DNA from: Rhodocyclaceae bacterium
GTDB taxonomy: Bacteria > Pseudomonadota > Gammaproteobacteria > Burkholderiales > Rhodocyclaceae
Direction of reading: 5' to 3'
Assembly: GCA_004379165.1 (NCBI GenBank)
Contig: NKXK01000027.1
Location: 62,001 to 126,000 of the forward strand
Length of the DNA: 64,000 nucleotides
A program made the position numbers and the translations under genes. Shown piece after piece: positions 1 to 64,000 of the stretch. The first letter of the stretch is position 1; each line of letters opens with the position of its first letter. Below the pieces are notes generated by a model. The model saw nothing but the letters and a program-made list of their open reading frames with translations. It was not told the DNA's origin and searched no databases.

Positions 1-796
1 CCATGGCCTGCTTCAGGTTCATGCCTTGAGCGACGGCTTCCTTCGCAGAATTGAGCAGCGTGGTGACGAAGTCGCGGGTGTAGGCGAGACCTTCGGCGAC
101 ACGGGCCGGACCGATCAAGGCCGGGCCACGGCCGGGAACGACCTTGTCGGCACCCAGTGCCGACAGCGCATCGAGCGTCGCCGGCCATTCCTCCAGCTGG
201 GCGTCGCCGGTGTAGCAGGCGGCGTCGGCTTCGACCAGATCGCCGGAGAAGAGCACCTTCTCGGATGGCACCCAGACGATGGTGTCGCCCTTGGTGTGAC
301 CGGGGCCGACGTGCATGACCTTCACTTCCAGATCCTTGCCCATCCACAGGGTCATTTCGTCCTTGAAAACCAGGGTCGGCCAGGTCAGGCCCGGAATCGA
401 CTCGAAATTCTGGAACAGGCGCGGGAAGCGCTCGTACTCGGACATCATGTCCTGCTGGCCGCGCTCGACGATCATCTCGTAGGTGCCCTGGCTGGCGATG
501 ATTTCCTGCATGCCTTCGGCCCGGTAGCCGGAAGCGCCGAGCACGCGCACCGCGTGGTAGTGGGAAAGGACGACGTACTTGATCGGCTTGTCGGTGACCT
601 TGCGAATCTCGGCGATCAGGTTTTGCGCCATCATCGGCGTCGCCAGCGCGTCGCAGATGAGCACGGCGTCGTCGCCGATGATCACGCCGGTATTGGGATC
701 GCCCTCGGCGGTGTAGGCCCAGCAATGGGCGGACAACTGCTCGAAGGTTGTCTTCTTGACCTCAAGGTCGGCGACGGAAGCGAACTGCTTGCTCAT
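1..796 (-). CDS. Metallo-beta-lactamase-fold protein with altered metal site (C-terminus off the window)
   Basis: Reading on the minus strand from ATG at 796, the frame is open to the window edge, so at least 265 residues are seen and the end is missing. The fold is recognisable from the order of motifs: SHYHAVRVLGAS (about 78-89), HVGPGHTKGDT, FSGDLVEAD and KVVPGRGPAL. In ordinary family members the first motif is HxHxDH and the last is PGHG. Here the D-H pair is replaced by V-R and the last His by Arg, so the second zinc site should be lost or changed. The gene is next to, and divergent from, an IclR regulator in a phenylacetate island, which suggests a thioester or lactone substrate, but the reaction is not known. 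A catalytically altered hydrolase or a binding protein are both possible. Confidence 0.75.
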   Translation of the reverse strand, partial: MSKQFASVADLEVKKTTFEQLSAHCWAYTAEGDPNTGVIIGDDAVLICDALATPMMAQNLIAEIRKVTDKPIKYVVLSHYHAVRVLGASGYRAEGMQEIIASQGTYEMIVERGQQDMMSEYERFPRLFQNFESIPGLTWPTLVFKDEMTLWMGKDLEVKVMHVGPGHTKGDTIVWVPSEKVLFSGDLVEADAACYTGDAQLEEWPATLDALSALGADKVVPGRGPALIGPARVAEGLAYTRDFVTTLLNSAKEAVAQGMNLKQAM

Positions 797-955
797 GGAT
801 GAATCCTTTCTCTTTGATGTGGCTAGATTAGACTAAGTTTCGTTATTGTGCAACTGTTTTGTTAATGACGAATTTTATTTATTTACCGACGTGATTCAAC
901 ATTGACCAATGTCGCTGGCGCGGCTATCTTCTGCGGCAACGGAGGAAGCCCACGC

Positions 956-1744
956 ATGGAACACGAAGACGAAAAGGAAAGACGCGGCATCCAGTCGATC
1001 GAGGTCGGCGGCCAGATTCTGGTTGCCCTCTCCGACCATGCCAGCGCGCTGTCGCTGAAACAGCTGGCCGAAGCGGCGCAGATGACGCCTGCCAAGGCCC
1101 ACCCCTATCTGGTCAGCTACAGCAAGCTCGGGCTGGTGGCGCAGGATCCGGTATCCGGCCGCTACGGCCTCGGGCCGCTGGCGCTGCGCATGGGGCTGGC
1201 GAGCCTGCGCCAGCTCAATCCGGTACGGCTGGGCATGGCAGCGGCGCTGGCGCTGGAACAGCGGGTGCATCACACGGTGGCGCTGTCGGTGTGGGGCAAT
1301 GCCGGGCCAACAGTGATCCACCTTGAGGAATCCAGCCACCCGATCCACATGAACCTGCGCGCAGGAACGGTGATGTCGCTGACGACGGCCACCGGGCTGG
1401 TCTTCGGTGCCTTCATGCCGGCGAAAATGGTCGAGCGTTTTGTCGAGGAGTCGATGCACCCCGACGCCTTCCCGCACATCGTCGGCGAACGTCGCGACTG
1501 GAAGGCGATGCAGCCGGCGCTGCAGGAAGTCCGCGAGCGCGGCCTGGCGCGTGCGGTCGGCCAGCCGATTCCCGGCGTCAGCGCCTTCGCGGCACCGGTT
1601 TTCGATCACAACGGCCATATTTCGCTCGTCGTCACACTGGTCGGCCCGACCGGCGGCTTCGACCCGGACTGGGATTGTGCCAACGCCCGGGCCCTGCGCG
1701 AGACGGCGGCCGACATTTCCCGCCAGCTCGGTTTCAGCGGCTGA
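956..1744 (+). CDS. IclR-family transcriptional regulator
   Basis: A 262-residue protein with the two-domain IclR layout. The N-terminal winged helix reads IQSIEVGGQILVAL, then LKQLAEAAQMTPAKAHPYL for the recognition helix, and the C-terminal effector domain contains GNAGPTVIHLEE, TTATGLVFGAF and a GVSAFAAPVFDHNG segment. The start at 956 is chosen because GGAGGA lies at 941-946; an upstream in-frame ATG at 902 has no comparable site. It is divergent from the metallo-hydrolase-like gene and converges on livF with a 7-base gap. IclR proteins often control aromatic acid catabolism, so it probably regulates the flanking transporter or the divergent gene. The effector is unknown. The 159-base divergent spacer is AT-rich and should hold both promoters. 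Confidence 0.85.
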   Translation: MEHEDEKERRGIQSIEVGGQILVALSDHASALSLKQLAEAAQMTPAKAHPYLVSYSKLGLVAQDPVSGRYGLGPLALRMGLASLRQLNPVRLGMAAALALEQRVHHTVALSVWGNAGPTVIHLEESSHPIHMNLRAGTVMSLTTATGLVFGAFMPAKMVERFVEESMHPDAFPHIVGERRDWKAMQPALQEVRERGLARAVGQPIPGVSAFAAPVFDHNGHISLVVTLVGPTGGFDPDWDCANARALRETAADISRQLGFSG

Positions 1745-1751
1745 GTGCGGC

Positions 1752-3068
1752 TTACATCCCGAGGTAAGCGGCGCGGACCTGTTCATTGCTGATCAGTTCC
1801 TGGCCGGTGCCGGTCAGCGTCACGCTGCCGGTTTCCAGCACATAACCCCGGTCGGCAATCGCCAGCGCGGCAAAGGCATTCTGCTCGACGAGCAGGATGG
1901 TCATGCCCTGCGCCTTCAGCGCCTTAACGACGTTGAACACCTCCTGCACCAGCAGCGGCGCCAGACCCATCGACGGTTCGTCGAGCAGCAGCAGCTTGGG
2001 CCGGCCCATCAGCGCGCGGCCGATGGCCAGCATCTGCTGCTGGCCGCCGGACAGCGTACCGGCCGGCAGGGCGCGTTTTTCCTTGAGGATGGGGAACATC
2101 GAGAAGACCTTCTCCATGTCCTCCTCGACCTGCCCCTTGGGCTGGGTATAGGCGCCGAGACGCAGGTTGTCCTCGATCGACAGCGGCCCGAAGACCTGAC
2201 GGCCTTCCGGACTCTGGCAGATGCCGCGGCGCACGCGCTGGTCGGAACGCACGGCGGAGATGTCCTCGCCGTCGAAGGTGATGCGACCGGCACTCATCGG
2301 CTGCACGCCGGAGAGGGTACGCAGGAAGGTGGTCTTGCCGGCGCCGTTGGCGCCAACCAGCGCCACCGTTTCGCCCCGGCGCACTTCGAGATCCATGCCC
2401 TTCAGCGCCTTGATACGGCCATAGCAGCTTTCCAGCCCTTCAACCTTGAGCAACACCTCGCCCGGCCCCTTGCGCACGCCGGGTTCCAGTTCGCCGGCGC
2501 TGTGTGCGCCGAGACCGATGGACTCCGGTGCCAGACTGGCAATGCGGTGGAAGAGCTGGCGGAATTCGGCCGCCGCTTGATCGCCGAACAGCGGATCGTT
2601 GTTGTCGAGGAAGGCGCGGTCGATGCCGGCCCAGTCGTCGGCCGTCAGCACCTCGCGGGCCAGCGGCATGGCGTCCTTTTCCTCGGTGCGGATGTGCGCC
2701 TTGATGCTCTGCGTGTAGATGCGCAAGGCCTCGGTGAAGGCGGCATTGCCATCACCGCCGGCTGCGGTCGACGCCAGTTTCGCCCGTAAATCGGCAAGCA
2801 CCTGCGGGCCGTTGCGGTGTTCGGCCTGCAGGCGGTCGAGCACCGCGGCGGCTTCGGCACTACGCTGACGCAGCGCCGGGAAGAGGTAGCTGTCTTCCTT
2901 GGCGTGGTGGCAGCCGTCCATGAACTGCTCGATGTAATCGAAAATCGACCCAAAGAAGGCCGGATCGACCTTGCCGCCGGCGTCAACATCGTCGGCGACC
3001 TGATCGAGCGTGATCGCGATGCGCCAGAGGTTCTGGTGTTCTTCGGTGATGATGCGCAGGGCTTCCAT
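1752..3068 (-). CDS. livF: Hemerythrin-domain / LivF ABC ATPase fusion
   Basis: A 438-residue protein whose C-terminal 235 residues are a standard LivF ATPase of a branched-chain-type ABC importer: Walker A GANGAGKTT (239-247), signature LSGGQQQ (339-345), Walker B LLLLDEP (359-365). The first 140 residues are a hemerythrin HHE-type four-helix domain with candidate iron ligands H11, H54/H55, E58, H84, H125 and E129. A linker of about 60 residues joins them. Free-standing LivF is near 235 residues. The fused start is real rather than a gene-calling artefact, because GGAGGAG (3079-3085) lies 10 bases before ATG 3068 and the frame is continuous. It is the last gene of livHMGF. Hemerythrin domains bind oxygen or sense oxygen/iron, so oxygen-linked control of uptake of a substrate that needs O2 for ring oxidation is an inference. 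Confidence 0.9.
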   Translation of the reverse strand: MEALRIITEEHQNLWRIAITLDQVADDVDAGGKVDPAFFGSIFDYIEQFMDGCHHAKEDSYLFPALRQRSAEAAAVLDRLQAEHRNGPQVLADLRAKLASTAAGGDGNAAFTEALRIYTQSIKAHIRTEEKDAMPLAREVLTADDWAGIDRAFLDNNDPLFGDQAAAEFRQLFHRIASLAPESIGLGAHSAGELEPGVRKGPGEVLLKVEGLESCYGRIKALKGMDLEVRRGETVALVGANGAGKTTFLRTLSGVQPMSAGRITFDGEDISAVRSDQRVRRGICQSPEGRQVFGPLSIEDNLRLGAYTQPKGQVEEDMEKVFSMFPILKEKRALPAGTLSGGQQQMLAIGRALMGRPKLLLLDEPSMGLAPLLVQEVFNVVKALKAQGMTILLVEQNAFAALAIADRGYVLETGSVTLTGTGQELISNEQVRAAYLGM

Positions 3069-3091
3069 TTCTTATATCTCCTCCATTCCGT

Positions 3092-3853
3092 TCACGCGTG
3101 GGCGCCGAGATACGCCGCGATGACGTCAGGATTCTTGCGAACCTCCTCACCGGTGCCCTCGGCCAATTTCTTGCCGTAATCGAGCACCAGGATGCGGTCG
3201 GAGAGGTTCATGACCATCTTCATGTCGTGCTCCACCAGCACAACGGTGACGCCGGAATCGGCGATCTTGCGCACGAGGTGGTCGACCTCGATGGTTTCCT
3301 TGGGGTTGAGACCGGCCGCCGGCTCGTCGAGGAAGATCAGGCGGGGCTTCATCGCCAGCGCACGGGAAATTTCCAGACGCTTCAGCGCACCGTAGGACAT
3401 GGCATCGGCGCGGGTCTCGATGTATTTCTCCAGACCGACGAAGCGCATCAGTTCGGCAGCTTCCTCGCGCAACTCGGCATCGCGCTTGCGCAGCGTCGGG
3501 AAGCGCAGCGCGGCCTTGAACAGGTTGCGGTCCAGCCGCAAGTGAGCGCCCACCATCACGTTCTCGATGGCACTCATGTTCATGCATATCTGCAGGTTCT
3601 GGAAGGTCCGTGCCACACCGCGGCGGGCGAGCTCGTTGGGCGACTTGCCGTGGATCGCCTCGCCGTCGAGCTTGATCTCGCCGGTAGTCGGCTTGTACAC
3701 CCCGGTGATCAGGTTGAACAGCGTCGTCTTGCCGGCGCCGTTGGGGCCGATCACCGAGTAGACAATGCCGGAATCAATATTGAAGGTGACGTTCTGGACC
3801 GCCTTGACGCCACCGAAGTGGATGGACAGGTCTTTGACTTCGAGCATGGACAT
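3092..3853 (-). CDS. livG: LivG-type ABC transporter ATPase
   Basis: A 253-residue ATPase of the branched-chain amino-acid/aromatic-acid importer family. It has Walker A GPNGAGKTT near residue 40, the long LivG insert between Walker A and the signature, the signature MSYGALKRLEISRALA and Walker B LIFLDEPAAGLNP, followed by the switch histidine in VVLVEHDMKMVM. The start at ATG 3853 (MSMLEVKD) is chosen because a GGGGGAG site lies just upstream; the open frame runs further back, but that part overlaps livM in another frame. It begins 2 bases after livM ends and is followed by the hemerythrin-LivF gene, so the four genes form one operon. It would pair with LivF at the membrane to drive uptake, probably of phenylacetate or a related aromatic acid. 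Confidence 0.93.
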   Translation of the reverse strand: MSMLEVKDLSIHFGGVKAVQNVTFNIDSGIVYSVIGPNGAGKTTLFNLITGVYKPTTGEIKLDGEAIHGKSPNELARRGVARTFQNLQICMNMSAIENVMVGAHLRLDRNLFKAALRFPTLRKRDAELREEAAELMRFVGLEKYIETRADAMSYGALKRLEISRALAMKPRLIFLDEPAAGLNPKETIEVDHLVRKIADSGVTVVLVEHDMKMVMNLSDRILVLDYGKKLAEGTGEEVRKNPDVIAAYLGAHA

Positions 3854-3855
3854 GA

Positions 3856-4785
3856 TCACTCCCCCTTCCCGAACTTGGCGGCCAGCGTCGGCACGATGCC
3901 CTTGGGCAGGAAGATCATGAAGCCCATCAGGATGGCGCCGAAGACCACGGTTTCCCAGCCCTCGAAGGTCGCCAGTGCCTGCGGCAAGGCGGTCAGGAGT
4001 ACGGCGCCGACCAGCGAGCCGAAGACGGAGGCCATGCCGCCCACGACAACCATGGTCACCAGTTCGATGGAGTGGAAGAAGTCGGCAAAATTGGGGCTGA
4101 CGAAGCCGATGTAATGCGCAGTGACACTCCCCATCAGCGAGGCGAACATTGCCGACATGACGAACACGATCACCTTGTAGCGGGCAACGTCGACCCCGAC
4201 CACCTGCGAGGCGACTTCCGAGCCATGCAGCGCGCGCAGCGCACGGCCGAAAGGCGAGTCGATCAGGTTCAGCGAGGCCCAGACCGAGATCACCAGCAGT
4301 GCGGCAACGACCCAGTACCACTGCTTGTCGCTCGACAGTTCGAAACCGAAAAGGCCCATCGCCGGCACCGGCATGCCGTCCGGCCCGCCCGTCCATTGCG
4401 CTTCGTTACGCAGCGCAATGTTGATGATGATGCCCAGACCCAGCGTCGCCATCGCCAGATAATGGCCCTTGAGCTTGAAGATCGGCCGGGCGACCAATGC
4501 TGCCAAAATGCCGGTGGCCAGCGCGCCGGCGCCCATCGCCAGCAGCGGATGCCAGCCGAAATGCGTCGGCAGCACGGCCGAAGCATAGGCGCCGATGCCG
4601 AGGAAGCCGGCATGGCCGAGGCTGATCTGGCCGGCAAAGCCGATCAGCAGGTTGAGGCCGAGGACGATGACGGCGTTGATCGCCATGCGGATCGCCAGAT
4701 CGGTGTAGTAACTGTTGGGCGAAACGAAGGGCACGATGGCCAGGATCAGCGCAACGATGAGGATGCCTTTGGTGGTCGTCTTCAT
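3856..4785 (-). CDS. livM: LivM-type ABC transporter permease
   Basis: A 309-residue integral membrane protein typical of LivM. It shows a first hydrophobic segment GILIVALILAIVPF, then NAVIVLGLNLLIGFAGQISLGHAGFLGIGAYA, the conserved permease segment of the family, and a GRALRALHGSEVASQVVGVDVARYK stretch resembling the EAA-like cytoplasmic loop that docks with the ATPases. Several further transmembrane segments follow up to the C-terminus. It lies 2 bases downstream of livH and 2 bases upstream of livG on the minus strand. Together with LivH it should form the translocation pore. Substrate assignment to phenylacetate or another aromatic acid rests only on its place in the paa island. Confidence 0.93.
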   Translation of the reverse strand: MKTTTKGILIVALILAIVPFVSPNSYYTDLAIRMAINAVIVLGLNLLIGFAGQISLGHAGFLGIGAYASAVLPTHFGWHPLLAMGAGALATGILAALVARPIFKLKGHYLAMATLGLGIIINIALRNEAQWTGGPDGMPVPAMGLFGFELSSDKQWYWVVAALLVISVWASLNLIDSPFGRALRALHGSEVASQVVGVDVARYKVIVFVMSAMFASLMGSVTAHYIGFVSPNFADFFHSIELVTMVVVGGMASVFGSLVGAVLLTALPQALATFEGWETVVFGAILMGFMIFLPKGIVPTLAAKFGKGE

Positions 4786-4787
4786 GA

Positions 4788-5663
4788 TTACACCCGGTCC
4801 GTCGATTTGCCGCCAAACAGGCCGCGCGGCATGAAGAAGAGGATGAACAGGATGAGCACGAAGGGAATTGCATCCTTGTAGGCCGACGAGATGTAGCCGG
4901 CGCCCATCGCCTCAAGCACGCCCACGAGCAGGCCGCCAAGCACGGCACCGAGGCCGTTGCCGAGGCCACCGACGACGGCAGCGACGAAGCCCTTGAGGCC
5001 GAGCATGATACCGACGTCGTAGGAAGTGAGCGTAATCGGTGTCACGAGAATGCCGCCCAGCGCACCGAGTGCGGCCGACATGGCGAAGCTCATGAACAGC
5101 ACCCAGCTGGTATTGATACCGACCAGTTCGGCCGCGGTGCGGTTGAACGAGGTGGCAAGCATCGCCTTGCCGGTGAGCGTGCGGTTGAAGAAGTACCAGA
5201 GTGCAACGACAACAATGGCAGTGACGCCAAGCACCCACAGGCTCTGCGGCAGCAGCGTGGCGCCGAGGATCTGGATCGGTTCGTCACCGGAGAAGGCGGG
5301 CAGGCTGAAAGTGCCCTTGCCCAGCCAGACCTGGATCAGGCCGCGGATGACCAGCGAGGCGCCGATGGTGATGATGATCAGCGTCACCGTTTCCGCGCCC
5401 TTGACCGGCTCGATGGCCAGCTTTTCGACCAGCACGCCGACGACTGCAGGCACGAGAATGGCCAGCGCCAGCGCCACCGGCAGGGGCAGACCGGCGGCGG
5501 TGAAGAACACCGCCAGCATGCCGCCGAGCATGATGAACTCGCCCTGAGCGAAATTGATGACGTTGCTGGCGTTGTAGATCAGCGTGAAACCGAGGGCGGC
5601 GAGCGCGTAGGTGGCGCCGACGGTAACCCCTGAGAACAGGAATTGCAGGAACTGGGCAAGCAT
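4788..5663 (-). CDS. livH: LivH-type ABC transporter permease
   Basis: A 291-residue permease with the family opening FLFSGVTVGATYALAALGFTLIYNASNVINFAQGEF, a run of alternating hydrophobic segments, and the loop NRTLTGKAMLATSFNRTAAELVGIN, which resembles the EAA cytoplasmic loop. It is the first gene of the minus-strand livHMGF operon. A G-rich ribosome site (GGGGGGCG) lies directly before ATG 5663. The 217-base spacer upstream separates it from the terminator of the second IclR gene and carries AT-rich DNA, an AATTCTGAATT palindrome and a TGATACA motif that also occurs near other paa promoters. The cognate binding protein is probably the gene at 20249-21394, because no other one is present nearby. 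Confidence 0.93.
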   Translation of the reverse strand: MLAQFLQFLFSGVTVGATYALAALGFTLIYNASNVINFAQGEFIMLGGMLAVFFTAAGLPLPVALALAILVPAVVGVLVEKLAIEPVKGAETVTLIIITIGASLVIRGLIQVWLGKGTFSLPAFSGDEPIQILGATLLPQSLWVLGVTAIVVVALWYFFNRTLTGKAMLATSFNRTAAELVGINTSWVLFMSFAMSAALGALGGILVTPITLTSYDVGIMLGLKGFVAAVVGGLGNGLGAVLGGLLVGVLEAMGAGYISSAYKDAIPFVLILFILFFMPRGLFGGKSTDRV

Positions 5664-5778
5664 CAGACGCCCCCCTGCGCAAAACGCGGCATCCGCAGCC
5701 GCAGTGCTGGCTCTCTCATAAGGTCTCCTCCGTTTGTTCTTTATCCGGACGGCACCGCTGCCGCTGACCGGTTAAACA

Positions 5779-5789
5779 AATTCTGAATT
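5779..5789. promoter_or_regulatory. Small palindrome upstream of livH, possible IclR operator
   Basis: AATTCTGAATT is an 11-base palindrome with one central base, 116 bases upstream of livH and inside AT-rich DNA. It resembles the ATTCTATAGAAT palindrome upstream of the second IclR gene. IclR-family proteins bind short AT-rich inverted repeats, so this is a candidate operator. This is inference from position and symmetry only. Confidence 0.3.
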
Positions 5790-5812
5790 GTGTAATTTAT
5801 TCTGTCAAGCAG

Positions 5813-5824
5813 AAATGATACAAA
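5813..5824 (+). promoter_or_regulatory. TGATACA motif near the liv promoter
   Basis: The motif AAATGATACAAA lies upstream of livH. Related GATACA cores occur at 12647-12658 (reverse), 12808-12820 and 20137-20148, each in the control region of a paa-island unit. It may be a binding site for PaaX or for one of the IclR regulators. It overlaps the T-run of the IclR terminator, so the signal here is weaker than at the other sites. Confidence 0.3.
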
Positions 5825-5862
5825 AAAACGGCGCAACCGGAATCGATGTATCGGTTACGCCG
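5822..5862 (-). terminator. Intrinsic terminator of the second IclR gene
   Basis: On the minus strand, CGGCGTAACCG and its near-complement CGGTTGCGCCG form a stem (5829-5862) followed by seven T residues (5822-5828). It lies 18 bases after the stop codon of the IclR gene at 5881. The run of T directly after a GC-rich stem is the classical intrinsic terminator pattern. Confidence 0.85.
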
Positions 5863-5880
5863 CGTTACTTTTCGCCTGAA

Positions 5881-6678
5881 TCAGCTGCCGGCGGGCGTCC
5901 CCGTGTAGCCAAGCCGCACCGACAATGCCGCTGCCGCTTCCTTGACGCCGCTGACCACCGGGCTCGCCGGCGAGGTATCGAACATGCCCTTGACCCCGAC
6001 CGCGAGCATGACCATGGTGATCTCGTTGCGGAAGTTGAAAACCGGCGCTGCCACGGCCTCGACACCGGTCACCAGGTAGTAGTCGGAGATCGCCGAATAG
6101 CCGTCGGTGCGGACCTGCGCCAGCAGCGCATCGACATCGGCGCGCGTCTTGAGGTCCGGCGGCGTCTTGCCGGCCTTGAGCTCCTTGGCGATCAGCTTGC
6201 CCACAGCCTCGTTGTTCAGCCAGGCGGCAAAGACGCGGCCGCTGGCCGAGGTGAGGATATCGAGCGCGGTACCGGTGACGACGTTGACTGTGATCGGCCG
6301 GCGCGGGCGCTCCCAGCGCACGATAACCGGGCCGTTATCGCTCCACACCGCCAGCGCGGTCGTCTCGTTGATCTGGTCGCGCAACTGGGCGATGGCCGTC
6401 AGACCGAGGCGCACGCGGTCGAGGCGGTCGATGGCGACGAGGCCGATGTTCAGCGCGAACGGCCCGAGGTCGTAGCGCGAGGTCAGCGGGTCCTGCTCGA
6501 CCAGCCCGGCGCGGATCAGGCTGACCAGATAGCGGTGCGCCTTCGACGCCGGCATGTCCGCCGCCGCCGCGATGTCCTTGAGCATCATCGCGCGCTGGCC
6601 ATTGACCATTGCGCGTAGAATACCCATGCCGATTTCCAGCGACTGTACGCCGTGTTTTCCATCCATGTCGTCGCTCAT
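5881..6678 (-). CDS. IclR-family transcriptional regulator
   Basis: A 265-residue IclR-type regulator. The winged helix contains VQSLEIGMGILRAM and LKDIAAAADMPASKAHRYLVSL, and the effector domain has WSDNGPVIVRWE, TSASGRVFAAW and GVEAVAAPVFNFRNEI. Two adjacent ATG codons (6681 and 6678) follow an AAGGGGG ribosome site; the second is preferred for spacing, while an earlier ATG at 6696 lacks a site. It is divergent from paaY, with a 12-base perfect palindrome between them. It has a clear terminator of its own. By family and context it probably controls paaY, itself and perhaps the liv operon in response to an aromatic acid or CoA ester. The paralogue at 956-1744 shares the fold, but the two are clearly different in sequence. 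Confidence 0.87.
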   Translation of the reverse strand: MSDDMDGKHGVQSLEIGMGILRAMVNGQRAMMLKDIAAAADMPASKAHRYLVSLIRAGLVEQDPLTSRYDLGPFALNIGLVAIDRLDRVRLGLTAIAQLRDQINETTALAVWSDNGPVIVRWERPRRPITVNVVTGTALDILTSASGRVFAAWLNNEAVGKLIAKELKAGKTPPDLKTRADVDALLAQVRTDGYSAISDYYLVTGVEAVAAPVFNFRNEITMVMLAVGVKGMFDTSPASPVVSGVKEAAAALSVRLGYTGTPAGS

Positions 6679-6718
6679 CATGCCCCCTTGACACATTCCT
6701 GAATACGAAATCGATTTT

Positions 6719-6730
6719 ATTCTATAGAAT
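6719..6730. promoter_or_regulatory. Perfect 12-base palindrome between iclR and paaY
   Basis: ATTCTATAGAAT is a perfect inverted repeat. It is flanked by CGAAAT and ATTTCG, which extend the symmetry loosely to 6707-6735. It lies in the 80-base divergent spacer, 29 bases before the paaY start. This fits the usual location and AT-rich symmetry of an IclR operator. Confidence 0.5.
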
Positions 6731-6758
6731 TTCGGGCTGATTTGTCACTGAGGTTCTC

Positions 6759-7379
6759 ATGTCCAGCCTGCGCGTCTATGCCATCGACGGCATCGTCCCC
6801 GTCGTCAACCCAACTGCCTACGTCCATCCCAGCGCCGTGCTCATCGGCGACGTCATCGTCGGCCCCGGCTGCTACGTCGGCCCCTGCGCCAGCCTGCGCG
6901 GCGATTTCGGCCGGCTGATCCTCGAACGCGGCGCCAACCTGCAGGATACCTGCGTCATGCACGGCTTCCCCGGCACCGACACCGTGGTCGAGGAGGATGG
7001 CCACATAGGCCACGGTGCCGTGCTGCACGGTTGCCGCGTCGGCAAGAATGCATTGATCGGCATGAACGCGGTAATCATGGACAACGCCGTCATCGGCGAA
7101 TCCGCCATCGTCGCCGCCAGCGCCTTCGTCAAGGCCGGCGCCGAAATCCCGCCACGCTCGCTGGTCGCCGGCATGCCGGCCAAGGTCATCCGCGAACTGT
7201 CGGACGAGGAGATCGCCTGGAAAGGCGAAGGCACGCGCACCTACCAGGACCTCACCCGCCGCTGCCTGGCGACGATGGTCGAATGCGATCCGCTGACGAC
7301 CATGGAAGCCGACCGCAAGCGCATTCACATGCCGGATGTCGTGCCGCTGGTTGAGTTGAAAAAGCGCGACGGACGCTGA
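6759..7379 (+). CDS. paaY: PaaY, phenylacetate pathway left-handed beta-helix thioesterase
   Basis: A 206-residue protein of the gamma-carbonic-anhydrase-like hexapeptide family. The hexapeptide turns are visible as repeated (I/V)G-type units, for example [34 protein letters not shown] and [20 protein letters not shown], followed by the family tail with [19 protein letters not shown]. The metal-binding His residues of the fold are present in VMHGFPG and IGHGAVLHG. PaaY in other bacteria hydrolyses dead-end CoA esters formed when the epoxide or ring-opened intermediates stall, releasing trapped CoA. It is divergent from an IclR regulator and is separate from the main paa cluster, as is common. 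Length and sequence fit well; the alternative reading as an unrelated carbonic anhydrase homologue is less likely here. Confidence 0.9.
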
Positions 7380-7453
7380 GCGGGTTACGCATTGCTACAG
7401 ACTGTCAGCAGCGGCAGTGCTATCTTTACCCCATACCCAGCCCCGTTCTGACC

Positions 7454-7732
7454 ATGAACCGCCTACGTACCGCGCTCCTCACCGCATTGCTCAACGCGCT
7501 CAGCCTGCCGGCGCTGGCTGACGAGCCGACGCCGATCGACCGCACGGTCGCCGCCGTCGAGCGCGGCGCCCAGGCAGCAGCGCATGGCATTGAACGCGGC
7601 GCGAAGGCGGCTGTCCGTGGCGTCGAAATCGGTCTCAGCGCCGCCGAGCGGGGCGTCCGCCGTGGCGCCGAAGCCACGGCCGGCGCCATTGAAAAAGTGG
7701 TCGACAAGCTGACCGGCGACGGGCGCAAGTAA
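7454..7732 (+). CDS. Small exported protein with five 11-residue amphipathic repeats
   Basis: A 92-residue protein that I do not recognise. Residues 1-22 are a signal peptide (basic start, hydrophobic core, ALA cleavage site). The mature part is almost entirely five tandem 11-residue units: VERGAQAAAHG (35-45), IERGAKAAVRG (46-56), VEIGLSAAERG (57-67), VRRGAEATAGA (68-78) and IEKVVDKLTGD (79-89). The pattern, aliphatic-charge-charge-Gly-Ala, with Gly at the end of the unit, predicts an extended amphipathic helix of the 11/3 type that lies on membranes or other helices, as in synuclein-like and LEA-like proteins. It stands alone between paaY and a DUF218 gene on the same strand. The role is unknown; stress or envelope association is speculation. 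Confidence 0.7.
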   Translation: MNRLRTALLTALLNALSLPALADEPTPIDRTVAAVERGAQAAAHGIERGAKAAVRGVEIGLSAAERGVRRGAEATAGAIEKVVDKLTGDGRK

Positions 7733-7820
7733 GCACGCCATCGCAAGCTCCCAGGGCGGCGGGCACGGCGCACTGTGCAGCGGTCGACGGACGCTCTCCA
7801 GCACACCGGGCATCTCCCCG

Positions 7821-7851
7821 GATTTTCGGCAATTTTTCGCGTTGACCGCAG
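7821..7851 (+). repeat. Copy of the GGGTTGACCGCAG repeat family
   Basis: An intergenic copy that reads GATTTTCGG, a T-run, then GCGTTGACCGCAG. It lies between the small 11-mer-repeat protein and the DUF218 gene. It has only the right arm of the full palindrome seen at 26090-26134. Confidence 0.75.
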
Positions 7852-7899
7852 ACGGCCGCTCACCGACACTTCCCGGGATTCCTGCTTGCCGCCGTCCAG

Positions 7900-8658
7900 A
7901 TGACGCTCGCCTTTCTCCTCAAAAACCTGCTCGGCACCCTGCTCCTGCCGCCGGCCAACGGCCTCCTGCTGCTCGCCGGAGCCGCCGCGCTGCGCCGTCG
8001 CCGCGGCGCTCTGGTGCTGGCCATGCTCGGCGGTGCCTTGCTGTTCGCACAGAGCCTGCCCATCGTCGCCCGCGCCCTGATCGCGCCGCTTGAAGCGCAG
8101 GCCGGCCCGGTATTCAGCAATGCGGAGGGTGCCGGTGCGGTGGTCATTCTTGGTAGCGGGGTCAATATTGATGCCGAGGAATATGGCGGCGACACCGCCA
8201 GCGAGCGCAGCCTTACCCGCTTGCGCTACGGCGTGCATGTCGCGCGGCAGACCGGGTTGCCCATCCTGGTCACTGGCGGCAAGCTGCCGCGCACAAGCAG
8301 AAGCGAGGCGGAGATCATGGCCGGCATCGCCGAGTCGGAATTCGGCATCGCCGTGCGCTGGCAGGAAGACCAATCGATGGACACCGCCGACAACGCCCGC
8401 CTGTCCGCGGCGATGCTCAAGGCAGAAGGCATCGAGCGCATTGTCCTCGTCACCCACGCCTTCCACATGCAACGCGCGCGCCAGCTGTTTGCCGCCGAGG
8501 GCCTGAGCGTCGTTGCCGCCCCCACCGATTTCAGGGGCAGGAATCGCCAGCCGCTGACTGTCTTCGATTTTCTGCCACAGCCGCGCGCGATCCAGAACAG
8601 CTATTACGCGCTACATGAATACATCGGGATCGCGTGGGCTTCGCTGCCCCGCCCCTGA
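7900..8658 (+). CDS. DUF218 (YdcF/ElyC-like) membrane-anchored protein
   Basis: A 252-residue protein with two N-terminal hydrophobic segments (about 3-30 and 37-52) followed by a soluble DUF218 domain. The domain contains VVILGSGVN near residue 81, the segment LPILVTGGKLP, the conserved acidic EAEIM, STDTADNA-like MDTADNARLSAAML, and VTHAFHMQRARQLFAAEGL. These are the family's conserved blocks. ElyC and SanA homologues act in the cell envelope, in peptidoglycan or enterobacterial common antigen maintenance, but the biochemical activity is unsettled. It is followed 20 bases later by an isochorismatase-fold gene on the same strand. Nothing ties it to phenylacetate metabolism, so it may be an unrelated insertion in the island. 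Confidence 0.85.
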   Translation: MTLAFLLKNLLGTLLLPPANGLLLLAGAAALRRRRGALVLAMLGGALLFAQSLPIVARALIAPLEAQAGPVFSNAEGAGAVVILGSGVNIDAEEYGGDTASERSLTRLRYGVHVARQTGLPILVTGGKLPRTSRSEAEIMAGIAESEFGIAVRWQEDQSMDTADNARLSAAMLKAEGIERIVLVTHAFHMQRARQLFAAEGLSVVAAPTDFRGRNRQPLTVFDFLPQPRAIQNSYYALHEYIGIAWASLPRP

Positions 8659-8678
8659 GTTTATTAACGGAGCCCACC

Positions 8679-9203
8679 ATGCCCAAGCAAGCCCTGATCG
8701 TCATCGACCTGCAGAACGATTACTTCCCGGACGGAAAATTCCCGCTGTGGAACACCGAGGAAACGCTGACCAAAACCGAAGCCGCCATTGCGCTGGCAAA
8801 GTCGAGGCAGGTGCCGGTGATCCTCGTCCAGCATGTCGCAGACGCCAGCAAGGGCATCGCCCCATTCTTCAATGCCGGCAGCGAGGGCGTCGAGATTCAC
8901 CCGCGCCTGCGCGCCGCCGCGCCGGATGCGCCGGTCGTCGTCAAACGCTTTGCCGACAGTTTTCACCAGACGACGCTGGACGCTGAACTGTCCCGACTCG
9001 GCGTCGAGGAAATCCTGCTCTGCGGCATGATGACGCAGAACTGCGTGACGCACACCGCACTGTCGAAGGCGGCGGAGAAATATTCGGTGAAGGTACTGAC
9101 CGACTGCTGCACCACGGTCAGCCAGATGATTCACCTGATCGCGCTGAATGCGCTGTCGATCCGGGTGGGCTTGCTGGAAGCGAAGCTCGCGCTGGCTGAC
9201 TGA
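8679..9203 (+). CDS. Isochorismatase-family cysteine hydrolase
   Basis: A 174-residue protein of the cysteine hydrolase family that includes nicotinamidases and isochorismatases. The catalytic Asp is in ALIVIDLQNDYF (residue 9 or so), the Lys is in VVKRFADSFHQT, and the nucleophile Cys is in GMMTQNCVTHTAL, after a cis-peptide-like turn. The start at 8679 follows an ACGGAG ribosome site; an in-frame upstream ATG at 8634 would overlap the DUF218 gene. The substrate cannot be read from the sequence; small amides such as nicotinamide are possible. The gene converges on paaX, with one copy of the dispersed repeat filling the 60-base gap. Confidence 0.85.
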   Translation: MPKQALIVIDLQNDYFPDGKFPLWNTEETLTKTEAAIALAKSRQVPVILVQHVADASKGIAPFFNAGSEGVEIHPRLRAAAPDAPVVVKRFADSFHQTTLDAELSRLGVEEILLCGMMTQNCVTHTALSKAAEKYSVKVLTDCCTTVSQMIHLIALNALSIRVGLLEAKLALAD

Positions 9204-9222
9204 TACATCAAACAGGCGCTGT

Positions 9223-9256
9223 CTGCGGTCAACCCGAAAAACCGCCGACAATCGGC
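9223..9256 (-). repeat. Copy of the GGGTTGACCGCAG repeat family
   Basis: On the plus strand it begins CTGCGGTCAACCCG, then an A-run and a GC-rich segment ending in ATCGGC. It fills most of the 60-base gap between two convergent genes, so it may help transcription stop. Confidence 0.8.
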
Positions 9257-9263
9257 CGATGCC

Positions 9264-10250
9264 TTACAGCGAGATCGCGGCCAGCGGATCGTCCTGCGGG
9301 AAGCGTTCGGCGTAAGCCGGGTCGAGCGCCGGCGTGCTGCCGTCGGCGAGCGTCAGCGTCGCTTCAAGATGCCGTTCGGCGGCCGGCAGCAGGCGACGGT
9401 AGAGATCCTTGCACAGCAGACGCGCCTTCTGGCCGGGCCAGTCGCCGGGCAGCAGCACGTCCGGCAGTTCCGGGTCACGCAATAGCAGGCGGCGGTAGTC
9501 GTGAATCAAAAGCAGGCGGACAAGGAAGGCATCCTCGGCGTCGACCTCGACGGCACGGTCGCGGCGCAGTTCGGCGAGGATGGGCAGGTAGGTGCTGACG
9601 AAGCCGGCGTACGCCTGCGCCAGTTCCTGCAGATCCCAGGCGCGGCGGACGAGATCGGCGTCGTTGGCCGACAGGCCGGAGCGTGAGTCGGCAGCGAGCA
9701 GGGGCATCAGGTGGTCGAGCTGTTCGCCCAGGCCTTCGGCGACCAGCGCATCGAAGGCGGCAGTCAGGTCGGCGCTGGGGTGCACGAAACACTCGTTACC
9801 CAAGGCGCCGAAGCCCTGCCAGAAGAGCGCGCGCCGGATCGCATCACGCGCTTTCGGCTCCAGATCACCAACCACGAGAATCAGCCGCCAGCGGCGATCC
9901 CAGATCGGCGCGTGCGAGGCGTAAATGTGGCGGGAGGCTTCGTCGAAACGGCGGCGGCCGGAATGGGTCAGCACGTAGTCGGCACGACGGCCGACGGTCT
10001 CGGTACGCAGCCATTCTTCCTTGGCCAGCCGGAACACCGAGGTACGCACCAGACGCTCGTTGAGTTCCAGCGGTTCAAGCAGGCGAATCAGGCTGCCCAG
10101 CCACACCCGACCGCCACGTGGCAGGATGGCATCGCCGAAGGCGGAAATGATCAGCGAGCCGGCCTGGACACGGCGTTGCTGACGAAAATCATCGAGGCGT
10201 TGCTTGATGGGCGCGATCACGGGGGGCAGCGGGGCAGGAAACCTGCGCAT
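9264..10250 (-). CDS. paaX: PaaX, phenylacetyl-CoA-responsive repressor
   Basis: A 328-residue protein with the PaaX layout: an N-terminal winged-helix region containing SLIISAFGDAILPRGGRVWLGSLIRLLEPLELNERLVRTSVFRLAKEEWLR, in which the DNA-reading helix precedes the basic segment, then the central PaaX domain (WRLILVVGDLEP, RRALFWQGFGALGNECFVHPS), and the C-terminal domain with FVSTYLPILAELRRD and LLIHDYRRLLLRDPELPDVLLPGDWPGQ. PaaX in other bacteria represses paa genes and is released by phenylacetyl-CoA. The start at ATG 10250 (MRRFPAP) is preferred to the longer open frame, which overlaps the reductase gene. It is third in a minus-strand unit after the diiron protein and its reductase, so it may be co-transcribed with them. 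Confidence 0.92.
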   Translation of the reverse strand: MRRFPAPLPPVIAPIKQRLDDFRQQRRVQAGSLIISAFGDAILPRGGRVWLGSLIRLLEPLELNERLVRTSVFRLAKEEWLRTETVGRRADYVLTHSGRRRFDEASRHIYASHAPIWDRRWRLILVVGDLEPKARDAIRRALFWQGFGALGNECFVHPSADLTAAFDALVAEGLGEQLDHLMPLLAADSRSGLSANDADLVRRAWDLQELAQAYAGFVSTYLPILAELRRDRAVEVDAEDAFLVRLLLIHDYRRLLLRDPELPDVLLPGDWPGQKARLLCKDLYRRLLPAAERHLEATLTLADGSTPALDPAYAERFPQDDPLAAISL

Positions 10251-10288
10251 GTTAGCGATTCCTGCCCCGGCTGGATAGCGAAGCGCGC

Positions 10289-11341
10289 TCAGAACGGCAA
10301 CTTGAACGGATCGTCTTCGCCGGCCTGCGCGATTTGCTGCGAGAAGAAGCCTTCGGTGTGGATCAGCTCGGGCTGGGCGCCGAGCTTCTTCACAGTCTCG
10401 ACGCAGGCATCGACAAAGGCCGTGCTGCCGGCGGCGAAGATGCTGTGTTTCGAGAGATCCGGGAAGAGCTGCGGCAGCACGGTGTCGATGCGACCAGACT
10501 GATAGCCTTCGGCCTGCTCGCGGGTGAGCGTGATCTTGTAGTCGAAATTGCGGTGCTTGGTGCGCCACCAGGCCATCATGCCCTGGCTGTAGACGTCCTC
10601 GCGGCTGCGCGCCGAAAAGACCAGATTGACTGGGCGCTTGTAGCCGCGACGCAGCGCCGCTTCGGCCAGCGCCAGAATCGGCGCCAGACCGGTGCCGGCG
10701 GCGAGGCAGAGCACCGGCGTATCGACTGAGGGATCGCCGATGAAGGTGCCGTAGGCGCCGGAAATCTTGACGTTGTCGCCGATACCGAGCTTGTCATGGA
10801 CCCAGGCACTGGTCTGGCCGTCATCCTGACGGGCGATCTGCAGCACGATCTCGCCATCCGGGCGCGGCGCGTTGGCAATCGAATAGGCGCGCGGCGGGAT
10901 GTTGTCGCGGGCGTTGCCCAGCGTCACGTACTGGCCGGGCCAGTAGCGGATCGGCTGGCCGACCGGACGCAGGCGCAGCTCGACGACACGGGCAGCGATC
11001 AGCCGCTTGTCGACAACGACAAACAGCGCATCCTCGCGCGGCGGGAAGAGCTTGGGCTTCGCATCCTCGGTGCCCCACTCGATGGTGAGCTCTTCCGAAA
11101 TCGGCTTGGCCATGCACATCAGGCCGAAGCCCTGCTTGCGCTCGTCCTGCGAGAGCGCCATGTCGAGCACCATGCCCTGATCGAACTGGCCCTGCGTGAC
11201 CTTGACCTTGCATTCGCCGCAAGCGCCGGCGCGGCAGTTGTTGGGCAGGGCATAACCTGCTTTTTCGAGTGCCATCAGCACGGTGTCGCCGTAGGCGCAG
11301 TCCACCGATTTGCCCGACGGTTGCATGATGATGCGAGCCAT
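10289..11341 (-). CDS. Ferredoxin-type [2Fe-2S] / FAD / NAD(P)H oxidoreductase
   Basis: A 350-residue electron-transfer protein with an N-terminal plant-type [2Fe-2S] domain (C36, C41, C44 in NNCRAGACGECK and C76 in LMCMAK), then an FAD domain with PRAYSIANAP, and a C-terminal NAD(P)H domain with GTGLAPILALAE. This domain order is that of MmoC/BenC-type reductases. It differs from PaaE, also present in this window, where the ferredoxin domain is C-terminal. It lies 178 bases downstream of the R2-like diiron gene on the same strand and 38 bases before paaX, so it most likely supplies electrons to that diiron protein. The open frame extends further upstream through a repeat, but ATG 11341 (MARIIMQPSG) starts the conserved domain. 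Confidence 0.9.
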   Translation of the reverse strand: MARIIMQPSGKSVDCAYGDTVLMALEKAGYALPNNCRAGACGECKVKVTQGQFDQGMVLDMALSQDERKQGFGLMCMAKPISEELTIEWGTEDAKPKLFPPREDALFVVVDKRLIAARVVELRLRPVGQPIRYWPGQYVTLGNARDNIPPRAYSIANAPRPDGEIVLQIARQDDGQTSAWVHDKLGIGDNVKISGAYGTFIGDPSVDTPVLCLAAGTGLAPILALAEAALRRGYKRPVNLVFSARSREDVYSQGMMAWWRTKHRNFDYKITLTREQAEGYQSGRIDTVLPQLFPDLSKHSIFAAGSTAFVDACVETVKKLGAQPELIHTEGFFSQQIAQAGEDDPFKLPF

Positions 11342-11423
11342 TTGTCTTCCCCTTGTTGGTTTTGGTTTCTCTGTTGCGGCAAGGCCGGCACCCCTTGCGG
11401 AGCACCGGCCGAACTTCGGTATT

Positions 11424-11506
11424 GTCATCCCCGCGCAGGCGGGGATCCAGAAAATGCGCGACAGGCATTCATAACGGCTCTGGATCCCCGCTTTCGCGGG
11501 GATGAC
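11424..11506. repeat. Inverted-repeat element with GGGGATCCAG arms
   Basis: Two 27-base arms face each other: GTCATCCCCGCGCAGGCGGG... at 11424-11450 and its near-perfect complement (25 of 27 matches) at 11480-11506, separated by 29 bases. Each arm is itself a small hairpin (CCCCGC...GCGGGG). This matches a class of dispersed intergenic palindromic repeats common in beta- and gammaproteobacteria. It lies between the diiron gene and its reductase and could attenuate or stabilise that mRNA. Confidence 0.85.
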
Positions 11507-11519
11507 GGGCAAAGCTGAA

Positions 11520-12548
11520 TCAGAAGACCGGAATGATGTCGTCGAGATCGACGTCGCTGACTTCCTGGCCGGTGATGCCGACTTCCGGAATCGCCGGGAA
11601 CGGGATGTTGTAGCGGTCGAGGACACCCTTCAGGTTGATCATCGCGTTACGCCAGTTTTCCTTCTTGGCCTCGTAGGTCGGGATACCGAAGCCGGCACCG
11701 CGGGCAACCTCTTCGGCTTCGCGCTGGTTGGCGATGAAATCGGACGGCAGGTCCCAGAATTCCATCGGCGGCTCGAAGAGCACGGCGGACAGGAACAGGT
11801 AACCGGCGCGGATCTGCTTGGTGACAACCGCCTTGGTTTCTTCCTTGAGGCCCGGGTAATCGCGCTCCATCACAGCCATACAGATCGCCATGTGACGGCC
11901 TTCGTCGCGACCGATGTTCTTGAAGCCTTCCTTGAAGACGGCTTCGCGGGAGTTGTCGAACATCTGCTTGAAGATGGTGGCAGCAGCGATTTCGCCCATC
12001 AGGAAGGACGAGAAGAGGACAGCCAGGTCGTACTTCGGCACCGCCTGCTTGTAGCCGTTCCAGTAACGGGCACCGTTGAAGTACAGCCACTGCACGTTCT
12101 TCTGCAGGCGCTTGCCGAGTTCGGTCTTCGGCTGGTAGGTGATCGGGTCCGGATGGGCCAGCAGCTTGGTGATCGCCAGGCCGCACATGATTTCGTGGTT
12201 CTGCTCGTCGCGGGTGACGGAGAAGAAGCACTTGCGGACCGGATCTTCCTCATGCACTTCATAGGTCTTGATCAGCGCTTCGGCAAATACCGGGGGTGCG
12301 GACGCGTCGAACACCGACAGCAGGCTCCACCAGTAGGCGATGGATTCGCGCTCTTCCCAGGTGTAGCTATCCACATCCAGCGTATCCCAGGGCAGCTTTT
12401 CCGGATCCCAGTCTTCGCGACGGGCGGCTTCCCAGACTTCCTGCAGCTTCTTGGTCTTGCTGTTCCACGACAGCGGATAGACGTTGGGCTGCTCGATTGC
12501 CGGCGGGAACTCCATCTTGTCGGCGAATTTTTCCTTGTTACTTGCCAT
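11520..12548 (-). CDS. R2-like (ferritin-like) diiron oxygenase component, function unknown
   Basis: A 342-residue, soluble, mostly helical protein. A full diiron ligand set is visible: E90 (PVFAEALIK), E115 and H118 (TRDEQNHE), E186 (LMGEIAAA), and E216 and H219 (GRDEGRHM). The spacing of E, ExxH, E, ExxH matches R2-like ferritin-superfamily oxygenases and oxidases. It is smaller than benzoyl-CoA epoxidase BoxB (about 470 residues) and is not a copy of PaaA or PaaC. It is the first gene of a minus-strand unit with a matching reductase and paaX, and is divergent from paaN across a 351-base control region. A role in aromatic CoA-ester or side-chain oxidation is likely from context, but the substrate is unknown. 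ATG 12548 has a GGAG-type site (GAGGAGTG) in front. Confidence 0.8.
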   Translation of the reverse strand: MASNKEKFADKMEFPPAIEQPNVYPLSWNSKTKKLQEVWEAARREDWDPEKLPWDTLDVDSYTWEERESIAYWWSLLSVFDASAPPVFAEALIKTYEVHEEDPVRKCFFSVTRDEQNHEIMCGLAITKLLAHPDPITYQPKTELGKRLQKNVQWLYFNGARYWNGYKQAVPKYDLAVLFSSFLMGEIAAATIFKQMFDNSREAVFKEGFKNIGRDEGRHMAICMAVMERDYPGLKEETKAVVTKQIRAGYLFLSAVLFEPPMEFWDLPSDFIANQREAEEVARGAGFGIPTYEAKKENWRNAMINLKGVLDRYNIPFPAIPEVGITGQEVSDVDLDDIIPVF

Positions 12549-12899
12549 GTCTCACTCCTCTTACGGTTTATTGGGCGATCGGCCAACCCGGATCGGGTCG
12601 CCATGGAGCAATCATGTTACAACTTGAAGCGTGATGTCAACTATTTTTGTATCGCTTTTGAAAAACGGTGCAATTCCAAGGAAGCAGTTGGCGACGTAAT
12701 TCGTTCGTTACTCAAATCAATATCTCAGCACAAGCCATGTTTTTTATTGATATTTTTGTGCAACGCAGAATAAATTCCACTATACAAAACTCGATTCCCT
12801 GTGCTGTAATGTGATACACAGTCATCCACATTGACACCAAATCGCGTAGTTTTAAGGCCGCAACCCGGCTACACAAAGACCCAAACAGAGGAGAAACCG
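12549..12899. promoter_or_regulatory. Divergent control region between the diiron gene and paaN
   Basis: A 351-base AT-rich stretch without a gene. It must hold divergent promoters for the diiron-reductase-paaX unit and for paaNGHIKJ. Two GATACA-type motifs are visible: TTGTATCGCTTT at 12647-12658, whose reverse complement AAAGCGATACAA is identical to 12 bases upstream of the livK-like gene (20137-20148), and AATGTGATACACA at 12808-12820. These are candidate PaaX sites. The paaN ribosome site GAGGAGAAA lies at 12889-12897. Confidence 0.55.
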
Positions 12900-14567
12900 A
12901 TGTCCCATCCGCTGCTCGACAAGCACCGCGCCACGCTGGACGGCGCCCTGAATGCCATCGCCACCCGCGGCTACTGGTCTGCCTACAATGAAATGCCTAG
13001 CCCCAAGGTCTATGGCGAAACTGCCCCCGACGACGGCAAGAAGGCTTTCGAGGCGCATCTCGGCAAGCAATTCGCGCTTGACCAGCCCGGCCAGAGCGGC
13101 TGGCACGGCGGCGAGCAGTCGCCCTACGGCATCGACCTCAATGTGCAATACCCGGTGTGCGACATCGAAACCCTGATCGCCGCTGGCGAAGCCGCCATGA
13201 CCGGCTGGCAGAAGATCGGCGCCGACGGCCGCACCGGCATCTGCCTCGAAATCCTCGACCGCCTGAACAAGCAGAGCTTCGAACTCGCCCACGCGGTGAT
13301 GATGACCACCGGCCAGGGCTGGATGATGGCCTTCCAGGCCGGCTCACCGCACGCCCAGGACCGCGGCCTCGAAGCCGTGGCCTACGCCTACCGCGAGCAA
13401 AGCTTCGTGCCGGCCGAAACGGTCTGGGAAAAGCCGCAGGGCAAGAACCCGCCGCTGGTGATGAAGAAGCACTTCGAGGTTGTGGGGCGTGGCATCGGCG
13501 TCGTCGTCGGTTGCGGCACCTTCCCGACCTGGAACACCTACCCCGGCCTGTTCGCCGCGCTGTCGACCGGCAACGCCGTCATCGTCAAGCCGCACAGCAA
13601 TGCCATCCTGCCGGCGGCGATCACCGTCCGCACCATCCGCGCCGTGCTCGCTGAAAACGGCATCGACCCCAACCTCGTCACGCTGGCCGTCGCCAACGAC
13701 CGCGCCACGACGCAGAAGCTGGTCACCCACGCCAAGGTCAAGTCGGTCGACTTCACCGGCGGCAACGTCTTCGGCCAGTGGCTGATCGACAACTGCCGCC
13801 AGGCGCAGGTCTATGCCGAGCTGGCCGGCGTCAACAACATCGTCATCGACTCTACCGACAGCTACAAGCGCATGCTCGGCAACCTCGCCTTCACGCTGTC
13901 GCTGTACTCCGGCCAGATGTGCACCACCTCGCAGGCAATCCTGGTGCCGGCCGGCGGCATCGACACCGAAGACGGCCACAAGTCCTACGACGAAGTCTGT
14001 GCCGATCTGGCCAAGGCCGTCACCGGTTTCCTCTCCAAGCCGGAAGTCGCCCACGCCGTGCTCGGCGCCATCCAGTCTGCCGACACCCTCAAGCGCATTG
14101 AAGAAGCGGCCTCGGGCCAGTTCGGCACCGTCATCCTCGCGCCGAACAAGCTCGACAACCCGGACTTCCCGAAGGCGGAAGTGCGCACGCCGGTACTGCT
14201 CGCCTGCGATGCAGGCGAAGAGGCCAAGTACATGGAAGAACGCTTCGGCCCGATCAGCTTCATCGTCAAGGTCACCGATACCGCCCACGCCATCGCCCTC
14301 TCCGAGCGCATCATCGCCACCCACGGCGCGCTGACCGCTGGCGTGTACTCGACCAAACAGGAAGTCATCGACGCCATGACCGAAGCCACCTGGCGTTCCA
14401 AGGTCGCGCTGTCGATCAACCTCACCGGCGGCGTGTTCGTGAACCAGTCGGCCGCCTACTCCGACTACCACGGCACCGGCGGCAACCCGGCCGCCAACGC
14501 CTCCTACGCCGACTCGGCCTTCGTCGCCAACCGCTTCCGTGTCGTCCAGCGCCGTTACCACGTTTGA
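12900..14567 (+). CDS. paaN: PaaN, ring-opening-aldehyde dehydrogenase of phenylacetate degradation
   Basis: A 555-residue aldehyde dehydrogenase of the PaaN family. It contains GIGVVVGCGTFPTWNTYPG (NAD-binding region), the segment SVDFTGGNVFGQW, YAELAGVNN with the general-base Glu, and the catalytic Cys in LYSGQMCTTSQ near residue 340. The C-terminal part has EERFGPISFIVKV. It should oxidise the ring-opened CoA aldehyde to 3-oxo-5,6-dehydrosuberyl-CoA. E. coli PaaZ (about 680 residues) also has a MaoC-type hydratase domain for ring opening; this protein does not. The start at ATG 12900 follows GAGGAGAAACCG; the frame is open upstream to 12831. It begins a plus-strand series with paaG, H, I, K, J. 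Confidence 0.9.
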   Translation: MSHPLLDKHRATLDGALNAIATRGYWSAYNEMPSPKVYGETAPDDGKKAFEAHLGKQFALDQPGQSGWHGGEQSPYGIDLNVQYPVCDIETLIAAGEAAMTGWQKIGADGRTGICLEILDRLNKQSFELAHAVMMTTGQGWMMAFQAGSPHAQDRGLEAVAYAYREQSFVPAETVWEKPQGKNPPLVMKKHFEVVGRGIGVVVGCGTFPTWNTYPGLFAALSTGNAVIVKPHSNAILPAAITVRTIRAVLAENGIDPNLVTLAVANDRATTQKLVTHAKVKSVDFTGGNVFGQWLIDNCRQAQVYAELAGVNNIVIDSTDSYKRMLGNLAFTLSLYSGQMCTTSQAILVPAGGIDTEDGHKSYDEVCADLAKAVTGFLSKPEVAHAVLGAIQSADTLKRIEEAASGQFGTVILAPNKLDNPDFPKAEVRTPVLLACDAGEEAKYMEERFGPISFIVKVTDTAHAIALSERIIATHGALTAGVYSTKQEVIDAMTEATWRSKVALSINLTGGVFVNQSAAYSDYHGTGGNPAANASYADSAFVANRFRVVQRRYHV

Positions 14568-14698
14568 ACTCGTGCATAAATCTACTGCGCCCGCCCATCC
14601 CGCGCATGTGATGCTCGCCGTACATCAGTACGACTGCGCTTCTCGACGCGGCCTGAACGGGCTCGCGACGATTTCTGCTCGAGTCCAGGAGAACCAAA

Positions 14699-15505
14699 TT
14701 GAATTTTGAAAACATCACCTTCACCGTCGATAACGGCATTGCCCGCATCACCCTCAACCGTCCGGACAAGCTGAACAGCTTCACCGAGGACATGCACGCC
14801 GAGCTGCGTGCGGCCCTTGACGCCATCCAGAACCGCGAAGGCATCGGTGCTGACGCCCGCGTGCTGGTGCTCACCGGTGCCGGCCGCGGTTTTTCCGCCG
14901 GGCAGGATCTGGGCGACCGCGCCATGCAGATCCAGGCCGGCAAGATGCCGGACATCGGCAATACCGTCGAACGCAACTACAAACCGCTGGTGCTGCGCCT
15001 GCAGAACCTGCGCGTACCGACCATCGCCGCCGTCAACGGCATTGCCGCCGGCGCCGGCGCCTCGGTGGCGCTGGCCTGCGATCTTGTCGTCGCCACCAAA
15101 TCCGCCTCCTTCCTGCAGGCGTTCAGCAAGATCGGCCTGATTCCGGACACCGGCGGCACCTGGTTCCTGCCGCAGCGTGTCGGCATGGCCCGCGCCATGG
15201 GTCTGGCCCTGCTCGCCGAAAAACTGCCGGCTGAAAAGGCGGCCGAATGGGGCCTGATCTGGGCCTGCATCGAGGATGCCGAGTTCGCCGCCAGCGTCGA
15301 GCGCATCGCCAGCCAGCTGTCGACCGCACCGACCAAGGCGCTGGTCCGCACCCGTCAGGCCATGCACGCCGCCCCCGGCCACACGCTAGAGCAGCAGCTG
15401 TCCTTCGAAGGCGGCATGATGCGCGAGCTGGGCTGGAGCCCGGACTACGCCGAGGGCGTCAAGGCCTTCATGGAAAAGCGCGCCCCCAACTTCACCGGTG
15501 AATAA
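14699..15505 (+). CDS. paaG: PaaG, epoxide isomerase (enoyl-CoA hydratase family)
   Basis: A 268-residue crotonase-fold protein. The oxyanion-hole segments are GAGRGFSAGQDLGD near residue 60 and NGIAAGAGASVALACDLVVA near 115, with the active-site loop SKIGLIPDTGGTWFLPQRVG, which carries the Asp typical of PaaG-type isomerases. It converts the ring-1,2-epoxide of phenylacetyl-CoA to the oxepin form. It starts with TTG at 14699 behind an AGGAGAA ribosome site; no ATG is available in a suitable place. A 131-base spacer after paaN holds an unassigned frame of 32 codons. It is followed by paaH after 3 bases. Confidence 0.9.
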   Translation: MNFENITFTVDNGIARITLNRPDKLNSFTEDMHAELRAALDAIQNREGIGADARVLVLTGAGRGFSAGQDLGDRAMQIQAGKMPDIGNTVERNYKPLVLRLQNLRVPTIAAVNGIAAGAGASVALACDLVVATKSASFLQAFSKIGLIPDTGGTWFLPQRVGMARAMGLALLAEKLPAEKAAEWGLIWACIEDAEFAASVERIASQLSTAPTKALVRTRQAMHAAPGHTLEQQLSFEGGMMRELGWSPDYAEGVKAFMEKRAPNFTGE

Positions 15506-15508
15506 GCC

Positions 15509-17032
15509 GTGAGCGCGCTCCCTTCTTCCGCCATCGTCGCCGTTGTCGGCACCGGCGCCATGGGCGCCGGCATCGCGCAGGTCGCGGCGCAGGCCGGCCA
15601 TGTCGTGCGCCTGCTCGACAACCGGCCGGGCGCCGCACAAAAGGCCATAGCCGGCATCCGCGCCCAGTTTGCCAAAATGGTCGAGAAATCCAGGTTGACG
15701 GCAGATGCCGCGCAAGCTGCCGGTGAACGCCTGGTCGCCGTCGAGTCGCTCGCAGAACTGGCCGGCAGCGCGCTGGTCGTCGAGGCCATCGTCGAAAATC
15801 TCGAGGCCAAGCAGAAGCTTTATGCCGACCTCGAAAGCATCGTCGGCGACGACTGCATTTTCGGCACCAACACCTCGTCGATTTCCGTCACCGCCATTGG
15901 CGCCGCACTCAAGCGTCCGGAACGCCTAGCCGGCCTGCACTTCTTCAATCCGGCACCGCTGATGGCGCTGGTCGAAATCGTCTCCGGCCTCGCCACCGAC
16001 AATGCCGTCGCCGAAACGCTGTTCGCCACCGCGGCCGCGTGGGGCAAGACGCCAGTGCACGCCAAATCGACGCCGGGTTTCATCGTCAATCGCGTCGCCC
16101 GTCCCTACTACGCCGAGGCCCTGCGTCTGGCGCAGGAAGGCGCTGCCGACTACGCCACCATCGACGCCGTGATGCGCGAAGCCGGCGGTTTCCGCATGGG
16201 GCCGTTCGAGCTGATGGACATGATCGGCCACGACGTCAATTTCGCCGTCACCAATTCCGTCTGGCGCGCCTTCTACAACGACCAGCGCTTCCTGCCGTCG
16301 CTGATCCAGCAGGAACTGGTCGACGCCGGCTTCTACGGCAAGAAGACCGGCCGTGGTTTCTACGATTACCGCGACGGCGCGGAAAAACCGGCTGCGCAGA
16401 CCGAAGCCGCACAAACACCGGCCGGCAAGATCACCGTCTTCGGCGAATCCACGTTGGCCGAGTCGCTGGTCGACCGCCTGCAGCACAGCAATCTGTCCTT
16501 TAGCCGCGCACCGGATACCGATGGCCGCGTTGCCGAAATCGGCCGCGCGGCGCTCTACCTCACAGACGGCCGCAGCGCGACGCAGCGGGCAGCGGAATCC
16601 GAGGTTGCCAACACCGTCCTCATCGACCTCGCCCTCGACTACGACAAGGCAACGCGGCTGGCCATCAGCGCTGCCGAGCAGTGCGAACCGGCAGCGCTGG
16701 CCTCGGCGACCGGCCTGCTGCAGGCCGCCGGCTTTGCCGTATCGCGCTTCATGGATGTGCCGGGGCTGGCGGTGATGCGCACCGTCGCCATGCTCGCCAA
16801 CGAAGCCGCCGATGCAGTCAATCAGGGCGTCTGCTCGGAAACTGCCGCCGACTCGGCGATGCGACTCGGCGTCAATTACCCGCTCGGGCCGCTGGCCTGG
16901 GCCGACCGCATTGGTGCCGAGAATGTCTGCAACGTGCTCGCCAATCTCGGCAACTGCTATGGCGAGGATCGCTACCGCATTTCGCCGCTGATCCAGCGCG
17001 CCGTCTTTGCCGGAAGGAATATCCATGACTGA
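15509..17032 (+). CDS. paaH: PaaH, 3-hydroxyadipyl-CoA dehydrogenase
   Basis: A 507-residue 3-hydroxyacyl-CoA dehydrogenase. The Rossmann nucleotide site is VAVVGTGAMGAGIAQVAAQAGH near the N-terminus, and the catalytic His and binding segment appear in ERLAGLHFFNPAPLMALVEIV. The dehydrogenase helical domain (GFIVNRVARPYYAEALRL, GPFELMDMIGHDVN) is followed by a second copy of the small domain (PGLAVMRTVAMLANEAADAV, NYPLGPLAWADRIG), which is the layout of PaaH-type enzymes. It oxidises 3-hydroxyadipyl-CoA with NAD+. It uses a GTG start at 15509, 3 bases after paaG. Its end overlaps the paaI start by 8 bases, so translation is probably coupled. Confidence 0.92.
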   Translation: MSALPSSAIVAVVGTGAMGAGIAQVAAQAGHVVRLLDNRPGAAQKAIAGIRAQFAKMVEKSRLTADAAQAAGERLVAVESLAELAGSALVVEAIVENLEAKQKLYADLESIVGDDCIFGTNTSSISVTAIGAALKRPERLAGLHFFNPAPLMALVEIVSGLATDNAVAETLFATAAAWGKTPVHAKSTPGFIVNRVARPYYAEALRLAQEGAADYATIDAVMREAGGFRMGPFELMDMIGHDVNFAVTNSVWRAFYNDQRFLPSLIQQELVDAGFYGKKTGRGFYDYRDGAEKPAAQTEAAQTPAGKITVFGESTLAESLVDRLQHSNLSFSRAPDTDGRVAEIGRAALYLTDGRSATQRAAESEVANTVLIDLALDYDKATRLAISAAEQCEPAALASATGLLQAAGFAVSRFMDVPGLAVMRTVAMLANEAADAVNQGVCSETAADSAMRLGVNYPLGPLAWADRIGAENVCNVLANLGNCYGEDRYRISPLIQRAVFAGRNIHD

Positions 17033-17489
17033 ACCGAAACTGAGCGCCGCCGAAGCACAGGCGCTGGCAGAAGCCACGGCCGAGGCGATGTGGTCGCGCG
17101 ACCGCGCCGCGCAGGCGCTGGGCATGAAGATCGTCCGCGTCCAGCCGGGCAAGGCCCTGCTGACCATGGCGGTCCGTAGCGACATGGTCAACGGCCACCA
17201 CATCTGCCACGGCGGCATGATCTTCACGCTTGCCGACACGGCCTTTGCCTACGCCTGCAACAGCTACAACAAGAACACCGTCGCGTCGGCCTGCCACATC
17301 GACTTCCTCGCCCCGGCGAAGGAAGGCGACCTGCTGGAAGCCGAGGCCATCGAGCAGTCGGCGTCCGGGCGCACCGGCGTCTACGACATCACCGTGCGCG
17401 TCGCCGGCGGCAAGACCGTGGCGCTGTTCCGCGGCAAGTCCTATCGCATCAATGGCGAAGTCATCGCCGGCCTGCAGGCCGCCGACTAG
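17025..17489 (+). CDS. paaI: PaaI, hydroxyphenylacetyl-CoA thioesterase
   Basis: A 154-residue hotdog-fold thioesterase. The conserved catalytic region is NGHHICHGGMIFTLADTAFAYACNS near residue 62-86, with the Asp of the family in LADTAF, followed by the strand ACHIDFLAPAKEGD. PaaI releases CoA from stalled hydroxylated phenylacetyl-CoA by-products and so protects the CoA pool. ATG 17025 is preferred over an upstream frame start because GGAAGGA lies at 17012-17018. It overlaps the end of paaH by 8 bases and is 29 bases upstream of paaK, within the same strand series. Confidence 0.92.
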   Translation: MTEPKLSAAEAQALAEATAEAMWSRDRAAQALGMKIVRVQPGKALLTMAVRSDMVNGHHICHGGMIFTLADTAFAYACNSYNKNTVASACHIDFLAPAKEGDLLEAEAIEQSASGRTGVYDITVRVAGGKTVALFRGKSYRINGEVIAGLQAAD

Positions 17490-17518
17490 CCGATAAAGAC
17501 CAGAGAGAGGAGACAACC

Positions 17519-18844
17519 ATGACCGTCAAGAAACCCCTGCCCGGCGACCTGGAGCCGATCGAAACCGCCAGCCGCGACGAAATCGCCGCGCTGCAGCTCG
17601 AGCGCCTGAAGTGGTCGGTGCGCCACACCTACGACAACGTCGAGCCCTACCGCAAGAAGTGCCAGGAAAAGGGCGTACATCCCGATGACCTGAAGCAGCT
17701 GTCGGACCTCGCGAAATTCCCGTTCATGACCAAGACGGACCTGCGCGACCACTACCCGTTCGGCCTCTTCGCCGTGCCGCGCAACAAGCTCGCCCGCCTG
17801 CACGCTTCCAGCGGCACCACCGGCAAGCCGGTCGTCGTCGGCTACACGAAGAATGACCTCGACAACTGGGCCAATGTCGTTGCCCGCTCGCTGCGCGCTG
17901 CCGGCGTGCGCCCCGGCGACATGGTGCATAACGCCTACGGCTACGGCATGTTCACCGGCGGCCTCGGCGCCCACTACGGCATCGAGCGCGCCGGCTGCAT
18001 CGCCGTGCCGATGTCTGGCGGCCAGACCGAGAAGCAGGTGCAGCAGATCCTCGACTTCAAGCCGGACGCGATCATGGTCACGCCCTCGTATTCGCTGGTG
18101 ATCGCCGAGGAATTCGAGAAGCAGGGCATTGCGCCGCAGGATATTTCGCTGAAGGTCGGCATCTTCGGTGCCGAGCCCTGGGGTGAAGGCATGCGCGCCG
18201 AGATCGAGCGCAAGCTGGGCATCGACGCCATCGACATCTACGGCCTGACCGAGGTCATGGGCCCGGGCGTGGCCAACGAGTGCATCGAGACAAAGGACGG
18301 CCCGGTGATCTGGGAAGACCACTTCTACCCGGAAATCATCAACCCGGAAACCGGCGAAGTGCTGCCCGACGGCGAGGAAGGCGAGCTGGTATTCACCTCG
18401 CTGACCAAGGAGGCCTTCCCGGTCATCCGCTACCGCACCCGCGACCTGACCCGCCTGCTGCCACCGACAGCCCGTTCCTTCCGCCGCATCGGCAAGATCA
18501 CCGGCCGCTCCGACGACATGCTCATCGTGCGCGGCGTCAATGTCTTCCCGACCCAGATCGAGGAACAGATCCTGCGCGACCCGCGCCTGACCGGCAACTA
18601 CCAGATCATGCTCACCCGCGACGGCCACCTCGACAACGTCGAGATCCGCTGCGAAACGCAGCACGAACTGGCCGGCAAGCTCGCCGCCGCCGACGTGCAG
18701 CAGATCGCCAAGGAACTGCAGCACCGGATCAAGACCATCGTCGGCATCTCGACCAAGATCACGGTCATGGAATTCGATTCCATCCCGCGTACCCAGGTCG
18801 GCAAGGCCCGCCGCGTCCTCGACGAACGCCCGAAGCAAATCTGA
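17519..18844 (+). CDS. paaK: PaaK, phenylacetate-CoA ligase
   Basis: A 441-residue AMP-forming ligase. The nucleotide-binding P-loop is HASSGTTGKPVVVGYTK near residue 98, with further adenylate-forming motifs in IFGAEPWGEGMR, DAIDIYGLTEVMGPG and TRDLTRLLPP, and the C-terminal domain hinge in GRSDDMLIVRGVNVFPTQIEE. The acyl-binding N-terminus RLKWSVRHTYDNVEPYRKKC matches the phenylacetate-CoA ligase family. It forms phenylacetyl-CoA from phenylacetate, ATP and CoA and thus starts the pathway and makes the PaaX inducer. A GAGAGGAGA ribosome site lies just upstream of ATG 17519. A full palindromic copy of the dispersed repeat follows its stop codon. Confidence 0.95.
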   Translation: MTVKKPLPGDLEPIETASRDEIAALQLERLKWSVRHTYDNVEPYRKKCQEKGVHPDDLKQLSDLAKFPFMTKTDLRDHYPFGLFAVPRNKLARLHASSGTTGKPVVVGYTKNDLDNWANVVARSLRAAGVRPGDMVHNAYGYGMFTGGLGAHYGIERAGCIAVPMSGGQTEKQVQQILDFKPDAIMVTPSYSLVIAEEFEKQGIAPQDISLKVGIFGAEPWGEGMRAEIERKLGIDAIDIYGLTEVMGPGVANECIETKDGPVIWEDHFYPEIINPETGEVLPDGEEGELVFTSLTKEAFPVIRYRTRDLTRLLPPTARSFRRIGKITGRSDDMLIVRGVNVFPTQIEEQILRDPRLTGNYQIMLTRDGHLDNVEIRCETQHELAGKLAAADVQQIAKELQHRIKTIVGISTKITVMEFDSIPRTQVGKARRVLDERPKQI

Positions 18845-18848
18845 TCCC

Positions 18849-18900
18849 GTCTGCGGCAAACCCGGATTTTTGCCCGATTTCCGGGTTCACCGCAGCAGAC
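18849..18900. repeat. Full-length palindromic copy of the dispersed repeat, between paaK and paaJ
   Basis: The left arm GTCTGCGGCAAACCCGG (18849-18865) pairs with the right arm CCGGGTTCACCGCAGCAGAC (18881-18900) around a T-rich and CCCGATTT loop. It starts 4 bases after the paaK stop codon and ends 20 bases before paaJ. As RNA it should form a strong hairpin between the two genes, with no T-run of the classical terminator type. Confidence 0.9.
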
Positions 18901-18920
18901 CCTTTTCCGGAGTCCCAAGC

Positions 18921-20126
18921 ATGACCCAAGCCTATATCTGCGACGCCATCCGCACTCCCATCGGCCGCTACGGCGGTGCGCTGGCCGGCGTGCGCGCCGA
19001 CGACCTCGGCGCCATCCCGCTCAAGGCGCTGATGGAACGCAATCCGAATGTCGACTGGACCGCCGTCGACGACATCATCTACGGCTGCGCCAACCAGGCC
19101 GGCGAAGACAACCGCAACGTCGCCCGCATGTCCGGCCTGCTCGCCGGCCTGCCGATCGAGGTGCCGGGCACCACGGTCAACCGCCTGTGCGGTTCCGGCA
19201 TGGATGCCATCGGCCTCGCTGCCCGTTCGATCAAGGCCGGCGAAACCGCGCTGATGATCGCCGGTGGCGTCGAAAGCATGTCGCGCGCGCCCTTCGTCAT
19301 GGGCAAGGCCGAATCGGCCTTCTCGCGGCAGGCCGCCATCTACGACACGACCATCGGCTGGCGCTTCGCCAACCCGCTGATGAAGAAGCTGTACGAAACG
19401 CACTCGATGCCGCAGACGGCCGACAACGTCGCTGCCGAATTCAACATCGGCCGCGCCGATCAGGATGCCTTCGCCGTCCGTTCGCAGCAGCGCTGGGGTG
19501 CCGCCGATGCCGCCGGCCGTTTTGCCGACGAGCTGGTGCCGGTGATCATCCCGCAGAAGAAGGGCGACCCGAAGGTGGTCAATCGCGACGAGCACCCGCG
19601 CCCGCAAACGACGCTGGAAGACCTCGCCAAGCTCAAGGGCGTGAACGGCCCGGAACTGAGTGTCACGGCCGGCAACGCCTCCGGAGTCAATGACGGCGCC
19701 TGCGCGCTGCTGATTGCCTCCGATGCTGCCGCCACCCAGTACGGCCTGACGCCGCGCGCCCGCGTCGTCGGCATGGCCACCGCCGGCGTGCCGCCGCGCA
19801 TCATGGGCTTCGGACCGGCCCCGGCCGTCAAAAAGGTGCTGGCGCAGACCGGCCTGACGCTGGCGCAGATGGACGTCATCGAACTCAACGAAGCATTTGC
19901 CGCGCAGGCACTGGCCGTGCTGCGCGACCTTGGCCTCCCCGACGACGCCGCCCACGTGAACCCGAACGGCGGCGCCATCGCGTTGGGCCACCCGCTGGGC
20001 ATGAGCGGCGCCCGCCTGGTGACGACGGCGATGTACGAACTGCACCGCCGTGGCGGCCGCTACGCCCTGTGCACCATGTGCATCGGCGTCGGCCAGGGGA
20101 TTGCCATGGTCATCGAGCGCGTCTGA
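18921..20126 (+). CDS. paaJ: PaaJ, 3-oxoadipyl-CoA / 3-oxo-5,6-dehydrosuberyl-CoA thiolase
   Basis: A 401-residue thiolase. The acyl-accepting Cys is in VNRLCGSGMDAIGLAARSI near residue 90, the conserved His is in NPNGGAIALGHPLGMSGARL near 355, and the second catalytic Cys is in ALCTMCIGVGQGIAMV near 385. MTQAYICDAIRTPIGRYGG is the usual start. This subfamily carries out both thiolytic steps of the paa pathway, giving acetyl-CoA and succinyl-CoA. The start at ATG 18921 is chosen by homology; an earlier in-frame ATG at 18870 lies inside the repeat element. The gene follows paaK after the hairpin repeat and is the last paa gene before the binding-protein gene. Confidence 0.93.
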   Translation: MTQAYICDAIRTPIGRYGGALAGVRADDLGAIPLKALMERNPNVDWTAVDDIIYGCANQAGEDNRNVARMSGLLAGLPIEVPGTTVNRLCGSGMDAIGLAARSIKAGETALMIAGGVESMSRAPFVMGKAESAFSRQAAIYDTTIGWRFANPLMKKLYETHSMPQTADNVAAEFNIGRADQDAFAVRSQQRWGAADAAGRFADELVPVIIPQKKGDPKVVNRDEHPRPQTTLEDLAKLKGVNGPELSVTAGNASGVNDGACALLIASDAAATQYGLTPRARVVGMATAGVPPRIMGFGPAPAVKKVLAQTGLTLAQMDVIELNEAFAAQALAVLRDLGLPDDAAHVNPNGGAIALGHPLGMSGARLVTTAMYELHRRGGRYALCTMCIGVGQGIAMVIERV

Positions 20127-20136
20127 TCGCCTGATG

Positions 20137-20148
20137 AAAGCGATACAA
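20137..20148 (+). promoter_or_regulatory. GATACA motif upstream of the livK-like gene
   Basis: AAAGCGATACAA here is identical, over 12 bases, to the reverse complement of 12647-12658 in the diiron/paaN control region. It lies in a 122-base AT-rich spacer that probably contains the promoter of the binding-protein and paaA-F genes. A TTGATTCC segment occurs further downstream. It is a candidate PaaX operator. Confidence 0.45.
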
Positions 20149-20248
20149 CATAAAAATTTTTCAACAATTTTTTGAATGACTTGTTTCTTTTTTCCATAAT
20201 TGATTCCATAATCCGTAACACAACGATCCAAACGGAGGAGACAAACCC

Positions 20249-21394
20249 ATGAAGCAAACGATGAAGAAACTGGTGGCCGGTGCTGCCCTCACCCTCGCCG
20301 CTTTCGGTGCCATCGCTGCCGATCCGATCAAGATCGGTTCCGTGCTGTCGGTGACCGGCCCCGCCGCCTTCCTCGGCGACCCGGAGCTGAAGACGCTGCA
20401 GATGTACGTCGAGGACATCAACAAGAAGGGCGGCGTGCTCGGCCGCCAGCTGCAACTCGTTCATTACGACGATGGCAGCGACGCCAACAAGGCCAACGGC
20501 TTCGCCAAGCGCCTGATTGACGACGACAAGGTCGACGTCATCGTCGGCGGCACCACCACCGGTGCCACGATGTCGATGGTGCCGCTGGTCGAAAAAGCCG
20601 GCGTCCCCTTCGTCTCGCTGGCGGGCGCAGTGGTCATCATCGAGCCGGTCAAGAAGTTCGTCTTCAAAACCCCGCACACCGACCGCATGGCCGCTGAAAA
20701 GGTCTTCGAGGACATGAAGAAGCGCGGCATCACCAAGGTCGCCCTGCTCTCCGAGACGTCCGGTTTCGGCCAGTCCGGCAAGAAGGAAACCGAAGGCGTC
20801 GCTGCCAAGTACGGCATCACGCTGGTCGCCAGCGAGACCTACGGTCCGAAAGACACTGACATGAGCCCGCAGCTGACCAAAATCAAGACCACCCCGGGCG
20901 TTCAGGGCGTGTTCATCTTCGGTCTCGGCCAGGGCCCGGCGATTGCCACCAAGAACTACAAGCAACTGGGCATCACGCTGCCGCTGTACCACGCCCACGG
21001 CGTCGCCTCCGAAGAGTTCATCAAGCTCGCCGGCCCGGCAGCCGAAGGTGTCCGCCTGCCGGCCGCCGCGCTGCTCGTCGCCGACAAGCTCGACGCCAAG
21101 GATCCGCAGAAGCCGGTCGTTACCGCCTACACCAAAGCTTTCCAAGAGAAGTGGAAGACCGACGTCTCCTCCTTCGGCGGCCATGCCTATGACGGCCTGA
21201 TGATCGCGGTCGAAGCCATCAAGCGCGCCAAGTCCACCGACAAGGCCGCCGTCCGCGATGCCATCGAAGCCACCAAGGGCTATGTCGGCACCGGCGGTGT
21301 CGTGAATATGTCCGCAACCGACCATATGGGCCTCGACCTCTCGGCCTTCCGTATGCTCGAAATCAAGAACGGCGACTGGACCCTGGCCCAGTAA
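20249..21394 (+). CDS. LivK-type periplasmic substrate-binding protein of an ABC importer
   Basis: A 381-residue exported binding protein. Residues 1-24 form a signal peptide (KKLVAGAALTLAAFGAIAA then DPIKIG). The mature part opens with the family pattern IKIGSVLSVTGPAAFLGDPELKTLQMYVEDINKKGG and continues with VIVGGTTTGATMSMVPLVEKAGVPFVSLAG, typical of type I periplasmic-binding folds for branched-chain and aromatic acids. The ribosome site GGAGGAG is clear. It has no permease genes beside it; the likely partners are livHMGF at 1752-5663. Being directly upstream of paaABCDE, it most likely captures phenylacetate or a closely related aromatic acid in the periplasm. Confidence 0.92.
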   Translation: MKQTMKKLVAGAALTLAAFGAIAADPIKIGSVLSVTGPAAFLGDPELKTLQMYVEDINKKGGVLGRQLQLVHYDDGSDANKANGFAKRLIDDDKVDVIVGGTTTGATMSMVPLVEKAGVPFVSLAGAVVIIEPVKKFVFKTPHTDRMAAEKVFEDMKKRGITKVALLSETSGFGQSGKKETEGVAAKYGITLVASETYGPKDTDMSPQLTKIKTTPGVQGVFIFGLGQGPAIATKNYKQLGITLPLYHAHGVASEEFIKLAGPAAEGVRLPAAALLVADKLDAKDPQKPVVTAYTKAFQEKWKTDVSSFGGHAYDGLMIAVEAIKRAKSTDKAAVRDAIEATKGYVGTGGVVNMSATDHMGLDLSAFRMLEIKNGDWTLAQ

Positions 21395-21404
21395 GCAGTC
21401 AGCT

Positions 21405-21435
21405 CCGGGTGGCCGCCCATCGGCGCACCACCCGG
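21405..21435 (+). other. Stem-loop between the binding-protein gene and paaA
   Basis: CCGGGTGG (21405-21412) pairs perfectly with CCACCCGG (21428-21435) around a 15-base loop. It lies 11 bases after the binding-protein stop codon and has no T-run behind it. It may be an mRNA-stabilising or processing structure that lets the abundant binding protein be made in excess over the downstream enzymes. Confidence 0.55.
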
Positions 21436-21481
21436 ATCAGGCCGGAACAGGCCACCGTCATTACCCCGACAGGAGCAGATC

Positions 21482-22495
21482 ATGTACACACAGTCATTCA
21501 ATGTTCCCGACGCGCCCGGCGGAAAGACCGTCCCGCTGACCCAACCGATCGAAGACCCAGCACGGCAGGCTGCCTTCGATGCGCGCATCGACGCCGACGG
21601 TCGGATCGAACCCCAGGACTGGATGCCCGACGCCTATCGCCGGACACTGGTCCGCCAGATCAGCCAGCACGCGCACAGCGAGATCGTCGGCATGTTGCCG
21701 GAGGGGAACTGGATTTCCCGCGCCCCCAGCCTGAAGCGCAAGGCCATCCTGATCGCAAAAGTGCAGGACGAGGGCGGCCACGGGCTATACCTGTATTCCG
21801 CCGCCGAAACGCTGGGCACCAGCCGCGACCAGATGCTCGAAGGCCTGCACAGCGGTCGGGCCAAGTACAGCTCGATTTTCAATTACCCGACCCTGACCTG
21901 GGCGGACGTCGGCGTGATCGGCTGGCTGGTCGATGGCGCCGCCATCATGAATCAGGTGCCGCTCTGCCGATGCTCCTACGGCCCTTACGCCCGGGCGATG
22001 GTCCGTGTCTGCAAGGAGGAATCCTTCCATCAGCGCCAGGGTTATGAAGCGCTGCTGGTAATGATGGGGGGCACCGAGGAACAGAAAGCCATGGTCCAGG
22101 ATGCCGTCAACCGCTGGTGGTGGAAGTGCCTGGCGATGTTCGGGCCGCCCGATGCCGACAGCCCGAACAGTGTGCAGGGCATGCGTTGGGGTATCAAGCG
22201 CGTGAGCAACGACGAGTTGCGCCAGAAATTTGTCGACGCCACCGTACCGCAAGCCAAAGTGCTCGGCGTCACGCTGCCGGACCCCGACCTCAAGTGGAAC
22301 GAAGCGCGCCAACACTACGATTATGGCCAGATTGACTGGGCTGAGTTCTGGGAAACCGTCAACGGCAATGGTCCGTGCAACAAGGAACGTCTGGCAACCC
22401 GCGTCAAGGCACACAACGATGGCCAGTGGGTGCGCGATGCCGCCCTGGCTCACGCCCGCAAACAACAGGAACGCCGCATGAAGGAGGCCGCATGA
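21482..22495 (+). CDS. paaA: PaaA, catalytic subunit of phenylacetyl-CoA 1,2-epoxidase
   Basis: A 337-residue diiron oxygenase subunit. The bacterial multicomponent fold is shown by [20 protein letters not shown] (ExxH of the first iron half, near residue 103) and [19 protein letters not shown] (ExxH of the second half, near 183), with the upstream Glu in [17 protein letters not shown]. This is the active-site subunit that epoxidises the ring of phenylacetyl-CoA with O2. It overlaps paaB by 4 bases (ATGA), and the genes paaABCDE then follow in order with tight spacing, so they form one operon. The GAGCAG sequence before ATG 21482 is a weak ribosome site. Confidence 0.95.
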
Positions 22496-22785
22496 GCACC
22501 GCACTGAAAGAATGGCCGCTTTGGGAAGTATTCGTTCGCAGCAAGCAAGGCCTGGAACACAAGCATTGCGGCAGCCTGCATGCCGCCGATGCCGCACAGG
22601 CGCTGGACATGGCCCGCGACGTTTACACGCGGCGCCAGGAAGGCGTCAGTATCTGGGTCGTCGAGTCGAAGGCTATCACCGCAAGCAATCCGGATGACAA
22701 AGGCGAACTGTTCGACCCGGCCGCGGACAAGATCTACCGCCATCCGACCTTCTACGAGATCCCCGAAGAAGTGGGGCACATGTAA
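22492..22785 (+). CDS. paaB: PaaB, phenylacetyl-CoA epoxidase subunit
   Basis: A 97-residue subunit of the epoxidase complex. It opens with [27 protein letters not shown] and has [21 protein letters not shown] and a [12 protein letters not shown]-terminus, all typical of the family. PaaB bridges PaaA-PaaC units in the complex and has no metal centre of its own. It begins within the stop codon of paaA (ATGA overlap) and ends within the start of paaC (TAATG), which points to translational coupling and equal synthesis of the subunits. The longer in-frame ORF beginning at 22375 is a shadow of paaA. Confidence 0.94.
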
Positions 22786-23567
22786 TGAGCGCAGCAACCG
22801 ACTACCTGCTGCACCTCGCCGACAATGCCCTGGTCCTCGGCCAGCGCAATGCCGAGTGGTGCGGACATGGCCCGATCCTTGAAGAAGACATTGCACTAGC
22901 AAACGTCAGTCTCGACCTCATCGGCCAAGCCAGACTGCTCTACCAATTGGTCGCCACACTCAAAGGCGGTGACTGCACCGAGGACAAGCTGGCCTACTTC
23001 CGCGACACGCACGAGTTCCGAAACTACACACTGCTCGAACTGCCCCACCGTGGCCCGCTTTCCGGCTATGCGCAGGGCGACCTCGATTACAGCACGACCA
23101 TCGTCCGCAATTTCCTCTACAGCGCGCTGATGGCGCTGCTCTGGGAGGCGCTGGAAAAGTCGGCCAATGCCGATCTGGCAGCGATTGCCGCCAAGTCGCA
23201 GAAAGAGGTGCGCTACCACCTCCGTCATGCTCGTGACTGGCTGGTCCGTTTCGGCGACGGCACCGACGAGTCGCATGCCCGGGCTCAGGCATCGCTCGAT
23301 CATCTCTTCGCCTACACCCAGGAATTCTGGGCGCACAGTCCGGCGGAAGCGGCGGCCATCGAAGCCGGGATCGGCGTCGACGTCAGGACATTGCAGGCTG
23401 ACTGGGATGCCATCGTCGACGCGGCACTGGCGGAGGCGACGCTGGTGCGCCCCGCGGTCGGCGGCTACGTCACGCTAGGCAAGCAGGGTATCCATTCCGA
23501 GCATCTAGGCTTCTTGCTCGCCGAGATGCAAAGCCTCGCCCGCGCCCACCCGAACGGAGCATGGTAA
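22785..23567 (+). CDS. paaC: PaaC, structural subunit of phenylacetyl-CoA epoxidase
   Basis: A 260-residue ferritin-like subunit. It shows AEWCGHGPILEEDIALANVSLDLIGQARLLY near the N-terminus, FLYSALMALLWEALEKSANADLAAIAAKSQKEVRYHLRHARDWLVRFGDG in the middle, and a C-terminal LGFLLAEMQSLARAHPNGAW. This is the pattern of PaaC, which pairs with PaaA but does not itself carry out catalysis. Start and stop are joined to paaB (TAATG) and lie 4 bases before paaD. Length and sequence match the family. Confidence 0.95.
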   Translation: MSAATDYLLHLADNALVLGQRNAEWCGHGPILEEDIALANVSLDLIGQARLLYQLVATLKGGDCTEDKLAYFRDTHEFRNYTLLELPHRGPLSGYAQGDLDYSTTIVRNFLYSALMALLWEALEKSANADLAAIAAKSQKEVRYHLRHARDWLVRFGDGTDESHARAQASLDHLFAYTQEFWAHSPAEAAAIEAGIGVDVRTLQADWDAIVDAALAEATLVRPAVGGYVTLGKQGIHSEHLGFLLAEMQSLARAHPNGAW

Positions 23568-23571
23568 GGCC

Positions 23572-24072
23572 GTGACAACGACCATCGAGGCTGCCTGGTC
23601 CGCGCTCGAGCAGCTCACCGATCCGGAAATTCCTGTCATTTCGCTGCGCGAACTCGGCATCCTGCGAGATGTTCGCCACGGGCCGGACGGCCTCGAGGTG
23701 GTCATCACCCCGACCTACAGTGGCTGCCCCGCGATGGGGCAGATTGAGGACGATGTGCGGTCAACGCTCGAAACGGCGGGGATTCCGGCACGCGTCATCA
23801 CTCAGCTGGCGCCCGCCTGGACAACCGACTGGATGAGCGAGAGCGGCAAGGAGAAACTGCGCGCATACGGCATCGCCCCGCCCCACGAGACCCCGGCCCG
23901 CCACAATGTGGTCCGCTTCATCGCCAAGCCCGCCCAAGCCGAAACCGTACCCTGTCCGCACTGCGGTTCTGCCAACACGGTCGAGAGCTCGCATTTTGGC
24001 TCCACAGCCTGCAAGGCGCTTTACAAGTGCCAGGACTGCCAGGAGCCGTTCGACTATTTCAAGCCCTATTGA
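23572..24072 (+). CDS. paaD: PaaD, phenylacetyl-CoA epoxidase assembly protein
   Basis: A 166-residue protein with an N-terminal DUF59 (MIP18-like) domain, shown by LTDPEIPVISLRELGILRDV and TYSGCPAMGQIEDDV, and a C-terminal zinc-ribbon-like tail with C-P-H-C-G and C-Q-D-C motifs plus a lone upstream Cys (VPCPHCGSANTVESSHFG, CKALYKCQDCQ). The DUF59 part relates it to iron-sulphur cluster and metal-centre assembly factors, so it most likely helps load iron into the epoxidase. It starts with GTG at 23572, 4 bases after paaC, and lies 19 bases before paaE. Confidence 0.92.
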   Translation: MTTTIEAAWSALEQLTDPEIPVISLRELGILRDVRHGPDGLEVVITPTYSGCPAMGQIEDDVRSTLETAGIPARVITQLAPAWTTDWMSESGKEKLRAYGIAPPHETPARHNVVRFIAKPAQAETVPCPHCGSANTVESSHFGSTACKALYKCQDCQEPFDYFKPY

Positions 24073-24091
24073 GCAACGGAGCCCCAACGTC

Positions 24092-25189
24092 ATGTCCGCC
24101 CTCCGCTTTCACGAACTCTCCATCAAGCGCGTCGTCCCCGAAGCCGCCGGCTCGGTGGCGGTCACCTTCGACATTCCCGCCTCGGAGCGCAGCACCTTCG
24201 ATTTCCAGCCTGGGCAGTTTCTGACCCTGCGCGCCAGCGTCGATGGTCAGGAAGTCCGCCGTAACTATTCAATCAGCAGCCCGCGCAGCCGCCTGGCCCG
24301 CGCCGGCGAACTCGAAATCGGCATCCGTCCGGTGGAAGGCGGACTGTTCTCCAACTGGGCAGTGCAAAGCCTCAAGGCCGGCACCCGACTCGCGGTGATG
24401 CCGCCAGAAGGCCGCTTTACCGTGAAAAAGCAGCGCGCCATCCACCGCGTCGGTTTTGCGGCCGGTTCCGGCATCACGCCCATCCTGTCGATTGCGGCAA
24501 GCACGCTGGAGGAACAGCCGGAATCCAAGTTCACCCTGGTTTACGGCAACCGGCGCATGTCGAGCGTGATGTTCAACGAGGCCCTGCAGGACCTGAAGGA
24601 CCGCTACCGTGACCGCCTGACCCTGATCCACATACTGTCGCGCCAGGCGCAGGAAGTCGATCTGCTGCAAGGGCGCATCGATGGCGACAAGGTCCGGGCA
24701 ATCATCAAGGCGCTGCTGCCCGTCGCCAGCATGGACGAGGTCTTCATTTGTGGCCCGGAAGCGATGATCGAGGCAACTGAAAAGGCACTGATCACTGCCG
24801 GCGTTCCCCAGAATCGCGTCTACACCGAGCGCTTCAGCTCGGGCAGCGCACAGGCGGCAAAGATTCAGGCGGACACCGACGCCGCTCCCAGCCGGCAGGC
24901 AGCGGCCAAGCATATCGCGCTGACGATCGTCCTCGATGGCAAGGAGCATGAATTGCTGATCGGCACCAACGAACACGTGCTTGATGCCGCACTCGACGCC
25001 GGCCTCGACCTGCCCTTTTCTTGCAAGGCGGGTGTCTGCTGCACCTGCCGTGCCAAAGTGCTGTGTGGCGAGGTAGTGATGGACAAGAACTTCACACTCG
25101 AAGCCGATGAAATGGCCCAAGGCTATGTCCTCAGTTGCCAGGCACGCGCCCTCAGCCGACAACTGACGGTGAGTTTCGACGAACGCTGA
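24092..25189 (+). CDS. paaE: PaaE, phenylacetyl-CoA epoxidase reductase
   Basis: A 365-residue reductase with FAD-NADPH-ferredoxin order. The FAD site is RRNYSISSPRS near residue 57, the NADPH site is GFAAGSGITPILSIAAS, and the C-terminal plant-type ferredoxin domain has PFSCKAGVCCTCRAKVLCGEV and VLSCQARA with the four cluster Cys residues. It passes electrons from NADPH to the PaaA diiron centre. This domain order is the opposite of the reductase at 10289-11341, so the two enzymes are different families serving different oxygenases. The start ATG 24092 follows ACGGAGCC. Confidence 0.95.
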   Translation: MSALRFHELSIKRVVPEAAGSVAVTFDIPASERSTFDFQPGQFLTLRASVDGQEVRRNYSISSPRSRLARAGELEIGIRPVEGGLFSNWAVQSLKAGTRLAVMPPEGRFTVKKQRAIHRVGFAAGSGITPILSIAASTLEEQPESKFTLVYGNRRMSSVMFNEALQDLKDRYRDRLTLIHILSRQAQEVDLLQGRIDGDKVRAIIKALLPVASMDEVFICGPEAMIEATEKALITAGVPQNRVYTERFSSGSAQAAKIQADTDAAPSRQAAAKHIALTIVLDGKEHELLIGTNEHVLDAALDAGLDLPFSCKAGVCCTCRAKVLCGEVVMDKNFTLEADEMAQGYVLSCQARALSRQLTVSFDER

Positions 25190-25300
25190 CTGACCGGCTG
25201 CCGGCAGGGTACACTGCCGCTACCCGTACAAGAAACAACAACGAAGACCGAGGCTGCCGCGATGTCTTTGCGGTGGCCTGCTTTTATGGAGAACAAAGCA

Positions 25301-26074
25301 ATGACCCAAGTTGTACTGACCGAAGTCCACGGCAAGGTGGGCCTGATCCGCATCAACCGTCCGGAAGCGATGAACGCGCTGAACAACAACGTCGTCGATG
25401 GCATCGGCGCCGCCATCGACACCTTTGAAGCCGACGAGAATATCGGCTGCATCGTCATCACCGGCAACGAAAAGGCCTTCGCCGCCGGGGCCGACATCGG
25501 CTTCATGAAGGATTTCGACTACATGCACGCCTACAAGACGGACTTCATCACCCGCAACTGGGAACGCGTGAAGACCGCCCGCAAGCCCGTGATCGCCGCG
25601 GTCGCTGGCTTTGCCCTCGGCGGCGGCTGCGAGATGGCGATGATGTGCGACATGATCTTTGCCGCCGACACTGCCAAGTTCGGCCAGCCGGAAATCCGCC
25701 TCGGCACCATGCCCGGCGCCGGCGGCACGCAGCGTTTGCCGCGCGCTGTCGGCAAGGCCAAGGCAATGGACATGTGCCTCACCGCCCGCATGATGGACGC
25801 TGCTGAAGCCGAAAAATCTGGCCTCGTCGCCCGCGTCATCCCAGCCGACCACCTGCTGGAGGAAACCCTGAAGGCCGCCACCACCATCGCCAGCTTCTCG
25901 CTGCCGGTGATCATGATGATCAAGGAATCGGTCAACCGCGCCTACGAAAGCTCGCTCAACGAGGGCCTGCTCTTCGAACGCCGCGTCTTCCACTCCGCCT
26001 TCGCGCTGGAAGACCAGAAGGAAGGCATGGCCGCCTTCGTCGAGAAGCGGAAGGCTGTATTCAAGAATCGCTAA
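25301..26074 (+). CDS. paaF: PaaF, 2,3-dehydroadipyl-CoA hydratase
   Basis: A 257-residue enoyl-CoA hydratase. The oxyanion hole and catalytic Glu pair appear in NEKAFAAGADIGFMKD (near 63), GFALGGGCEMAMMCDMIFAA (near 105) and RLGTMPGAGGTQRLPRAVG (near 140), with the two Glu of the hydratase class in GGCEMAM and PEIRLGTMPG. PaaF adds water across the double bond of 2,3-dehydroadipyl-CoA to form 3-hydroxyadipyl-CoA. ATG 25301 is preferred to the in-frame ATG at 25262 because of the GGAGAAC site just upstream. It closes the paaA-F operon and is followed by a palindromic repeat. Confidence 0.9.
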   Translation: MTQVVLTEVHGKVGLIRINRPEAMNALNNNVVDGIGAAIDTFEADENIGCIVITGNEKAFAAGADIGFMKDFDYMHAYKTDFITRNWERVKTARKPVIAAVAGFALGGGCEMAMMCDMIFAADTAKFGQPEIRLGTMPGAGGTQRLPRAVGKAKAMDMCLTARMMDAAEAEKSGLVARVIPADHLLEETLKAATTIASFSLPVIMMIKESVNRAYESSLNEGLLFERRVFHSAFALEDQKEGMAAFVEKRKAVFKNR

Positions 26075-26089
26075 GCCAGATAGCACCAG

Positions 26090-26134
26090 CTACGGTCAAC
26101 GCGGAAAAACGACGAAAACCCGCGTCGACCGTAG
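26090..26134. repeat. Full-length palindromic copy of the dispersed repeat, after paaF
   Basis: CTACGGTCAACGCGG (26090-26104) pairs with CCGCGTCGACCGTAG (26120-26134) with one mismatch, enclosing an A-rich loop of 15 bases. It lies 16 bases after the paaF stop and 10 bases before the next start. Together with 18849-18900 it shows that the complete repeat is a palindrome of about 45-52 bases and that other copies are single arms. It could act as the operon's 3' hairpin. Confidence 0.9.
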
Positions 26135-26143
26135 AATGCCGGC

Positions 26144-27199
26144 ATGCACCCCGGCAGCCATCTTTTCGTCGACATCTCCAGCCACGGCTTCGGCCATCTG
26201 GCGATTACTGCCCCGGTATTGAACCGGCTGGCCGATCTTGTTCCGGATCTGCGCCTGACCATCCGCAGCGGCCTGCCAGCGACCAAGCTGGCGCAGCGCA
26301 TTCACGTGCCCTATGCGCTGATTCCAGGCAGCACCGATTTCGGCTATGTGATGCATGACGCCACCCGTATCGACCTCGCCACCAGTGCCGCCGCCTATCG
26401 CGCCGCCCATTCTGACTGGGCATCGCGGGTAGCCAGTGAGGCGGCCTTTATCAAGTCACTCGCACCCGACAGGGTGCTCACCAATGTCAGTTACCTGCCG
26501 CTGGCGGGCGCCGCACGGGTGGGGATTCCGGCATACAGCCTATGCTCGCTGAACTGGGCGGATCTGTTTGCCCACTATTTCGAGCACGAGCCCTGGGCGG
26601 GCGAAATTCATGCTGAGATGCTTGCGGCCTACGGCGCAGCAAAGGCCTTCCTGCGTGTCACGCCGGGCATGCTGATGCCGTCATTCACCCATTGCGTTAA
26701 CGTCGGCGTCATTGCGGCCCTCGGACAACGAAGGCTTCTTCCCACATCAGCCCGGCGCAATGTGCTGATCGCCATGGGTGGCATTGCGCACCGCCTACCG
26801 CTGGAAGACTGGCCTCGCCTGCCCGGGATATGCTGGCTGGTGCCGGCCGCCTGGCAATGTTGCCATCCGGATGCGCTTGCCTTTGAAAGCCTCGGCCTCG
26901 ACTTTACCGACCTCCTGGCCTCGGTCGATGCCGTGATCACCAAGCCGGGTTACGGCACCTTTACCGAAGCGGCCTGCAACGGGACGCCGGTGCTCTATCA
27001 GCGCCGTGAGGACTGGCCGGAGCAGGACTGCCTGATCGACTGGCTGGAGAACAACGGGTGCTGTGGCGAAGTCACTGAACAGGCACTGACTGTCGGCGAT
27101 CTGGCGCTGGCCTTGGACACGCTCTGGTCCCAACCCAAGCCCAGTGCCCCCGCCTGCGACGGTGCGCTGACGGCCGCACAGCGGATTGCGTTTGCTTAA
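26144..27199 (+). CDS. MurG-like glycosyltransferase-fold protein, function unknown
   Basis: A 351-residue protein with two Rossmann-like halves. The N-terminus SSHGFGHLAITAPVLNRL is the glycine-rich start of GT-B UDP-sugar-type enzymes, and the C-terminal donor region has DAVITKPGYGTFTEAACNGTPVLYQRREDWPEQDCLIDWL, which closely resembles MurG/GT28 donor sites. No signal peptide or membrane span is obvious. The gene stands alone between the paa operon (a repeat separates them) and maf on the opposite strand; its stop overlaps maf's stop region by 4 bases. The donor and acceptor are not evident. Its low similarity to MurG itself suggests a separate family of unknown function. Confidence 0.7.
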   Translation: MHPGSHLFVDISSHGFGHLAITAPVLNRLADLVPDLRLTIRSGLPATKLAQRIHVPYALIPGSTDFGYVMHDATRIDLATSAAAYRAAHSDWASRVASEAAFIKSLAPDRVLTNVSYLPLAGAARVGIPAYSLCSLNWADLFAHYFEHEPWAGEIHAEMLAAYGAAKAFLRVTPGMLMPSFTHCVNVGVIAALGQRRLLPTSARRNVLIAMGGIAHRLPLEDWPRLPGICWLVPAAWQCCHPDALAFESLGLDFTDLLASVDAVITKPGYGTFTEAACNGTPVLYQRREDWPEQDCLIDWLENNGCCGEVTEQALTVGDLALALDTLWSQPKPSAPACDGALTAAQRIAFA

Positions 27200-27798
27200 A
27201 GCCGGAAGCCGAAACGCTTGAGCAGTTCGCCGGTTTCGCAGACCGGCAGGCCCATGATGCCGGTGTAGCTGCCGGCGATGTATTCGACGAACAGTCCGGC
27301 CTTGCCCTGAATGCCATAGGCTCCTGCCTTGTCCATCGGTTCGCCGGACATCACATAGTGGCGGATCTCATCGGCTTCGAGTGTCCGGAAGCGGACCTGA
27401 CTGCGCGACAGGATGTATTCGGTCTGCCCCTGATGACTGACGGCCACGCCGGTCAGGACATGATGTGTCTGACCAGAAAGGCGCTGGAGGATGGCCGTCG
27501 CATCTGCCGCATCGACCGGCTTGCCGATAATCTCGCCATTGAACTCGAGCGTCGTGTCAGCGGACAGCACCGGCCGCATCGGCAGGTGCCGCTCCGCCAG
27601 CAAGGCGATACCGAACTCTGCCTTGGCCCGCGTCACGCGCTCGACGTAGACGACCGGATCTTCTCCGGGGAAGGGCGTTTCGTCCACCTCCGGGTCCTTG
27701 TGCATGCCGTCACCGAAAGCGATGGTGTCGAATTCGACGCCCATCTGGTGCAGCAATTCACGGCGTCGAGGGCTGCGGGAGGCGAGATAGAGTCGCAT
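27196..27798 (-). CDS. maf: Maf-family nucleotide pyrophosphatase
   Basis: A 200-residue Maf protein. The N-terminus LYLASRSPRRRELLHQMGVEF is the nucleotide-binding start of the family, and the metal/catalytic block is VLSADTTLEFNGEIIGKPVDAADA, with VTRAKAE in between. Maf proteins hydrolyse house-cleaning nucleotides such as dTTP/UTP or 7-methyl-GTP and are linked with cell-division control. It is the most downstream gene in a minus-strand housekeeping series (nadD, rsfS, rlmH, maf). Its end overlaps the MurG-like gene, tail to tail, by 4 bases. Substrate preference cannot be decided from the sequence. Confidence 0.9.
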   Translation of the reverse strand: MRLYLASRSPRRRELLHQMGVEFDTIAFGDGMHKDPEVDETPFPGEDPVVYVERVTRAKAEFGIALLAERHLPMRPVLSADTTLEFNGEIIGKPVDAADATAILQRLSGQTHHVLTGVAVSHQGQTEYILSRSQVRFRTLEADEIRHYVMSGEPMDKAGAYGIQGKAGLFVEYIAGSYTGIMGLPVCETGELLKRFGFRL

Positions 27799-27807
27799 GG
27801 CGGTCGC

Positions 27808-28278
27808 TTAGCCCTCGCGGTGGTAGGGATGGTTCTTGAGTACGCTGACCGCGCGGTACAACTGCTCGCACAGCAGCAGCCGTGCCATGCCATGCGGCAG
27901 GGTCAGGCTGGACAGCCGCAGGCGGTCGTCGGCCTGCTGCTTGAATTCCTCATCCAGCCCGTCGGCACCACCAATCAGCAGTGCCACGTCGCGACCGTCC
28001 TGCATCCAGGCCTCCAGCCGTTTGGCGAGCTTGAGGGTGGTCAGGTCGTCACCTCTCTCGTCGAGGACGACAATGCGGCAACTGCCGGGCAGGGCTTCGC
28101 GGATGCGGGCCTTTTCGGCCGCGAGCAACTGTTCGCGGGCTTTCGAGCCGCGCGGCTCGGGCTTGATTTCGCTGACGCTGAGCGGGAGCTCGCGCGGCAT
28201 GCGCTTCAGGTACTCGGCGCAACCGTCATTGACCCAGTCAGGCTGACGATGGCCAACGGCGAGTACCGCCAGCTTCAT
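27808..28278 (-). CDS. rlmH: RlmH, 23S rRNA pseudouridine-1915 N3-methyltransferase
   Basis: A 156-residue SPOUT-fold methyltransferase. It begins [19 protein letters not shown] and has the S-adenosylmethionine knot region [15 protein letters not shown] and [22 protein letters not shown], ending in HPYHREG, the standard RlmH tail. It methylates a pseudouridine in helix 69 of 23S rRNA. The ORF is open upstream, but ATG 28278 matches the family start and overlaps the rsfS stop by 4 bases. This rsfS-rlmH pairing is common in bacteria and supports the assignment. Confidence 0.95.
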
Positions 28279-28640
28279 TCGCCGGCGGCCTGCTCGGCAG
28301 CCTTGCGCCGCTGGGCAGGCGTGACCTGCCAGAGTTCTTCGAGGTTGTAGTAGGCACGTACCGACGGCTGCATGACGTGGACGACGACGTCGCCGATATC
28401 GACCAGCACCCATTCGCCGGCATCCTCGCCTTCGGTGGAGACGATTTCGCCGCCGGCTTCACGCACTTTGTCCTGCACGTTGCGCGCCAGGGATTTGACC
28501 TGGCGGTTGGAGTCGCCGGTGGCGATGATCAGCCGGTCGAACATCGAGGTCAGCTTGGTGGTGTTGATGACTTCGATGTCCTTGCCCTTGATGTCTTCGA
28601 GGGCGGAAACGACGATTTTTTGCAGCTTGCGGATGTCCAT
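28275..28640 (-). CDS. rsfS: RsfS, ribosome silencing factor
   Basis: A 121-residue protein of the RsfS/Iojap family. The conserved features are [51 protein letters not shown] and [28 protein letters not shown], including the hydrophobic surface that binds ribosomal protein uL14. It blocks subunit joining under nutrient limitation. It begins at 28640, where its ATG overlaps the last base of the nadD stop codon (TGATG), and it overlaps rlmH at its end, so nadD-rsfS-rlmH-maf is one unit. Confidence 0.95.
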
Positions 28641-29305
28641 CAGGGTGTCTTGTAGAGTTGGTGAAGATCAATATAGTCGAGAACGGCGTCGGGCAGCAAA
28701 TAGCGGGCAGAGAGGCCGTTGGCGAGCAGTTTGCGGATCTGCGTCGCGGAAATCGCGAGTTGGGTCATGGCGAAGGTGACGATGCTGCCAGCCGGGGCCA
28801 GCCCCAAGGCCGCCGGATCGGCAAGCCGCCGGTCGGCGAATTCGGTCGCCAGTTCGTGCGGCAGGCTGGCCGTTTCGACCGGGAAACCGGGACGGTGCGA
28901 GATGGCAATGTGCGCCAGCGCAAACAAGTCGCGCCAGCGGTGCCAGCTGGCCAGCCCGGCAAAGGCATCGGCGCCGACAAGCAGCACCAGCGGCTGTTGG
29001 TGCCCCAGTTCGCTGCGCAGGCGTTCCAGGGTATGCACGGTATAGCTGGGCGCCGCCGCCTCGACCTCGGCCGGATCGACCGAAAATCGGGCATTTTTTC
29101 GGGTTGACCGCAGCACCATCTCCAGACGCTGCTGCGCCGTCACCTGCGGCATGCCGCGATGCGGCGGCTGGCCGGCGGGAATCCAGCGCACCCCGGCGAG
29201 ACCGAGGTGATCGATGGCTTCCTCGGCCAGACGCAGGTGCCCGAAATGGATGGGGTCGAAGGTACCGCCGAAAAGGCCCAGCGGTCCCGGCAGCGAATCA
29301 GACAA
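28640..29305 (-). CDS. nadD: NadD, nicotinate-nucleotide adenylyltransferase
   Basis: A 221-residue NAD-biosynthetic enzyme. The nucleotidyltransferase motif GLFGGTFDPIHFGHLRLAEEA is at the start, and the C-terminal ISATQIRKLLANG motif is present. It makes deamido-NAD from nicotinate mononucleotide and ATP. The start is uncertain: a TTG at 29305 fits the usual length and overlaps the upstream gene's stop by 8 bases, whereas the open frame reaches ATG 29371 inside that upstream gene. An unusual stretch RSTRKNARFS (after QRLEMVL) is encoded exactly by a copy of the dispersed repeat (29079-29113) and replaces the expected helix sequence; the frame is intact, so the enzyme is probably functional. 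Confidence 0.9.
   Translation of the reverse strand: MSDSLPGPLGLFGGTFDPIHFGHLRLAEEAIDHLGLAGVRWIPAGQPPHRGMPQVTAQQRLEMVLRSTRKNARFSVDPAEVEAAAPSYTVHTLERLRSELGHQQPLVLLVGADAFAGLASWHRWRDLFALAHIAISHRPGFPVETASLPHELATEFADRRLADPAALGLAPAGSIVTFAMTQLAISATQIRKLLANGLSARYLLPDAVLDYIDLHQLYKTP
29079..29113 (+). repeat. Copy of the dispersed repeat inside nadD
   Basis: ACCGAAAATCGGGC, a T-run, then GGGTTGACCGCAG on the plus strand. This is the clearest single-arm copy. It is read on the minus strand in frame within nadD as LRSTRKNARFS, between the first Rossmann part and PSYTVHTLERL. Confidence 0.88.
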
Positions 29306-30068
29306 TTTCGGAAATGCCGAAGATGTCGCGATAGCTCGCGTAGAAGCTGGCAAAGATTGCCGGTGCGACAATCAACGCCAGCGGCATCATCACCAGCCCG
29401 GCAATGAAGCCCTGTGCGCCCGGGAAGATCAGCAGCAGCACGCCCAGCAGAACGCCGGGGATGATCGCGGAAACCAGCAGCAGGCCAAGCCCGTAATTCA
29501 GGAAGGGGCGCCAGTTCATCCAGCAGGCGACGAAGCTGAAAAACAGCGACTTGCCCAGAGTCAGCTTGTGCCAAGCGGCGAGCACCGGCGCGAACCAGTA
29601 GGCCATCAGCACCGGCACCAGCAGGATCAGCACGACCAGTGCCGGCAGCGTGAAATCGTTGTCTTCAAGGGCACTTCGTTCGGCACGGCCACCGAGCATG
29701 TAGCGCAACAGATCGCCACCGTCGATCAGCGCGGACACGCCGAGAATGCCGAGCGTGCAGCACAGGTAGAGCGCACCGAGGCCGAGCAGGGTTTTCGGGT
29801 TTTCCTTGAGGCTGCCGTAGAGCGTCTGCAGCCCGACCGGCTTCCCGCGTTCGAGATTTTGTGCCGCCTGCATCAGGCCGACCGACAGCCCGGGAATGGC
29901 CAGCGAGGCGAGCAAGGCACCGAGGATCGGCACGACATTGAGAAAGAGGACGGTGAACCAGTAGGCGACCACGAGCATGCCGAGCACCGGCGGATTGCGG
30001 CGGAAGATCGCAAAGCCACCAGCCAGCCAGCGCCAGCCAGCCGCGGGGGGAAGGGTCTGTGCGCGCAT
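29298..30068 (-). CDS. BPSS1780-type integral membrane protein
   Basis: A 256-residue protein with about six hydrophobic segments, for example VLGMLVVAYWFTVLFLNVVPILGALLASLAI and a long one near LLVSAIIPGVLLGVLLLIF, and a C-terminus ending FYASYRDIFGISEIV. The last pattern, ASYRDIF, is shared with the adjacent gene, and both are of the BPSS1780/DUF2189-like membrane family of betaproteobacteria. The function is unknown. It follows the paralogue after one base on the same strand and overlaps nadD, so the two paralogues and nadD may be in one transcript. No charged catalytic motif is visible. Confidence 0.8.
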   Translation of the reverse strand: MRAQTLPPAAGWRWLAGGFAIFRRNPPVLGMLVVAYWFTVLFLNVVPILGALLASLAIPGLSVGLMQAAQNLERGKPVGLQTLYGSLKENPKTLLGLGALYLCCTLGILGVSALIDGGDLLRYMLGGRAERSALEDNDFTLPALVVLILLVPVLMAYWFAPVLAAWHKLTLGKSLFFSFVACWMNWRPFLNYGLGLLLVSAIIPGVLLGVLLLIFPGAQGFIAGLVMMPLALIVAPAIFASFYASYRDIFGISEIV

Positions 30069-30069
30069 C

Positions 30070-30816
30070 TCAGGTACCGACGAAAATATCGCGATACGAC
30101 GCGTAGACCGCGCCGGAAAACACCGGCAACAGCAGAATCAGGCCCAGCCCGAGCGGCAGCATCGCGAAGAAGAGGGAAACGACCAGGAACACGGCGAAGA
30201 TGACCATCGGCAGCCAATTCGTGGCGCCGGCATTGAAGCTGGCCTTCATCGCCGGGATCGGCTTCATGTCATGCAGGAAAACCAGCGCCGGCGCGTACCA
30301 GGTCGCCATGATCACCGGAATCGACAGCACCATGACCAGCAATCCGGCGAGCATCACCCCGCCGAGCGCAACGCCGAAGCCAGCGACTTTGCCGGTGACC
30401 ACTCCCCCGAGCACGCCACCGCTGACCAGCAGGAAGGCGAAGAAGGCAATGCCGAAGATCCCGGCGGCAAAGATGACGCCGACCATCACCAGATCGCCGG
30501 CACGGTGACGGAAGCCGGCAAAGAGATCGGCAATGCTCGGCTCTTCGCCCTGCGCCAGATGACGACAGATCTGGATCATGCCGGCACCGAAGAGCGGCAC
30601 CAACAAGTGGGCAGCGACCTGCCCGAAGAAAGGCACGATCGAGATGGCCAGCAGCATCACCAGCAACAGCACAGTGCTGCCGATCCAGATGCCGGGATTG
30701 GCGAGAAACATCGCCCAGCCCTGACGCAACCAGTCGAAACAGGCACCGGGGTCGACTTCACGGCAGTCGCCGCTGAAGGCCTCGGGCAGCATCGGAAAAT
30801 TCGGGGTATCGGTCAT
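30070..30816 (-). CDS. BPSS1780-type integral membrane protein (paralogue)
   Basis: A 248-residue polytopic protein with about six hydrophobic segments: WIGSTVLLLVMLLAISIVPFFG, a glycine-rich segment LLVSGGVLGGVVTGKVAGFG, and a C-terminal MVIFAVFLVVSLFFAMLPLGLGLILLLPVFSGAVYASYRDIFVGT. It resembles the next gene in length, in the initial WLRQGWAMFLANPGIW pattern, and in the ASYRDIF C-terminus, so it arose by tandem duplication. It is the upstream member of the pair and follows thrB on the same strand. The function is unknown. Confidence 0.8.
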   Translation of the reverse strand: MTDTPNFPMLPEAFSGDCREVDPGACFDWLRQGWAMFLANPGIWIGSTVLLLVMLLAISIVPFFGQVAAHLLVPLFGAGMIQICRHLAQGEEPSIADLFAGFRHRAGDLVMVGVIFAAGIFGIAFFAFLLVSGGVLGGVVTGKVAGFGVALGGVMLAGLLVMVLSIPVIMATWYAPALVFLHDMKPIPAMKASFNAGATNWLPMVIFAVFLVVSLFFAMLPLGLGLILLLPVFSGAVYASYRDIFVGT

Positions 30817-30825
30817 GCGCGGATG

Positions 30826-31752
30826 CTAACGGGGCAAGAGCTGCGGAGCAAGGCGGAAACGCAACAACATGTCGCGAAAATGCAACGGATCCTTCACCGT
30901 CACCACATCACCCTGACGCGGACGATGCGCCGCCTCCAGTCGCAGCAACCAGAAGCGGAGCGCTGCCGCTCGCCGCATTGCCGGCCAGGCCTGCTTTTCC
31001 AAATCCGACAGCGGCCGGCGATCGGCGTAGCCACGAATCAGTGCTGTCAAGTTGGCGGCATCAGCGCACCAGTCGTTGGCGACCACAGCCAGATCGAATA
31101 GCCATGCATCGCGACCGGCAAAATAGAAATCAAGGAGGCCACCGAGGCTACCGTCGGCGGCCCAGAGCACATTGTCGCGGAACAAATCGGCATGGATGAC
31201 GCCGGCCGGCAGGCTGGCGTAGTCCTGCGCCCGCTGGAAGGCGAGTTCATCTGCCAGCAGGGTGCGATCCGCGTCGTCGAGCAGGGATAGAAGATCGGCA
31301 CCGACCTTTTCCCGCCAGGCTGCCCCGCAGGGATTTTCCGGCGCATCCGCAAGATCGGTGGCAGCCAGATGCAGTCGGGCCAGCATGTCGCCCAGCGCAT
31401 GGCAGTGGCCGGCATCCGGCGCGTCCTCGATGCGCCCCGGCAGGCAACTGAGCAGCGCCGCTGGTTTGCCGGCGAGCACCCGCCAGCGTTCACCGGTAGC
31501 AGTCGCCACTGGCTGCGGACAAGGCAGGCCACGCGCCGCGAGGTGTGCCATCAGGCGCAGATAGAAATCGAGTGCGGCCGGCTCGATACGCTCGAAGAGC
31601 GTCAGCACGAAGCGCCCGCGGGCGGTGCTGACAAAATAATTGGAGTTCTGCATGCCGGCGGCGATACCGGCCAGATCGGTCAGTTCACCGACAGCCAGCG
31701 GGGCCAGCCAGCCGGCCAGTTCATCGCGGCCGACCGAGGTATAGACAGACAA
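30826..31752 (-). CDS. thrB: ThrB, homoserine kinase (class II, aminoglycoside-phosphotransferase fold)
   Basis: A 308-residue kinase. The pattern is that of the APH/choline-kinase-like homoserine kinases found in betaproteobacteria: GIAAGMQNSNYFVSTARGRFVLTLFERI at the ATP-binding lobe, the Brenner motif IHADLFRDNVLWAADGSLGGLLDFYFAG with catalytic Asp and the metal-binding DFYFAGRDAWLFDLA. It phosphorylates homoserine for threonine synthesis. It begins 3 bases after the DUF2782 gene and is followed by the membrane-protein pair. The gene order thrB-DUF2782 adjacent to polA is seen in many betaproteobacteria, which supports the assignment. Confidence 0.93.
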   Translation of the reverse strand: MSVYTSVGRDELAGWLAPLAVGELTDLAGIAAGMQNSNYFVSTARGRFVLTLFERIEPAALDFYLRLMAHLAARGLPCPQPVATATGERWRVLAGKPAALLSCLPGRIEDAPDAGHCHALGDMLARLHLAATDLADAPENPCGAAWREKVGADLLSLLDDADRTLLADELAFQRAQDYASLPAGVIHADLFRDNVLWAADGSLGGLLDFYFAGRDAWLFDLAVVANDWCADAANLTALIRGYADRRPLSDLEKQAWPAMRRAAALRFWLLRLEAAHRPRQGDVVTVKDPLHFRDMLLRFRLAPQLLPR

Positions 31753-31755
31753 GGC

Positions 31756-32097
31756 TTACCAGCTATGAATGACCCACATCGGCGGGCGAATCGGATTGGG
31801 CGCAATATCCGCTTCAACAAAGCTGCCATCGCCCTGTCGGTCGACGAGGTAGTAAGGCTTGCCGACCGAGGGCGTGACCTTGACCATGTAGAGTTTGCCC
31901 TTGATGCGGAATTCCTCGCGGGTTTCCTTTTCGGCCTTGACGATGGTGACCTGCGGCTCCAGCGCGGCATCGAAAGCCTCCATGCCCGGCGGTGGCGGTG
32001 GCACGGCCGGTAGCGGCTGCAACTCTGCAGGTTGAGCGCCCTGCTGCGCCCAGACGGGTGCGGCGAGCAGAAGCAGAAGTGGAAGAATTCGGCGCAT
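31756..32097 (-). CDS. DUF2782 exported protein
   Basis: A 113-residue protein with a clear signal peptide (MRRILPLLLLLAAPVWAQQ, cut after AWAQ-like VWA). A proline-rich segment (LPAVPPPPPGM) is followed by the DUF2782 core: EPQVTIVKAEKETREEFRIKGKLYMVKVTPSVGKPYYLVD and a C-terminal PNPIRPPMWVIHSW. It is periplasmic and its function is unknown. It lies directly before thrB, a typical neighbour for this family in betaproteobacteria between polA and thrB. Confidence 0.9.
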   Translation of the reverse strand: MRRILPLLLLLAAPVWAQQGAQPAELQPLPAVPPPPPGMEAFDAALEPQVTIVKAEKETREEFRIKGKLYMVKVTPSVGKPYYLVDRQGDGSFVEADIAPNPIRPPMWVIHSW

Positions 32098-32139
32098 GGC
32101 GTGTCCTTGATGGTCTTTGGATGTTCTGACTCGATATTA

Positions 32140-32868
32140 TTACAGGTTCAGCATCATCTCGCGCTCACCGGGCAGCGGACCGAAGGGGCGCGATTCGTAA
32201 TGCTTGAAGATGGCTTCGACGACGTCCTTGGGATCGTCGATCAGCTGGATCAGATTCAGGTCTTCCGGATCAATCATCTTCTCGGCAACCAGCCGGTCCT
32301 TGAACCAGTCGATCAGCCCCTTCCAAAAATCGGAGCAGACGAGAATGAGCGGAATCTTGCGCGCCTTGCCGGTCTGGATCAGCGTCAGCGCTTCCATCAA
32401 CTCGTCCAGCGTACCGAAGCCACCGGGCATGACCACATAGGCGCTGGCAAAGCGGACGAACATGTACTTGCGGGCGAAGAAGTGGCGGAAGGTCTGCGAG
32501 ATGTCCTGATACGGATTGGACGCCTGCTCGTGTGGCAACTGGATGTTGAGGCCCACCGACGGTGACTTGCCGAAGAAGGCACCCTTGTTGGCCGCCTCCA
32601 TGATGCCGGGACCACCACCAGAGATGACGGAGAAACCGGAATCGGAAAGTAATCGCGCCGTCTGCTCGGTAAGCATGTAGTAGGGCGAGTCCGGTCGGAC
32701 GCGGGCGCTGCCGAACATGGTGACCGCCGGCTTGATCGCGGCAAGGCGTTCGGTGGCCTCGACGAACTCTGACATAATGCCGAAAATCCGCCAGGATTCG
32801 CGTGCCGTCGCGTTTTTCAACAGCGTTTCGGTCTCCACACCCAGTATCAGTTTGTCGTTTTCCGTCAC
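32140..32868 (-). CDS. LOG-family (TIGR00730) Rossmann-fold protein
   Basis: A 242-residue protein of the LOG family, which includes cytokinin-activating and nucleotide 5'-monophosphate phosphoribohydrolases. The key blocks are AVTMFGSARVRPDSPYY, FSVISGGGPGIMEAANKGAF (the PGGxGTxxE partner Gly-rich loop) and the catalytic VVMPGGFGTLDELMEALTLIQTGK. Other family members cleave the N-glycosidic bond of nucleotides. The start is set at GTG 32868: AAGAGAGG lies 8 bases upstream, and the N-terminal NATARESWRIFGIMSEFVEATERL is conserved in this family. That Shine-Dalgarno site lies within the first codons of polA on the other strand. A later ATG (32774) would remove conserved residues. Confidence 0.88.
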   Translation of the reverse strand: MTENDKLILGVETETLLKNATARESWRIFGIMSEFVEATERLAAIKPAVTMFGSARVRPDSPYYMLTEQTARLLSDSGFSVISGGGPGIMEAANKGAFFGKSPSVGLNIQLPHEQASNPYQDISQTFRHFFARKYMFVRFASAYVVMPGGFGTLDELMEALTLIQTGKARKIPLILVCSDFWKGLIDWFKDRLVAEKMIDPEDLNLIQLIDDPKDVVEAIFKHYESRPFGPLPGEREMMLNL

Positions 32869-32871
32869 GTT

Positions 32872-35589
32872 ATGCCTCTCTTGTTGTTGGTGGACGGTTC
32901 GTCCTATCTCTATCGCGCCTTCCATGCCCTGCCCGACCTGCGCAACAAGACCGGCGAGCCGACGGGCGCGCTGTATGGCGTGCTGAACATGCTACGTCGT
33001 CTGGAAAGCGACTACAAGGCCGATTACAAGGCTGTGGTCTTTGACGCCAAGGGCAAGACTTTCCGCGACGAGTGGTATCCGGAATACAAGGCGCACCGGC
33101 CGCCGATGCCCGACGACCTGCGCACCCAGATCGAGCCGATCAATGCCGCCATCCGCGCCGCCGGCTGGCCGGTGCTGACCATCGACGGTGTCGAGGCCGA
33201 CGACGTGATCGGCACGCTGGCGACGCAGGCCGCCGCCGACGGCATCGATACGCTGATTTCGACCGGCGACAAGGATCTGACCCAGCTGGTCGGCCCGCAT
33301 GTCCGCTGGTTCAACACCATGAGCAACGAAATGCTCGACGAAGCGGGCGTCGAGGCCAAGTTCGGCGTGCCACCGTCGCGCATCGTCGATTATCTGGCGC
33401 TGGTCGGCGATACCGTGGATGGCGTACCCGGGGTCGCCAAATGCGGCCCCAAAACCGCCGTCAAATGGCTGACCCAGTACGGTTCGCTGGATGCCGTCGC
33501 CGCCAATGCCGACAAGATCACCGGTGTGGTCGGACAGAACCTGCGCGACCACCTCGATTTCCTGCCGCTCGGCAAAAAGCTGGTGACTGTGGTTTGCGAC
33601 CTGCCGGACCTGCCAGCCCCCAGCGAACTGACTGCCACGGCACCGGACCTCGACACACTGCGCGAGCATTACCGCCGCTATCAGTTCCGCTCCTGGTTGT
33701 CCGAAATCGACGGCCAGGAGGCGGCTGCCGGCATCCCCGCGCAAACAGTCGGCAAGCCCGATGTCGCCCCGCGCGAGAAGATTGCTGTCAATTACGAAAC
33801 CGTCTTCACCTGGGCACAATTCGATGCCTGGCTGGCGAAAATTGAAGCTACCGAACTGACGGCACTGGATACCGAAACCACCAGCCTTGATGCTTTCGAA
33901 GCACGCATCGTCGGCATTTCGCTCGCAGTAACCGCCGGCGAAGCCTGCTACATACCGCTCGCCCATACCGCCCCCGGCGTTGCCGATCAGTTGCCACGCG
34001 ACGAGGTGCTGGCACGGCTGACCCCATGGCTGACCGCGGTGAACCGGAAAAAGGTGCTGCAAAACGCCAAGTACGACCAGCATGTCTTCGCCAACCACGG
34101 CATCGCGCTGGCAGGCATCGCCCAGGACACGATGCTGCAGAGCTACGTCATCGAATCCGACAAGGGCCACGACCTCGGCCAGCTGTGCAAACGCCATCTC
34201 GGCCTCGACACCATCGCTTATGAAGACCTCTGCGGCAAAGGGGCCAAGCAGATCACCTTCGACCAGGTCGATATCGAACGTGCCGCAAACTATGCCGCCG
34301 AAGACGCCGACGTCACCTTGCGGGTACACGAGGTACTGCACCCGCAATTCGCCAGTGCCGCCGGCCTGCGCCGTGTTTATGAGGAGATTGAACTGCCCGC
34401 GCGCCAGGTCATCTGGCAGATGGAACGCACCGGCATCCTGATCGACGGCGACAAGCTGGGGCGCCAGAGCCATGAGATCGGCCAGAAGATCATGGCCCTC
34501 GAAACCCAGGCCCACGAACTCGCCGGCCAGCCTTTCAACCTTGCCTCGCCCAAGCAACTCGGCGAAATCCTCTTTGGCAAGCTCGGCCTGCCGGTGAAGA
34601 AGAAAACCGCCTCCGGCGGCCCGTCGACCGACGAGGAAGTGCTTTCCGAACTGGCCCTCGACTACCCGCTGCCCAAACTCCTGCTCGAACATCGCAGTCT
34701 GGCCAAGCTCAAGGGTACCTACACCGACAAGCTGCCGCGTATGATCAATCCGTCCACAGGCCGCGTCCATACACACTACTCGCAGGCTTCAGTGGTCACC
34801 GGACGTCTCGCCTCAAGCGAACCCAACCTGCAGAACATCCCGGTGCGTACCGACGAGGGCCGCAAGATCCGCACCGCGTTCGTCGCCCCTGCTGGTAGCA
34901 GCATCGTTTCCGCCGACTATTCGCAGATCGAACTGCGCATCATGGCCCACCTCTCCGGCGACGACCGCCTGCTGGAAGCCTTCGCCCATGGCGAGGATGT
35001 ACACCGCGCCACCGCTGCCGAGATTTTCGGTGTCACGCCGCTGGAAGTTGGCCCGGACCAGCGCCGCGTCGCCAAAAGCATCAACTTCGGCCTGATCTAC
35101 GGCATGAGCGCCTTCGGCCTCGCCCGCCAGCTCGGACTGGAACGCAGCGCAGCACAGACCTACATCGACCGCTACTTCGCGCGCTACCCCGGCGTTGCCC
35201 GCTACATGGAAGCGGCCCGTGCCACCGTGCGCGAGCACGGCTACGTCGAAACCGTTTTCGGACGGCGCCTGTGGCTACCAGAAATCCACGCCAGCAACGC
35301 CAACCGCCGCCAGGCAGCCGAGCGGGCGGCGATCAATGCTCCGATGCAAGGCACCGCGGCCGACCTGATCAAGCTGGCGATGGTTGCCGTGCAGAAGTGG
35401 CTGGATGCATCAGCCATGAAGACGAAACTGGTCCTGCAGGTGCACGATGAACTGGTGCTGGAGGTGCCCGATGACGAACTGGCCGAGGTACGCATTCAGC
35501 TACCGCGCCTGATGACGCAGGTCGCCAAACTCAAGGTGCCGCTGGTGGTGGAGGTCGGGGTGGGTGAGAACTGGGAAGCGGCGCACTGA
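32872..35589 (+). CDS. polA: PolA, DNA polymerase I
   Basis: A 905-residue DNA polymerase I with all three parts. The 5'-nuclease domain begins LLLVDGSSYLYRAFHALPD and has DKDLTQLV. The 3'-5' exonuclease has its motif LDTETTSLDAFEARIVGIS near residue 332 with the metal-binding Asp and Glu. The polymerase domain shows motif A SADYSQIELRIMAHLSGD (about 680), the O-helix RRVAKSINFGLIYGMSAFG, and motif C QVHDELVLEVP (about 856). It fills gaps after Okazaki-fragment processing and repair. ATG 32872 lies 3 bases from the divergent GTG of the LOG gene and has no clear Shine-Dalgarno sequence, because the upstream bases code for the LOG protein. Confidence 0.95.
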   Translation: MPLLLLVDGSSYLYRAFHALPDLRNKTGEPTGALYGVLNMLRRLESDYKADYKAVVFDAKGKTFRDEWYPEYKAHRPPMPDDLRTQIEPINAAIRAAGWPVLTIDGVEADDVIGTLATQAAADGIDTLISTGDKDLTQLVGPHVRWFNTMSNEMLDEAGVEAKFGVPPSRIVDYLALVGDTVDGVPGVAKCGPKTAVKWLTQYGSLDAVAANADKITGVVGQNLRDHLDFLPLGKKLVTVVCDLPDLPAPSELTATAPDLDTLREHYRRYQFRSWLSEIDGQEAAAGIPAQTVGKPDVAPREKIAVNYETVFTWAQFDAWLAKIEATELTALDTETTSLDAFEARIVGISLAVTAGEACYIPLAHTAPGVADQLPRDEVLARLTPWLTAVNRKKVLQNAKYDQHVFANHGIALAGIAQDTMLQSYVIESDKGHDLGQLCKRHLGLDTIAYEDLCGKGAKQITFDQVDIERAANYAAEDADVTLRVHEVLHPQFASAAGLRRVYEEIELPARQVIWQMERTGILIDGDKLGRQSHEIGQKIMALETQAHELAGQPFNLASPKQLGEILFGKLGLPVKKKTASGGPSTDEEVLSELALDYPLPKLLLEHRSLAKLKGTYTDKLPRMINPSTGRVHTHYSQASVVTGRLASSEPNLQNIPVRTDEGRKIRTAFVAPAGSSIVSADYSQIELRIMAHLSGDDRLLEAFAHGEDVHRATAAEIFGVTPLEVGPDQRRVAKSINFGLIYGMSAFGLARQLGLERSAAQTYIDRYFARYPGVARYMEAARATVREHGYVETVFGRRLWLPEIHASNANRRQAAERAAINAPMQGTAADLIKLAMVAVQKWLDASAMKTKLVLQVHDELVLEVPDDELAEVRIQLPRLMTQVAKLKVPLVVEVGVGENWEAAH

Positions 35590-35596
35590 CCGCTGC

Positions 35597-36625
35597 TCAG
35601 CCCAGTGACGTTACCAGATCGATGAATGCAACTTCCGCCTCATCGACCGAGATATCCGAAACATCTCGCGAGGGCTTTCGCAGCAGCCGGTGAGCTACTC
35701 CCCAGGGGTGCCAACGCTCAGCCGGCGAGTTGCCGAAGAAGCAAACCACGGGTTTGCCCAAACCAGAAGCGACATGCATCGCGCCACCATCAGACAACAC
35801 GGCGGCATCACATAGCGACAAGCCCGCAATCAACTCGGACAGATGGTGGGTATTCACCGGCGCCACTGGCAAATCAACCATTGCAGCGAGCAGTTTTGCT
35901 GCCTTGCCATCATCCCCGGGGTGGAAAGGATTGTTTTCATCTCCGGGCGACCAGAAGACAAGAAAACGAGCACCTGTTCGAGCGTGCAGGCGGTGCGCAA
36001 GTTCGGCGAACCGCTCGACAGGCCAGCGCTGCTTTTCCTTTCGGGCACTGATATGAAGGGCAACGAGCGGCCCCTTTCCGTCACGCACCGCATCCGGCAG
36101 TGCTAGCCTGAGTTGCTCCGCAAGAGAGGAATCAGGAACCACGGTCAACTTCGGGATATCGCCGGAAATACCTAGCGGCTGCAAAAGCCGGAACATGTCT
36201 TCGGTTTCGTGGAGATTCACGCCGGGTGCATGTGCAACTGGACAGTCAATACTGGTCGAACTCGCTGCTTCGCTGACGAACCCGACGATATGCGCTGGCT
36301 TGGTGGTCCTCGCCAGTTTGAGGGCACGCGCTGCAAAGCCGCTGGTTGCCAGAATGACGTAGTCGAATCGCATGCGACGCAGTTGCCAGAGCAACTTCGC
36401 TCGACGCCAGTAAGCACCGAGCACGGTCTCACCGTCGGCATGCTTGCCCTTGGTGTAAGCAAAGATCGCATCGAGATGTGGATTGCCCTGAATCGCCGGC
36501 GCATTGTAACTATTCACCAGTGCTGCAATGTAGGCCTCTGGATACTGGCGACGGGTTGCCTCGAACAAGGGTGTCGTGCAGATCAGGTCGCCGATGTTGT
36601 CGCGGCGGATGATGAGGACTTTCAT
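35597..36625 (-). CDS. GT9 heptosyltransferase-family glycosyltransferase
   Basis: A 342-residue GT9 enzyme. It begins KVLIIRRDNIGDLICTTPLFEATRRQYP, the acceptor side of heptosyltransferases, and has a C-terminal donor region with LSLCDAAVLSDGGAMHVASGLGKPVVCFFGNSPAERWHPWG. ALHISARKEKQRWPVERFAELAHRL is the central block. It probably adds a heptose or a related sugar in LPS core or capsule synthesis, in the cytoplasm. It is the last gene of the minus-strand envelope cluster and overlaps the O-antigen ligase-like gene by 4 bases. It lies tail-to-tail with polA 7 bases away. Base composition is slightly more AT-rich than in the neighbouring housekeeping genes. Confidence 0.85.
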   Translation of the reverse strand: MKVLIIRRDNIGDLICTTPLFEATRRQYPEAYIAALVNSYNAPAIQGNPHLDAIFAYTKGKHADGETVLGAYWRRAKLLWQLRRMRFDYVILATSGFAARALKLARTTKPAHIVGFVSEAASSTSIDCPVAHAPGVNLHETEDMFRLLQPLGISGDIPKLTVVPDSSLAEQLRLALPDAVRDGKGPLVALHISARKEKQRWPVERFAELAHRLHARTGARFLVFWSPGDENNPFHPGDDGKAAKLLAAMVDLPVAPVNTHHLSELIAGLSLCDAAVLSDGGAMHVASGLGKPVVCFFGNSPAERWHPWGVAHRLLRKPSRDVSDISVDEAEVAFIDLVTSLG

Positions 36626-37959
36626 GCTTTCACCGGTTTTTCTGGCAAGGAAACGAGGATGGCCAGCATCATGAAAAACACCATCAACATGTGATCCCGA
36701 TTGATGGTATCCAGCAACATACGCCCCAGAAAACCACCGGCAACGAACGCTACGATCAAGCCTGATGGATCCTGTCGGTCGAAATAGCGCCGCAGAGCGT
36801 TCAAAATGATCGAACCGATCATTCCCAGCCAGAGCACCAGCCCTGGCACGCCAGTACCTACCGACCAGTCGATGATCCCGCTATGCGCATGACCGACGCG
36901 TGTTTCCTGAGTCTTGCGTAGCGCATGTCCGAAAGCATTCCTGCCGTAACCCACACCCATAGGATAATCAGCAAGCAAATCGATCCCAGCCCGAATCCAG
37001 GAAATACGCAAATACGCCGACGCTTCAACCGGTTGCCCGGAAGCCAGTTTCGGAAGCGGACGATGATCCGGGTCGAGCCAAGCATCATGCGATTTGATGT
37101 TCCAGGCGATCACCGCAGTCTCCTTGAAGCTTGCCCAGCGCGGATCCAGTTTCAGGCTACCCCAGGCCATGAGACTGGCCAAGATAGAGGCAACCAGAAA
37201 AAGCCCAAAGGTTCTCGCGAGCCCAATTTTTCGGCGTTCCTTCCAAGCAACAAGCACACCTAAAGAGACCAGCAGCATGATTGAGCCGATAATGCCATTG
37301 CGCGCGCCAAAAGCCAGGTTGGATAGCAGCAACAAGAAGGCCCCCGAAACTACGAGCAACAAGGATAAATTCGTTACTTGCTGCCGATATCGCCAGCGAC
37401 TGAGCAAATCCACCGCCAGAATGGCGAGGGCAATGTTGTTCCAGTAACTTATCTCGAGTTTGCCGGCGGTCCATCGGGTTTTTGACTGAGGAAACGCCCC
37501 AGTGGAAAGAAAATCAGGGAAGGTCGAAGCCAGACAAAATCCCGCCTGCGCCAAGAAAACCAGCACAACCATCCCCATAACTCGCTCTTGAGACAAGCCC
37601 GAGGCACGTGCGTAAATCACGAAAAACCACCCAATCAGTGCAGCAAACAGTGCCGGCACCCATTGATTGGTGATTTCCTTAAAGGCCCAGCGACTTTCCT
37701 CAGAGAAAAATCCGGCCTGAAGAACGATCCAGATAGTAATGAAGGTGAGCCAGCCAGCCAAATGGAGCATGCTGGAACTGGAATCTGCACGAAGAGGGCG
37801 CATGGGACGCCACAGAACCAATATCAACCCCAGCGCCAGCAGCGTCACCCCGTGCCGCAAGGCGATCGTTCCGGGAATCGGCAAGACGAACAGCAACAGC
37901 ATCACCGCCAGACCGAATAAACGCAACATTAGAGGCATCTCAACAAACTTGCCACCCAT
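36622..37959 (-). CDS. O-antigen ligase/polymerase-family membrane protein
   Basis: A 445-residue membrane protein with about ten to twelve hydrophobic segments, the Wzy/WaaL layout. A large central periplasmic loop contains KLDPRWASFKETAVIAWNIKSHDAWLDPDHRPLPKLASGQPVEASAYLR, then GVGYGRNAFGHALRKTQETRVGHAHSGIIDWSVGTGVPGLVLW, which carries the conserved His and Gly residues of O-antigen ligases (H in GHAHSG). It would move undecaprenyl-linked glycan to lipid A-core in the periplasm, or polymerise a glycan. The frame starts at 37959 after an ACCGGAAAA site; a second ATG at 37938 is possible. It overlaps the SGNH gene upstream and the GT9 gene downstream. Lower GC suggests transfer. Confidence 0.85.
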   Translation of the reverse strand: MGGKFVEMPLMLRLFGLAVMLLLFVLPIPGTIALRHGVTLLALGLILVLWRPMRPLRADSSSSMLHLAGWLTFITIWIVLQAGFFSEESRWAFKEITNQWVPALFAALIGWFFVIYARASGLSQERVMGMVVLVFLAQAGFCLASTFPDFLSTGAFPQSKTRWTAGKLEISYWNNIALAILAVDLLSRWRYRQQVTNLSLLLVVSGAFLLLLSNLAFGARNGIIGSIMLLVSLGVLVAWKERRKIGLARTFGLFLVASILASLMAWGSLKLDPRWASFKETAVIAWNIKSHDAWLDPDHRPLPKLASGQPVEASAYLRISWIRAGIDLLADYPMGVGYGRNAFGHALRKTQETRVGHAHSGIIDWSVGTGVPGLVLWLGMIGSIILNALRRYFDRQDPSGLIVAFVAGGFLGRMLLDTINRDHMLMVFFMMLAILVSLPEKPVKA

Positions 37960-38660
37960 AGTTTTCCGGTAGCTGGATGTGACAAATGATGATCATCTGG
38001 TTCGGCCAGATAACACTGGGCAACAAGACGGGTTTCGGGATCCAACGTTTCCGCGGTCAGATCAAAGTAGCGCACGTCATGTGCATACGCAAACTCAGCC
38101 AAACAAGCGTTATAGGCCAACACTAGCTGCGTTCGCTGCATCTGCGTCGCAGCAATGCTGCGTCGAAGTTCATTTTCCTGAACTGCGGCGTACTGATCGG
38201 CAATCGTTAGCAAACTCGCGCCCGCAACAATCACTTTTCGGGCAGCCCCCCCCTTGGACCTCACTTGCTGGAGCAGACGCTCAAGTCCGGCGAAGCAACG
38301 ATCGAAGAATGCCTCCGGGGGCAAACCGGTGCTTGCCGACTTTTGCCACAGTGCATAACTGCAATCCACTTCACCGAGCATGATTAGCACGACATCGAAG
38401 TCGCGATACCGCTTCAATGCGCGATCGAAGCGCTGCCAGGCCATGGTCGCTGACTGGTCGTTATTCAAGCCGTAGGCGGTTGCACCAGCCACAATCTCGC
38501 AATTCAGGAGATGTGGCACCAGATAACCTTGGTCGAAACAATACTCATAGACGCCACAGTGCGAGTCACCAAGGACCAATATACGGCGCCCGCCATGAAT
38601 GCGATTCTGGAGTCGTCGCCATGCCTTGTGCAGCGACTTTTTATAGCGTCCCGGCTTCAT
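37929..38660 (-). CDS. SGNH/GDSL-like hydrolase in the LPS cluster
   Basis: A 243-residue protein with the SGNH signature. Block I is RRILVLGDSHCGVYEY (catalytic Ser in GDSH), block III-like LIMLGEVDCSYALW carries the conserved Gly and an acidic/oxyanion residue, and block V is EPDDHHLSHPATGK with the Asp-x-x-His pair. No signal peptide is visible, and the N-terminus is strongly basic (KKSLHKAWRRLQNRIHGGRR). Such proteins are often polysaccharide O-acetyl esterases or transferases. Its place between an O-antigen ligase and a heptosyltransferase, with overlaps on both sides, suggests a role in glycan modification, but the substrate is unknown. Confidence 0.7.
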   Translation of the reverse strand: MKPGRYKKSLHKAWRRLQNRIHGGRRILVLGDSHCGVYEYCFDQGYLVPHLLNCEIVAGATAYGLNNDQSATMAWQRFDRALKRYRDFDVVLIMLGEVDCSYALWQKSASTGLPPEAFFDRCFAGLERLLQQVRSKGGAARKVIVAGASLLTIADQYAAVQENELRRSIAATQMQRTQLVLAYNACLAEFAYAHDVRYFDLTAETLDPETRLVAQCYLAEPDDHHLSHPATGKLWVASLLRCL

Positions 38661-39778
38661 CGTCGAACAAGCGCCTTAACAGCCTCTGCCAGCGCAATGA
38701 CTGGCGCATTCACGATACACACCCGCGTTCCCATACGGCACTGGTAGGGCGCATCGAAAGCATGAGAACACGGCGCACAGGGCTCGGAGCTGCGAATCAC
38801 GAAGGCATCCGGTCCAAGCGGCCGCTGGTCGTCGGCATCGGCCGGCCCCATGAAATCGACGACCGGAACGCCGACAGCATCGGCGAGGTAGGTTGCCCCC
38901 GAGTCGACGCCAACGAAACATTCCAGCCTCATCAGCACGGCAGGCAGTTGCGACAGGGTGAACAGCCCGGTCGTGTCGAGAATGCGTGACAGCGGTAACT
39001 GGCGCAGTAGTTCCTGGGCCGTCTCGCGATCAGCGGATGTTCCAATTAAGATCAGCCTAACGCCCGGGATTGCCAGCAGGTCACGCGCCATAACCAGCCA
39101 TTGCTCGGCCGCAAGGGCTTTCATCCGGTTTCCTGCGCCTAGTCCAAGCCCAACAAGCGGTTCACCAGCCGTCTTCTGCGGCAGAATCTGATCGAGACTT
39201 TGCGGCACATCGGCAACAGAGACTTCGCTGGCCGTCGCCAGGAGGTCATCATCAACGGGCAGTCCCAGCCCGCCCAGACTGCGCAAGGCCGTTTCTCGGA
39301 AGAGGCGCCCGGCAAGATGAGGCTCGCCGTGACTGAGAAAGGGCCATGCCAGCCGCGTACTGCCCTGGCGTCGATCCGGCAGGACCGATATCCGCGTCGG
39401 CACGCCCGCCCAGAAGGGCACGAGATAGGTACTCAGATTGGGGCTGAGCACGATGACGGCATCGAAACCGCCGCCCAGCAGGCTATAGAGCCAGCGTTTT
39501 CCCGCCCAGGCGCGAAACCCGCCCTCGGGCAGCGCCACGATGCGGTCGATGCTCTGCAAGCCGCGGGCCAGCGGCAGGTTAACCGGGTGTAACAGGGCGA
39601 CGATTTCGGCGTCTGGACGATGCTGGCGCAAGGCGCGAAATACCGGCGTCGTGGCAACGAAGTCGCCAATTTTCGCCGTCTGGATCACCAGGATGCGGCG
39701 CTGCGCCGACCGCCCACGCAAAGCCGCACGAAACCAGAGAAGCGGCGCAGCCAGCCAGGTCAGCAGCAGGTAAATCAT
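38657..39778 (-). CDS. GT9 heptosyltransferase-family glycosyltransferase
   Basis: A 373-residue GT9 enzyme with an N-terminal hydrophobic segment (LLLTWLAAPLLWFRAALRG) and the family acceptor motif RRILVIQTAKIGDFVATTPVFRALRQHRPDAEIVALLHPVNLPLA. The donor-binding C-terminal part reads AVLMRLECFVGVDSGATYLADAVGVPVVDFMGPADADDQRPLGPDA, and a Cys-rich SSEPCAPCSHAFDAPYQCRMGTRVC segment is typical of several LPS heptosyltransferases. The N-terminal segment may tether it to the inner membrane. It is in a series with overlapping ends (4 bases each side), so it belongs to the same polycistronic LPS core operon. Confidence 0.85.
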   Translation of the reverse strand: MIYLLLTWLAAPLLWFRAALRGRSAQRRILVIQTAKIGDFVATTPVFRALRQHRPDAEIVALLHPVNLPLARGLQSIDRIVALPEGGFRAWAGKRWLYSLLGGGFDAVIVLSPNLSTYLVPFWAGVPTRISVLPDRRQGSTRLAWPFLSHGEPHLAGRLFRETALRSLGGLGLPVDDDLLATASEVSVADVPQSLDQILPQKTAGEPLVGLGLGAGNRMKALAAEQWLVMARDLLAIPGVRLILIGTSADRETAQELLRQLPLSRILDTTGLFTLSQLPAVLMRLECFVGVDSGATYLADAVGVPVVDFMGPADADDQRPLGPDAFVIRSSEPCAPCSHAFDAPYQCRMGTRVCIVNAPVIALAEAVKALVRR

Positions 39779-40968
39779 GCCAGCGCCTCGTTGAGCACGG
39801 CCGTCACGCCGGCGACATAGGCCTCGATGGAGAAACCGTCGGCTACCCGCGCCCGCCCGGCGGCGCCCATGCGCGCCCGCAGCGGTGCATCACCGAGCAG
39901 TCGACGCAGCGCTGCGGTCAACGCGGCAATGTCGCCAAAAGCGTAAAGCAGGCCGGTTTCCTCATGAACGATCAGTTCGCGCGTCCCGGTCACATCCGAG
40001 CCGACCACCGGTTTGCCGGCGAGCATGGCTTCGAGCACCACACGCGGCAGCCCTTCCTTGCTCGAGCACAGCACGCACACATCCATCGCCTGCACCCAGG
40101 CGAGCGGCTGCGCCTGAAAGCCAACGAAATGCACCTGCCCGCCCAATCCCAGCCTGTCGCTGATCGCTTCCAGCTCCATTTTTTGTGGCCCTTCGCCGAG
40201 AATCACGCAATCGGCGACGATGCCTTCGTGCCGCAGCCCGGCCAGCGCCTGCAGCAGATGCGGAATACCCTTGCGGGCGGTCAATTGGCCGACCGTTCCG
40301 ATCAGCGGACGACCGGACCTCGGGAAATCCACGACCGGCGGCAGCACCGCCTGCACATCGATCGCGTTATGCACCACCCGCAAACGCCTGGGCTGAACCT
40401 TCCCGACTGCAAGCACATCGGCCACGCCCTGCGACACGCAGATCACGCTCGCCGCCACACGATTGATTAACGCCACATCGTCCGCGTGCAGCGTCGGCTC
40501 GATCCGGCAGTGTTGCACCACCGGCACCCCGGCCGCCTCCCCCGCCAGAAAACCCTCCAGATTCGAGGCCGGCTGGTTGTTCATGTAGAGCAGGTCAAAA
40601 CCGCCGTCGACCAGCAACTGCCGGAGCGCTTCGGCACGCGGCCGGACGCGCCAGCGCATCTCAATCGCCCGCACCGCTGCCCGTTTGAGACGCGATGACC
40701 ACGCCAGCGCGCCACGCGTCAGTTCCTTGGCCAGTTTCGCCCACAGTGGCTGGCCGGTCGTCGGCAGTATGACCAGCGGAATGCCGATGGCCGCCAGTTC
40801 CTCTGAGAGCAGCCGGCCGTCCTGACCGCGCCGGTAGTCCTTGTAGAAGCAGCAGGTCACGGCAAAGCGCTGGCGGTCGAGACGCTTGAGCAACTCGATC
40901 ATGCTGTTGGTGCCGCCGCCCCACTCGTTGCCGGTGTCGAGCAGCAGGATTTTCTTCACCGCACTCAT
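39775..40968 (-). CDS. GT4-family glycosyltransferase
   Basis: A 397-residue GT-B glycosyltransferase. The N-terminus VKKILLLDTGNEWGGGTNSMIELLKRLDRQRFAVTCCFY is an acceptor Rossmann fold; the donor half has GTVGQLTARKGIPHLLQAL, DVCVLCSSKEGLPRVVLEAMLAGKPVVGSDVTG with the conserved EGLPRVVLEA catalytic/binding block, and VADGFSIEAYVAGV at the end. It transfers a sugar from a nucleotide donor during LPS core or O-chain assembly. Both ends overlap the neighbours by 4 bases. The linkage it makes cannot be deduced. Confidence 0.87.
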   Translation of the reverse strand: MSAVKKILLLDTGNEWGGGTNSMIELLKRLDRQRFAVTCCFYKDYRRGQDGRLLSEELAAIGIPLVILPTTGQPLWAKLAKELTRGALAWSSRLKRAAVRAIEMRWRVRPRAEALRQLLVDGGFDLLYMNNQPASNLEGFLAGEAAGVPVVQHCRIEPTLHADDVALINRVAASVICVSQGVADVLAVGKVQPRRLRVVHNAIDVQAVLPPVVDFPRSGRPLIGTVGQLTARKGIPHLLQALAGLRHEGIVADCVILGEGPQKMELEAISDRLGLGGQVHFVGFQAQPLAWVQAMDVCVLCSSKEGLPRVVLEAMLAGKPVVGSDVTGTRELIVHEETGLLYAFGDIAALTAALRRLLGDAPLRARMGAAGRARVADGFSIEAYVAGVTAVLNEALA

Positions 40969-42113
40969 GCCGATTTTCGCCGTAAAACCGAGTCGACCGC
41001 AGCAACCACCTCATCGACCGAAATGTTGTCCATGCAGATCGGCTCGGCATACGGGCAGTTCTTCGACTGGCAGGGATCGCAGGTGCGCCACTTGCGGATG
41101 ACGATGTGGCGTTCCGGATCGTAACCGGGACCGGAACGTGCCGGATCGGAGACGGCAAACAGCGCCACGACCGGTGTTTCGACCGTCACCGCCAGATGCA
41201 TCGGCCCGGTATCACCGCTGACCAGCACTGCGGCACGACGCAGCAGGTCGGGGATGGCAAGCAGAGGCAGATCGCCTGCCGACGCCCAGGCGCGGCTGCC
41301 GCCGGTGACGGGCACAGCCGCCTCGATAGCGGCGGCAACTTCGCGGCACAGCGCCTGCTCGGCCGGCGAGCCGGTGACCACGAAACGCAATTCCGGATGG
41401 TGTGCGACCAGCGCCGTGGCCGCGGCGACGAAACGCCCGCGCGGCCAGCGCCGGCTCATGGTCGAGGCACCCGGCTGGAAAGCTACCAGTGGCGCCGATT
41501 GCCAGTCCCGTTGCACCAGTGCGTCCTGCAAGGCGCTTTCTCCCGCAGCATGCCGCGGCACCGTCATCCGCCGGGAAAATGGCTCACGGGCGCCGGCCAG
41601 TCGGGCCACCGCCAGCCGCTGGTCGATGCCATGACCAAGATCATCCCAGCTCACCACCGGCGTGCGGTTGTTCAGCAGGAAATTCCAGCGATTGTTGTTG
41701 GGCAGCTTGAAGATATGTCGGGCGCCGGAAAAGTAGGCCAGCGGCGTCGCCTGCGGCTCGTTTCCATGCAGGATCACGGCCAGATCGAAGTCCTTGAGCT
41801 GCCGGGCCACCCCGCCAAACCCGCGCCACTTGCCGTCGTAGGGAATCAGTTCATCGACACTGTCCAGGCCGGTGAACAGCGCCAGCAAGGACGGATGGAC
41901 CAGCAGCGTGAAGTGCGCCTGCGGATAGGTCTGGCGTAACGCAGCCAGCGCCGGCGTCGACAGCAGCGTGTCACCGAGCGCGGTACACGAAATGGCGAGA
42001 ATGCGCCGGATCGCCGGCGTGCCGAGTTCGCTGGAAGGGCGCGGTCGCTTGTCGAGCGCCCGCTTCAGGCGCAGCCAGCGATAGAGGACGGGTTCGCGCA
42101 GACGCAGGCGCAT
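40965..42113 (-). CDS. GT9 heptosyltransferase-family glycosyltransferase
   Basis: A 382-residue GT9 enzyme. The acceptor motif RRILAISCTALGDTLLSTPALAALRQTYPQAHFTLLVHPSLLALFTG is near residue 34; the donor region has LVSGDTGPMHLAVTVETPVVALFAVSDPARSGPGYDPE with the conserved DTGPMHLA block. The Cys-rich CDPCQSKNCPYAEPICMD is like other LPS heptosyltransferases. The start at ATG 42113 (MRLRLREPV) overlaps the upstream deacetylase stop codon (TGATG); the longer open frame is excluded. The last ten codons (AAVDSVLRRKSA) lie on a copy of the dispersed repeat (40971-41002), so the C-terminus appears shaped by it. Confidence 0.87.
   Translation of the reverse strand: MRLRLREPVLYRWLRLKRALDKRPRPSSELGTPAIRRILAISCTALGDTLLSTPALAALRQTYPQAHFTLLVHPSLLALFTGLDSVDELIPYDGKWRGFGGVARQLKDFDLAVILHGNEPQATPLAYFSGARHIFKLPNNNRWNFLLNNRTPVVSWDDLGHGIDQRLAVARLAGAREPFSRRMTVPRHAAGESALQDALVQRDWQSAPLVAFQPGASTMSRRWPRGRFVAAATALVAHHPELRFVVTGSPAEQALCREVAAAIEAAVPVTGGSRAWASAGDLPLLAIPDLLRRAAVLVSGDTGPMHLAVTVETPVVALFAVSDPARSGPGYDPERHIVIRKWRTCDPCQSKNCPYAEPICMDNISVDEVVAAVDSVLRRKSA
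40971..41002 (+). repeat. Copy of the dispersed repeat at a heptosyltransferase C-terminus
   Basis: CGATTTTCGCC, a short A-run, then GAGTCGACCGCAG. It spans the last codons of the minus-strand gene at 40965 and is read in frame as AAVDSVLRRKS. Divergence from the consensus is moderate. Confidence 0.65.
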
Positions 42114-42925
42114 CAGTGCCGCTTCCCTGACTTGAGGCCGAGATAGAGCGCCGACAGCCACGGACGACCGTAGATCGACATCCGCCGGCCAAACCAGCTG
42201 GCGCCCCTGTCCTTGGCCACCAACCGCGGCAAGCGCGAAAGGTCTGCGCCGGCCCGAACGACACCATGCTCGGTGGTGTAGAGGTGACTGAAACCGGCTG
42301 CCTGCGCAATGCGCTGATAGGCCGCATCGAAATACCCCTGCGGCCAGCACAGGTGTGGCGTCGCCTCGCCCAGCCGGTCGGCCAGCGTCGCCCTTGATGC
42401 CGCCAGATCCTCGGCCAGCGCTGAGTCACGTGTCGCCTGATCGGCGATCTGGCGATCCCAGCGGGTGTGGGTATGCGTATGCGAGTGAAAATCCGCTGTA
42501 CCTGCCGCACGCATCGCCTCGACTTCGGACCAGCGCATGAATGCGTCGTCAAGCTTGCCTTCGGCTGCAGCCGCCATCGCCTGCTTGTGGGTCGGCACCT
42601 CCGGGGTACCCGTACGCACCGGGCCGTCGCCAATCCAGCCGGTAATCAGGAAAATGCTTGCCCGCTGCCCGAATTCAGCAAGCACCGGGTGGGCATGGAC
42701 CCAGTTATCAAGATAACCGTCATCAAAGGTGACGAGCACGCTTTTTTTCGGCCACGCCCCGGCGGCCAGCGCTGCCGAAAAGTCGGCGGTCGACAGGGTT
42801 TTCCAGCCGTTTTCAGCCAGCCAGCGCATCTGGGCGCGGAAGTTTTCCGGTGAGCAGGTGACCAGCCCCGGCTTGGGGCTGACGTGGTGATACATCAGCA
42901 CCGGCAGCGGCTGACCCGGCATCAA
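42113..42925 (-). CDS. Polysaccharide deacetylase-family protein
   Basis: A 270-residue NodB-fold protein. The active-site motifs are VLVTFDDGYLDNW (the Asp-Asp pair) and FHSHTHTHTRWDRQ (the metal-binding His residues H-x3-H type), with ATPHLCWPQGYFD as the third block. It starts PVLMYHHVSPKPG, the usual opening for this family. It probably de-N-acetylates or modifies a sugar in the envelope glycan; no signal peptide is seen, so a cytoplasmic acceptor (a lipid-linked glycan) is likely. It overlaps a GT4 gene upstream by 4 bases and a GT9 gene downstream by 1 base. Confidence 0.85.
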   Translation of the reverse strand: MMPGQPLPVLMYHHVSPKPGLVTCSPENFRAQMRWLAENGWKTLSTADFSAALAAGAWPKKSVLVTFDDGYLDNWVHAHPVLAEFGQRASIFLITGWIGDGPVRTGTPEVPTHKQAMAAAAEGKLDDAFMRWSEVEAMRAAGTADFHSHTHTHTRWDRQIADQATRDSALAEDLAASRATLADRLGEATPHLCWPQGYFDAAYQRIAQAAGFSHLYTTEHGVVRAGADLSRLPRLVAKDRGASWFGRRMSIYGRPWLSALYLGLKSGKRH

Positions 42926-44019
42926 CGCGCCTCCAGCAAACGCTGGTAAAGGCGCTCCATGCCCTCGGCCATCACTTCGCGGGCAAATTTTCGGCGCACG
43001 AATTCGCTGGCGTTGGCCCCCATGCCGCGGCGGTAGATCGGGTCAGCAAGCAGGCGGCAGATCGGCTCGATCAGTGCCTTGCCATCCTGTGCCGGCACCA
43101 GCAGTCCGGTCGTCCCATCCTGCACAACCTCGGGCACGCCATCGACGCGTGTCGCCACCGCCGGCAAGCCCATCGCGCCGGCCTCGATAAAAGCCGTGCC
43201 GAGCGCTTCCTGATGTGTCGGCAATACAAAGACGTCGAGCGAAGCCAGTACATTGGTCACATCGCGCCGCAGGCCGAGCAGGTGCACCTTGCCGGTCAGC
43301 CCTTCGGCGGCGATACGGGCCTTGAGGTTGTCCGTCTGCGGCCCGTCGCCAGCAAAGACGAAATGGGCATCGGGAAAACGGCGCAGCACCTCGGGTGCGG
43401 CGTCGAGAATCTCGGCATGCCCCTTCTTGGCGCGCAGGATGGCGACCGTGCCGACCAACAAGGCATCGGCCGGCAGGCCCAGTTCCTCGCGCAGGTTGCC
43501 GGCTACGGTCGACCGGGAATATCGGCCAAAATCGATACCGGTCGGAACGGTGGTAATGCCTTCGCGCGGCACGCCGGCCTCGACCAGATAGTTTTCAACA
43601 TGGCGACTCACCGTCACCACATGATCGGGCAGCACGCTGTAGGTAAAGCGCGAGGTAATCGGCAATGCCAGATGGCGGGTGCGCACGATGCGCGGCCGTC
43701 CAGACATGCTGCGCGCCGCCATACCCGCCAACTGCGTATCGCGGCCGCTGTGGGTGTTCAGAATATCGGCGCGAAAATCGCGAATTGCCCGGCGCAGACC
43801 GAGGATGCCCGGCACATCAATCGCACCGCGCATGTCGACGGTGTAGGTCGCGAAACCCTGTTCCTTCGCGCGATCAAGAATGCGGGCCCCGGGTCGGCCT
43901 ACGACCGCCAGTTCATGCCCACGCTCGCGCATCGACAGCAATTCGTTCAGCGTCCGGTTTTCCTGTCCGCCCCAGCCCTTCGACGACTCGGCATGGAGAA
44001 TGCGCAAGCCGGCCATCAC
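42922..44019 (-). CDS. GT4-family glycosyltransferase
   Basis: A 365-residue GT-B enzyme with LRILHAESSKGWGGQENRTLNELLSMRERGHELAVVGRPG as the acceptor side and VPTGIDFGRYSR, GTVAILRAKKGHAEIL, DVFVLPTHQEALGTAFIEAGAMGLPAVATRVDGVPEVV as the donor side, with the E-x7-E type block near 280. It acts in LPS core synthesis with its neighbours. The segment DFGRYSRSTVAGN is read from a copy of the dispersed repeat (43503-43534); the typical residues of this region in relatives are similar in length, so the protein should be intact. It overlaps msbA's end by 4 bases. Confidence 0.87.
   Translation of the reverse strand: MMAGLRILHAESSKGWGGQENRTLNELLSMRERGHELAVVGRPGARILDRAKEQGFATYTVDMRGAIDVPGILGLRRAIRDFRADILNTHSGRDTQLAGMAARSMSGRPRIVRTRHLALPITSRFTYSVLPDHVVTVSRHVENYLVEAGVPREGITTVPTGIDFGRYSRSTVAGNLREELGLPADALLVGTVAILRAKKGHAEILDAAPEVLRRFPDAHFVFAGDGPQTDNLKARIAAEGLTGKVHLLGLRRDVTNVLASLDVFVLPTHQEALGTAFIEAGAMGLPAVATRVDGVPEVVQDGTTGLLVPAQDGKALIEPICRLLADPIYRRGMGANASEFVRRKFAREVMAEGMERLYQRLLEAR
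43503..43534 (-). repeat. Diverged copy of the dispersed repeat inside a GT4 gene
   Basis: On the plus strand CTACGGTCGACCGGG, a short AT segment, then CGGCCAAAATCG. It is read in frame on the minus strand as DFGRYSRSTVA. The same frame and peptide type (DFG-FSG-TAA) appears in bluB and btuF. Confidence 0.6.
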
Positions 44020-45779
44020 GCGACCGCCTCTTCCGCTTTTTGCATCTTGTACAGACGGGCATAGAGACCATCGCGTTCGAGCAATTCGGCATGCGAGCCT
44101 TCCTCAATCTTCTGGCCATGCGACAGCGCGACGATGCGGTCGGCACGCTCGATGGTGGACAGTCGGTGGGCGATGACCAGCGTGCTGCGGCCCTTCATCA
44201 ACTCGTCCAGCGCTGCCTGAACATGGCGCTCGGATTCGGTATCGAGCGCCGAGGTCGCTTCGTCGAGGATCAGGATCGGAGCATTCTTCAGCAGCGCCCG
44301 GGCAATCGCCAGACGCTGGCGCTGGCCGCCGGAAAGTTTCACCCCGTTCTCGCCGATCATCGTATCCATGCCTTCGGGCAGGGCGTCGATGAACTCCAGT
44401 GCATGTGCCGCCTTGGCAGCCGCGCGGATTTCCTCCAGCGTCGCATCGGCCTTGCCGCCGTAGGCAATGTTGGCGCCGATGGTGTCGTTGAACAGCACCA
44501 CGTCCTGGCTCACCAGCGCGATGTTGTCGCGCAGGCTGTTGAGGCGGATATCGGGCAGCGCGTGGCCATCGACGCGAATCTGGCCGCCATCAAGCGCGTA
44601 GAAACGCGGCAACAGGTTGGCGGCCGTCGTCTTGCCGCTGCCGGACGGACCAACCAGCGCCACCGACTCACCCGGACGGATGCAGAAGGAGAGTTCGTTC
44701 AGTGCATGCCGCTCGGCACCGGGATAGGTGAAGCTGACTTTGTCGAATTCGACCACACCCTGCGCCCGACCGAGTTCGACCGTGCCCTTGTCTTCCTCGG
44801 TAGCCTCGTCGATCAGCGAAAATACACTTTCGGATGCTGCCAGACCGCGCTGGATCGGCGCGCTGACATCGGTGATCCGGCGCAGCGGTGCGAGGATCAT
44901 CAGCATCGCGGTAATGAAGGAAACGAAACTGCCGACTGTCGCCTGATCGTTCGACGCCTGCTTCAACGCCATGCCCATGATGATGGCGACGCCGGACGCG
45001 GCAAAGAACTGCACGATCGGGCTTTGCGCGGCCGTGGCCATCGTCGCCCGCATCGCCAGACGGCGCTGTTCGCGCACCGACTTGAAGAAACGCGCCTCTT
45101 CGTAGGTCTGGCCACCGAAGATCTTCACCACCTTGTGGCCCTCGATGGTTTCCTGCAGCACCTGCGTGATCTTGCCCATCGACTCCTGCTGCCCCTTGGC
45201 CACCGCCCGCAGGCGCTTGCTGAAGGTGCGCACGACATAGCCGATGAAGGGCACGACCGAGAGGGTGACGAGCGTCAATTGCCAGTTGAGGTACAGCAGC
45301 CAGGCGAGCAGACCAATGATGGACAGCGAATCCTTGACCAGCGAGGTCAGCGCGTTGGTCGCCGCGCCGGCAACGCCGCTCACGTCATAGGCAATGCGCG
45401 ACATCAGCCGGCCGGAGAGGTTGTCGCTGTAATACTTGGTCGGCAGCCGAACCATGCGCGCGAACATCGCCTGCCGCAGTTCGGCCACGACATTGTTCGA
45501 CACCCAACTCATCGCATATTCGCCGGTAAAACCGAGCACCGCGCGCAGCAGGAAGAGGCCCATGATCGCCAGCGGGTAGAACAGCCAGTCGTAGGAACCT
45601 GCCGCCGACGAAAAGCCATCGTCGAGCAGCTTTTTCATCATCGCCGGAAAGATCGGTTCCGCCAGCGACGCGAGGCCCATGCAGACCATGGCGACGAGGA
45701 AGACCTTCCAGTACGGACGGACATAGGTCAGCAGGCGGAGGTAAAGCTCACGACTGGTCATGTCACTGACGCTGGCCAT
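44016..45779 (-). CDS. msbA: MsbA, lipid A-core flippase (ABC exporter)
   Basis: A 587-residue half-transporter with a six-helix membrane domain (first segment YWKVFLVAMVCMGLASLAEPIFPAMMKKLL) and a C-terminal ATPase: Walker A GPSGSGKTTAANLLPRFY, Q-loop ALVSQDVVLFNDTI, signature LSGGQRQRLAIARALL, Walker B ILILDEATSALD and H-loop VIAHRLSTIERAD. It flips core-lipid A across the inner membrane, using ATP. ATG 45779 (MASVSDMTS) is preferred by the GGAATTTGC upstream site; the frame is open to 45836. Its place in the LPS cluster supports the call. It is transcribed with the glycosyltransferases downstream. Confidence 0.95.
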   Translation of the reverse strand: MASVSDMTSRELYLRLLTYVRPYWKVFLVAMVCMGLASLAEPIFPAMMKKLLDDGFSSAAGSYDWLFYPLAIMGLFLLRAVLGFTGEYAMSWVSNNVVAELRQAMFARMVRLPTKYYSDNLSGRLMSRIAYDVSGVAGAATNALTSLVKDSLSIIGLLAWLLYLNWQLTLVTLSVVPFIGYVVRTFSKRLRAVAKGQQESMGKITQVLQETIEGHKVVKIFGGQTYEEARFFKSVREQRRLAMRATMATAAQSPIVQFFAASGVAIIMGMALKQASNDQATVGSFVSFITAMLMILAPLRRITDVSAPIQRGLAASESVFSLIDEATEEDKGTVELGRAQGVVEFDKVSFTYPGAERHALNELSFCIRPGESVALVGPSGSGKTTAANLLPRFYALDGGQIRVDGHALPDIRLNSLRDNIALVSQDVVLFNDTIGANIAYGGKADATLEEIRAAAKAAHALEFIDALPEGMDTMIGENGVKLSGGQRQRLAIARALLKNAPILILDEATSALDTESERHVQAALDELMKGRSTLVIAHRLSTIERADRIVALSHGQKIEEGSHAELLERDGLYARLYKMQKAEEAVA

Positions 45780-45810
45780 GCAAATTCCTGATTCGAAAGA
45801 AAACCCTGAA

Positions 45811-46971
45811 TTATACCTTGCCGGCAGAGGCCTCACCGAGGCTTCGATACAGCGCCAGCAGCCGTTCCGCCATCGCTGGCAGCGTCAGATGCGCCACACT
45901 TTGCCGCGATGCCGCCCGCGCCCCGGCATCGCCAGCCAGTCCGGCGAGATCATCCAGCCGCTGCGCCAGTAGCGGCACATCGACGGCATCGCAGACCCAG
46001 CCATTGGCACCCGCCTGCACCCATTCCTGCGCACCGCAGGTGGTCGACGTGACGATCGGCAAGCCGCAGGCCAGCGCCTCCAGTACCGCATTCGGGCAGG
46101 GGTCGTACAAGGTCGGCAGCACAAAACCGTCGGCAGCGCCGTACCAGGGGCGCACATCCTTCAGCGGCCCGGTGAACAAAACCCGCCCGGCCAGCCCCAG
46201 CTTGTCAGCCAAGGCCCGCATCGCTTTCAGTTTGCGGTCAGCGCCGACAATCACGATCTGCGCGTCCTGCCGCTGCATTGCCGCCGCGGCACGCAGCAAC
46301 TGGGGCACGCCCTTGCGTTCGAAACCGCTGCCCACGAACAACAGCACCGGCACATCCGGAGGAATCCCCGCCGCTGCCCGCGTTGCCTGGCGGTACTCAT
46401 CGGCCAAGCCGGGATGAAACACCTCGGGATCGACCCCGTTGTAGATGACGTGCAGGCAGCTACGGTCAACCTGGAAAAAGCGCGAAATTTCATCGGCCAC
46501 CATCTGCGAATTGCAGATCACCGCCCGCAACGCCGGATGCTCGAACATCGCCCGTTCCGCCCCCAAGACGTAGCGATGGAAGGGCGACAGTGACTGCCCC
46601 AGCCGTGCCAGCGGCCCGAGCACCCGCGCCCGATGTTCCAGCCAGGCGGCATGCACACCGTCGCCGGCACGGAAGATCATGCAACCCGGAATCCGCTCGT
46701 GCGACTGGGTAATGTCGTAGTCACCGCGCGCCAGTTCCGCCTGCACGGCGGCAGCAAAACTCTTCTCGCGCGCCGCCCGGCCACCGGTCAAGCGCGAATA
46801 CGGCGGATCGCAGGTCACCTGCCGGAAACCTGCACGCGGCGCGCCGTCCCAGTTGCGGGTAATCAGCGTCACCTCGGCGCCTTCGGCGGCCAGCGCCCCG
46901 AGTGCGCGCTCGACGAAGCGTTCCGCACCGCCGAAGGGGTTGTAACGCTGGCGAACGATGGCGATCTTCAC
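45811..46971 (-). CDS. GT4-family (WaaG-like) glycosyltransferase
   Basis: A 386-residue GT-B enzyme resembling WaaG. It opens MKIAIVRQRYNPFGGAERFVERALGALAAEGAEVTLITR, has DITQSHERIPGCMIFRAGDGVHAAWL as the acceptor region, and the donor half VLLFVGSGFERKGVPQLLRA, FVLPTLYDPCPNAVLEALACGLPIVTSTTCGAQEW. It would add the first hexose (glucose-like) to the inner core heptose. The segment SRFFQVDRS is encoded by a copy of the dispersed repeat (46460-46490), in the loop just before LHVIYNGVDPEVF, so the loop sequence is unusual. It overlaps waaQ's end by 4 bases. Confidence 0.87.
   Translation of the reverse strand: MKIAIVRQRYNPFGGAERFVERALGALAAEGAEVTLITRNWDGAPRAGFRQVTCDPPYSRLTGGRAAREKSFAAAVQAELARGDYDITQSHERIPGCMIFRAGDGVHAAWLEHRARVLGPLARLGQSLSPFHRYVLGAERAMFEHPALRAVICNSQMVADEISRFFQVDRSCLHVIYNGVDPEVFHPGLADEYRQATRAAAGIPPDVPVLLFVGSGFERKGVPQLLRAAAAMQRQDAQIVIVGADRKLKAMRALADKLGLAGRVLFTGPLKDVRPWYGAADGFVLPTLYDPCPNAVLEALACGLPIVTSTTCGAQEWVQAGANGWVCDAVDVPLLAQRLDDLAGLAGDAGARAASRQSVAHLTLPAMAERLLALYRSLGEASAGKV
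46460..46490 (-). repeat. Copy of the dispersed repeat inside the WaaG-like gene
   Basis: CTACGGTCAACCTGG, an A-run, then GCGCGAAATTT on the plus strand. The minus-strand gene reads it in frame as ISRFFQVDRS. It is a close copy of the consensus. Confidence 0.82.
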
Positions 46972-48062
46972 GCCGGAAACAATTCCTGAGCCGCCTTGAG
47001 CACCGCGTCGACCTCGATGGCCGTCAGGCAGTCACTGACCTTGCCGCCGCCGCAACCGTCATGGCCACAGGGCCGACAAAGGTGTGTGCCGCTGGTGATT
47101 ACCCGGCTCGGCACGCCCCACGGCCCCCATTGCTTGTCGCCGGACGGGCCGAACAAGGCCACCGTCGGCGTGCCGACCGCTGCCGCGATATGCATCGGCG
47201 CCGAATCGACACCGATAAACAACTTTGCCGCCTGCGTCAGCGCTGCCAGCTCCTTCAGCGACAACTGGCCGGACAGGCTGAATGCCGGCCGCTGCAAGCG
47301 CGCCTGAATGGCATCGAGCATGGCCTTTTCATCAGCACTCGGCGCCGCCGTCAGCACCACCGCATGGCCCTGCGCCTGCAAGCGGGCTACCAGTGCCGCC
47401 ATGCGCGCCACCGGCCAGCACTTGAAGAACCAGCGCGAGGCCGGATGCACATGAATGAAATCCTTGCCGGCCAGCCCGAACCCGGCGAGATGCCCCGCCA
47501 CCACAGCCTCCGCCGCCGCCCCCGGCACCAGCGTCAGCCGCCGCTCGTCCGCCCGCGGCTGGATACCCAACCGGCGCAGGGCGTCGAGATTGGTCTCGGC
47601 CATGTGCCGCTGCGCGTTGTGCATCGTCTGCAGGTGGGTGAAGCTCGTCTTCCAACGCTTGGGGCGCCCCTTGACCACCGGCCCGACCGCCCAGCGCGGC
47701 TTCAACAACTTGCACAGCCAGGCGCCGCGCCAGTGTTCAGTGAGATGGATGATCAGGTCGTAACCGCGCGCCTTCAGCGCCGAGTACAGCGCCAGCTCCG
47801 CCCGCGCCTGCCCGAGCACGCCGAGCTGCTTCCATTTGCGGTCTATTGTGTGCACCTGCGCCACCGCCGGGTGCAAGGTCACCATCTCGGCGGTATCGGC
47901 ATAGACCAGCGCGTCGATCTCGGCCTGCGGCGCATGCGCCTTGAGCACCGAAAACACCGGCGAACTGACCAGCACATCGCCATGATGGCGCAGCTTGATC
48001 ACCAGCGCCCGGCGGATCTCGCCCACCGGAATCGCATCGCGCAAAGGATTGAAATTTTCCAT
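46968..48062 (-). CDS. waaQ: WaaQ/RfaQ-type LPS heptosyltransferase III
   Basis: A 364-residue GT9 enzyme. ALVIKLRHHGDVLVSSPVFSVLKAHAPQAEIDALVYADTAEMV is the hallmark of the RfaQ subfamily, together with VHTIDRKWKQLG. The donor part has KLFIGVDSAPMHIAAAVGTPTVALFGPSGDKQWGPWG, and a Cys-rich CRPCGHDGCGGGKVSDC follows. It adds the third heptose to the inner core. ATG 48062 (MENFNPL) is preferred over ATG 48071 nine bases upstream; neither has a strong ribosome site. It is the first gene of the LPS series in this window, and is 46 bases downstream of cobC. Confidence 0.87.
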   Translation of the reverse strand: MENFNPLRDAIPVGEIRRALVIKLRHHGDVLVSSPVFSVLKAHAPQAEIDALVYADTAEMVTLHPAVAQVHTIDRKWKQLGVLGQARAELALYSALKARGYDLIIHLTEHWRGAWLCKLLKPRWAVGPVVKGRPKRWKTSFTHLQTMHNAQRHMAETNLDALRRLGIQPRADERRLTLVPGAAAEAVVAGHLAGFGLAGKDFIHVHPASRWFFKCWPVARMAALVARLQAQGHAVVLTAAPSADEKAMLDAIQARLQRPAFSLSGQLSLKELAALTQAAKLFIGVDSAPMHIAAAVGTPTVALFGPSGDKQWGPWGVPSRVITSGTHLCRPCGHDGCGGGKVSDCLTAIEVDAVLKAAQELFPA

Positions 48063-48108
48063 GGCCGGCATTCTACCGCGGCAGCGCCCAGCAGCCATTC
48101 ACGCCGCG

Positions 48109-48621
48109 CTATCGCGGCACCTCGACCACGGTGCACGACCCGTAGGCGAAGTTCAGCTCCGTCCAGCGCTCCGGCGGGAACCCCTGCCAGTGCGCCAGCA
48201 AGGTACGGATCACCCCGGCATGGGTGACGATCACCGCCTCCGGCACATCCAGCGAGGCGACAAAATCCAGCGCCCGCCGCTGCAGATCACGCGGCGACTC
48301 CCCGCCCGGCGGCGCATACCCGGCCACATCTGCCGCCCAAGCATCCAGTTCGGCACGCGGAATATCATCCCAGCGCCGCCCCTCCCAGTCACCGAAATGC
48401 ATCTCGGCCAGCCGGTCGTCGATCACGGGATGGGCATGCAGTTGCCCGGCCAGCGCCCGACAACGCATCAAGGGGCTAGTCCACACCGATAAGCCGGCCG
48501 GCAAAACCGCCCTCAAGGCCAACGCTGCCTCCTCCACGCCGTCCGCCAGACAGTCATGGCGACCGTAGCAGACGCCGGGGGCAATAACGGTTTTGGGATG
48601 ACGGATCAGGTGGAGGCGCAT
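48109..48621 (-). CDS. cobC: CobC, alpha-ribazole phosphatase-type histidine phosphatase
   Basis: A 170-residue histidine phosphatase. The phosphohistidine motif LIRHPKT is at residues 5-11 (RHP instead of the usual RHG, as in many CobC proteins), the second Arg is in WTSPLMRCRALAGQL, the Glu is in LAEMHFGDWEGRRWDD, and the C-terminal His is in EAVIVTHAGVIRTLL. CobC removes the phosphate from alpha-ribazole-5'-phosphate or from adenosylcobalamin 5'-phosphate. It lies in the cobT-cobS direction, but is separated from cobS by a vapBC pair. The frame may be read from the same riboswitch-controlled transcript. Confidence 0.85.
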   Translation of the reverse strand: MRLHLIRHPKTVIAPGVCYGRHDCLADGVEEAALALRAVLPAGLSVWTSPLMRCRALAGQLHAHPVIDDRLAEMHFGDWEGRRWDDIPRAELDAWAADVAGYAPPGGESPRDLQRRALDFVASLDVPEAVIVTHAGVIRTLLAHWQGFPPERWTELNFAYGSCTVVEVPR

Positions 48622-48649
48622 TGGAAAATGTTGCGCTGAATATAGTCAA

Positions 48650-48680
48650 CTACGGTGAACCTGGGAAATGGCCAAAAGCG
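48650..48680 (-). repeat. Diverged copy of the dispersed repeat between vapC and cobC
   Basis: CTACGGTGAACCTGG, then a weaker GAAATGGCCAAAAGCG on the plus strand, in the gap between vapC and cobC. The arm carries GTGAAC in place of GTCAAC. Confidence 0.6.
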
Positions 48681-48706
48681 AAGGGCAGAACAGATAGCAA
48701 ACTACT

Positions 48707-49102
48707 TTAAACAGCCCAGTTTTCCAGCCGGAGCCCGGACACCCGCTCGAATTCCCGCGTTTTGTTGGTAACCAGCAATGCATCCAGCGCAAGGGCATGG
48801 GCGGCGATCATGGTATCCAGTGCGCCGATAGGCTGGCCCCTCCGCTCCAGATCGGCACGTAATTCGCCGTAGGCCCAGACCGCCTGTTCGTCGAAAGGCA
48901 CGACCTCCAGCGGCGCCAGAAACCCTTGGAGCGCTTGCCGATTACGCATCGAACCGCTCTTGGCAACGCCATAGGCCAGCTCGGCTGCGACAACGCTCGA
49001 CAGCCCGATATCGCCCAGCCGAAACCGATGAAAGCGCGCCAGCACGGCAGGAGGTTTGGCATTGATGATGTAGATACAAATATTGGTATCGAGCAGAATC
49101 AT
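48707..49102 (-). CDS. vapC: VapC toxin (PIN-domain ribonuclease)
   Basis: A 131-residue PIN-domain protein. Acidic active-site residues are visible in MILLDTNICIYI (Asp5), the Glu in VAAELAYGVAKS (near 41), and the Asp pair in IGALDTMIAAHALALDALLVTNKTREFERV (near 97-115). VapC toxins cut tRNA or rRNA. It overlaps vapB by 4 bases (typical order: antitoxin first). This pair sits between cobS and cobC, two cobalamin genes that are otherwise often linked, so it is a probable insertion in the cob operon. The stop is followed by a repeat copy. Confidence 0.92.
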   Translation of the reverse strand: MILLDTNICIYIINAKPPAVLARFHRFRLGDIGLSSVVAAELAYGVAKSGSMRNRQALQGFLAPLEVVPFDEQAVWAYGELRADLERRGQPIGALDTMIAAHALALDALLVTNKTREFERVSGLRLENWAV

Positions 49103-49332
49103 GCCGCAATATCCGCCCGTGTCTGGGTTTCCGGTTGCTCACGCTCGATACTGAAACCGGGCTCGAAAGCAGACAGTGCCGCTTCCAGCGTCGCCCAGGG
49201 ATCGTCGATGGGCAGCAACAAAACACCATTGCCAAAATGGCGAACGCCCACCTCGGTTCCAGCAAAACGAAAGGCCTTGGGCAAGCGAACCGCCTGACTG
49301 CGACCGGATTGAAAAAGGCGGGCGGTATCCAT
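49099..49332 (-). CDS. vapB: VapB antitoxin (SpoVT/AbrB-type)
   Basis: A 77-residue protein with MDTARLFQSGRSQAVRLPKAFRFAGTEVGVRHFGNGVLLLPID, the swapped-hairpin DNA-binding domain of VapB-type antitoxins, and an acidic tail which should block the VapC active site. It begins at ATG 49332 behind an AAGGAGTC site; the longer open frame to 49392 is not used. It lies 80 bases downstream of the cobS stop and is followed by vapC with a 4-base overlap. VapB usually represses its own operon with VapC. Confidence 0.92.
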   Translation of the reverse strand: MDTARLFQSGRSQAVRLPKAFRFAGTEVGVRHFGNGVLLLPIDDPWATLEAALSAFEPGFSIEREQPETQTRADIAA

Positions 49333-49412
49333 GAGCGACTCCTTAAGCACGTGGTAGTTATCAATGATAGCCACCAACAAAAGCGAACGCAAACAACTTC
49401 TCTATCAGGCAC

Positions 49413-50168
49413 TCAGAGAACCGCCCCCACACCCAACAAAAACCCCAGCTCCGCCACCTGCTGCACCGCGCCCAGACAATCCCCGGTGTAGCCGCCCAGC
49501 CAGCGCCGGCATTTCGTCGCCACCCAGAAGGTCGCCAATAAGGCGAGGAGAACACCAGCCAAGGCCTGCCCTGGTGGCAGCCAAATCAAAGGTGCAGCGG
49601 CGAAGACGAGGGCGAAAAGCAGTGCTCCGAACGAGAGGCGGGCAACCACCGGCCTTGCCTTGCTCTGGCTGTCATCGCGGACGTAGTCCATTGACGCCAT
49701 CAGTGTCACGGCGCAGAAGCGGGAGAAGGCATGGGCAGAGAGCAAGGTAATCGGCACCCAGGCCACATCGAGCGAAGTGAGCAGCGAGAACTTGCCGAGC
49801 AGCGCGAGCACCAGTGCGACGACACCATAGCTACCGACGCGCGAGTCTTTCATGATCTCGAGGATGCGCTGTTTGTCCCAGCCGCCGCCGAGGCCATCGG
49901 CGGTATCGGAAAGGCCGTCCTCATGGAAGGCGCCGGTGACGGCAATGCTGGCGGCCATGGCGAGCAGAACGGCGACCGGCACCGGCCAGAGCTTGGCTGC
50001 GCCCCAGAAAACGGCGGCGGAAACGCCGCCGACCAGCAGGCCGACGGCAGGCAGGTAGCGCGCTGCCTGCTGCAGCGACTCGGCAGAAAAACCCACCCAG
50101 GCCGGCACCGGCACCCGGGTGAAGTAGCCGAGCGCGGCGAGGAAGTAGGACAGCTCGCGCTTCAGCAC
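49413..50168 (-). CDS. cobS: CobS, adenosylcobinamide-GDP ribazoletransferase
   Basis: A 251-residue integral membrane protein. It starts [19 protein letters not shown] and has the family block [38 protein letters not shown], which carries the acidic metal-binding residues, and several hydrophobic segments. It joins alpha-ribazole to adenosylcobinamide-GDP in the last part of cobalamin synthesis. It overlaps cobT by 7 bases and is downstream of it, so both are under the riboswitch at 51306-51455. The usual neighbour cobC is displaced by vapBC. Confidence 0.93.
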
Positions 50169-51214
50169 TGCTCGGCGACGCCAGCGGACGCGAAACTGGC
50201 CATTTCATTGAGGAAACTGACGGCCGCCTGCAGTAGCGGGTAGGCGAGTGCGGCGCCTGTGCCTTCGCCCAGACGCAGGCCGAGGTCGAGCAGCGGCTCG
50301 GCGTTCATCGCCACCAGTTGGGCCTGCGCGCCGGGCTCGGCCGAACGGGTGCAGAAAACGCAGTAGTCGAGCACCGCCGGCTGCAGACGGGCGGCGACCA
50401 GTGCCGCCGAGCTGACAATGAAACCGTCGATCAGCAGCACCATCTTCGCTTCGGCAGCGGCCAGCATGGCACCCACCATGGTCGCGATCTCGAAGCCGCC
50501 AAATTCGGCAAGTACGTGCAGCGGCGCATCGCCGCCACCAGCCTGACGATAGCGGTTGAGCGCGGTTTCGAGCAACGCCCGTTTGCGATTGAGGCCGCTG
50601 TCGTCCAGTCCGGTGCCGCGGCCGACGCAATCGGCCAGCGAAACGCCGGTCAGGCAATGGGTGAGCAGCGAGGCCGACGCCGTGTTGCCGATGCCCATTT
50701 CGCCGAAGCCGACAACATTGCAGCCAGTAGCCGCCAGCCCGCGAATGAGTCCGGCGCCCTGCTCAATGGCTTGCTGGCATTGGTCGGAACCCATCGCCGG
50801 CTGCTCGATGTAGTTCGCCGTACCCGGCGCGACTTTCAGATCAATCAGCCCTTCGCGCGGCCCCCCGAAATCATGGGCAACGCCGGCATCGACCACACGC
50901 AGTGCCAGACCGTTCTGGCGGGCGAAGACATTGATCGCCGCGCCGCCAGCCAGGAAGTTCTCGACCATCTGCCAGGTGACATCCTGCGGAAAGGCAGACA
51001 CGCCGGCCTTGGCCGCGCCATGGTCGCCGGCAAAGACCAGCATTTGCGGATTGCTCAGTGTCGGCGTCAGCGACTGCTGGATCAGGCCGGCGGTTTTGGC
51101 CAGTTTTTCGAGTTGACCAAGGGCGCCGAGCGGCTTGGTCTTCTGGTCGATTTTCGCCTGCAGCGCGGCGGCAATTTGCTGATCGACGGGGTGGATATTG
51201 AAGGTTGAATGCAT
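50162..51214 (-). CDS. cobT: CobT, nicotinate-nucleotide-DMB phosphoribosyltransferase
   Basis: A 350-residue enzyme. It contains [87 protein letters not shown] and a C-terminal [29 protein letters not shown] with the catalytic Glu. It activates 5,6-dimethylbenzimidazole to alpha-ribazole-5'-phosphate. The bluB gene in this window makes that base, so the pathway is consistent. ATG 51214 (MHSTFNIHP) is preferred to the in-frame 51232. It is the first gene after a cobalamin riboswitch with a terminator, so cobT is expected to be shut off at high B12. Confidence 0.93.
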
Positions 51215-51234
51215 CCGATTCTTTCTGAACAATC

Positions 51235-51279
51235 AAAAAAGGCCTCGCGACGGCATTCTGTGAATGTCGTCGCGAAGCC
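51235..51279 (-). terminator. Intrinsic terminator of the cobT riboswitch
   Basis: On the minus strand the arms GGCTTCGCGACG and CGTCGCGAGGCC (51241-51279) form a long stem with a small loop region around ATTCACAGAAT. Six T residues (51235-51240) follow directly. It lies 21 bases before the cobT start and directly after the riboswitch aptamer, so it is the expression platform: B12 binding should favour its formation. Confidence 0.9.
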
Positions 51280-51305
51280 CTGTCCACAGGCTTTTGCCAA
51301 TTCAA

Positions 51306-51455
51306 ACCAATGCGTCTTCTGGCTTCCGGATCGTCCTTGTGCCGCACCTTCCCGCCGGGTCTGTCTCCCCGTTGGCAGTGGTGTGTTGCGGCATTCGTCC
51401 CCGGTTACAGCGGCGGGCCCGCCACGGAATTGCCTTGCGGCGCACCGTGTTCCGT
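51306..51455 (-). ncRNA. Cobalamin riboswitch upstream of cobT
   Basis: The minus-strand RNA has the ordered conserved blocks of the cobalamin riboswitch: an early purine-rich GGTGCGCC part, the CCGCTGTAACCGGGGACGA block, a CCACTGCC B12 box, GGCGGGAAGG, and the terminal GATCCGGAAGCCAGAAGAC. The aptamer lies 90 bases upstream of cobT. The intrinsic terminator between them suggests transcriptional control. The divergent cobU start is 65 bases beyond the 5' end, so cobU is probably not controlled by it. Confidence 0.92.
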
Positions 51456-51519
51456 TCATTGGTTTGGCGGCAATTATCCGGCTTGCCGGCGAGGCGTGCA
51501 ATCACCTAAAGTGCGTGGA

Positions 51520-52065
51520 ATGAAAGAACTGATCCTCGGCGGCGCCCGTTCCGGCAAGAGCCAGCTCGCAGAACAGCGTGCGGCACAGTCCGGCGGGCGC
51601 GTCATCTATCTGGCGACGGCAGAAGCCCGCGATGGCGAGATGCGCCGACGCATCGATCACCACCGCGCCCGTCGCCCGGCGGCGTGGGGCTGCGCGGAAG
51701 AACCCATCGAACTTGCCAGCCGCCTGCAGCAACTGGCGACGCCGGACACCTGCATCCTCGTCGACTGCCTGACGCTGTGGCTCTCCAACCTGCTCTTCGC
51801 CGGCCGAGCGGCGGCGCAGGCCGAGGCGGGTGAAGCGATCGATTGCCCGCTATTCACCGCCCATACCCAGGCGCTGATCGAAACTCTGCCCCACCTGCCC
51901 GGACAGGTAATACTCGTTTCCAACGAAGTCGGCTGGGGCATCGTGCCGATGCATCCGGTCTCGCGTCTGTTCGCCGACGAACAGGGCCGCCTCAACCAGC
52001 GCGTTGCCGCCGTCTGCGACCGGGTGACGCTGGTCGCTGCCGGCCTGCCGCTGACCCTGAAATGA
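51520..52065 (+). CDS. cobU: CobU, adenosylcobinamide kinase / guanylyltransferase
   Basis: A 181-residue enzyme. It opens with MKELILGGARSGKSQLAE, the P-loop, and has RRRIDHHRARRPAAW with the conserved His that is guanylylated in CobU, VDCLTLWLSNLLF and VILVSNEVGWGIVPMHPVSRLFAD. It phosphorylates adenosylcobinamide and then transfers GMP to it. The start at ATG 51520 is on the opposite strand from the riboswitch, and the open frame upstream of it runs through the riboswitch's antisense strand, which is not coding. It is followed by a decayed two-component pair. Confidence 0.92.
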   Translation: MKELILGGARSGKSQLAEQRAAQSGGRVIYLATAEARDGEMRRRIDHHRARRPAAWGCAEEPIELASRLQQLATPDTCILVDCLTLWLSNLLFAGRAAAQAEAGEAIDCPLFTAHTQALIETLPHLPGQVILVSNEVGWGIVPMHPVSRLFADEQGRLNQRVAAVCDRVTLVAAGLPLTLK

Positions 52066-52072
52066 GCGCCCA

Positions 52073-52402
52073 ATGAGAGCCATCGACCTCCTTGCCTCCG
52101 GCATCCACGACGCGAACAACCAGCTTTTTTCTGCCGAATCGCTGATTGCCGCTGCCGAGGCTCAGCACGGGATCGACCTTGGCGAAGCCCGCTTCGCGAT
52201 TCAGGCCACCGCCGGTCGGCTGAACCAGACGCTGGCGAGCTATCGGCAACCGCGCCATGAAACCCGAATCGCGCTGATCCCGACCGCCCGCGATGCGCAC
52301 CATCGCCCAGACCGTCGGCGCCTTTGCCGTCGAATTCGCCGTCAATTATCAGGACGCGCTCTACCGCATCCGCAACAGCACGCCGGACATCATCCTGTGT
52401 GA
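52073..52402 (+). pseudogene. Truncated sensor-kinase-like gene
   Basis: A 109-residue frame with LLASGIHDANNQLFSAESLIAAAEAQ, which looks like the dimerisation/His-box helix of a small sensor kinase, and LGEARFAIQATAGRLNQTLASYR. After about residue 72 the frame gives low-complexity Arg/His-rich sequence (RRRLCRRIRRQLSGRALPHPQQHAG) that is a frame-shifted reading of the next gene. The ATPase domain is absent. It directly follows cobU (7 bases) and is a remnant of a two-component system. Confidence 0.6.
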
Positions 52403-53306
52403 CTACATGCTCGGTGAAGGCCGCTCCGGCCAGCACCTGCTGGAAGAGTTGCGCCGTTTCCGCCTCCTGGCAGACGAAACCGTGTTCATGATGGTGACCG
52501 GCGAGCAGTCCTACAAACAGGTCATTTCCGCGGTCGAACGGGCGATCCTCGAGGCCGGGGAATTCCCATGGTCGTGTGCCGGCGTTGCTCGCTCGCTGGA
52601 ACATCAGGACCGCCTGACCGAGGCGCGGGCAGAAATTGACCGTGTCGTCGCCTGCACGCCGCATAACTTCGATGCCGCCGACGTCAAGGCACGCATCTGC
52701 ATGGCCCAGGGCGAGCCGGAAAAGGCGCAGAAGATACTCGACGAAGTGGCGAACAAAACGCGACGCAACTACCTGCGTAAACGCCTGCTTGCCGAAGCGG
52801 CAACGCTCAATGGCGACACGGCAACGGCGCAGGCTGCGATGGCCGACGTCCTCGCCAACGACACCATGCCCGGCGCCATTCAGCCCGAGGACAAGCCGGC
52901 ATTGGCCCGCAGTCAGGTCAACAGTGGCGACAAGATTTCCACCGAGCGGACGCTGGTCGGCATGCGCGAGTCGGAGGTGCAGAACCTGAAACTCGACGGC
53001 CAGGCCAGCTTCGCCGCGCTGATGACCATCGCCGCGCCGGAACGCGGCAAGCTCAAGTTTGTCGGCCTGCGCCCGGCGCTGATCTCGGCGGCGCTCGACA
53101 ACTCGGCGCGTCTCGACGTCACCTGCGCCGCACTCGGCCTCGGTGATCACGAACTGGCCGACCATCAGGCGCACTACCTGATGGCTAGCGACGACGCCAA
53201 AAAGATTTTCGGCAGCGCCCGCAAACTCTACGCCTTGCACGGCCGGAAGAAGGATTTTCGCGAAATCCAGAAACAGGTGGCGCGGCGGCGGATTCACCAC
53301 GACTGA
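52293..53306 (+). pseudogene. Response-regulator gene with TPR-like region, missing its N-terminus
   Basis: A 337-residue frame that begins inside a receiver domain: MRTIAQTVGAFAVEFAVNYQDALYRIRNSTPDIILCDYMLGEGRSGQHLLEELRRFR shows the phospho-Asp (LCDYML) and the threonine part (FMMVTGEQSYKQVI), but the usual first strand and acidic pair (VDD) are lacking and a stop lies just upstream in the frame. The region after VISAVE lacks the last receiver strand with its Lys and jumps to TPR-like helices (EAGEFPWSCAGVARSLEHQDRLTEARAEIDRVV). Thus both an N-terminal loss and an internal deletion are evident. It is a decaying gene, although its frame remains open for 1 kb. Confidence 0.6.
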
Positions 53307-53317
53307 CGCAGCGCCTG

Positions 53318-53351
53318 CTGCGGTCAACCTGAAAAAATGCCCGATTTCGGG
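53318..53351 (-). repeat. Copy of the dispersed repeat between the decayed gene and cobQ
   Basis: CTGCGGTCAACCTG, an A-run, then TGCCCGATTTCGGG on the plus strand, in the 72-base gap between convergent reading frames. It matches the loop of the full palindromes and the nadD copy closely. Confidence 0.85.
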
Positions 53352-53378
53352 TAGCGCGCTGGCGCCACCCACCCGCGA

Positions 53379-54845
53379 TCAGATACCCGGCAGCCAGTCC
53401 CGCAGCTTGTCCCAGCGCAGCGCCGCCTCGACCGAGTCGGCCAGCCGGTCGATATCCGCTTCGCGGCGGGCGGCAAAGTCCAAGCTCTCGACCTCGCCGG
53501 CGCCCGCCCAACCGAGCAAGGTGCTCAGCGCTGCCGGATGGTCAAACAGGCCATGGCAATACGTGCCAAGTACCTGACCGTCGGCTGAAATTGCACCATC
53601 GCTGCGTCCGTCGCCCAGTTGCACAGCCGGGCGCGCCAAGCCGGCGCCATGTGTGACGCCCAGATGGATTTCATAGCCGGTCATCGCTGGATAGGCATCA
53701 AAATGCAAGTGACCACTGACATTCCGTAGCTGCTTCTCGCTCTCCAGCGTCGTTTCGACATCAAGAAAACCCAGACCGGGCGTTGAGCCGGCCGCGCCTT
53801 CGAGGCCGAGCGGATCGTGAATCGCCCGCCCCAGCATCTGGTAGCCACCGCACAAGCCAATGACCTTGCCGCCGTAGCGCAGATGGCGGGCGATGGCCTG
53901 ATCGCGGCCCTGCTCGCGCAGCCATTCGAGATCGGCACGCACCGCCTTGGAACCAGGCAGGACGATCAAGTCGGCGGGCGGCAGGGCCTCGCCGGGGCCG
54001 ATCCAGCGGAAATCGACTTCGGGGTGCAGGCGCAGCGGATCGAGGTCATTGTGGTTGGAAGTGCGCGGGTAGGCCGGCGCGATGATTTTCAATTTTGGCG
54101 CTTTTTTGCCGTCGACCGCAGCCGTCGCAATGGCATCCTCGGCATCGAGCATCAGGCCGTGCAGATAAGGCAGCACACCGAGCACCGGCTTGCCGGTGCG
54201 TTCCTCCAGCCAGGTCAGGCCGGATTCGAGCAGCGCAATGTCGCCACGGAAGCGGTTGATGACGAAACCGACGACACGCTTCTGCTCGGAGGGTGACAAC
54301 AATTCCAGCGTACCGACGAGGTGGGCGAAGACGCCCCCACGGTCGATGTCGGCGACGATGATCACCGGGCAGTCAACGGCTTCGGCAAAGCCCATGTTGG
54401 CGATGTCGCGGTCACGCAGGTTGATCTCGGCCGGCGAACCGGCGCCTTCGACAACCACGCAGTCGTAATCCGACGTCAGCCGCTGCCAGGATTCGAGCAC
54501 CGCACCCATCGCCCGCGGTTTGTAGGCGTGGTAAGCCTTGGCATCGAGATCAGTCGCCACCTTGCCGTGGATGATCACCTGCGCCCGCTTGTCCGTCGTT
54601 GGCTTGAGCAGCACCGGGTTGAAGTCGGTATGCGGCGCCAGTCCGCAGGCCAGCGCCTGCAAGGCCTGCGCCCGACCGATCTCGCCACCGTCGACCGTCA
54701 CCGCCGAATTGAGCGCCATGTTCTGCGGCTTGAACGGCGCCACGCGCACGCCACGGCGCTGCAGAATCCGGCACAGCGCCGCCACCAGCGTCGATTTTCC
54801 AGCATCGGAAGTGGTCCCCTGGATCATCAGTGAATTGCGTTTCAT
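53379..54845 (-). CDS. cobQ: CobQ, adenosylcobyric acid synthase
   Basis: A 488-residue amidotransferase. The ATP-binding part begins [42 protein letters not shown] and has [25 protein letters not shown]. The glutaminase half has the nucleophile Cys in [20 protein letters not shown] and the His in [13 protein letters not shown]. It amidates four carboxylates of adenosylcobyrinic diamide. ATG 54845 ([10 protein letters not shown]) fits family length; upstream open frame is in the riboswitch's antisense strand. The linker [12 protein letters not shown] is encoded by a copy of the dispersed repeat (54084-54121). Confidence 0.95.
54084..54121 (+). repeat. Copy of the dispersed repeat inside cobQ
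   Basis: GATTTTCAATTTTGGCGC, a T-run, then GCCGTCGACCGCAG on the plus strand. The minus-strand gene reads it in frame as [13 protein letters not shown], between the two halves of CobQ. It is the same frame as the heptosyltransferase copy at 40971-41002. Confidence 0.75.
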
Positions 54846-54914
54846 CGGGCGCCCGCGTGAAAAAAGGCGGTAATTATGGCACCATCGCTGGCTTCCGGTT
54901 TCCGCCGGAAAAGT

Positions 54915-55073
54915 GTCTCCCGGTGCCAAGCTGGCTTCGCCAGATGGAGAATCGGGAAGGCGGTGCAACTCCGCCACGTGCCCAACGCTGTGAGAAGGAC
55001 GGGCAATGCTCAGGCCACTGCCACGGCGGGAAGGTGCATTGCTCGGGTGAATCCAAGTCAGAAGACCGGCCGG
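54915..55073 (+). ncRNA. Cobalamin riboswitch upstream of bluB
   Basis: The plus-strand RNA has the blocks of a cobalamin riboswitch in order: CCGGTGCCAAG, GGGAAGGCGGTGCAACTCCG, GCTGTGAGAAGGACGGGC, the GGCCACTGCC box, GGCGGGAAGG, and the terminal GAATCCAAGTCAGAAGACCGGCC. It ends 55 bases before the bluB start. The 3' region contains a GGCCGG...CCGGCC stem (from about 55068) and then GGTCGTTGTTTTT, so an expression platform is likely, but the strong terminator seen upstream of cobT is absent. Translational control is possible. Confidence 0.92.
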
Positions 55074-55128
55074 GAGACGTGATCCGGCCCCGTGGACGAG
55101 GGTCGTTGTTTTTCCAGAAGGGGAAACC

Positions 55129-55881
55129 ATGGAAAACCAGTCAGCACCGGCTGCACCGCCTGCCCAAAACGAACGGGCGGCGGTTTACCGCAACATCTTC
55201 AGCCGCCGTGATGTGCGCGGCCAGTTCCTGCCCGACCCGATCCCCGACGAGACGCTCGCCCGCATCCTGATGGCCGCCCACCATGCGCCCTCGGTCGGTT
55301 TCATGCAGCCGTGGAACTTCCTGCTCGTCCGTTCACCCGAGGTGAAACAGCGCGTCCATGCCGTCTTTGCCGAGGCCAACGCCGAGGCTGCGCGGATGTT
55401 TCCCGACGAGAAGCGGGTGTTGTATTCGCAGATGAAGCTGCAGGGCATCCTCGAATCGCCGCTCAATCTGTGCATCACCTGCGACCGTTCGCGCAGCGGG
55501 CCGGTGGTGCTCGGGCGTACGCACATGCCGAGCATGGATCTTTACAGCAGCGTCTGCGCCGTGCAGAACCTGTGGCTCGCAGCCCGCGCCGAAGGACTTG
55601 GGGTTGGCTGGGTCAGTATCTTTCATGAAAGCGCGCTGCAGGACGCGCTCGGCATCCCGCGCGAGATCGTGCCCATCGCCTACCTGTGCATCGGCTACGT
55701 CAGCGAATTCAAGGACCGGCCCGAGCTGGAAAAAGCCGGCTGGCTGCCGCGCCTGCCGATCAACGACCTGCTCTATGTCGACCATTGGGGCGCCGGCGAT
55801 TTTGGGCCGTTTTCCGGGTTGACCGCAGCACTGGCCGAAATGCAGGATGCGGCGCAGACGCGGGGCGTTTTCCCGGCATGA
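55129..55881 (+). CDS. bluB: BluB, 5,6-dimethylbenzimidazole synthase
   Basis: A 250-residue nitroreductase-fold enzyme. [42 protein letters not shown] is the FMN-binding opening of BluB, and [37 protein letters not shown] is the conserved second block. It makes the lower ligand base of B12 from FMN and O2. It is the first gene after the second riboswitch. Residues 224-234 ([12 protein letters not shown]) come from a copy of the dispersed repeat at 55798-55828; the gene ends shortly after. Its stop overlaps the cbiB start (ATGA). Confidence 0.93.
55798..55828 (+). repeat. Copy of the dispersed repeat inside bluB
   Basis: GATTTTGGGCCG, a T-run, then CCGGGTTGACCGCAG. It codes for [11 protein letters not shown] near the C-terminus of BluB. 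Confidence 0.85.
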
Positions 55882-56825
55882 ACGTGAGCGTAGCAATCAC
55901 CGGCTCGCTGGCGATGCCGCTGGCCGCGCTGACGGCCGTCATCCTCGACCGCCTGCTCGGCGAGCCGCGCCGTTTTCATCCGCTGGTCGGCTTTGGCAAT
56001 CTCGCTGCCGCCATCGAAAAACGCTTGAACCGGCGCAGTATCGCCAGCGGCCTGATCGGCTGGGCGCTGGCCGTCCTACCCTTGGTGGCGCTGGCCTTCG
56101 CGCTTCGGCCGCTGGCCCCCTTTGCCGTCGATGTCGCGCTGCTTTACTTCGCCCTCGGCGCGCAAAGCCTGGGCGAACACGCCGAAGCGGTGGCACGGCC
56201 GCTGGCCGCCGGCCAGCTCGACGAAGCACGGCAGCGTGTCGGCTGGATGGTGTCGCGCGACGCGACGCAACTCGACGAATCCGGCGTCGCAAAAGCTGGC
56301 ATGGAGTCGGTGCTGGAGAACGGCAATGACGCCATTTTCGGCGCGCTGTTCTGGTTCGCGCTACTCGGCGGCCCCGGCGCACTGCTTTTCCGGCTGGCCA
56401 ACACGCTGGATGCGATGTGGGGTTATCGCACCGAGCGCTACAACCTCTACGGCTGCTTCGCCGCCCGCTTCGACGACCTGCTCAACTGGCTGCCGGCGCG
56501 GCTCACTGCGCTGTCGTATGCGCTGCTCGGGCGTACCGGCAATGCGCTGGCCTGCTGGCGAGCTCAGGCGCCGGGCTGGGATAGCCCCAATGCCGGCCCG
56601 GTGATGGCTGCCGGCGCCGGCAGCCTCGGCGTACAGCTTGGCGGCGCGGCGATCTACCACGGTCAACTCGAACAACGCCCACCGATCGGCAACGGCCCGG
56701 CACCCGTGGCCGGCGATCTCGCCCGCGCCATTGTCCTCATCCAGCACAGCCTGTGGCTGTGGCTGGCTGCACTTTTCGCCCTCGCCCTGCTGGGTACCTG
56801 GCTGAACGGATCCATCCATGCTTGA
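55878..56825 (+). CDS. cbiB: CbiB/CobD, adenosylcobinamide-phosphate synthase
   Basis: A 315-residue integral membrane protein. It contains [112 protein letters not shown] and a glycine-rich C-terminal region. This is the CbiB family that attaches aminopropanol phosphate to cobyric acid. ATG 55878 overlaps the bluB stop. The open frame upstream (55686) is a shadow of bluB. Confidence 0.93.
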
Positions 56826-57810
56826 ACACGGCGGACGCCTGCGCGCTGCGGCGGCCCATTACGACATCCCGCTCGCCGACTGGCTCGACCTGTCCACCGG
56901 CATTAACCCGCATCCCTGGCCGGTACCGCCGCTGCCGGTCGAGGTCTGGCAGCGCCTGCCCGAGCCGGACGACGGCCTCGAAGCCGCCGCCGCGGCCTAC
57001 TACGGCAACGCCAACCTGCTGCCGGTAGCCGGCTCGCAGGCGGCGATCCAATGGCTGCCGGCGCTACTGCCGCGCGCCGCGGTGGCCTGCATTGCACCGC
57101 TGTACGCCGAGCACCCGCAGGCCTGGCAGCACGCCGGCCACAAGGTGCGCTTCCTGCAGAATGCAACCCTGCCACGGGCACTGGCCGTGGCCACGCCCTA
57201 TGTGCTGTTTTGCAACCCGAACAACCCCACCGCAGACCACCACCCGCGACAAATCATCCTCGAAGCAGCACAAACTCTGCACAAGCGCGGCGGGACGCTG
57301 ATCGTCGACGAAGCGTTCATCGACCCGACGCCGGAAGAGAGCGTCACCGCACTGGCCGGCACGGCGGATGCCCCGAACCTGATCGTGCTGCGCTCGCTCG
57401 GCAAATTCTTCGGCCTCGGCGGCGCGCGCGTCGGCTTCATTTTCGGCAAGCCCGAACTGTTGCAGCGGATGGCCGAAGCGATGGGACCGTGGGCCGTCAG
57501 CGGCCCGGCCCGCGCCGTCGCGCGCATGGCGCTTGCCGACCGCGACTGGCAGGCGGCAACCCGAAGTGAATTGCTGGCCACGGGCGCACGGCTGGGCGAG
57601 CTGCTGGCGGCTTACGGCGAGGTCAAACAAACGCCACTGTTCGCCACCATCAATTCGTCCGAAGCCGAAGTGCTGCACGAGCACCTGGCTCACCGCGGCA
57701 TCCTCACCCGCCGCTTCGAACAACAGCCGCTGCTGCGCTTCGGCATGCCGACTGGAGAAAGCGACTGGCAGCGACTGGCCGACGCCCTCGGCGACTGGAG
57801 CAAGACATGA
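56818..57810 (+). CDS. cobD: CobD-type L-threonine-O-3-phosphate decarboxylase
   Basis: A 330-residue PLP enzyme of fold type I. It has the N-terminal [17 protein letters not shown] opening of this family, the PLP region [31 protein letters not shown] and the Schiff-base Lys in [20 protein letters not shown]. It makes aminopropanol phosphate for CbiB. It overlaps cbiB by 8 bases and is followed by btuF with a 4-base overlap. The gene order bluB-cbiB-cobD-btuF makes one operon under the riboswitch. Confidence 0.92.
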
Positions 57811-58733
57811 ATTTTCGCGATTTTTCCGGGTTCACCGCAGCCCGAAGGAAGTCCCCTTGGGGGGCAGTTGCCCTGTTTTTCGCCCTGGCCCTGCCCGTCC
57901 ACGCCAACATCGTCCTCAAGGACGACACCGGCCGCGAGATCCGCCTCAAGGCGCCAGCCAAACGCATCGTCGCGCTGGCCCCGCACATCGCCGAAAACCT
58001 CTACGCCGCCGGTGCCGGTGACCGGCTGGTCGGCACCGTCGATTACAGCGACTACCCGCCCGCAGCCAAGGTCCTGCCCCGCGTCGGCGGCTATTCCCGC
58101 GTTGACCTCGAAGCCGTCGCCGCCCTCAAGCCCGACCTCGTGCTCGCCTGGGAGAGCGGCAACAACATGCCGCAGATCGACAAGCTGCGCGCCCTCGGCC
58201 TGACTGTGCATGTCTCGCAGCCAAACACCATGGACAGCATCGCCGACGATCTGGAACGGCTGGGTAAGCTGGCCGGCACCGAGGCCGCGGCCAACACCGC
58301 GGCCAACGCCTTCCGCCAACGACTTGCGACCCTGCGCCAGAGCAATACCGGCAAGCCGCCGGTCCGCACCTTCTACCAGATCTGGAAAACGCCCCTGATG
58401 ACCGTTGGCGGCCCCCAAATCATCAGCGATGCGATCAAGCTCTGCGGCGGTGAAAACATCTTCGGCCACCTCAAGCAGATGGCGCCGAACGCCACCGTTG
58501 AGGCCGTGCTCGAAGCCAACCCGGAAGCGATCATCGCCACCGGCATGGGCGACGCCAAGCCCGAATGGCTGCACGACTGGGACAAATGGACGCGGATGAC
58601 GGCCGTCGCCCGCGGCAACCTGTTTCACATCAACCCCGACATCATGCAGCGGCACACACCGCGCATTCTCGACGGCACCGAGAAACTCTGCGCCCATCTC
58701 GATGTCGCACGCAGCCGTCGATCCACCAAGTAA
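57807..58733 (+). CDS. btuF: BtuF-type periplasmic cobalamin-binding protein
   Basis: A 308-residue exported protein. The mature domain has KRIVALAPHIAENLYAAGAGDRLVGTVDYSDYPPAAKVLPRVGGYSRVDLEAVAALKPDLVLAWESGN, the helical-backbone metal-receptor fold of BtuF. The signal peptide is RRKSPWGAVALFFALALPVHA, but its first residues [12 protein letters not shown] are encoded by the dispersed repeat at 57810-57840, so the N-terminus was probably rebuilt by the repeat. It delivers B12 to a BtuCD-type importer, which is not in the window, or takes part in cobinamide salvage. It overlaps cobD by 4 bases. Confidence 0.9.
   Translation: MNFRDFSGFTAARRKSPWGAVALFFALALPVHANIVLKDDTGREIRLKAPAKRIVALAPHIAENLYAAGAGDRLVGTVDYSDYPPAAKVLPRVGGYSRVDLEAVAALKPDLVLAWESGNNMPQIDKLRALGLTVHVSQPNTMDSIADDLERLGKLAGTEAAANTAANAFRQRLATLRQSNTGKPPVRTFYQIWKTPLMTVGGPQIISDAIKLCGGENIFGHLKQMAPNATVEAVLEANPEAIIATGMGDAKPEWLHDWDKWTRMTAVARGNLFHINPDIMQRHTPRILDGTEKLCAHLDVARSRRSTK
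57810..57840 (+). repeat. Copy of the dispersed repeat at the btuF start
   Basis: AATTTTCGCGA, a T-run, then CCGGGTTCACCGCAG. It begins at the second codon of btuF and is translated [11 protein letters not shown], before the signal peptide. Confidence 0.85.
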
Positions 58734-58737
58734 AGCC

Positions 58738-59532
58738 ATGGCCCGCCTCCCGAAACGCATCGTCTGCCTGACCACCGAAACCGTCGAGATTCTCTACGCC
58801 CTCGGCGAACAGAACCGCATCGCCGGCATCACCGGCTACACCGTCTATCCGCCACAAGCGCGCAAGGAAAAACCCAAGGTCTATGCCTTCACCAGCGGCG
58901 ACCTGAACAAGATCATGGCTGTGCAGCCGGATCTGGTCCTGACCTTCTCCGACCTGCAGGCGGATATCGCGCGCGACCTGATCAAGGCCGGCGTGCCGGT
59001 CTACGCGTTCAACCAGCGCAGCCTCGACGACACGCTGGCGATGATCGAAACCGTCGGCCGGCTGGTCGGCGCCGAAAACCGCGCGGGGGCATTGGTCGCC
59101 GGACTGGAAGCGCAGATAGCCGAACACCGCGCACATGCCGAGGCGCGCATCGCCCGAACCGGCCACCGCCCCCGCGTCTATTTCGAGGAATGGGACGAGC
59201 CGAACATCACCGCTGTGCAGTGGGTGTCGGAGCTGATCGAGATCGCCGGCGGCAGCAATATCTTCGCCGACCGCGCCGCCTCGCCGCTGGCCCGTGACCG
59301 CATCCTCGCCGATCCGCTTGACGTGGTCGCCCGCGATCCGGAAATCATCATCGGCTCGTGGTGCGGCAAGCACTTCCGGCCTGAGCGCGTCGCCAGCCGA
59401 CCCGGCTGGGAGAACGTCAGTGCCGTGAGATCGGGACGGATGCACGAAATCAAATCGGCGATCATTCTCACCCCGGGCATGGTGGCCATCCGCGATGGCC
59501 TGCCGCTGCTGCGCGAAATTTTTGATCTGTGA
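58738..59532 (+). CDS. BtuF-like protein without signal peptide
   Basis: A 264-residue protein with the same helical-backbone metal-receptor fold as btuF: KRIVCLTTETVEILYALGEQNRIAGITGYTVYPPQAR, SGDLNKIMAVQPDLVLTFSDLQADIARDLIKAGVPVYAFNQRSLDDTLAMIETVGRLVG, and RVYFEEWDEPNITAVQWVSELIEIAGGSNIFADR. It starts MARLPKRIVCL, directly with the first strand; no signal peptide precedes it and the upstream frame gives none either. It would therefore stay in the cytoplasm. It is 4 bases after btuF in the B12 operon. A cytoplasmic corrinoid-binding or chaperone role is possible; the function is not known. Confidence 0.8.
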   Translation: MARLPKRIVCLTTETVEILYALGEQNRIAGITGYTVYPPQARKEKPKVYAFTSGDLNKIMAVQPDLVLTFSDLQADIARDLIKAGVPVYAFNQRSLDDTLAMIETVGRLVGAENRAGALVAGLEAQIAEHRAHAEARIARTGHRPRVYFEEWDEPNITAVQWVSELIEIAGGSNIFADRAASPLARDRILADPLDVVARDPEIIIGSWCGKHFRPERVASRPGWENVSAVRSGRMHEIKSAIILTPGMVAIRDGLPLLREIFDL

Positions 59533-59592
59533 AAAGGCCGTTCGTAGCTGACCGACCAATAATCGGGCGCAATATCAAGGAGAATTGCCCCG

Positions 59593-59937
59593 ATGAAGTC
59601 CCCGCTCCCGCTCTGCCTCACCGCCTTCGCCAGCCTCGTCCTGCCAGTGTCGGCCGGTGCCGCCAGCAATACGCCCATTGAAAGCGCCGTCGCCGAACTC
59701 GGCCGCATCCACGGCGCTGCGCTCGCATGCAAGCAGCCGGCACTGGTCAGCCGCGCCCGCAATGCCGTGCAGACTACCGCCCCGAAGACCCGCGCCTACG
59801 GCGAAATCTTTGAAAACGCGACCAGCGAGGCCTTTCTCGCGCAAGGGCAGGCTGTCTGTCCGGATACCCAGCGCCTTGCCGGCCAGTTGACCGAGGCTGA
59901 AAACAAGCTCGGCGACAGCATCAGGAACGCCCGGTGA
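59593..59937 (+). CDS. Small exported protein with two Cys, unknown function
   Basis: A 114-residue protein that I do not recognise. Residues 1-23 form a signal peptide (KSPLPLCLTAFASLVLPVSAGAA). The mature part has helical AVAELGRIHGAALACKQPALVSRARNAVQTTAPKTRAYGEIFENATSEAFLAQGQAVCPD, with single Cys residues in AACKQ and AVCPD. It overlaps the Sco1 gene by 4 bases and so may take part in copper or thiol handling with it. AAGGAGAAT is a clear ribosome site in front of ATG 59593. Confidence 0.75.
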   Translation: MKSPLPLCLTAFASLVLPVSAGAASNTPIESAVAELGRIHGAALACKQPALVSRARNAVQTTAPKTRAYGEIFENATSEAFLAQGQAVCPDTQRLAGQLTEAENKLGDSIRNAR

Positions 59938-60539
59938 AACTCCTTGCCGGCCTGCTTGCGCTGATACTGGCGCTGCCGGCAGTCGCCAGCGAGGCCACAC
60001 CAGCGGCGGCAAGCCATTCAGCGATCAGCGACGAAGAAGTGCCCGGCAGCATCATCCCCCGCTATCTGCTGCAGGACCCTTACGGCCGCCCGGTCAGCAC
60101 CGAGGATTTCCACGGTCGTTTTCAGCTGATTGCCTTCGGCTATACCTACTGCCCCGACATCTGCCCGACAACGCTGGTCGAGATGGCCGAAATTCTCAAG
60201 GCGCTGGGCAGCAAAGCCAGCCGCCTGCAGGTCATTTTCATCACGGTCGACCCCGAACGCGATACCGGCAAGGTGCTGAAAACCTACACCGAATTTTTTG
60301 ACCCGCGCATCCTCGGCCTCACCGGCAGCCCGCAGCTCGTTCGCCGCGCTGCCGACAACTTCCGAATCCGCTATGCCAAAGTTCAGGAGCCCGGTGCCAG
60401 TGCCGGCCCCTACGCCGTCGACCATTCAGCTGGGATGATCCTGCTCGGCCCGGATGGTCACGTCATCCGCAAATTTGCCTTTGCCACCCCCGTGGCCGAA
60501 CTCAGCCAGCGTATCGGCGCCTACATCAGCGAACGCTGA
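59934..60539 (+). CDS. Sco1/SenC-family copper chaperone-like protein
   Basis: A 201-residue exported thioredoxin-fold protein. It has a signal peptide (MKLLAGLLALILALPAVAS), the copper-binding CPDIC motif in FGYTYCPDICPTTLVEMAEIL, ITVDPERDTGKVLKTYTEFFDPRILGLTGSP, and the distal His in YAVDHSAGMILLGPDGHV, as in Sco proteins. It supplies copper or reducing power for cytochrome oxidase CuA maturation. It starts with GTG at 59934, overlapping the upstream gene's stop (GTGA). No oxidase genes are next to it here. Confidence 0.92.
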   Translation: MKLLAGLLALILALPAVASEATPAAASHSAISDEEVPGSIIPRYLLQDPYGRPVSTEDFHGRFQLIAFGYTYCPDICPTTLVEMAEILKALGSKASRLQVIFITVDPERDTGKVLKTYTEFFDPRILGLTGSPQLVRRAADNFRIRYAKVQEPGASAGPYAVDHSAGMILLGPDGHVIRKFAFATPVAELSQRIGAYISER

Positions 60540-60590
60540 TCGGGTTCACACGTATTGCGATGGCATAGGCAGCACAGGTATAGTCCGTGC

Positions 60591-61493
60591 GTGCTCGCCA
60601 AAGTGTCGGCAAGGTTCCTGTTGTGCCTGACTTTACTGCTCGCCCCTGTGGCTTGGGCAGGCAATGTCACGCTGCTGCTGTCTGACAGCGCCGGGCCCTA
60701 CGCCGAGTTTTCGAGCACCTTCAGCGAAGCACTCAACAGCCGGCGCTGGAGCATCCACCTGGTTCCCAAAGCCGATGCCTACACCCCGGGCGCCCCCACT
60801 GCAGACCTGATCGTTACGGCAGGCAGCGAGGCACTACGTCAGGCACTGCAACGCGCCCCGCCAGGAACCCCGATTCTCGCCACGCTCTTGCCGCGACAGA
60901 CCTTCGAGCGTCTCCTCAACGAGGCGCCCCGTGCCAAGCGTCAACTGACAGCCCTCGTTCTCGACCAGCCACCGGCACGCCTGAGCGCCTTCATCCGCCA
61001 CCTGCTTCCTGGCCAGAGCAGAATCGGCGTTCTCAGTTCTTCGGAAACCCGCCATCTGCTCCCGACGCTGCGCCAATCGAGCGCCGGGCTACAATTCGAA
61101 AACGAGGATGCCGACAATGATGCGGCGCTGCTGACCGCACTCAACAACCTGCTGCCACGTGTTGGCGTGCTGCTGGCCTTGCCGGATGCAAGCATCTACC
61201 GCCGCGAAAGCATCAAGAGCATCCTCATTACCACCTATCGCCAGCAGCGGCCAGTCATTGCTTATTCGTCGGCGTTTGTCACCGCCGGCGCCCTCGCCGC
61301 AGTATATTCGACGCCAGCGCAAATCGCCCGTCAGGCCACGCAACTGATCGAGCAGACCGGCACCTTGCCCGCCATCGTCTATCCGTCGCAATTTGCCATC
61401 GCCATCAATGCCAACGTCGCCCAGGCTCTCGGCCTGAATGTCGCCGACGAGGCCAGCCTGCGGCAGCGCCTGCTTGGGGAGGGCGGACAATGA
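60591..61493 (+). CDS. ABC-type substrate-binding protein coupled to a GGDEF protein
   Basis: A 300-residue exported protein of the type I periplasmic-binding fold. The signal peptide is AKVSARFLLCLTLLLAPVAWA, followed by GNVTLLLSDSAGPYAEFSSTFSEAL. Conserved blocks are LIVTAGSEALRQALQ, GVLLALPDASIYRRESIKSILITTYRQQRPVIAYSSAFVTAGALAAVYSTPAQI. The start is uncertain: GTG 60591 is chosen, while GTG 60603 or TTG 60555 remain possible. It overlaps the GGDEF/EAL gene by 4 bases (ATGA), so the two are translationally coupled. The pairing suggests a periplasmic ligand sensor for the cyclic-di-GMP protein rather than a transporter component, since no permease gene is present. The ligand is unknown. Confidence 0.75.
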   Translation: MLAKVSARFLLCLTLLLAPVAWAGNVTLLLSDSAGPYAEFSSTFSEALNSRRWSIHLVPKADAYTPGAPTADLIVTAGSEALRQALQRAPPGTPILATLLPRQTFERLLNEAPRAKRQLTALVLDQPPARLSAFIRHLLPGQSRIGVLSSSETRHLLPTLRQSSAGLQFENEDADNDAALLTALNNLLPRVGVLLALPDASIYRRESIKSILITTYRQQRPVIAYSSAFVTAGALAAVYSTPAQIARQATQLIEQTGTLPAIVYPSQFAIAINANVAQALGLNVADEASLRQRLLGEGGQ

Positions 61494-63586
61494 ATCACCT
61501 GACCCTGCGCCACCGACTGCTGATTTTGACGCTGCTGCCCAGCCTGTTCATCGGCATTGCGCTGGTCATCTACTTTACGGTCAGCGGCATCCGCAGCCTG
61601 CAGAACGAGTTGCATGCCAAGGGCCTGTCCACGGCGCGCTACCTGGCACCGGTCAGCGAATACGGCATCATCACCGGCCAGCTCGACAACCTGCACACCC
61701 TGGCGCTGGCAACCAACCAGGAACCGAGCGTCAAAGCGACAGTCATCGTCAACCAGCGCGGCCGCGCGCTGGCCGTCAGCGGCCGGGTCTCGATGGCCAG
61801 CGAGACCCTGCGCCAGAAGCTCGACAAGCCCGGGCTGGTCGCCGAAACCGAGTCCTGGCTGGCTTACGGCGCACCGGTATTTCGCTCGGTGAGCGAAGGC
61901 GACGCCCTGTTCGACCAGCCACTGGCGGCGGTCAAACCGGTCGCTCAGGAAATCATCGGGCACGTTTTCGTCGAACTCGATAAGAGCATCCTGATCACCC
62001 GCCAACACGATCTGCTGATCCGCGGGCTGATGATTGTCCTTGTCGGCATGATCGTCCTCGCCACCTTGGCCATTGCCGTCGCAGACAATCTGTCGCGACC
62101 GGTGATGCGACTGGTCAACGCCGTGCGGGCAATGTCCGAAGGCAAACTGTCGACCCGTGTGCCGCCGCTCTCTACCGGGGAGCTGGGCATTCTCGAACAG
62201 GGCTTCAACGAAATGGCGAGCAACCTCGATGACATCCACCAGTCGCTGCAAGCCCGTATCGAGGAGGCCACTGCCCAGCTCGCTTTCCAGGCCCGCCACG
62301 ACGCGCTGACCGGCCTGCTCAATCGCCGTGAGTTCGAGATCCAGCTGGAAAAAGTGCTCGCCGCGGTCCAGGCAGGTGGCGAACAGTGCAGCGTGCTGTT
62401 TATCGACCTCGACCGCTTCAAGCCCGTCAACGACATTTGCGGCCACCTCGCCGGCGATGAAGTGTTGCGGCAGATCTCGCAGCTCTTCCAGGGGCGCTTG
62501 CGTGAAGAAGATACGCTGGCGCGCCTCGGTGGTGACGAATTCGGCGTGCTGCTCCATAACTGCACCGGCGCTCGCGCCCGCCAGGTGGCCGAGGATGTTT
62601 GCGACCTCGCCGGAGCCTACCGCTTCATCTGGCAGGACAAGGTATTCGCCATCGGCGCCAGCATCGGCCTGACGCGCGTCACGCGGGATGTCCGCAATAT
62701 CAATGAAGTACTTGCCGCAGGTGATGCCGCCTGCTACCGCGCGAAAGAAAGTGGACGCAACCAGGTGTGCGAGCAGGAAGCACACGCCCCAGCCGAACGG
62801 CGTCGCGAGACCAGCGAATGGGTGACGCGGATCAGCACTGCGCTCGCCGAAAACCGGCTGGTGGTTGAAGCCATTCCGGTGCGTGCGCGGCAGGAAAATC
62901 TGCTGGATGGCCCGCTGGTTGAACTGACCGCCCACTTGTTCGAATCGGGGCAGCCGATCGTTTCCCTGAGTGCGCTGCTCGACGCCGCCGAGCGCTACGA
63001 GCTTGGCTCGAGCATCGATCTGCGGTTCATCGATGTCGCCATTTCTGCTCTGGCCCGCGCCCGCTCAGTCGGCAAACAGATTTATTGCCTGATCCCGCTC
63101 ACCGGCGCTGCCGTCGGCCGCAGCGGGCTGATCGAACACATCGCCCGCCGCCTCGCTGCCGAAAACATCTCTGGCCAAGGTCTGTACATGATGCTGTCCG
63201 AAGAAGCGACAACCCACAACAGCAGCCAGGCAATCGACTTCGGCCGCCAGTTGCGCGCGCTCGGTTGCCAGCTCGCGCTCGCAGATTTCGGTAGCGGACT
63301 CTCGTCCTTCAGCCACCTGCGTAACCTGACCCCACGTATCGTCAAGCTCAGCCGCAGCCTGACGCGTGATTTCGGCGGCAATCGCAGTTCGACCTCACTG
63401 CTGCGCGCCATTCAGGAAATCACGACCGACCTGGATATCCTGACCGTCGCCGAAGGCATCGATGACCCCAAGCTGCTCGCACAACTCGATCAACTCGGCA
63501 TCGACTTCAACGAAGGCCGCGCCATTGGCCCGCGTGAGCCGTTTGATGCGTGGCTGGAGGGGTTTGCGTTGCGGGCGATCAGTTAG
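61490..63586 (+). CDS. Membrane GGDEF / degenerate-EAL protein
   Basis: A 698-residue sensor protein. It has a first membrane segment (8-31), a periplasmic part of about 140 residues with the CHASE-like VSEYGIITGQLDNLHTLAL, a second segment (about 173-195), a HAMP region, and a GGDEF domain with RHDALTGLLNRREFE and RLGGDEFGVLL near 345, so diguanylate cyclase activity is expected. The C-terminal EAL domain is degenerate: the EAL triad site reads VVEAIPV, the NLSG site reads CLIPLTG, and DDFGTG reads ADFGSG, although VKLSRS and VAEGID remain. It is probably not a phosphodiesterase. It is coupled to a binding protein upstream, which may supply the ligand signal. Confidence 0.88.
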   Translation: MNHLTLRHRLLILTLLPSLFIGIALVIYFTVSGIRSLQNELHAKGLSTARYLAPVSEYGIITGQLDNLHTLALATNQEPSVKATVIVNQRGRALAVSGRVSMASETLRQKLDKPGLVAETESWLAYGAPVFRSVSEGDALFDQPLAAVKPVAQEIIGHVFVELDKSILITRQHDLLIRGLMIVLVGMIVLATLAIAVADNLSRPVMRLVNAVRAMSEGKLSTRVPPLSTGELGILEQGFNEMASNLDDIHQSLQARIEEATAQLAFQARHDALTGLLNRREFEIQLEKVLAAVQAGGEQCSVLFIDLDRFKPVNDICGHLAGDEVLRQISQLFQGRLREEDTLARLGGDEFGVLLHNCTGARARQVAEDVCDLAGAYRFIWQDKVFAIGASIGLTRVTRDVRNINEVLAAGDAACYRAKESGRNQVCEQEAHAPAERRRETSEWVTRISTALAENRLVVEAIPVRARQENLLDGPLVELTAHLFESGQPIVSLSALLDAAERYELGSSIDLRFIDVAISALARARSVGKQIYCLIPLTGAAVGRSGLIEHIARRLAAENISGQGLYMMLSEEATTHNSSQAIDFGRQLRALGCQLALADFGSGLSSFSHLRNLTPRIVKLSRSLTRDFGGNRSSTSLLRAIQEITTDLDILTVAEGIDDPKLLAQLDQLGIDFNEGRAIGPREPFDAWLEGFALRAIS

Positions 63587-63643
63587 CCATGCGGATTGCG
63601 AAGCCCATGCGCTTGGTACAGTTGTGACGCACAAAGCGGTAGC

Positions 63644-64000
63644 TTAGAGATCGAGACGCAGGCTGAACCAGTAACGACGCTCGACTAAGCGTGCCGTATC
63701 CACCCGATCATTTCGGAACTCACCATGCGTCCCATTCAAGGATTGAACGGTGTAGGCCAATTCGCCGCCATAGCCGCCCCACTTGAACGGATAGCCAATA
63801 CGGCCGTCGACCCGGGTGTATTTGTCGACCGAGGAGTTATTTGTCCACTTCATCTTGTCTAGCCAATAGCCAGCAACAGAAGCATTGAATCCCAGCGGCA
63901 GTTTCTGCATAAACAGGATAGAGGTGGAATAGCGCGGCGCAGAATTTTCCGCCAGCGCATCGACTCTGCGAATACGTTCTCCCTGAGTCGAATTGAACGA
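63644..64000 (-). CDS. TonB-dependent outer-membrane receptor (C-terminal part only)
   Basis: The minus-strand frame is open from the window edge to the stop at 63644, giving 118 residues. It shows amphipathic beta-strands with alternating hydrophobic residues: FNASVAGYWLDKMKW, YTRVDGRIGYPFKWGGYGGELAYTVQSLNG, and the terminal VERRYWFSLRLDL that ends in the typical aromatic/hydrophobic C-terminal strand of outer-membrane barrels. It converges on the GGDEF gene with a 57-base gap. A B12 receptor (BtuB) is possible from context, but the binding side is off the window, so the ligand cannot be judged. Confidence 0.78.
   Translation of the reverse strand, partial: SFNSTQGERIRRVDALAENSAPRYSTSILFMQKLPLGFNASVAGYWLDKMKWTNNSSVDKYTRVDGRIGYPFKWGGYGGELAYTVQSLNGTHGEFRNDRVDTARLVERRYWFSLRLDL

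What the first reader, a model, noticed from the sequence alone, without database searches (positions are those of the whole stretch)
7821..57840. Family of dispersed ~31-52 base repeats ending in GGGTTGACCGCAG
Seen: at least 13 copies (7821-7851, 9223-9256, 18849-18900, 26090-26134, 29079-29113, 40971-41002, 43503-43534, 46460-46490, 48650-48680, 53318-53351, 54084-54121, 55798-55828, 57810-57840). The core is GATTTTCGG, a T-rich block, then GGGTTGACCGCAG. The copies at 18849 and 26090 are complete imperfect palindromes, and the others keep one arm plus the loop. They occur in both orientations, in intergenic gaps and within genes, over 50 kb of unrelated functions. I know of no named element with this sequence. 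A mobile palindromic element or a chromosome-wide binding or uptake signal are both possible.
Basis: seen in the sequence. Interest (0 to 1): 0.85.

Follow-up and report, generated by a model that had tools for sequence, protein, structure and literature searches.

The report
Likely DNA-uptake tags in Azonexus genomes
A relative of Azonexus bacteria carries hundreds of copies of a 30-letter tag built like the "self" tags that Haemophilus uses to pick its own DNA out of the surroundings; such tags have been reported from only two bacterial families, and this looks like a third.

Summary
The repeat is real and genome-wide. Its unit is not a palindrome but a one-sided ~30-bp motif: core CTGCGGTSRAC followed by two A-tracts one helical turn apart. 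The core occurs 472 times in the 3.06-Mb genome against 11 for the reversed word. Copies in genes arose by substitution: 112 site-homologue comparisons, none with a gap of 6 residues or more. They are evenly spaced on the contig tested and enriched at gene 3' ends. Large inserts in comEC lack the spaced motif. The motif is abundant in 41 of 76 genomes of the Azonexus/Dechloromonas genus, as several dialects, and at background level in sampled genomes of the rest of the family and order. These are traits of Pasteurellaceae uptake signal sequences (USS), and the core shares TGCGGTCAA with the published extended Haemophilus USS. Best reading: a third lineage of DNA-uptake sequences. Uptake and the receptor are untested. 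REP/MITE-type mobile elements are rejected. Against: comEC integrity and a ComP-like pilin do not separate carriers from non-carriers.

The parts
2762..2791 (+). motif copy (core + A-tracts), score 26.0, in a called gene
7822..7851 (-). motif copy, score 44.3, intergenic by my gene calls
9223..9252 (+). motif copy, score 38.9, intergenic, behind the end of paaX (9264-10568, - strand)
15675..15704 (-). degenerate motif copy, score 26.0
18851..18880 (+). motif copy, left arm of inverted pair behind the paaK stop codon (18844), score 29.0
18866..18895 (-). motif copy, right arm of the same inverted pair, score 44.9; the pair folds as RNA (z -3.7)
26090..26119 (+). motif copy, left arm of inverted pair 16 bp behind an enoyl-CoA hydratase stop codon (26074), score 38.2
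26105..26134 (-). motif copy, right arm of the same inverted pair, score 20.5; the pair folds as RNA (z -4.1)
29084..29113 (-). motif copy inside a gene, score 40.0; relatives carry their dialects at the same codons, without gaps
34034..34063 (+). weak copy inside polA, score 18.2; core-like words at the same place in 10 named relatives
40973..41002 (-). motif copy in a gene, score 35.5
43503..43532 (+). motif copy in a glycosyltransferase-like gene, score 40.8, gapless against the homologues shown
46460..46489 (+). motif copy in a glycosyltransferase gene, score 39.2
48650..48679 (+). motif copy, intergenic, score 25.9
51093..51122 (-). degenerate motif copy in a gene, score 26.8
53318..53347 (+). 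motif copy, intergenic by my gene calls, score 42.0
54092..54121 (-). motif copy in the cobyrinate-synthase-like gene (CbiA/GATase_3), score 36.4
55799..55828 (-). motif copy in bluB, score 44.1
57811..57840 (-). motif copy at the overlapping gene junction 57807-57810, score 39.0

Best explanation
The repeats are an uptake signal sequence, a self-recognition tag for natural transformation, in an Azonexus/Dechloromonas-type betaproteobacterium. Each unit is a recognition core (CTGCGGTSRAC here, CGGTCRAC common to the dialects) plus two A-tracts on its 3' side, about 15-18 and 25-29 bases from the core start. Proposed mechanism: a minor pilin of a type IV pilus binds the core. The A-tracts ease bending or kinking as pilus retraction pulls DNA through the secretin, and ComEC and DprA carry it on. 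DNA with the tag is taken up preferentially and recombines, so chance matches created by mutation spread through the chromosome by biased transformation wherever the protein tolerates them. Dialects arise when receptor specificity drifts, and copies decay when the system is lost. SHOWN here: sequence, architecture, abundance, in-place origin, even spacing on one contig, 3'-end and inverted-pair placement, dialects, absence of the spaced motif from three large inserts, presence of comEC, dprA and minor-pilin genes. INFERRED: uptake preference, the receptor, the role of the A-tracts, spread by transformation, decay after loss.
For: Architecture: at 94 CTRCGGTSRAC sites, chosen by core alone, A+T is 0.88-0.98 at +15..+18 and 0.82-0.98 at +25..+29, and 0.13-0.35 at +20..+24. 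Abundance. Not codon usage: 72 sites at score 22 or more in CDS against a mean of 6.1 (maximum 12) in 20 synonymous shuffles. Substitution, not insertion. Spacing CV 0.66 on C11, reached by 0 of 5000 random placings. At score 22 or more, 80 of 130 sites touch genes although 91% of the sample is coding; in the lenient set convergent and 3' gaps are preferred over divergent ones. Inserts in comEC of three carriers: 0 spaced sites in 125.6 kb against 26 in 114.4 kb of flanks. Dialects. Confined to one genus among those sampled. Machinery: intact comEC, dprA, minor-pilin operon with a ComP_DUS-family pilin and a FimT/GspH pilin. Published USS share these traits, and extended Hin-USS AAAGTGCGGTCAATTTT contains TGCGGTCAA.
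Against: No uptake or binding data. 35 of 76 genus genomes nearly lack the spaced motif, although dprA is found in 75 of 76, a ComEC match in 75 of 76 and a ComP_DUS pilin in 70 of 76. By my reading, comEC is in pieces in 7 of 34 carriers and 6 of 22 non-carriers among genomes at least 90% complete, so integrity does not predict the motif. Density (~0.27 per kb at score 22 or more) is below the ~1 per kb quoted for known USS/DUS, and the consensus tolerates more letters. Other dialects have ACGG rather than GCGG. The tight link between A-tracts and core could also suit an intracellular DNA-binding protein.
Confidence: 0.84

Rival explanations
1. A chromosome-organising or recombination motif (nucleoid protein, Chi/KOPS-like, macrodomain site) bound inside the cell, selected for even coverage.
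For: Even spacing on C11, hundreds of copies, long bipartite motif with A-tracts.
Against: No overall strand bias: CTGCGGTSRAC 252 forward and 220 reverse, though contigs are not ordered; the C11 excess (58 to 33) goes with its gene-strand excess. Dialects differ between congeners and about half the genus nearly lacks the spaced motif, odd for a core chromosome function. Core and layout match USS.
Confidence: 0.1
2. A mobile palindromic element (REP/BIME or MITE) spread by a RAYT or other transposase.
For: Five tight inverted pairs, two in the window that fold well; intergenic enrichment.
Against: No gap of 6 or more residues in 112 site-homologue comparisons, and 5 with any gap, the same rate as 26 of 560 control windows (some of these homologues carry the motif themselves). 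No gaps at six polA places in up to 11 rows with a core, or in the untruncated rows without. Two tested single copies do not fold beyond chance.
Confidence: 0.02
3. A transcription-termination or mRNA 3'-end motif, with copies in genes as by-products.
For: Intergenic sites prefer 3' ends: 28 nearer the 3' end against 10, convergent gaps rich, divergent gaps poor; the window's inverted pairs lie behind stop codons.
Against: 80 of 130 sites at score 22 or more touch genes, in both orientations; two tested single copies have no fold; dialect turnover unexplained. DUS/USS are themselves often used in terminators, so this is more a secondary use.
Confidence: 0.03

Closest known systems
Uptake signal sequence (USS) of Pasteurellaceae, Hin and Apl types
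   Same: Core with GCGGT (TGCGGTCAA shared with extended Hin-USS, GCGGTCAA with extended Apl-USS); two AT-rich segments on the 3' side about one turn apart; origin by substitution; most copies in genes with non-coding enrichment; regular spacing; close inverted pairs; dialects.
   Different: Betaproteobacterium; sampled G+C 61%; first base(s) and A-tract offset differ (tracts a few bp further out, my rough alignment); letters after GCGGT are C or G, then A or G; lower density; several dialects in one genus, some with ACGG and some with a weak inner tract; uptake not tested; the Pasteurellaceae receptor candidate PpdA/ComN was not looked for by sequence.
DNA uptake sequence (DUS) of Neisseriaceae
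   Same: Dialects between species, inverted pairs in terminators, ComP-family minor pilin present.
   Different: DUS is GCCGTCTGAA-like with an invariant CTG and no A-tracts; here the letters CTG are the part that varies between dialects.
REP/BIME and MITE repeats
   Same: Dispersed, both orientations, some palindromic pairs.
   Different: No insertion gaps; the unit is not palindromic; most copies touch genes.

Membership tests
Pasteurellaceae-type USS | Hundreds of strong-consensus core copies, far above chance | tested here: met
   density lower than the ~1 per kb
Pasteurellaceae-type USS | Two AT-rich segments 3' of the core, about one turn apart | tested here: met
   for the window's genome (centres ~10.5 bp apart; 12 in H. 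influenzae); in G032, G030 and G086 the inner tract is weak
Pasteurellaceae-type USS | Inner core GCGG conserved | tested here: inconclusive
   GCGG in about 81% of 94 sites of the window's genome, but ACGG prevails in G070/G084-type dialects
Pasteurellaceae-type USS | Arises by substitution, not insertion | tested here: met
Pasteurellaceae-type USS | Spacing more regular than random; inverted pairs; non-coding enrichment | tested here: met
   (spacing tested on one contig, C11)
Pasteurellaceae-type USS | Competence machinery encoded | tested here: met
   comEC, dprA and minor pilins in G000; ComEA, PilQ and PilT not searched
Pasteurellaceae-type USS | Promotes DNA uptake by competent cells | not testable with these tools
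   needs a wet experiment
Neisseriaceae DUS | GCCGTCTGAA-like core with invariant CTG and no A-tracts | tested here: not met
REP/MITE | Present as an insertion relative to empty homologous sites | tested here: not met
REP/MITE | Linked RAYT or transposase | not tested
   no search was made
Chi/KOPS-like skewed motif | Strong strand bias along the replichore | tested here: inconclusive
   no overall bias, but contigs are not ordered

The most novel reading that the evidence does not exclude
The uptake-recognition system of this genus and that of Pasteurellaceae are one system: a USS-reading module inherited from a common ancestor or moved between gamma- and betaproteobacteria, so that TGCGGTCAA plus paired A-tracts is a shared ancestral code, which has since split into several dialects within a single genus.
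Probability: 0.22. Interest if true: 0.93.

Novelty: new variant of a known kind. Interest (0 to 1): 0.85.

Why it matters
A 2025 paper states that only Neisseriaceae and Pasteurellaceae are known to mark their DNA for uptake (PMC12616744, passage), as a 2006 paper did before (PMC1626085, passage). A third lineage with several dialects in one genus would allow tests of how uptake sequences arise, drift and vanish, and of which pilin reads them, by comparing close species. It could also give a practical tag for transforming Dechloromonas/Azonexus, which are studied for perchlorate and nitrate reduction (recalled). The near-identity of the core to the Haemophilus USS asks whether the code is convergent or shared.

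Tried and rejected
Alphaproteobacterial origin was my first guess and was wrong. A G000-type core alone made several congeners look empty that have other dialects. De novo refinement drifted into codon-like consensuses in G066 and G088; those were discarded, and these genomes count as non-carriers. The reversed-sequence control is too lenient for coding DNA (0 at score 22, but a mean of 6.1 in synonymous shuffles); the lenient set of 159 sites is used only where said. comEC integrity as explanation of presence: no clear difference (7 of 34 against 6 of 22; my reading, no script; pieces on different contigs counted as broken). ComP_DUS presence: 70 of 76 genomes, not discriminating. Minor-pilin operon types: no presence/absence rule seen among 19 genomes. 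Structure models of the FimT-like (pLDDT 86) and ComP-like (pLDDT 91) pilins give FimU/GspH and PilV/PilE neighbours, ComP only weakly (E 0.03), so no receptor claim. polA tree of 27 rows (4 short loci of the 31 rows left out): 8 label changes, hardly fewer than shuffled labels (mean 9.2; 149 of 500 as low), forced minimum 3; polA itself carries sites. Literature: letters of the motif in 84 papers, 15 listed, none relevant by title; uptake sequences with Dechloromonas (94 papers, 20 listed), Rhodocyclaceae (117, 15 listed), Azonexus/Dechloromonas (331, 20 listed), betaproteobacteria (55, 20 listed), Alphaproteobacteria (28, 25 listed) and Rhodocyclales (0): nothing on this motif among those listed. 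Most subscription papers and preprints are not held.
Full report
WHAT THE GENOME IS. The window is 62001-126000 of contig C21 of a 3.06-Mb, 44-contig genome. The best polA matches among 80 named loci are Azonexus and Dechloromonas species, such as A. fungiphilus 87%, A. hydrophilus 86-87% and D. agitata 85%, so this is an Azonexaceae-type betaproteobacterium.

OBSERVATION. TTGACCGCAG occurs 206 times genome-wide against 15 for the reversed word; CTGCGGTSRAC 472 against 11. A matrix refined on 484 kb of this genome finds 130 sites at score 22 or more, 0 in reversed sequence; 18 are in the window. In called genes there are 72 such sites against a mean of 6.1 (maximum 12) in 20 synonymous shuffles, so codon usage does not explain them. 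The matrix was fitted to the same DNA; the fixed-word counts in whole genomes are free of that.

ANATOMY. Aligning 94 sites by core alone exposes two A/T peaks, +15..+18 and +25..+29, with G+C-rich DNA between. The unit is one-sided. The two window 'palindromes' are pairs of units with cores outermost, overlapping by 15 bp. In the lenient set of 159 sites in 484 kb there are five such pairs with 14-15 bp offset, four with cores outermost and one with cores inward, and one wider pair (69 bp). The window pairs lie 7 and 16 bp behind stop codons and fold as RNA (z -3.7 and -4.1), while two tested single copies do not (z 1.3 and -0.01). Single-base departures from CTGCGGTCAAC pile up on three tolerated letters (28, 14 and 9 copies) against 0-4 for each of the other 30 words.

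DISTRIBUTION. Of 130 sites at score 22 or more, 80 touch called genes and 50 are intergenic, in DNA that is 91% coding by my simple gene calls; H. influenzae has 65% in genes. In the lenient set, 38 intergenic sites lie between co-directional genes, 28 nearer the 3' end and 10 nearer the 5' end; 10 lie in 4.7 kb of convergent gaps and 5 in 11.2 kb of divergent gaps. On C11 (280 kb, lenient set, pairs merged) the spacing CV is 0.66 against 0.98 at random (0 of 5000 as low). Preferred reading frames exist.

ORIGIN BY SUBSTITUTION. In polA of 30 named relatives plus the window, core-like words on either strand occur at six places in 2 to 11 rows each. The printed alignments at these places have no gaps except for one truncated row, and the change sometimes alters several amino acids. 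For 73 coding sites in 69 genes of this genome, 26 sites had homologues in the loci I hold, giving 112 comparisons: 5 with any gap, 0 with a gap of 6 residues or more; controls 26 of 560 and 0. Only alignments spanning the site were counted, and some homologues are themselves carriers; the printed examples include non-carriers such as D. agitata. This follows the test by which USS were shown not to be insertions (PMC1626085, section 7 read).

DIALECTS AND RANGE. Stretches of 80-120 kb per congener gave related motifs with different 5' ends: TTGCGGTCGAC, CYACGGTCAAC, TCACGGTCGAC and others, sharing CGGTCRAC and a downstream A/T tract. Whole-genome counts agree: CYACGGTCAAC 471-639 in G070, G073, G074, G075, G002, G084, G085 and G090 but 64 in G000; TTGCGGTCGAC 436 in G020 and 432 in G008 but 32 in G000. 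Dialects are not exclusive: G008 also has 519 CTGCGGTSRAC. The fixed pattern CGGTCRAC-N15-AAAT gives 40 or more hits in 41 of 76 genus genomes and under 20 in the other 35, controls 0-3. In 373 sampled family genomes outside the genus it gives 0-5, and in 386 sampled genomes of other families of the order 0-8, the highest with a control of 3. A different, unrelated tag in those groups was not looked for. On a polA tree of 27 rows the carrier state needs 8 changes, at least 3 forced by well-supported branches; that is not clearly fewer than for shuffled labels.

FOREIGN DNA LACKS IT. In carriers G084, G067 and G002, comEC is split by 34-49 kb inserts. With the spaced pattern CGGTCRAC-N14-W5 these hold 0 sites in 125.6 kb against 26 in 114.4 kb of flanks; the dialect cores without tracts occur 2 times inside (both in G084) and 28 times in the flanks. 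G005 and G060 were also counted (0 and 2 spaced in the inserts, 0 and 0 in the flanks) but are uninformative, having little or no motif. The inserts have lower G+C than the flanks, which could lower the core count somewhat. Two of the three inserts carry Tn7-like genes; the third was not examined.

MACHINERY. G000 has an intact comEC (380 bits), dprA (268 bits) and a minor-pilin operon: a pilin over the cut-off of Pfam ComP_DUS (44.5 bits), a FimT/GspH pilin, PilW and others. ComEA, PilQ and PilT were not searched. ComP_DUS also matches pilins in 70 of 76 congeners, carriers or not, and proteins that sources call PilE, so it is a lead only. What separates carriers from non-carriers is unknown.

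COMPARISON. [quoted passage not shown] The G000 core CTGCGGTCAAC shares nine letters with the first and eight with the second, with A/T tracts on the same side. By my own rough estimate, from no call, a chance nine-letter overlap has a probability of order 1e-3 or less. PMC1626085 (passages and section 7) lists the traits of USS and DUS: about one per kb, no orientation bias, regular spacing, inverted pairs, non-coding preference, AT segments 12 bp apart in Hin-type USS. PMC7811141 (passages) gives GCGG as the essential inner core. PMC3630211, PMC13020248, PMC1852404 and PMC12236230 were seen as passages. Here the layout is the same, the density lower and the consensus looser, and some dialects have ACGG. 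I therefore say it works like a USS, and do not file it as a proven USS: uptake is untested.

VERDICT. A third lineage of self-DNA uptake tags is by far the best fit to the evidence; it is convergent with, or related to, the Pasteurellaceae code.

Noticed in passing
G084:C1:2720418-2763735 (L257-L259), G067:C22:222975-271519 (L261-L263); also splits in G002, G005, G018, G060, G088, G098, G099, G029: comEC matches are recurrently split into pieces kilobases to tens of kb apart on one contig, at a few recurring positions (profile ~146, ~161-166, ~590). Two inserts carry Tn7-like TnsB/TniB/TniQ genes, one with a TnsD match: comEC may be a Tn7-like target, which would disable transformation.
   Followed up: partly
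L252, L253, L254, L255 (viral contigs): Four IMG/VR contigs hold one full G000-type motif each; host and virus status not examined.
   Followed up: no
window 54904-55088 (+) and 51292-51478 (-): Two cobalamin riboswitches in the cobalamin gene region.
   Followed up: no
L173 (G032:C1:1300001-1320000), 10603, 15100 and 19597: Matches with identical sequence recur every 4497 bp, suggesting a long repetitive gene.
   Followed up: no
G069, G062, G068, G096, G083: Low but above-control spaced-motif counts (10-19, controls 0-2), perhaps decaying remnants of a lost uptake system.
   Followed up: no
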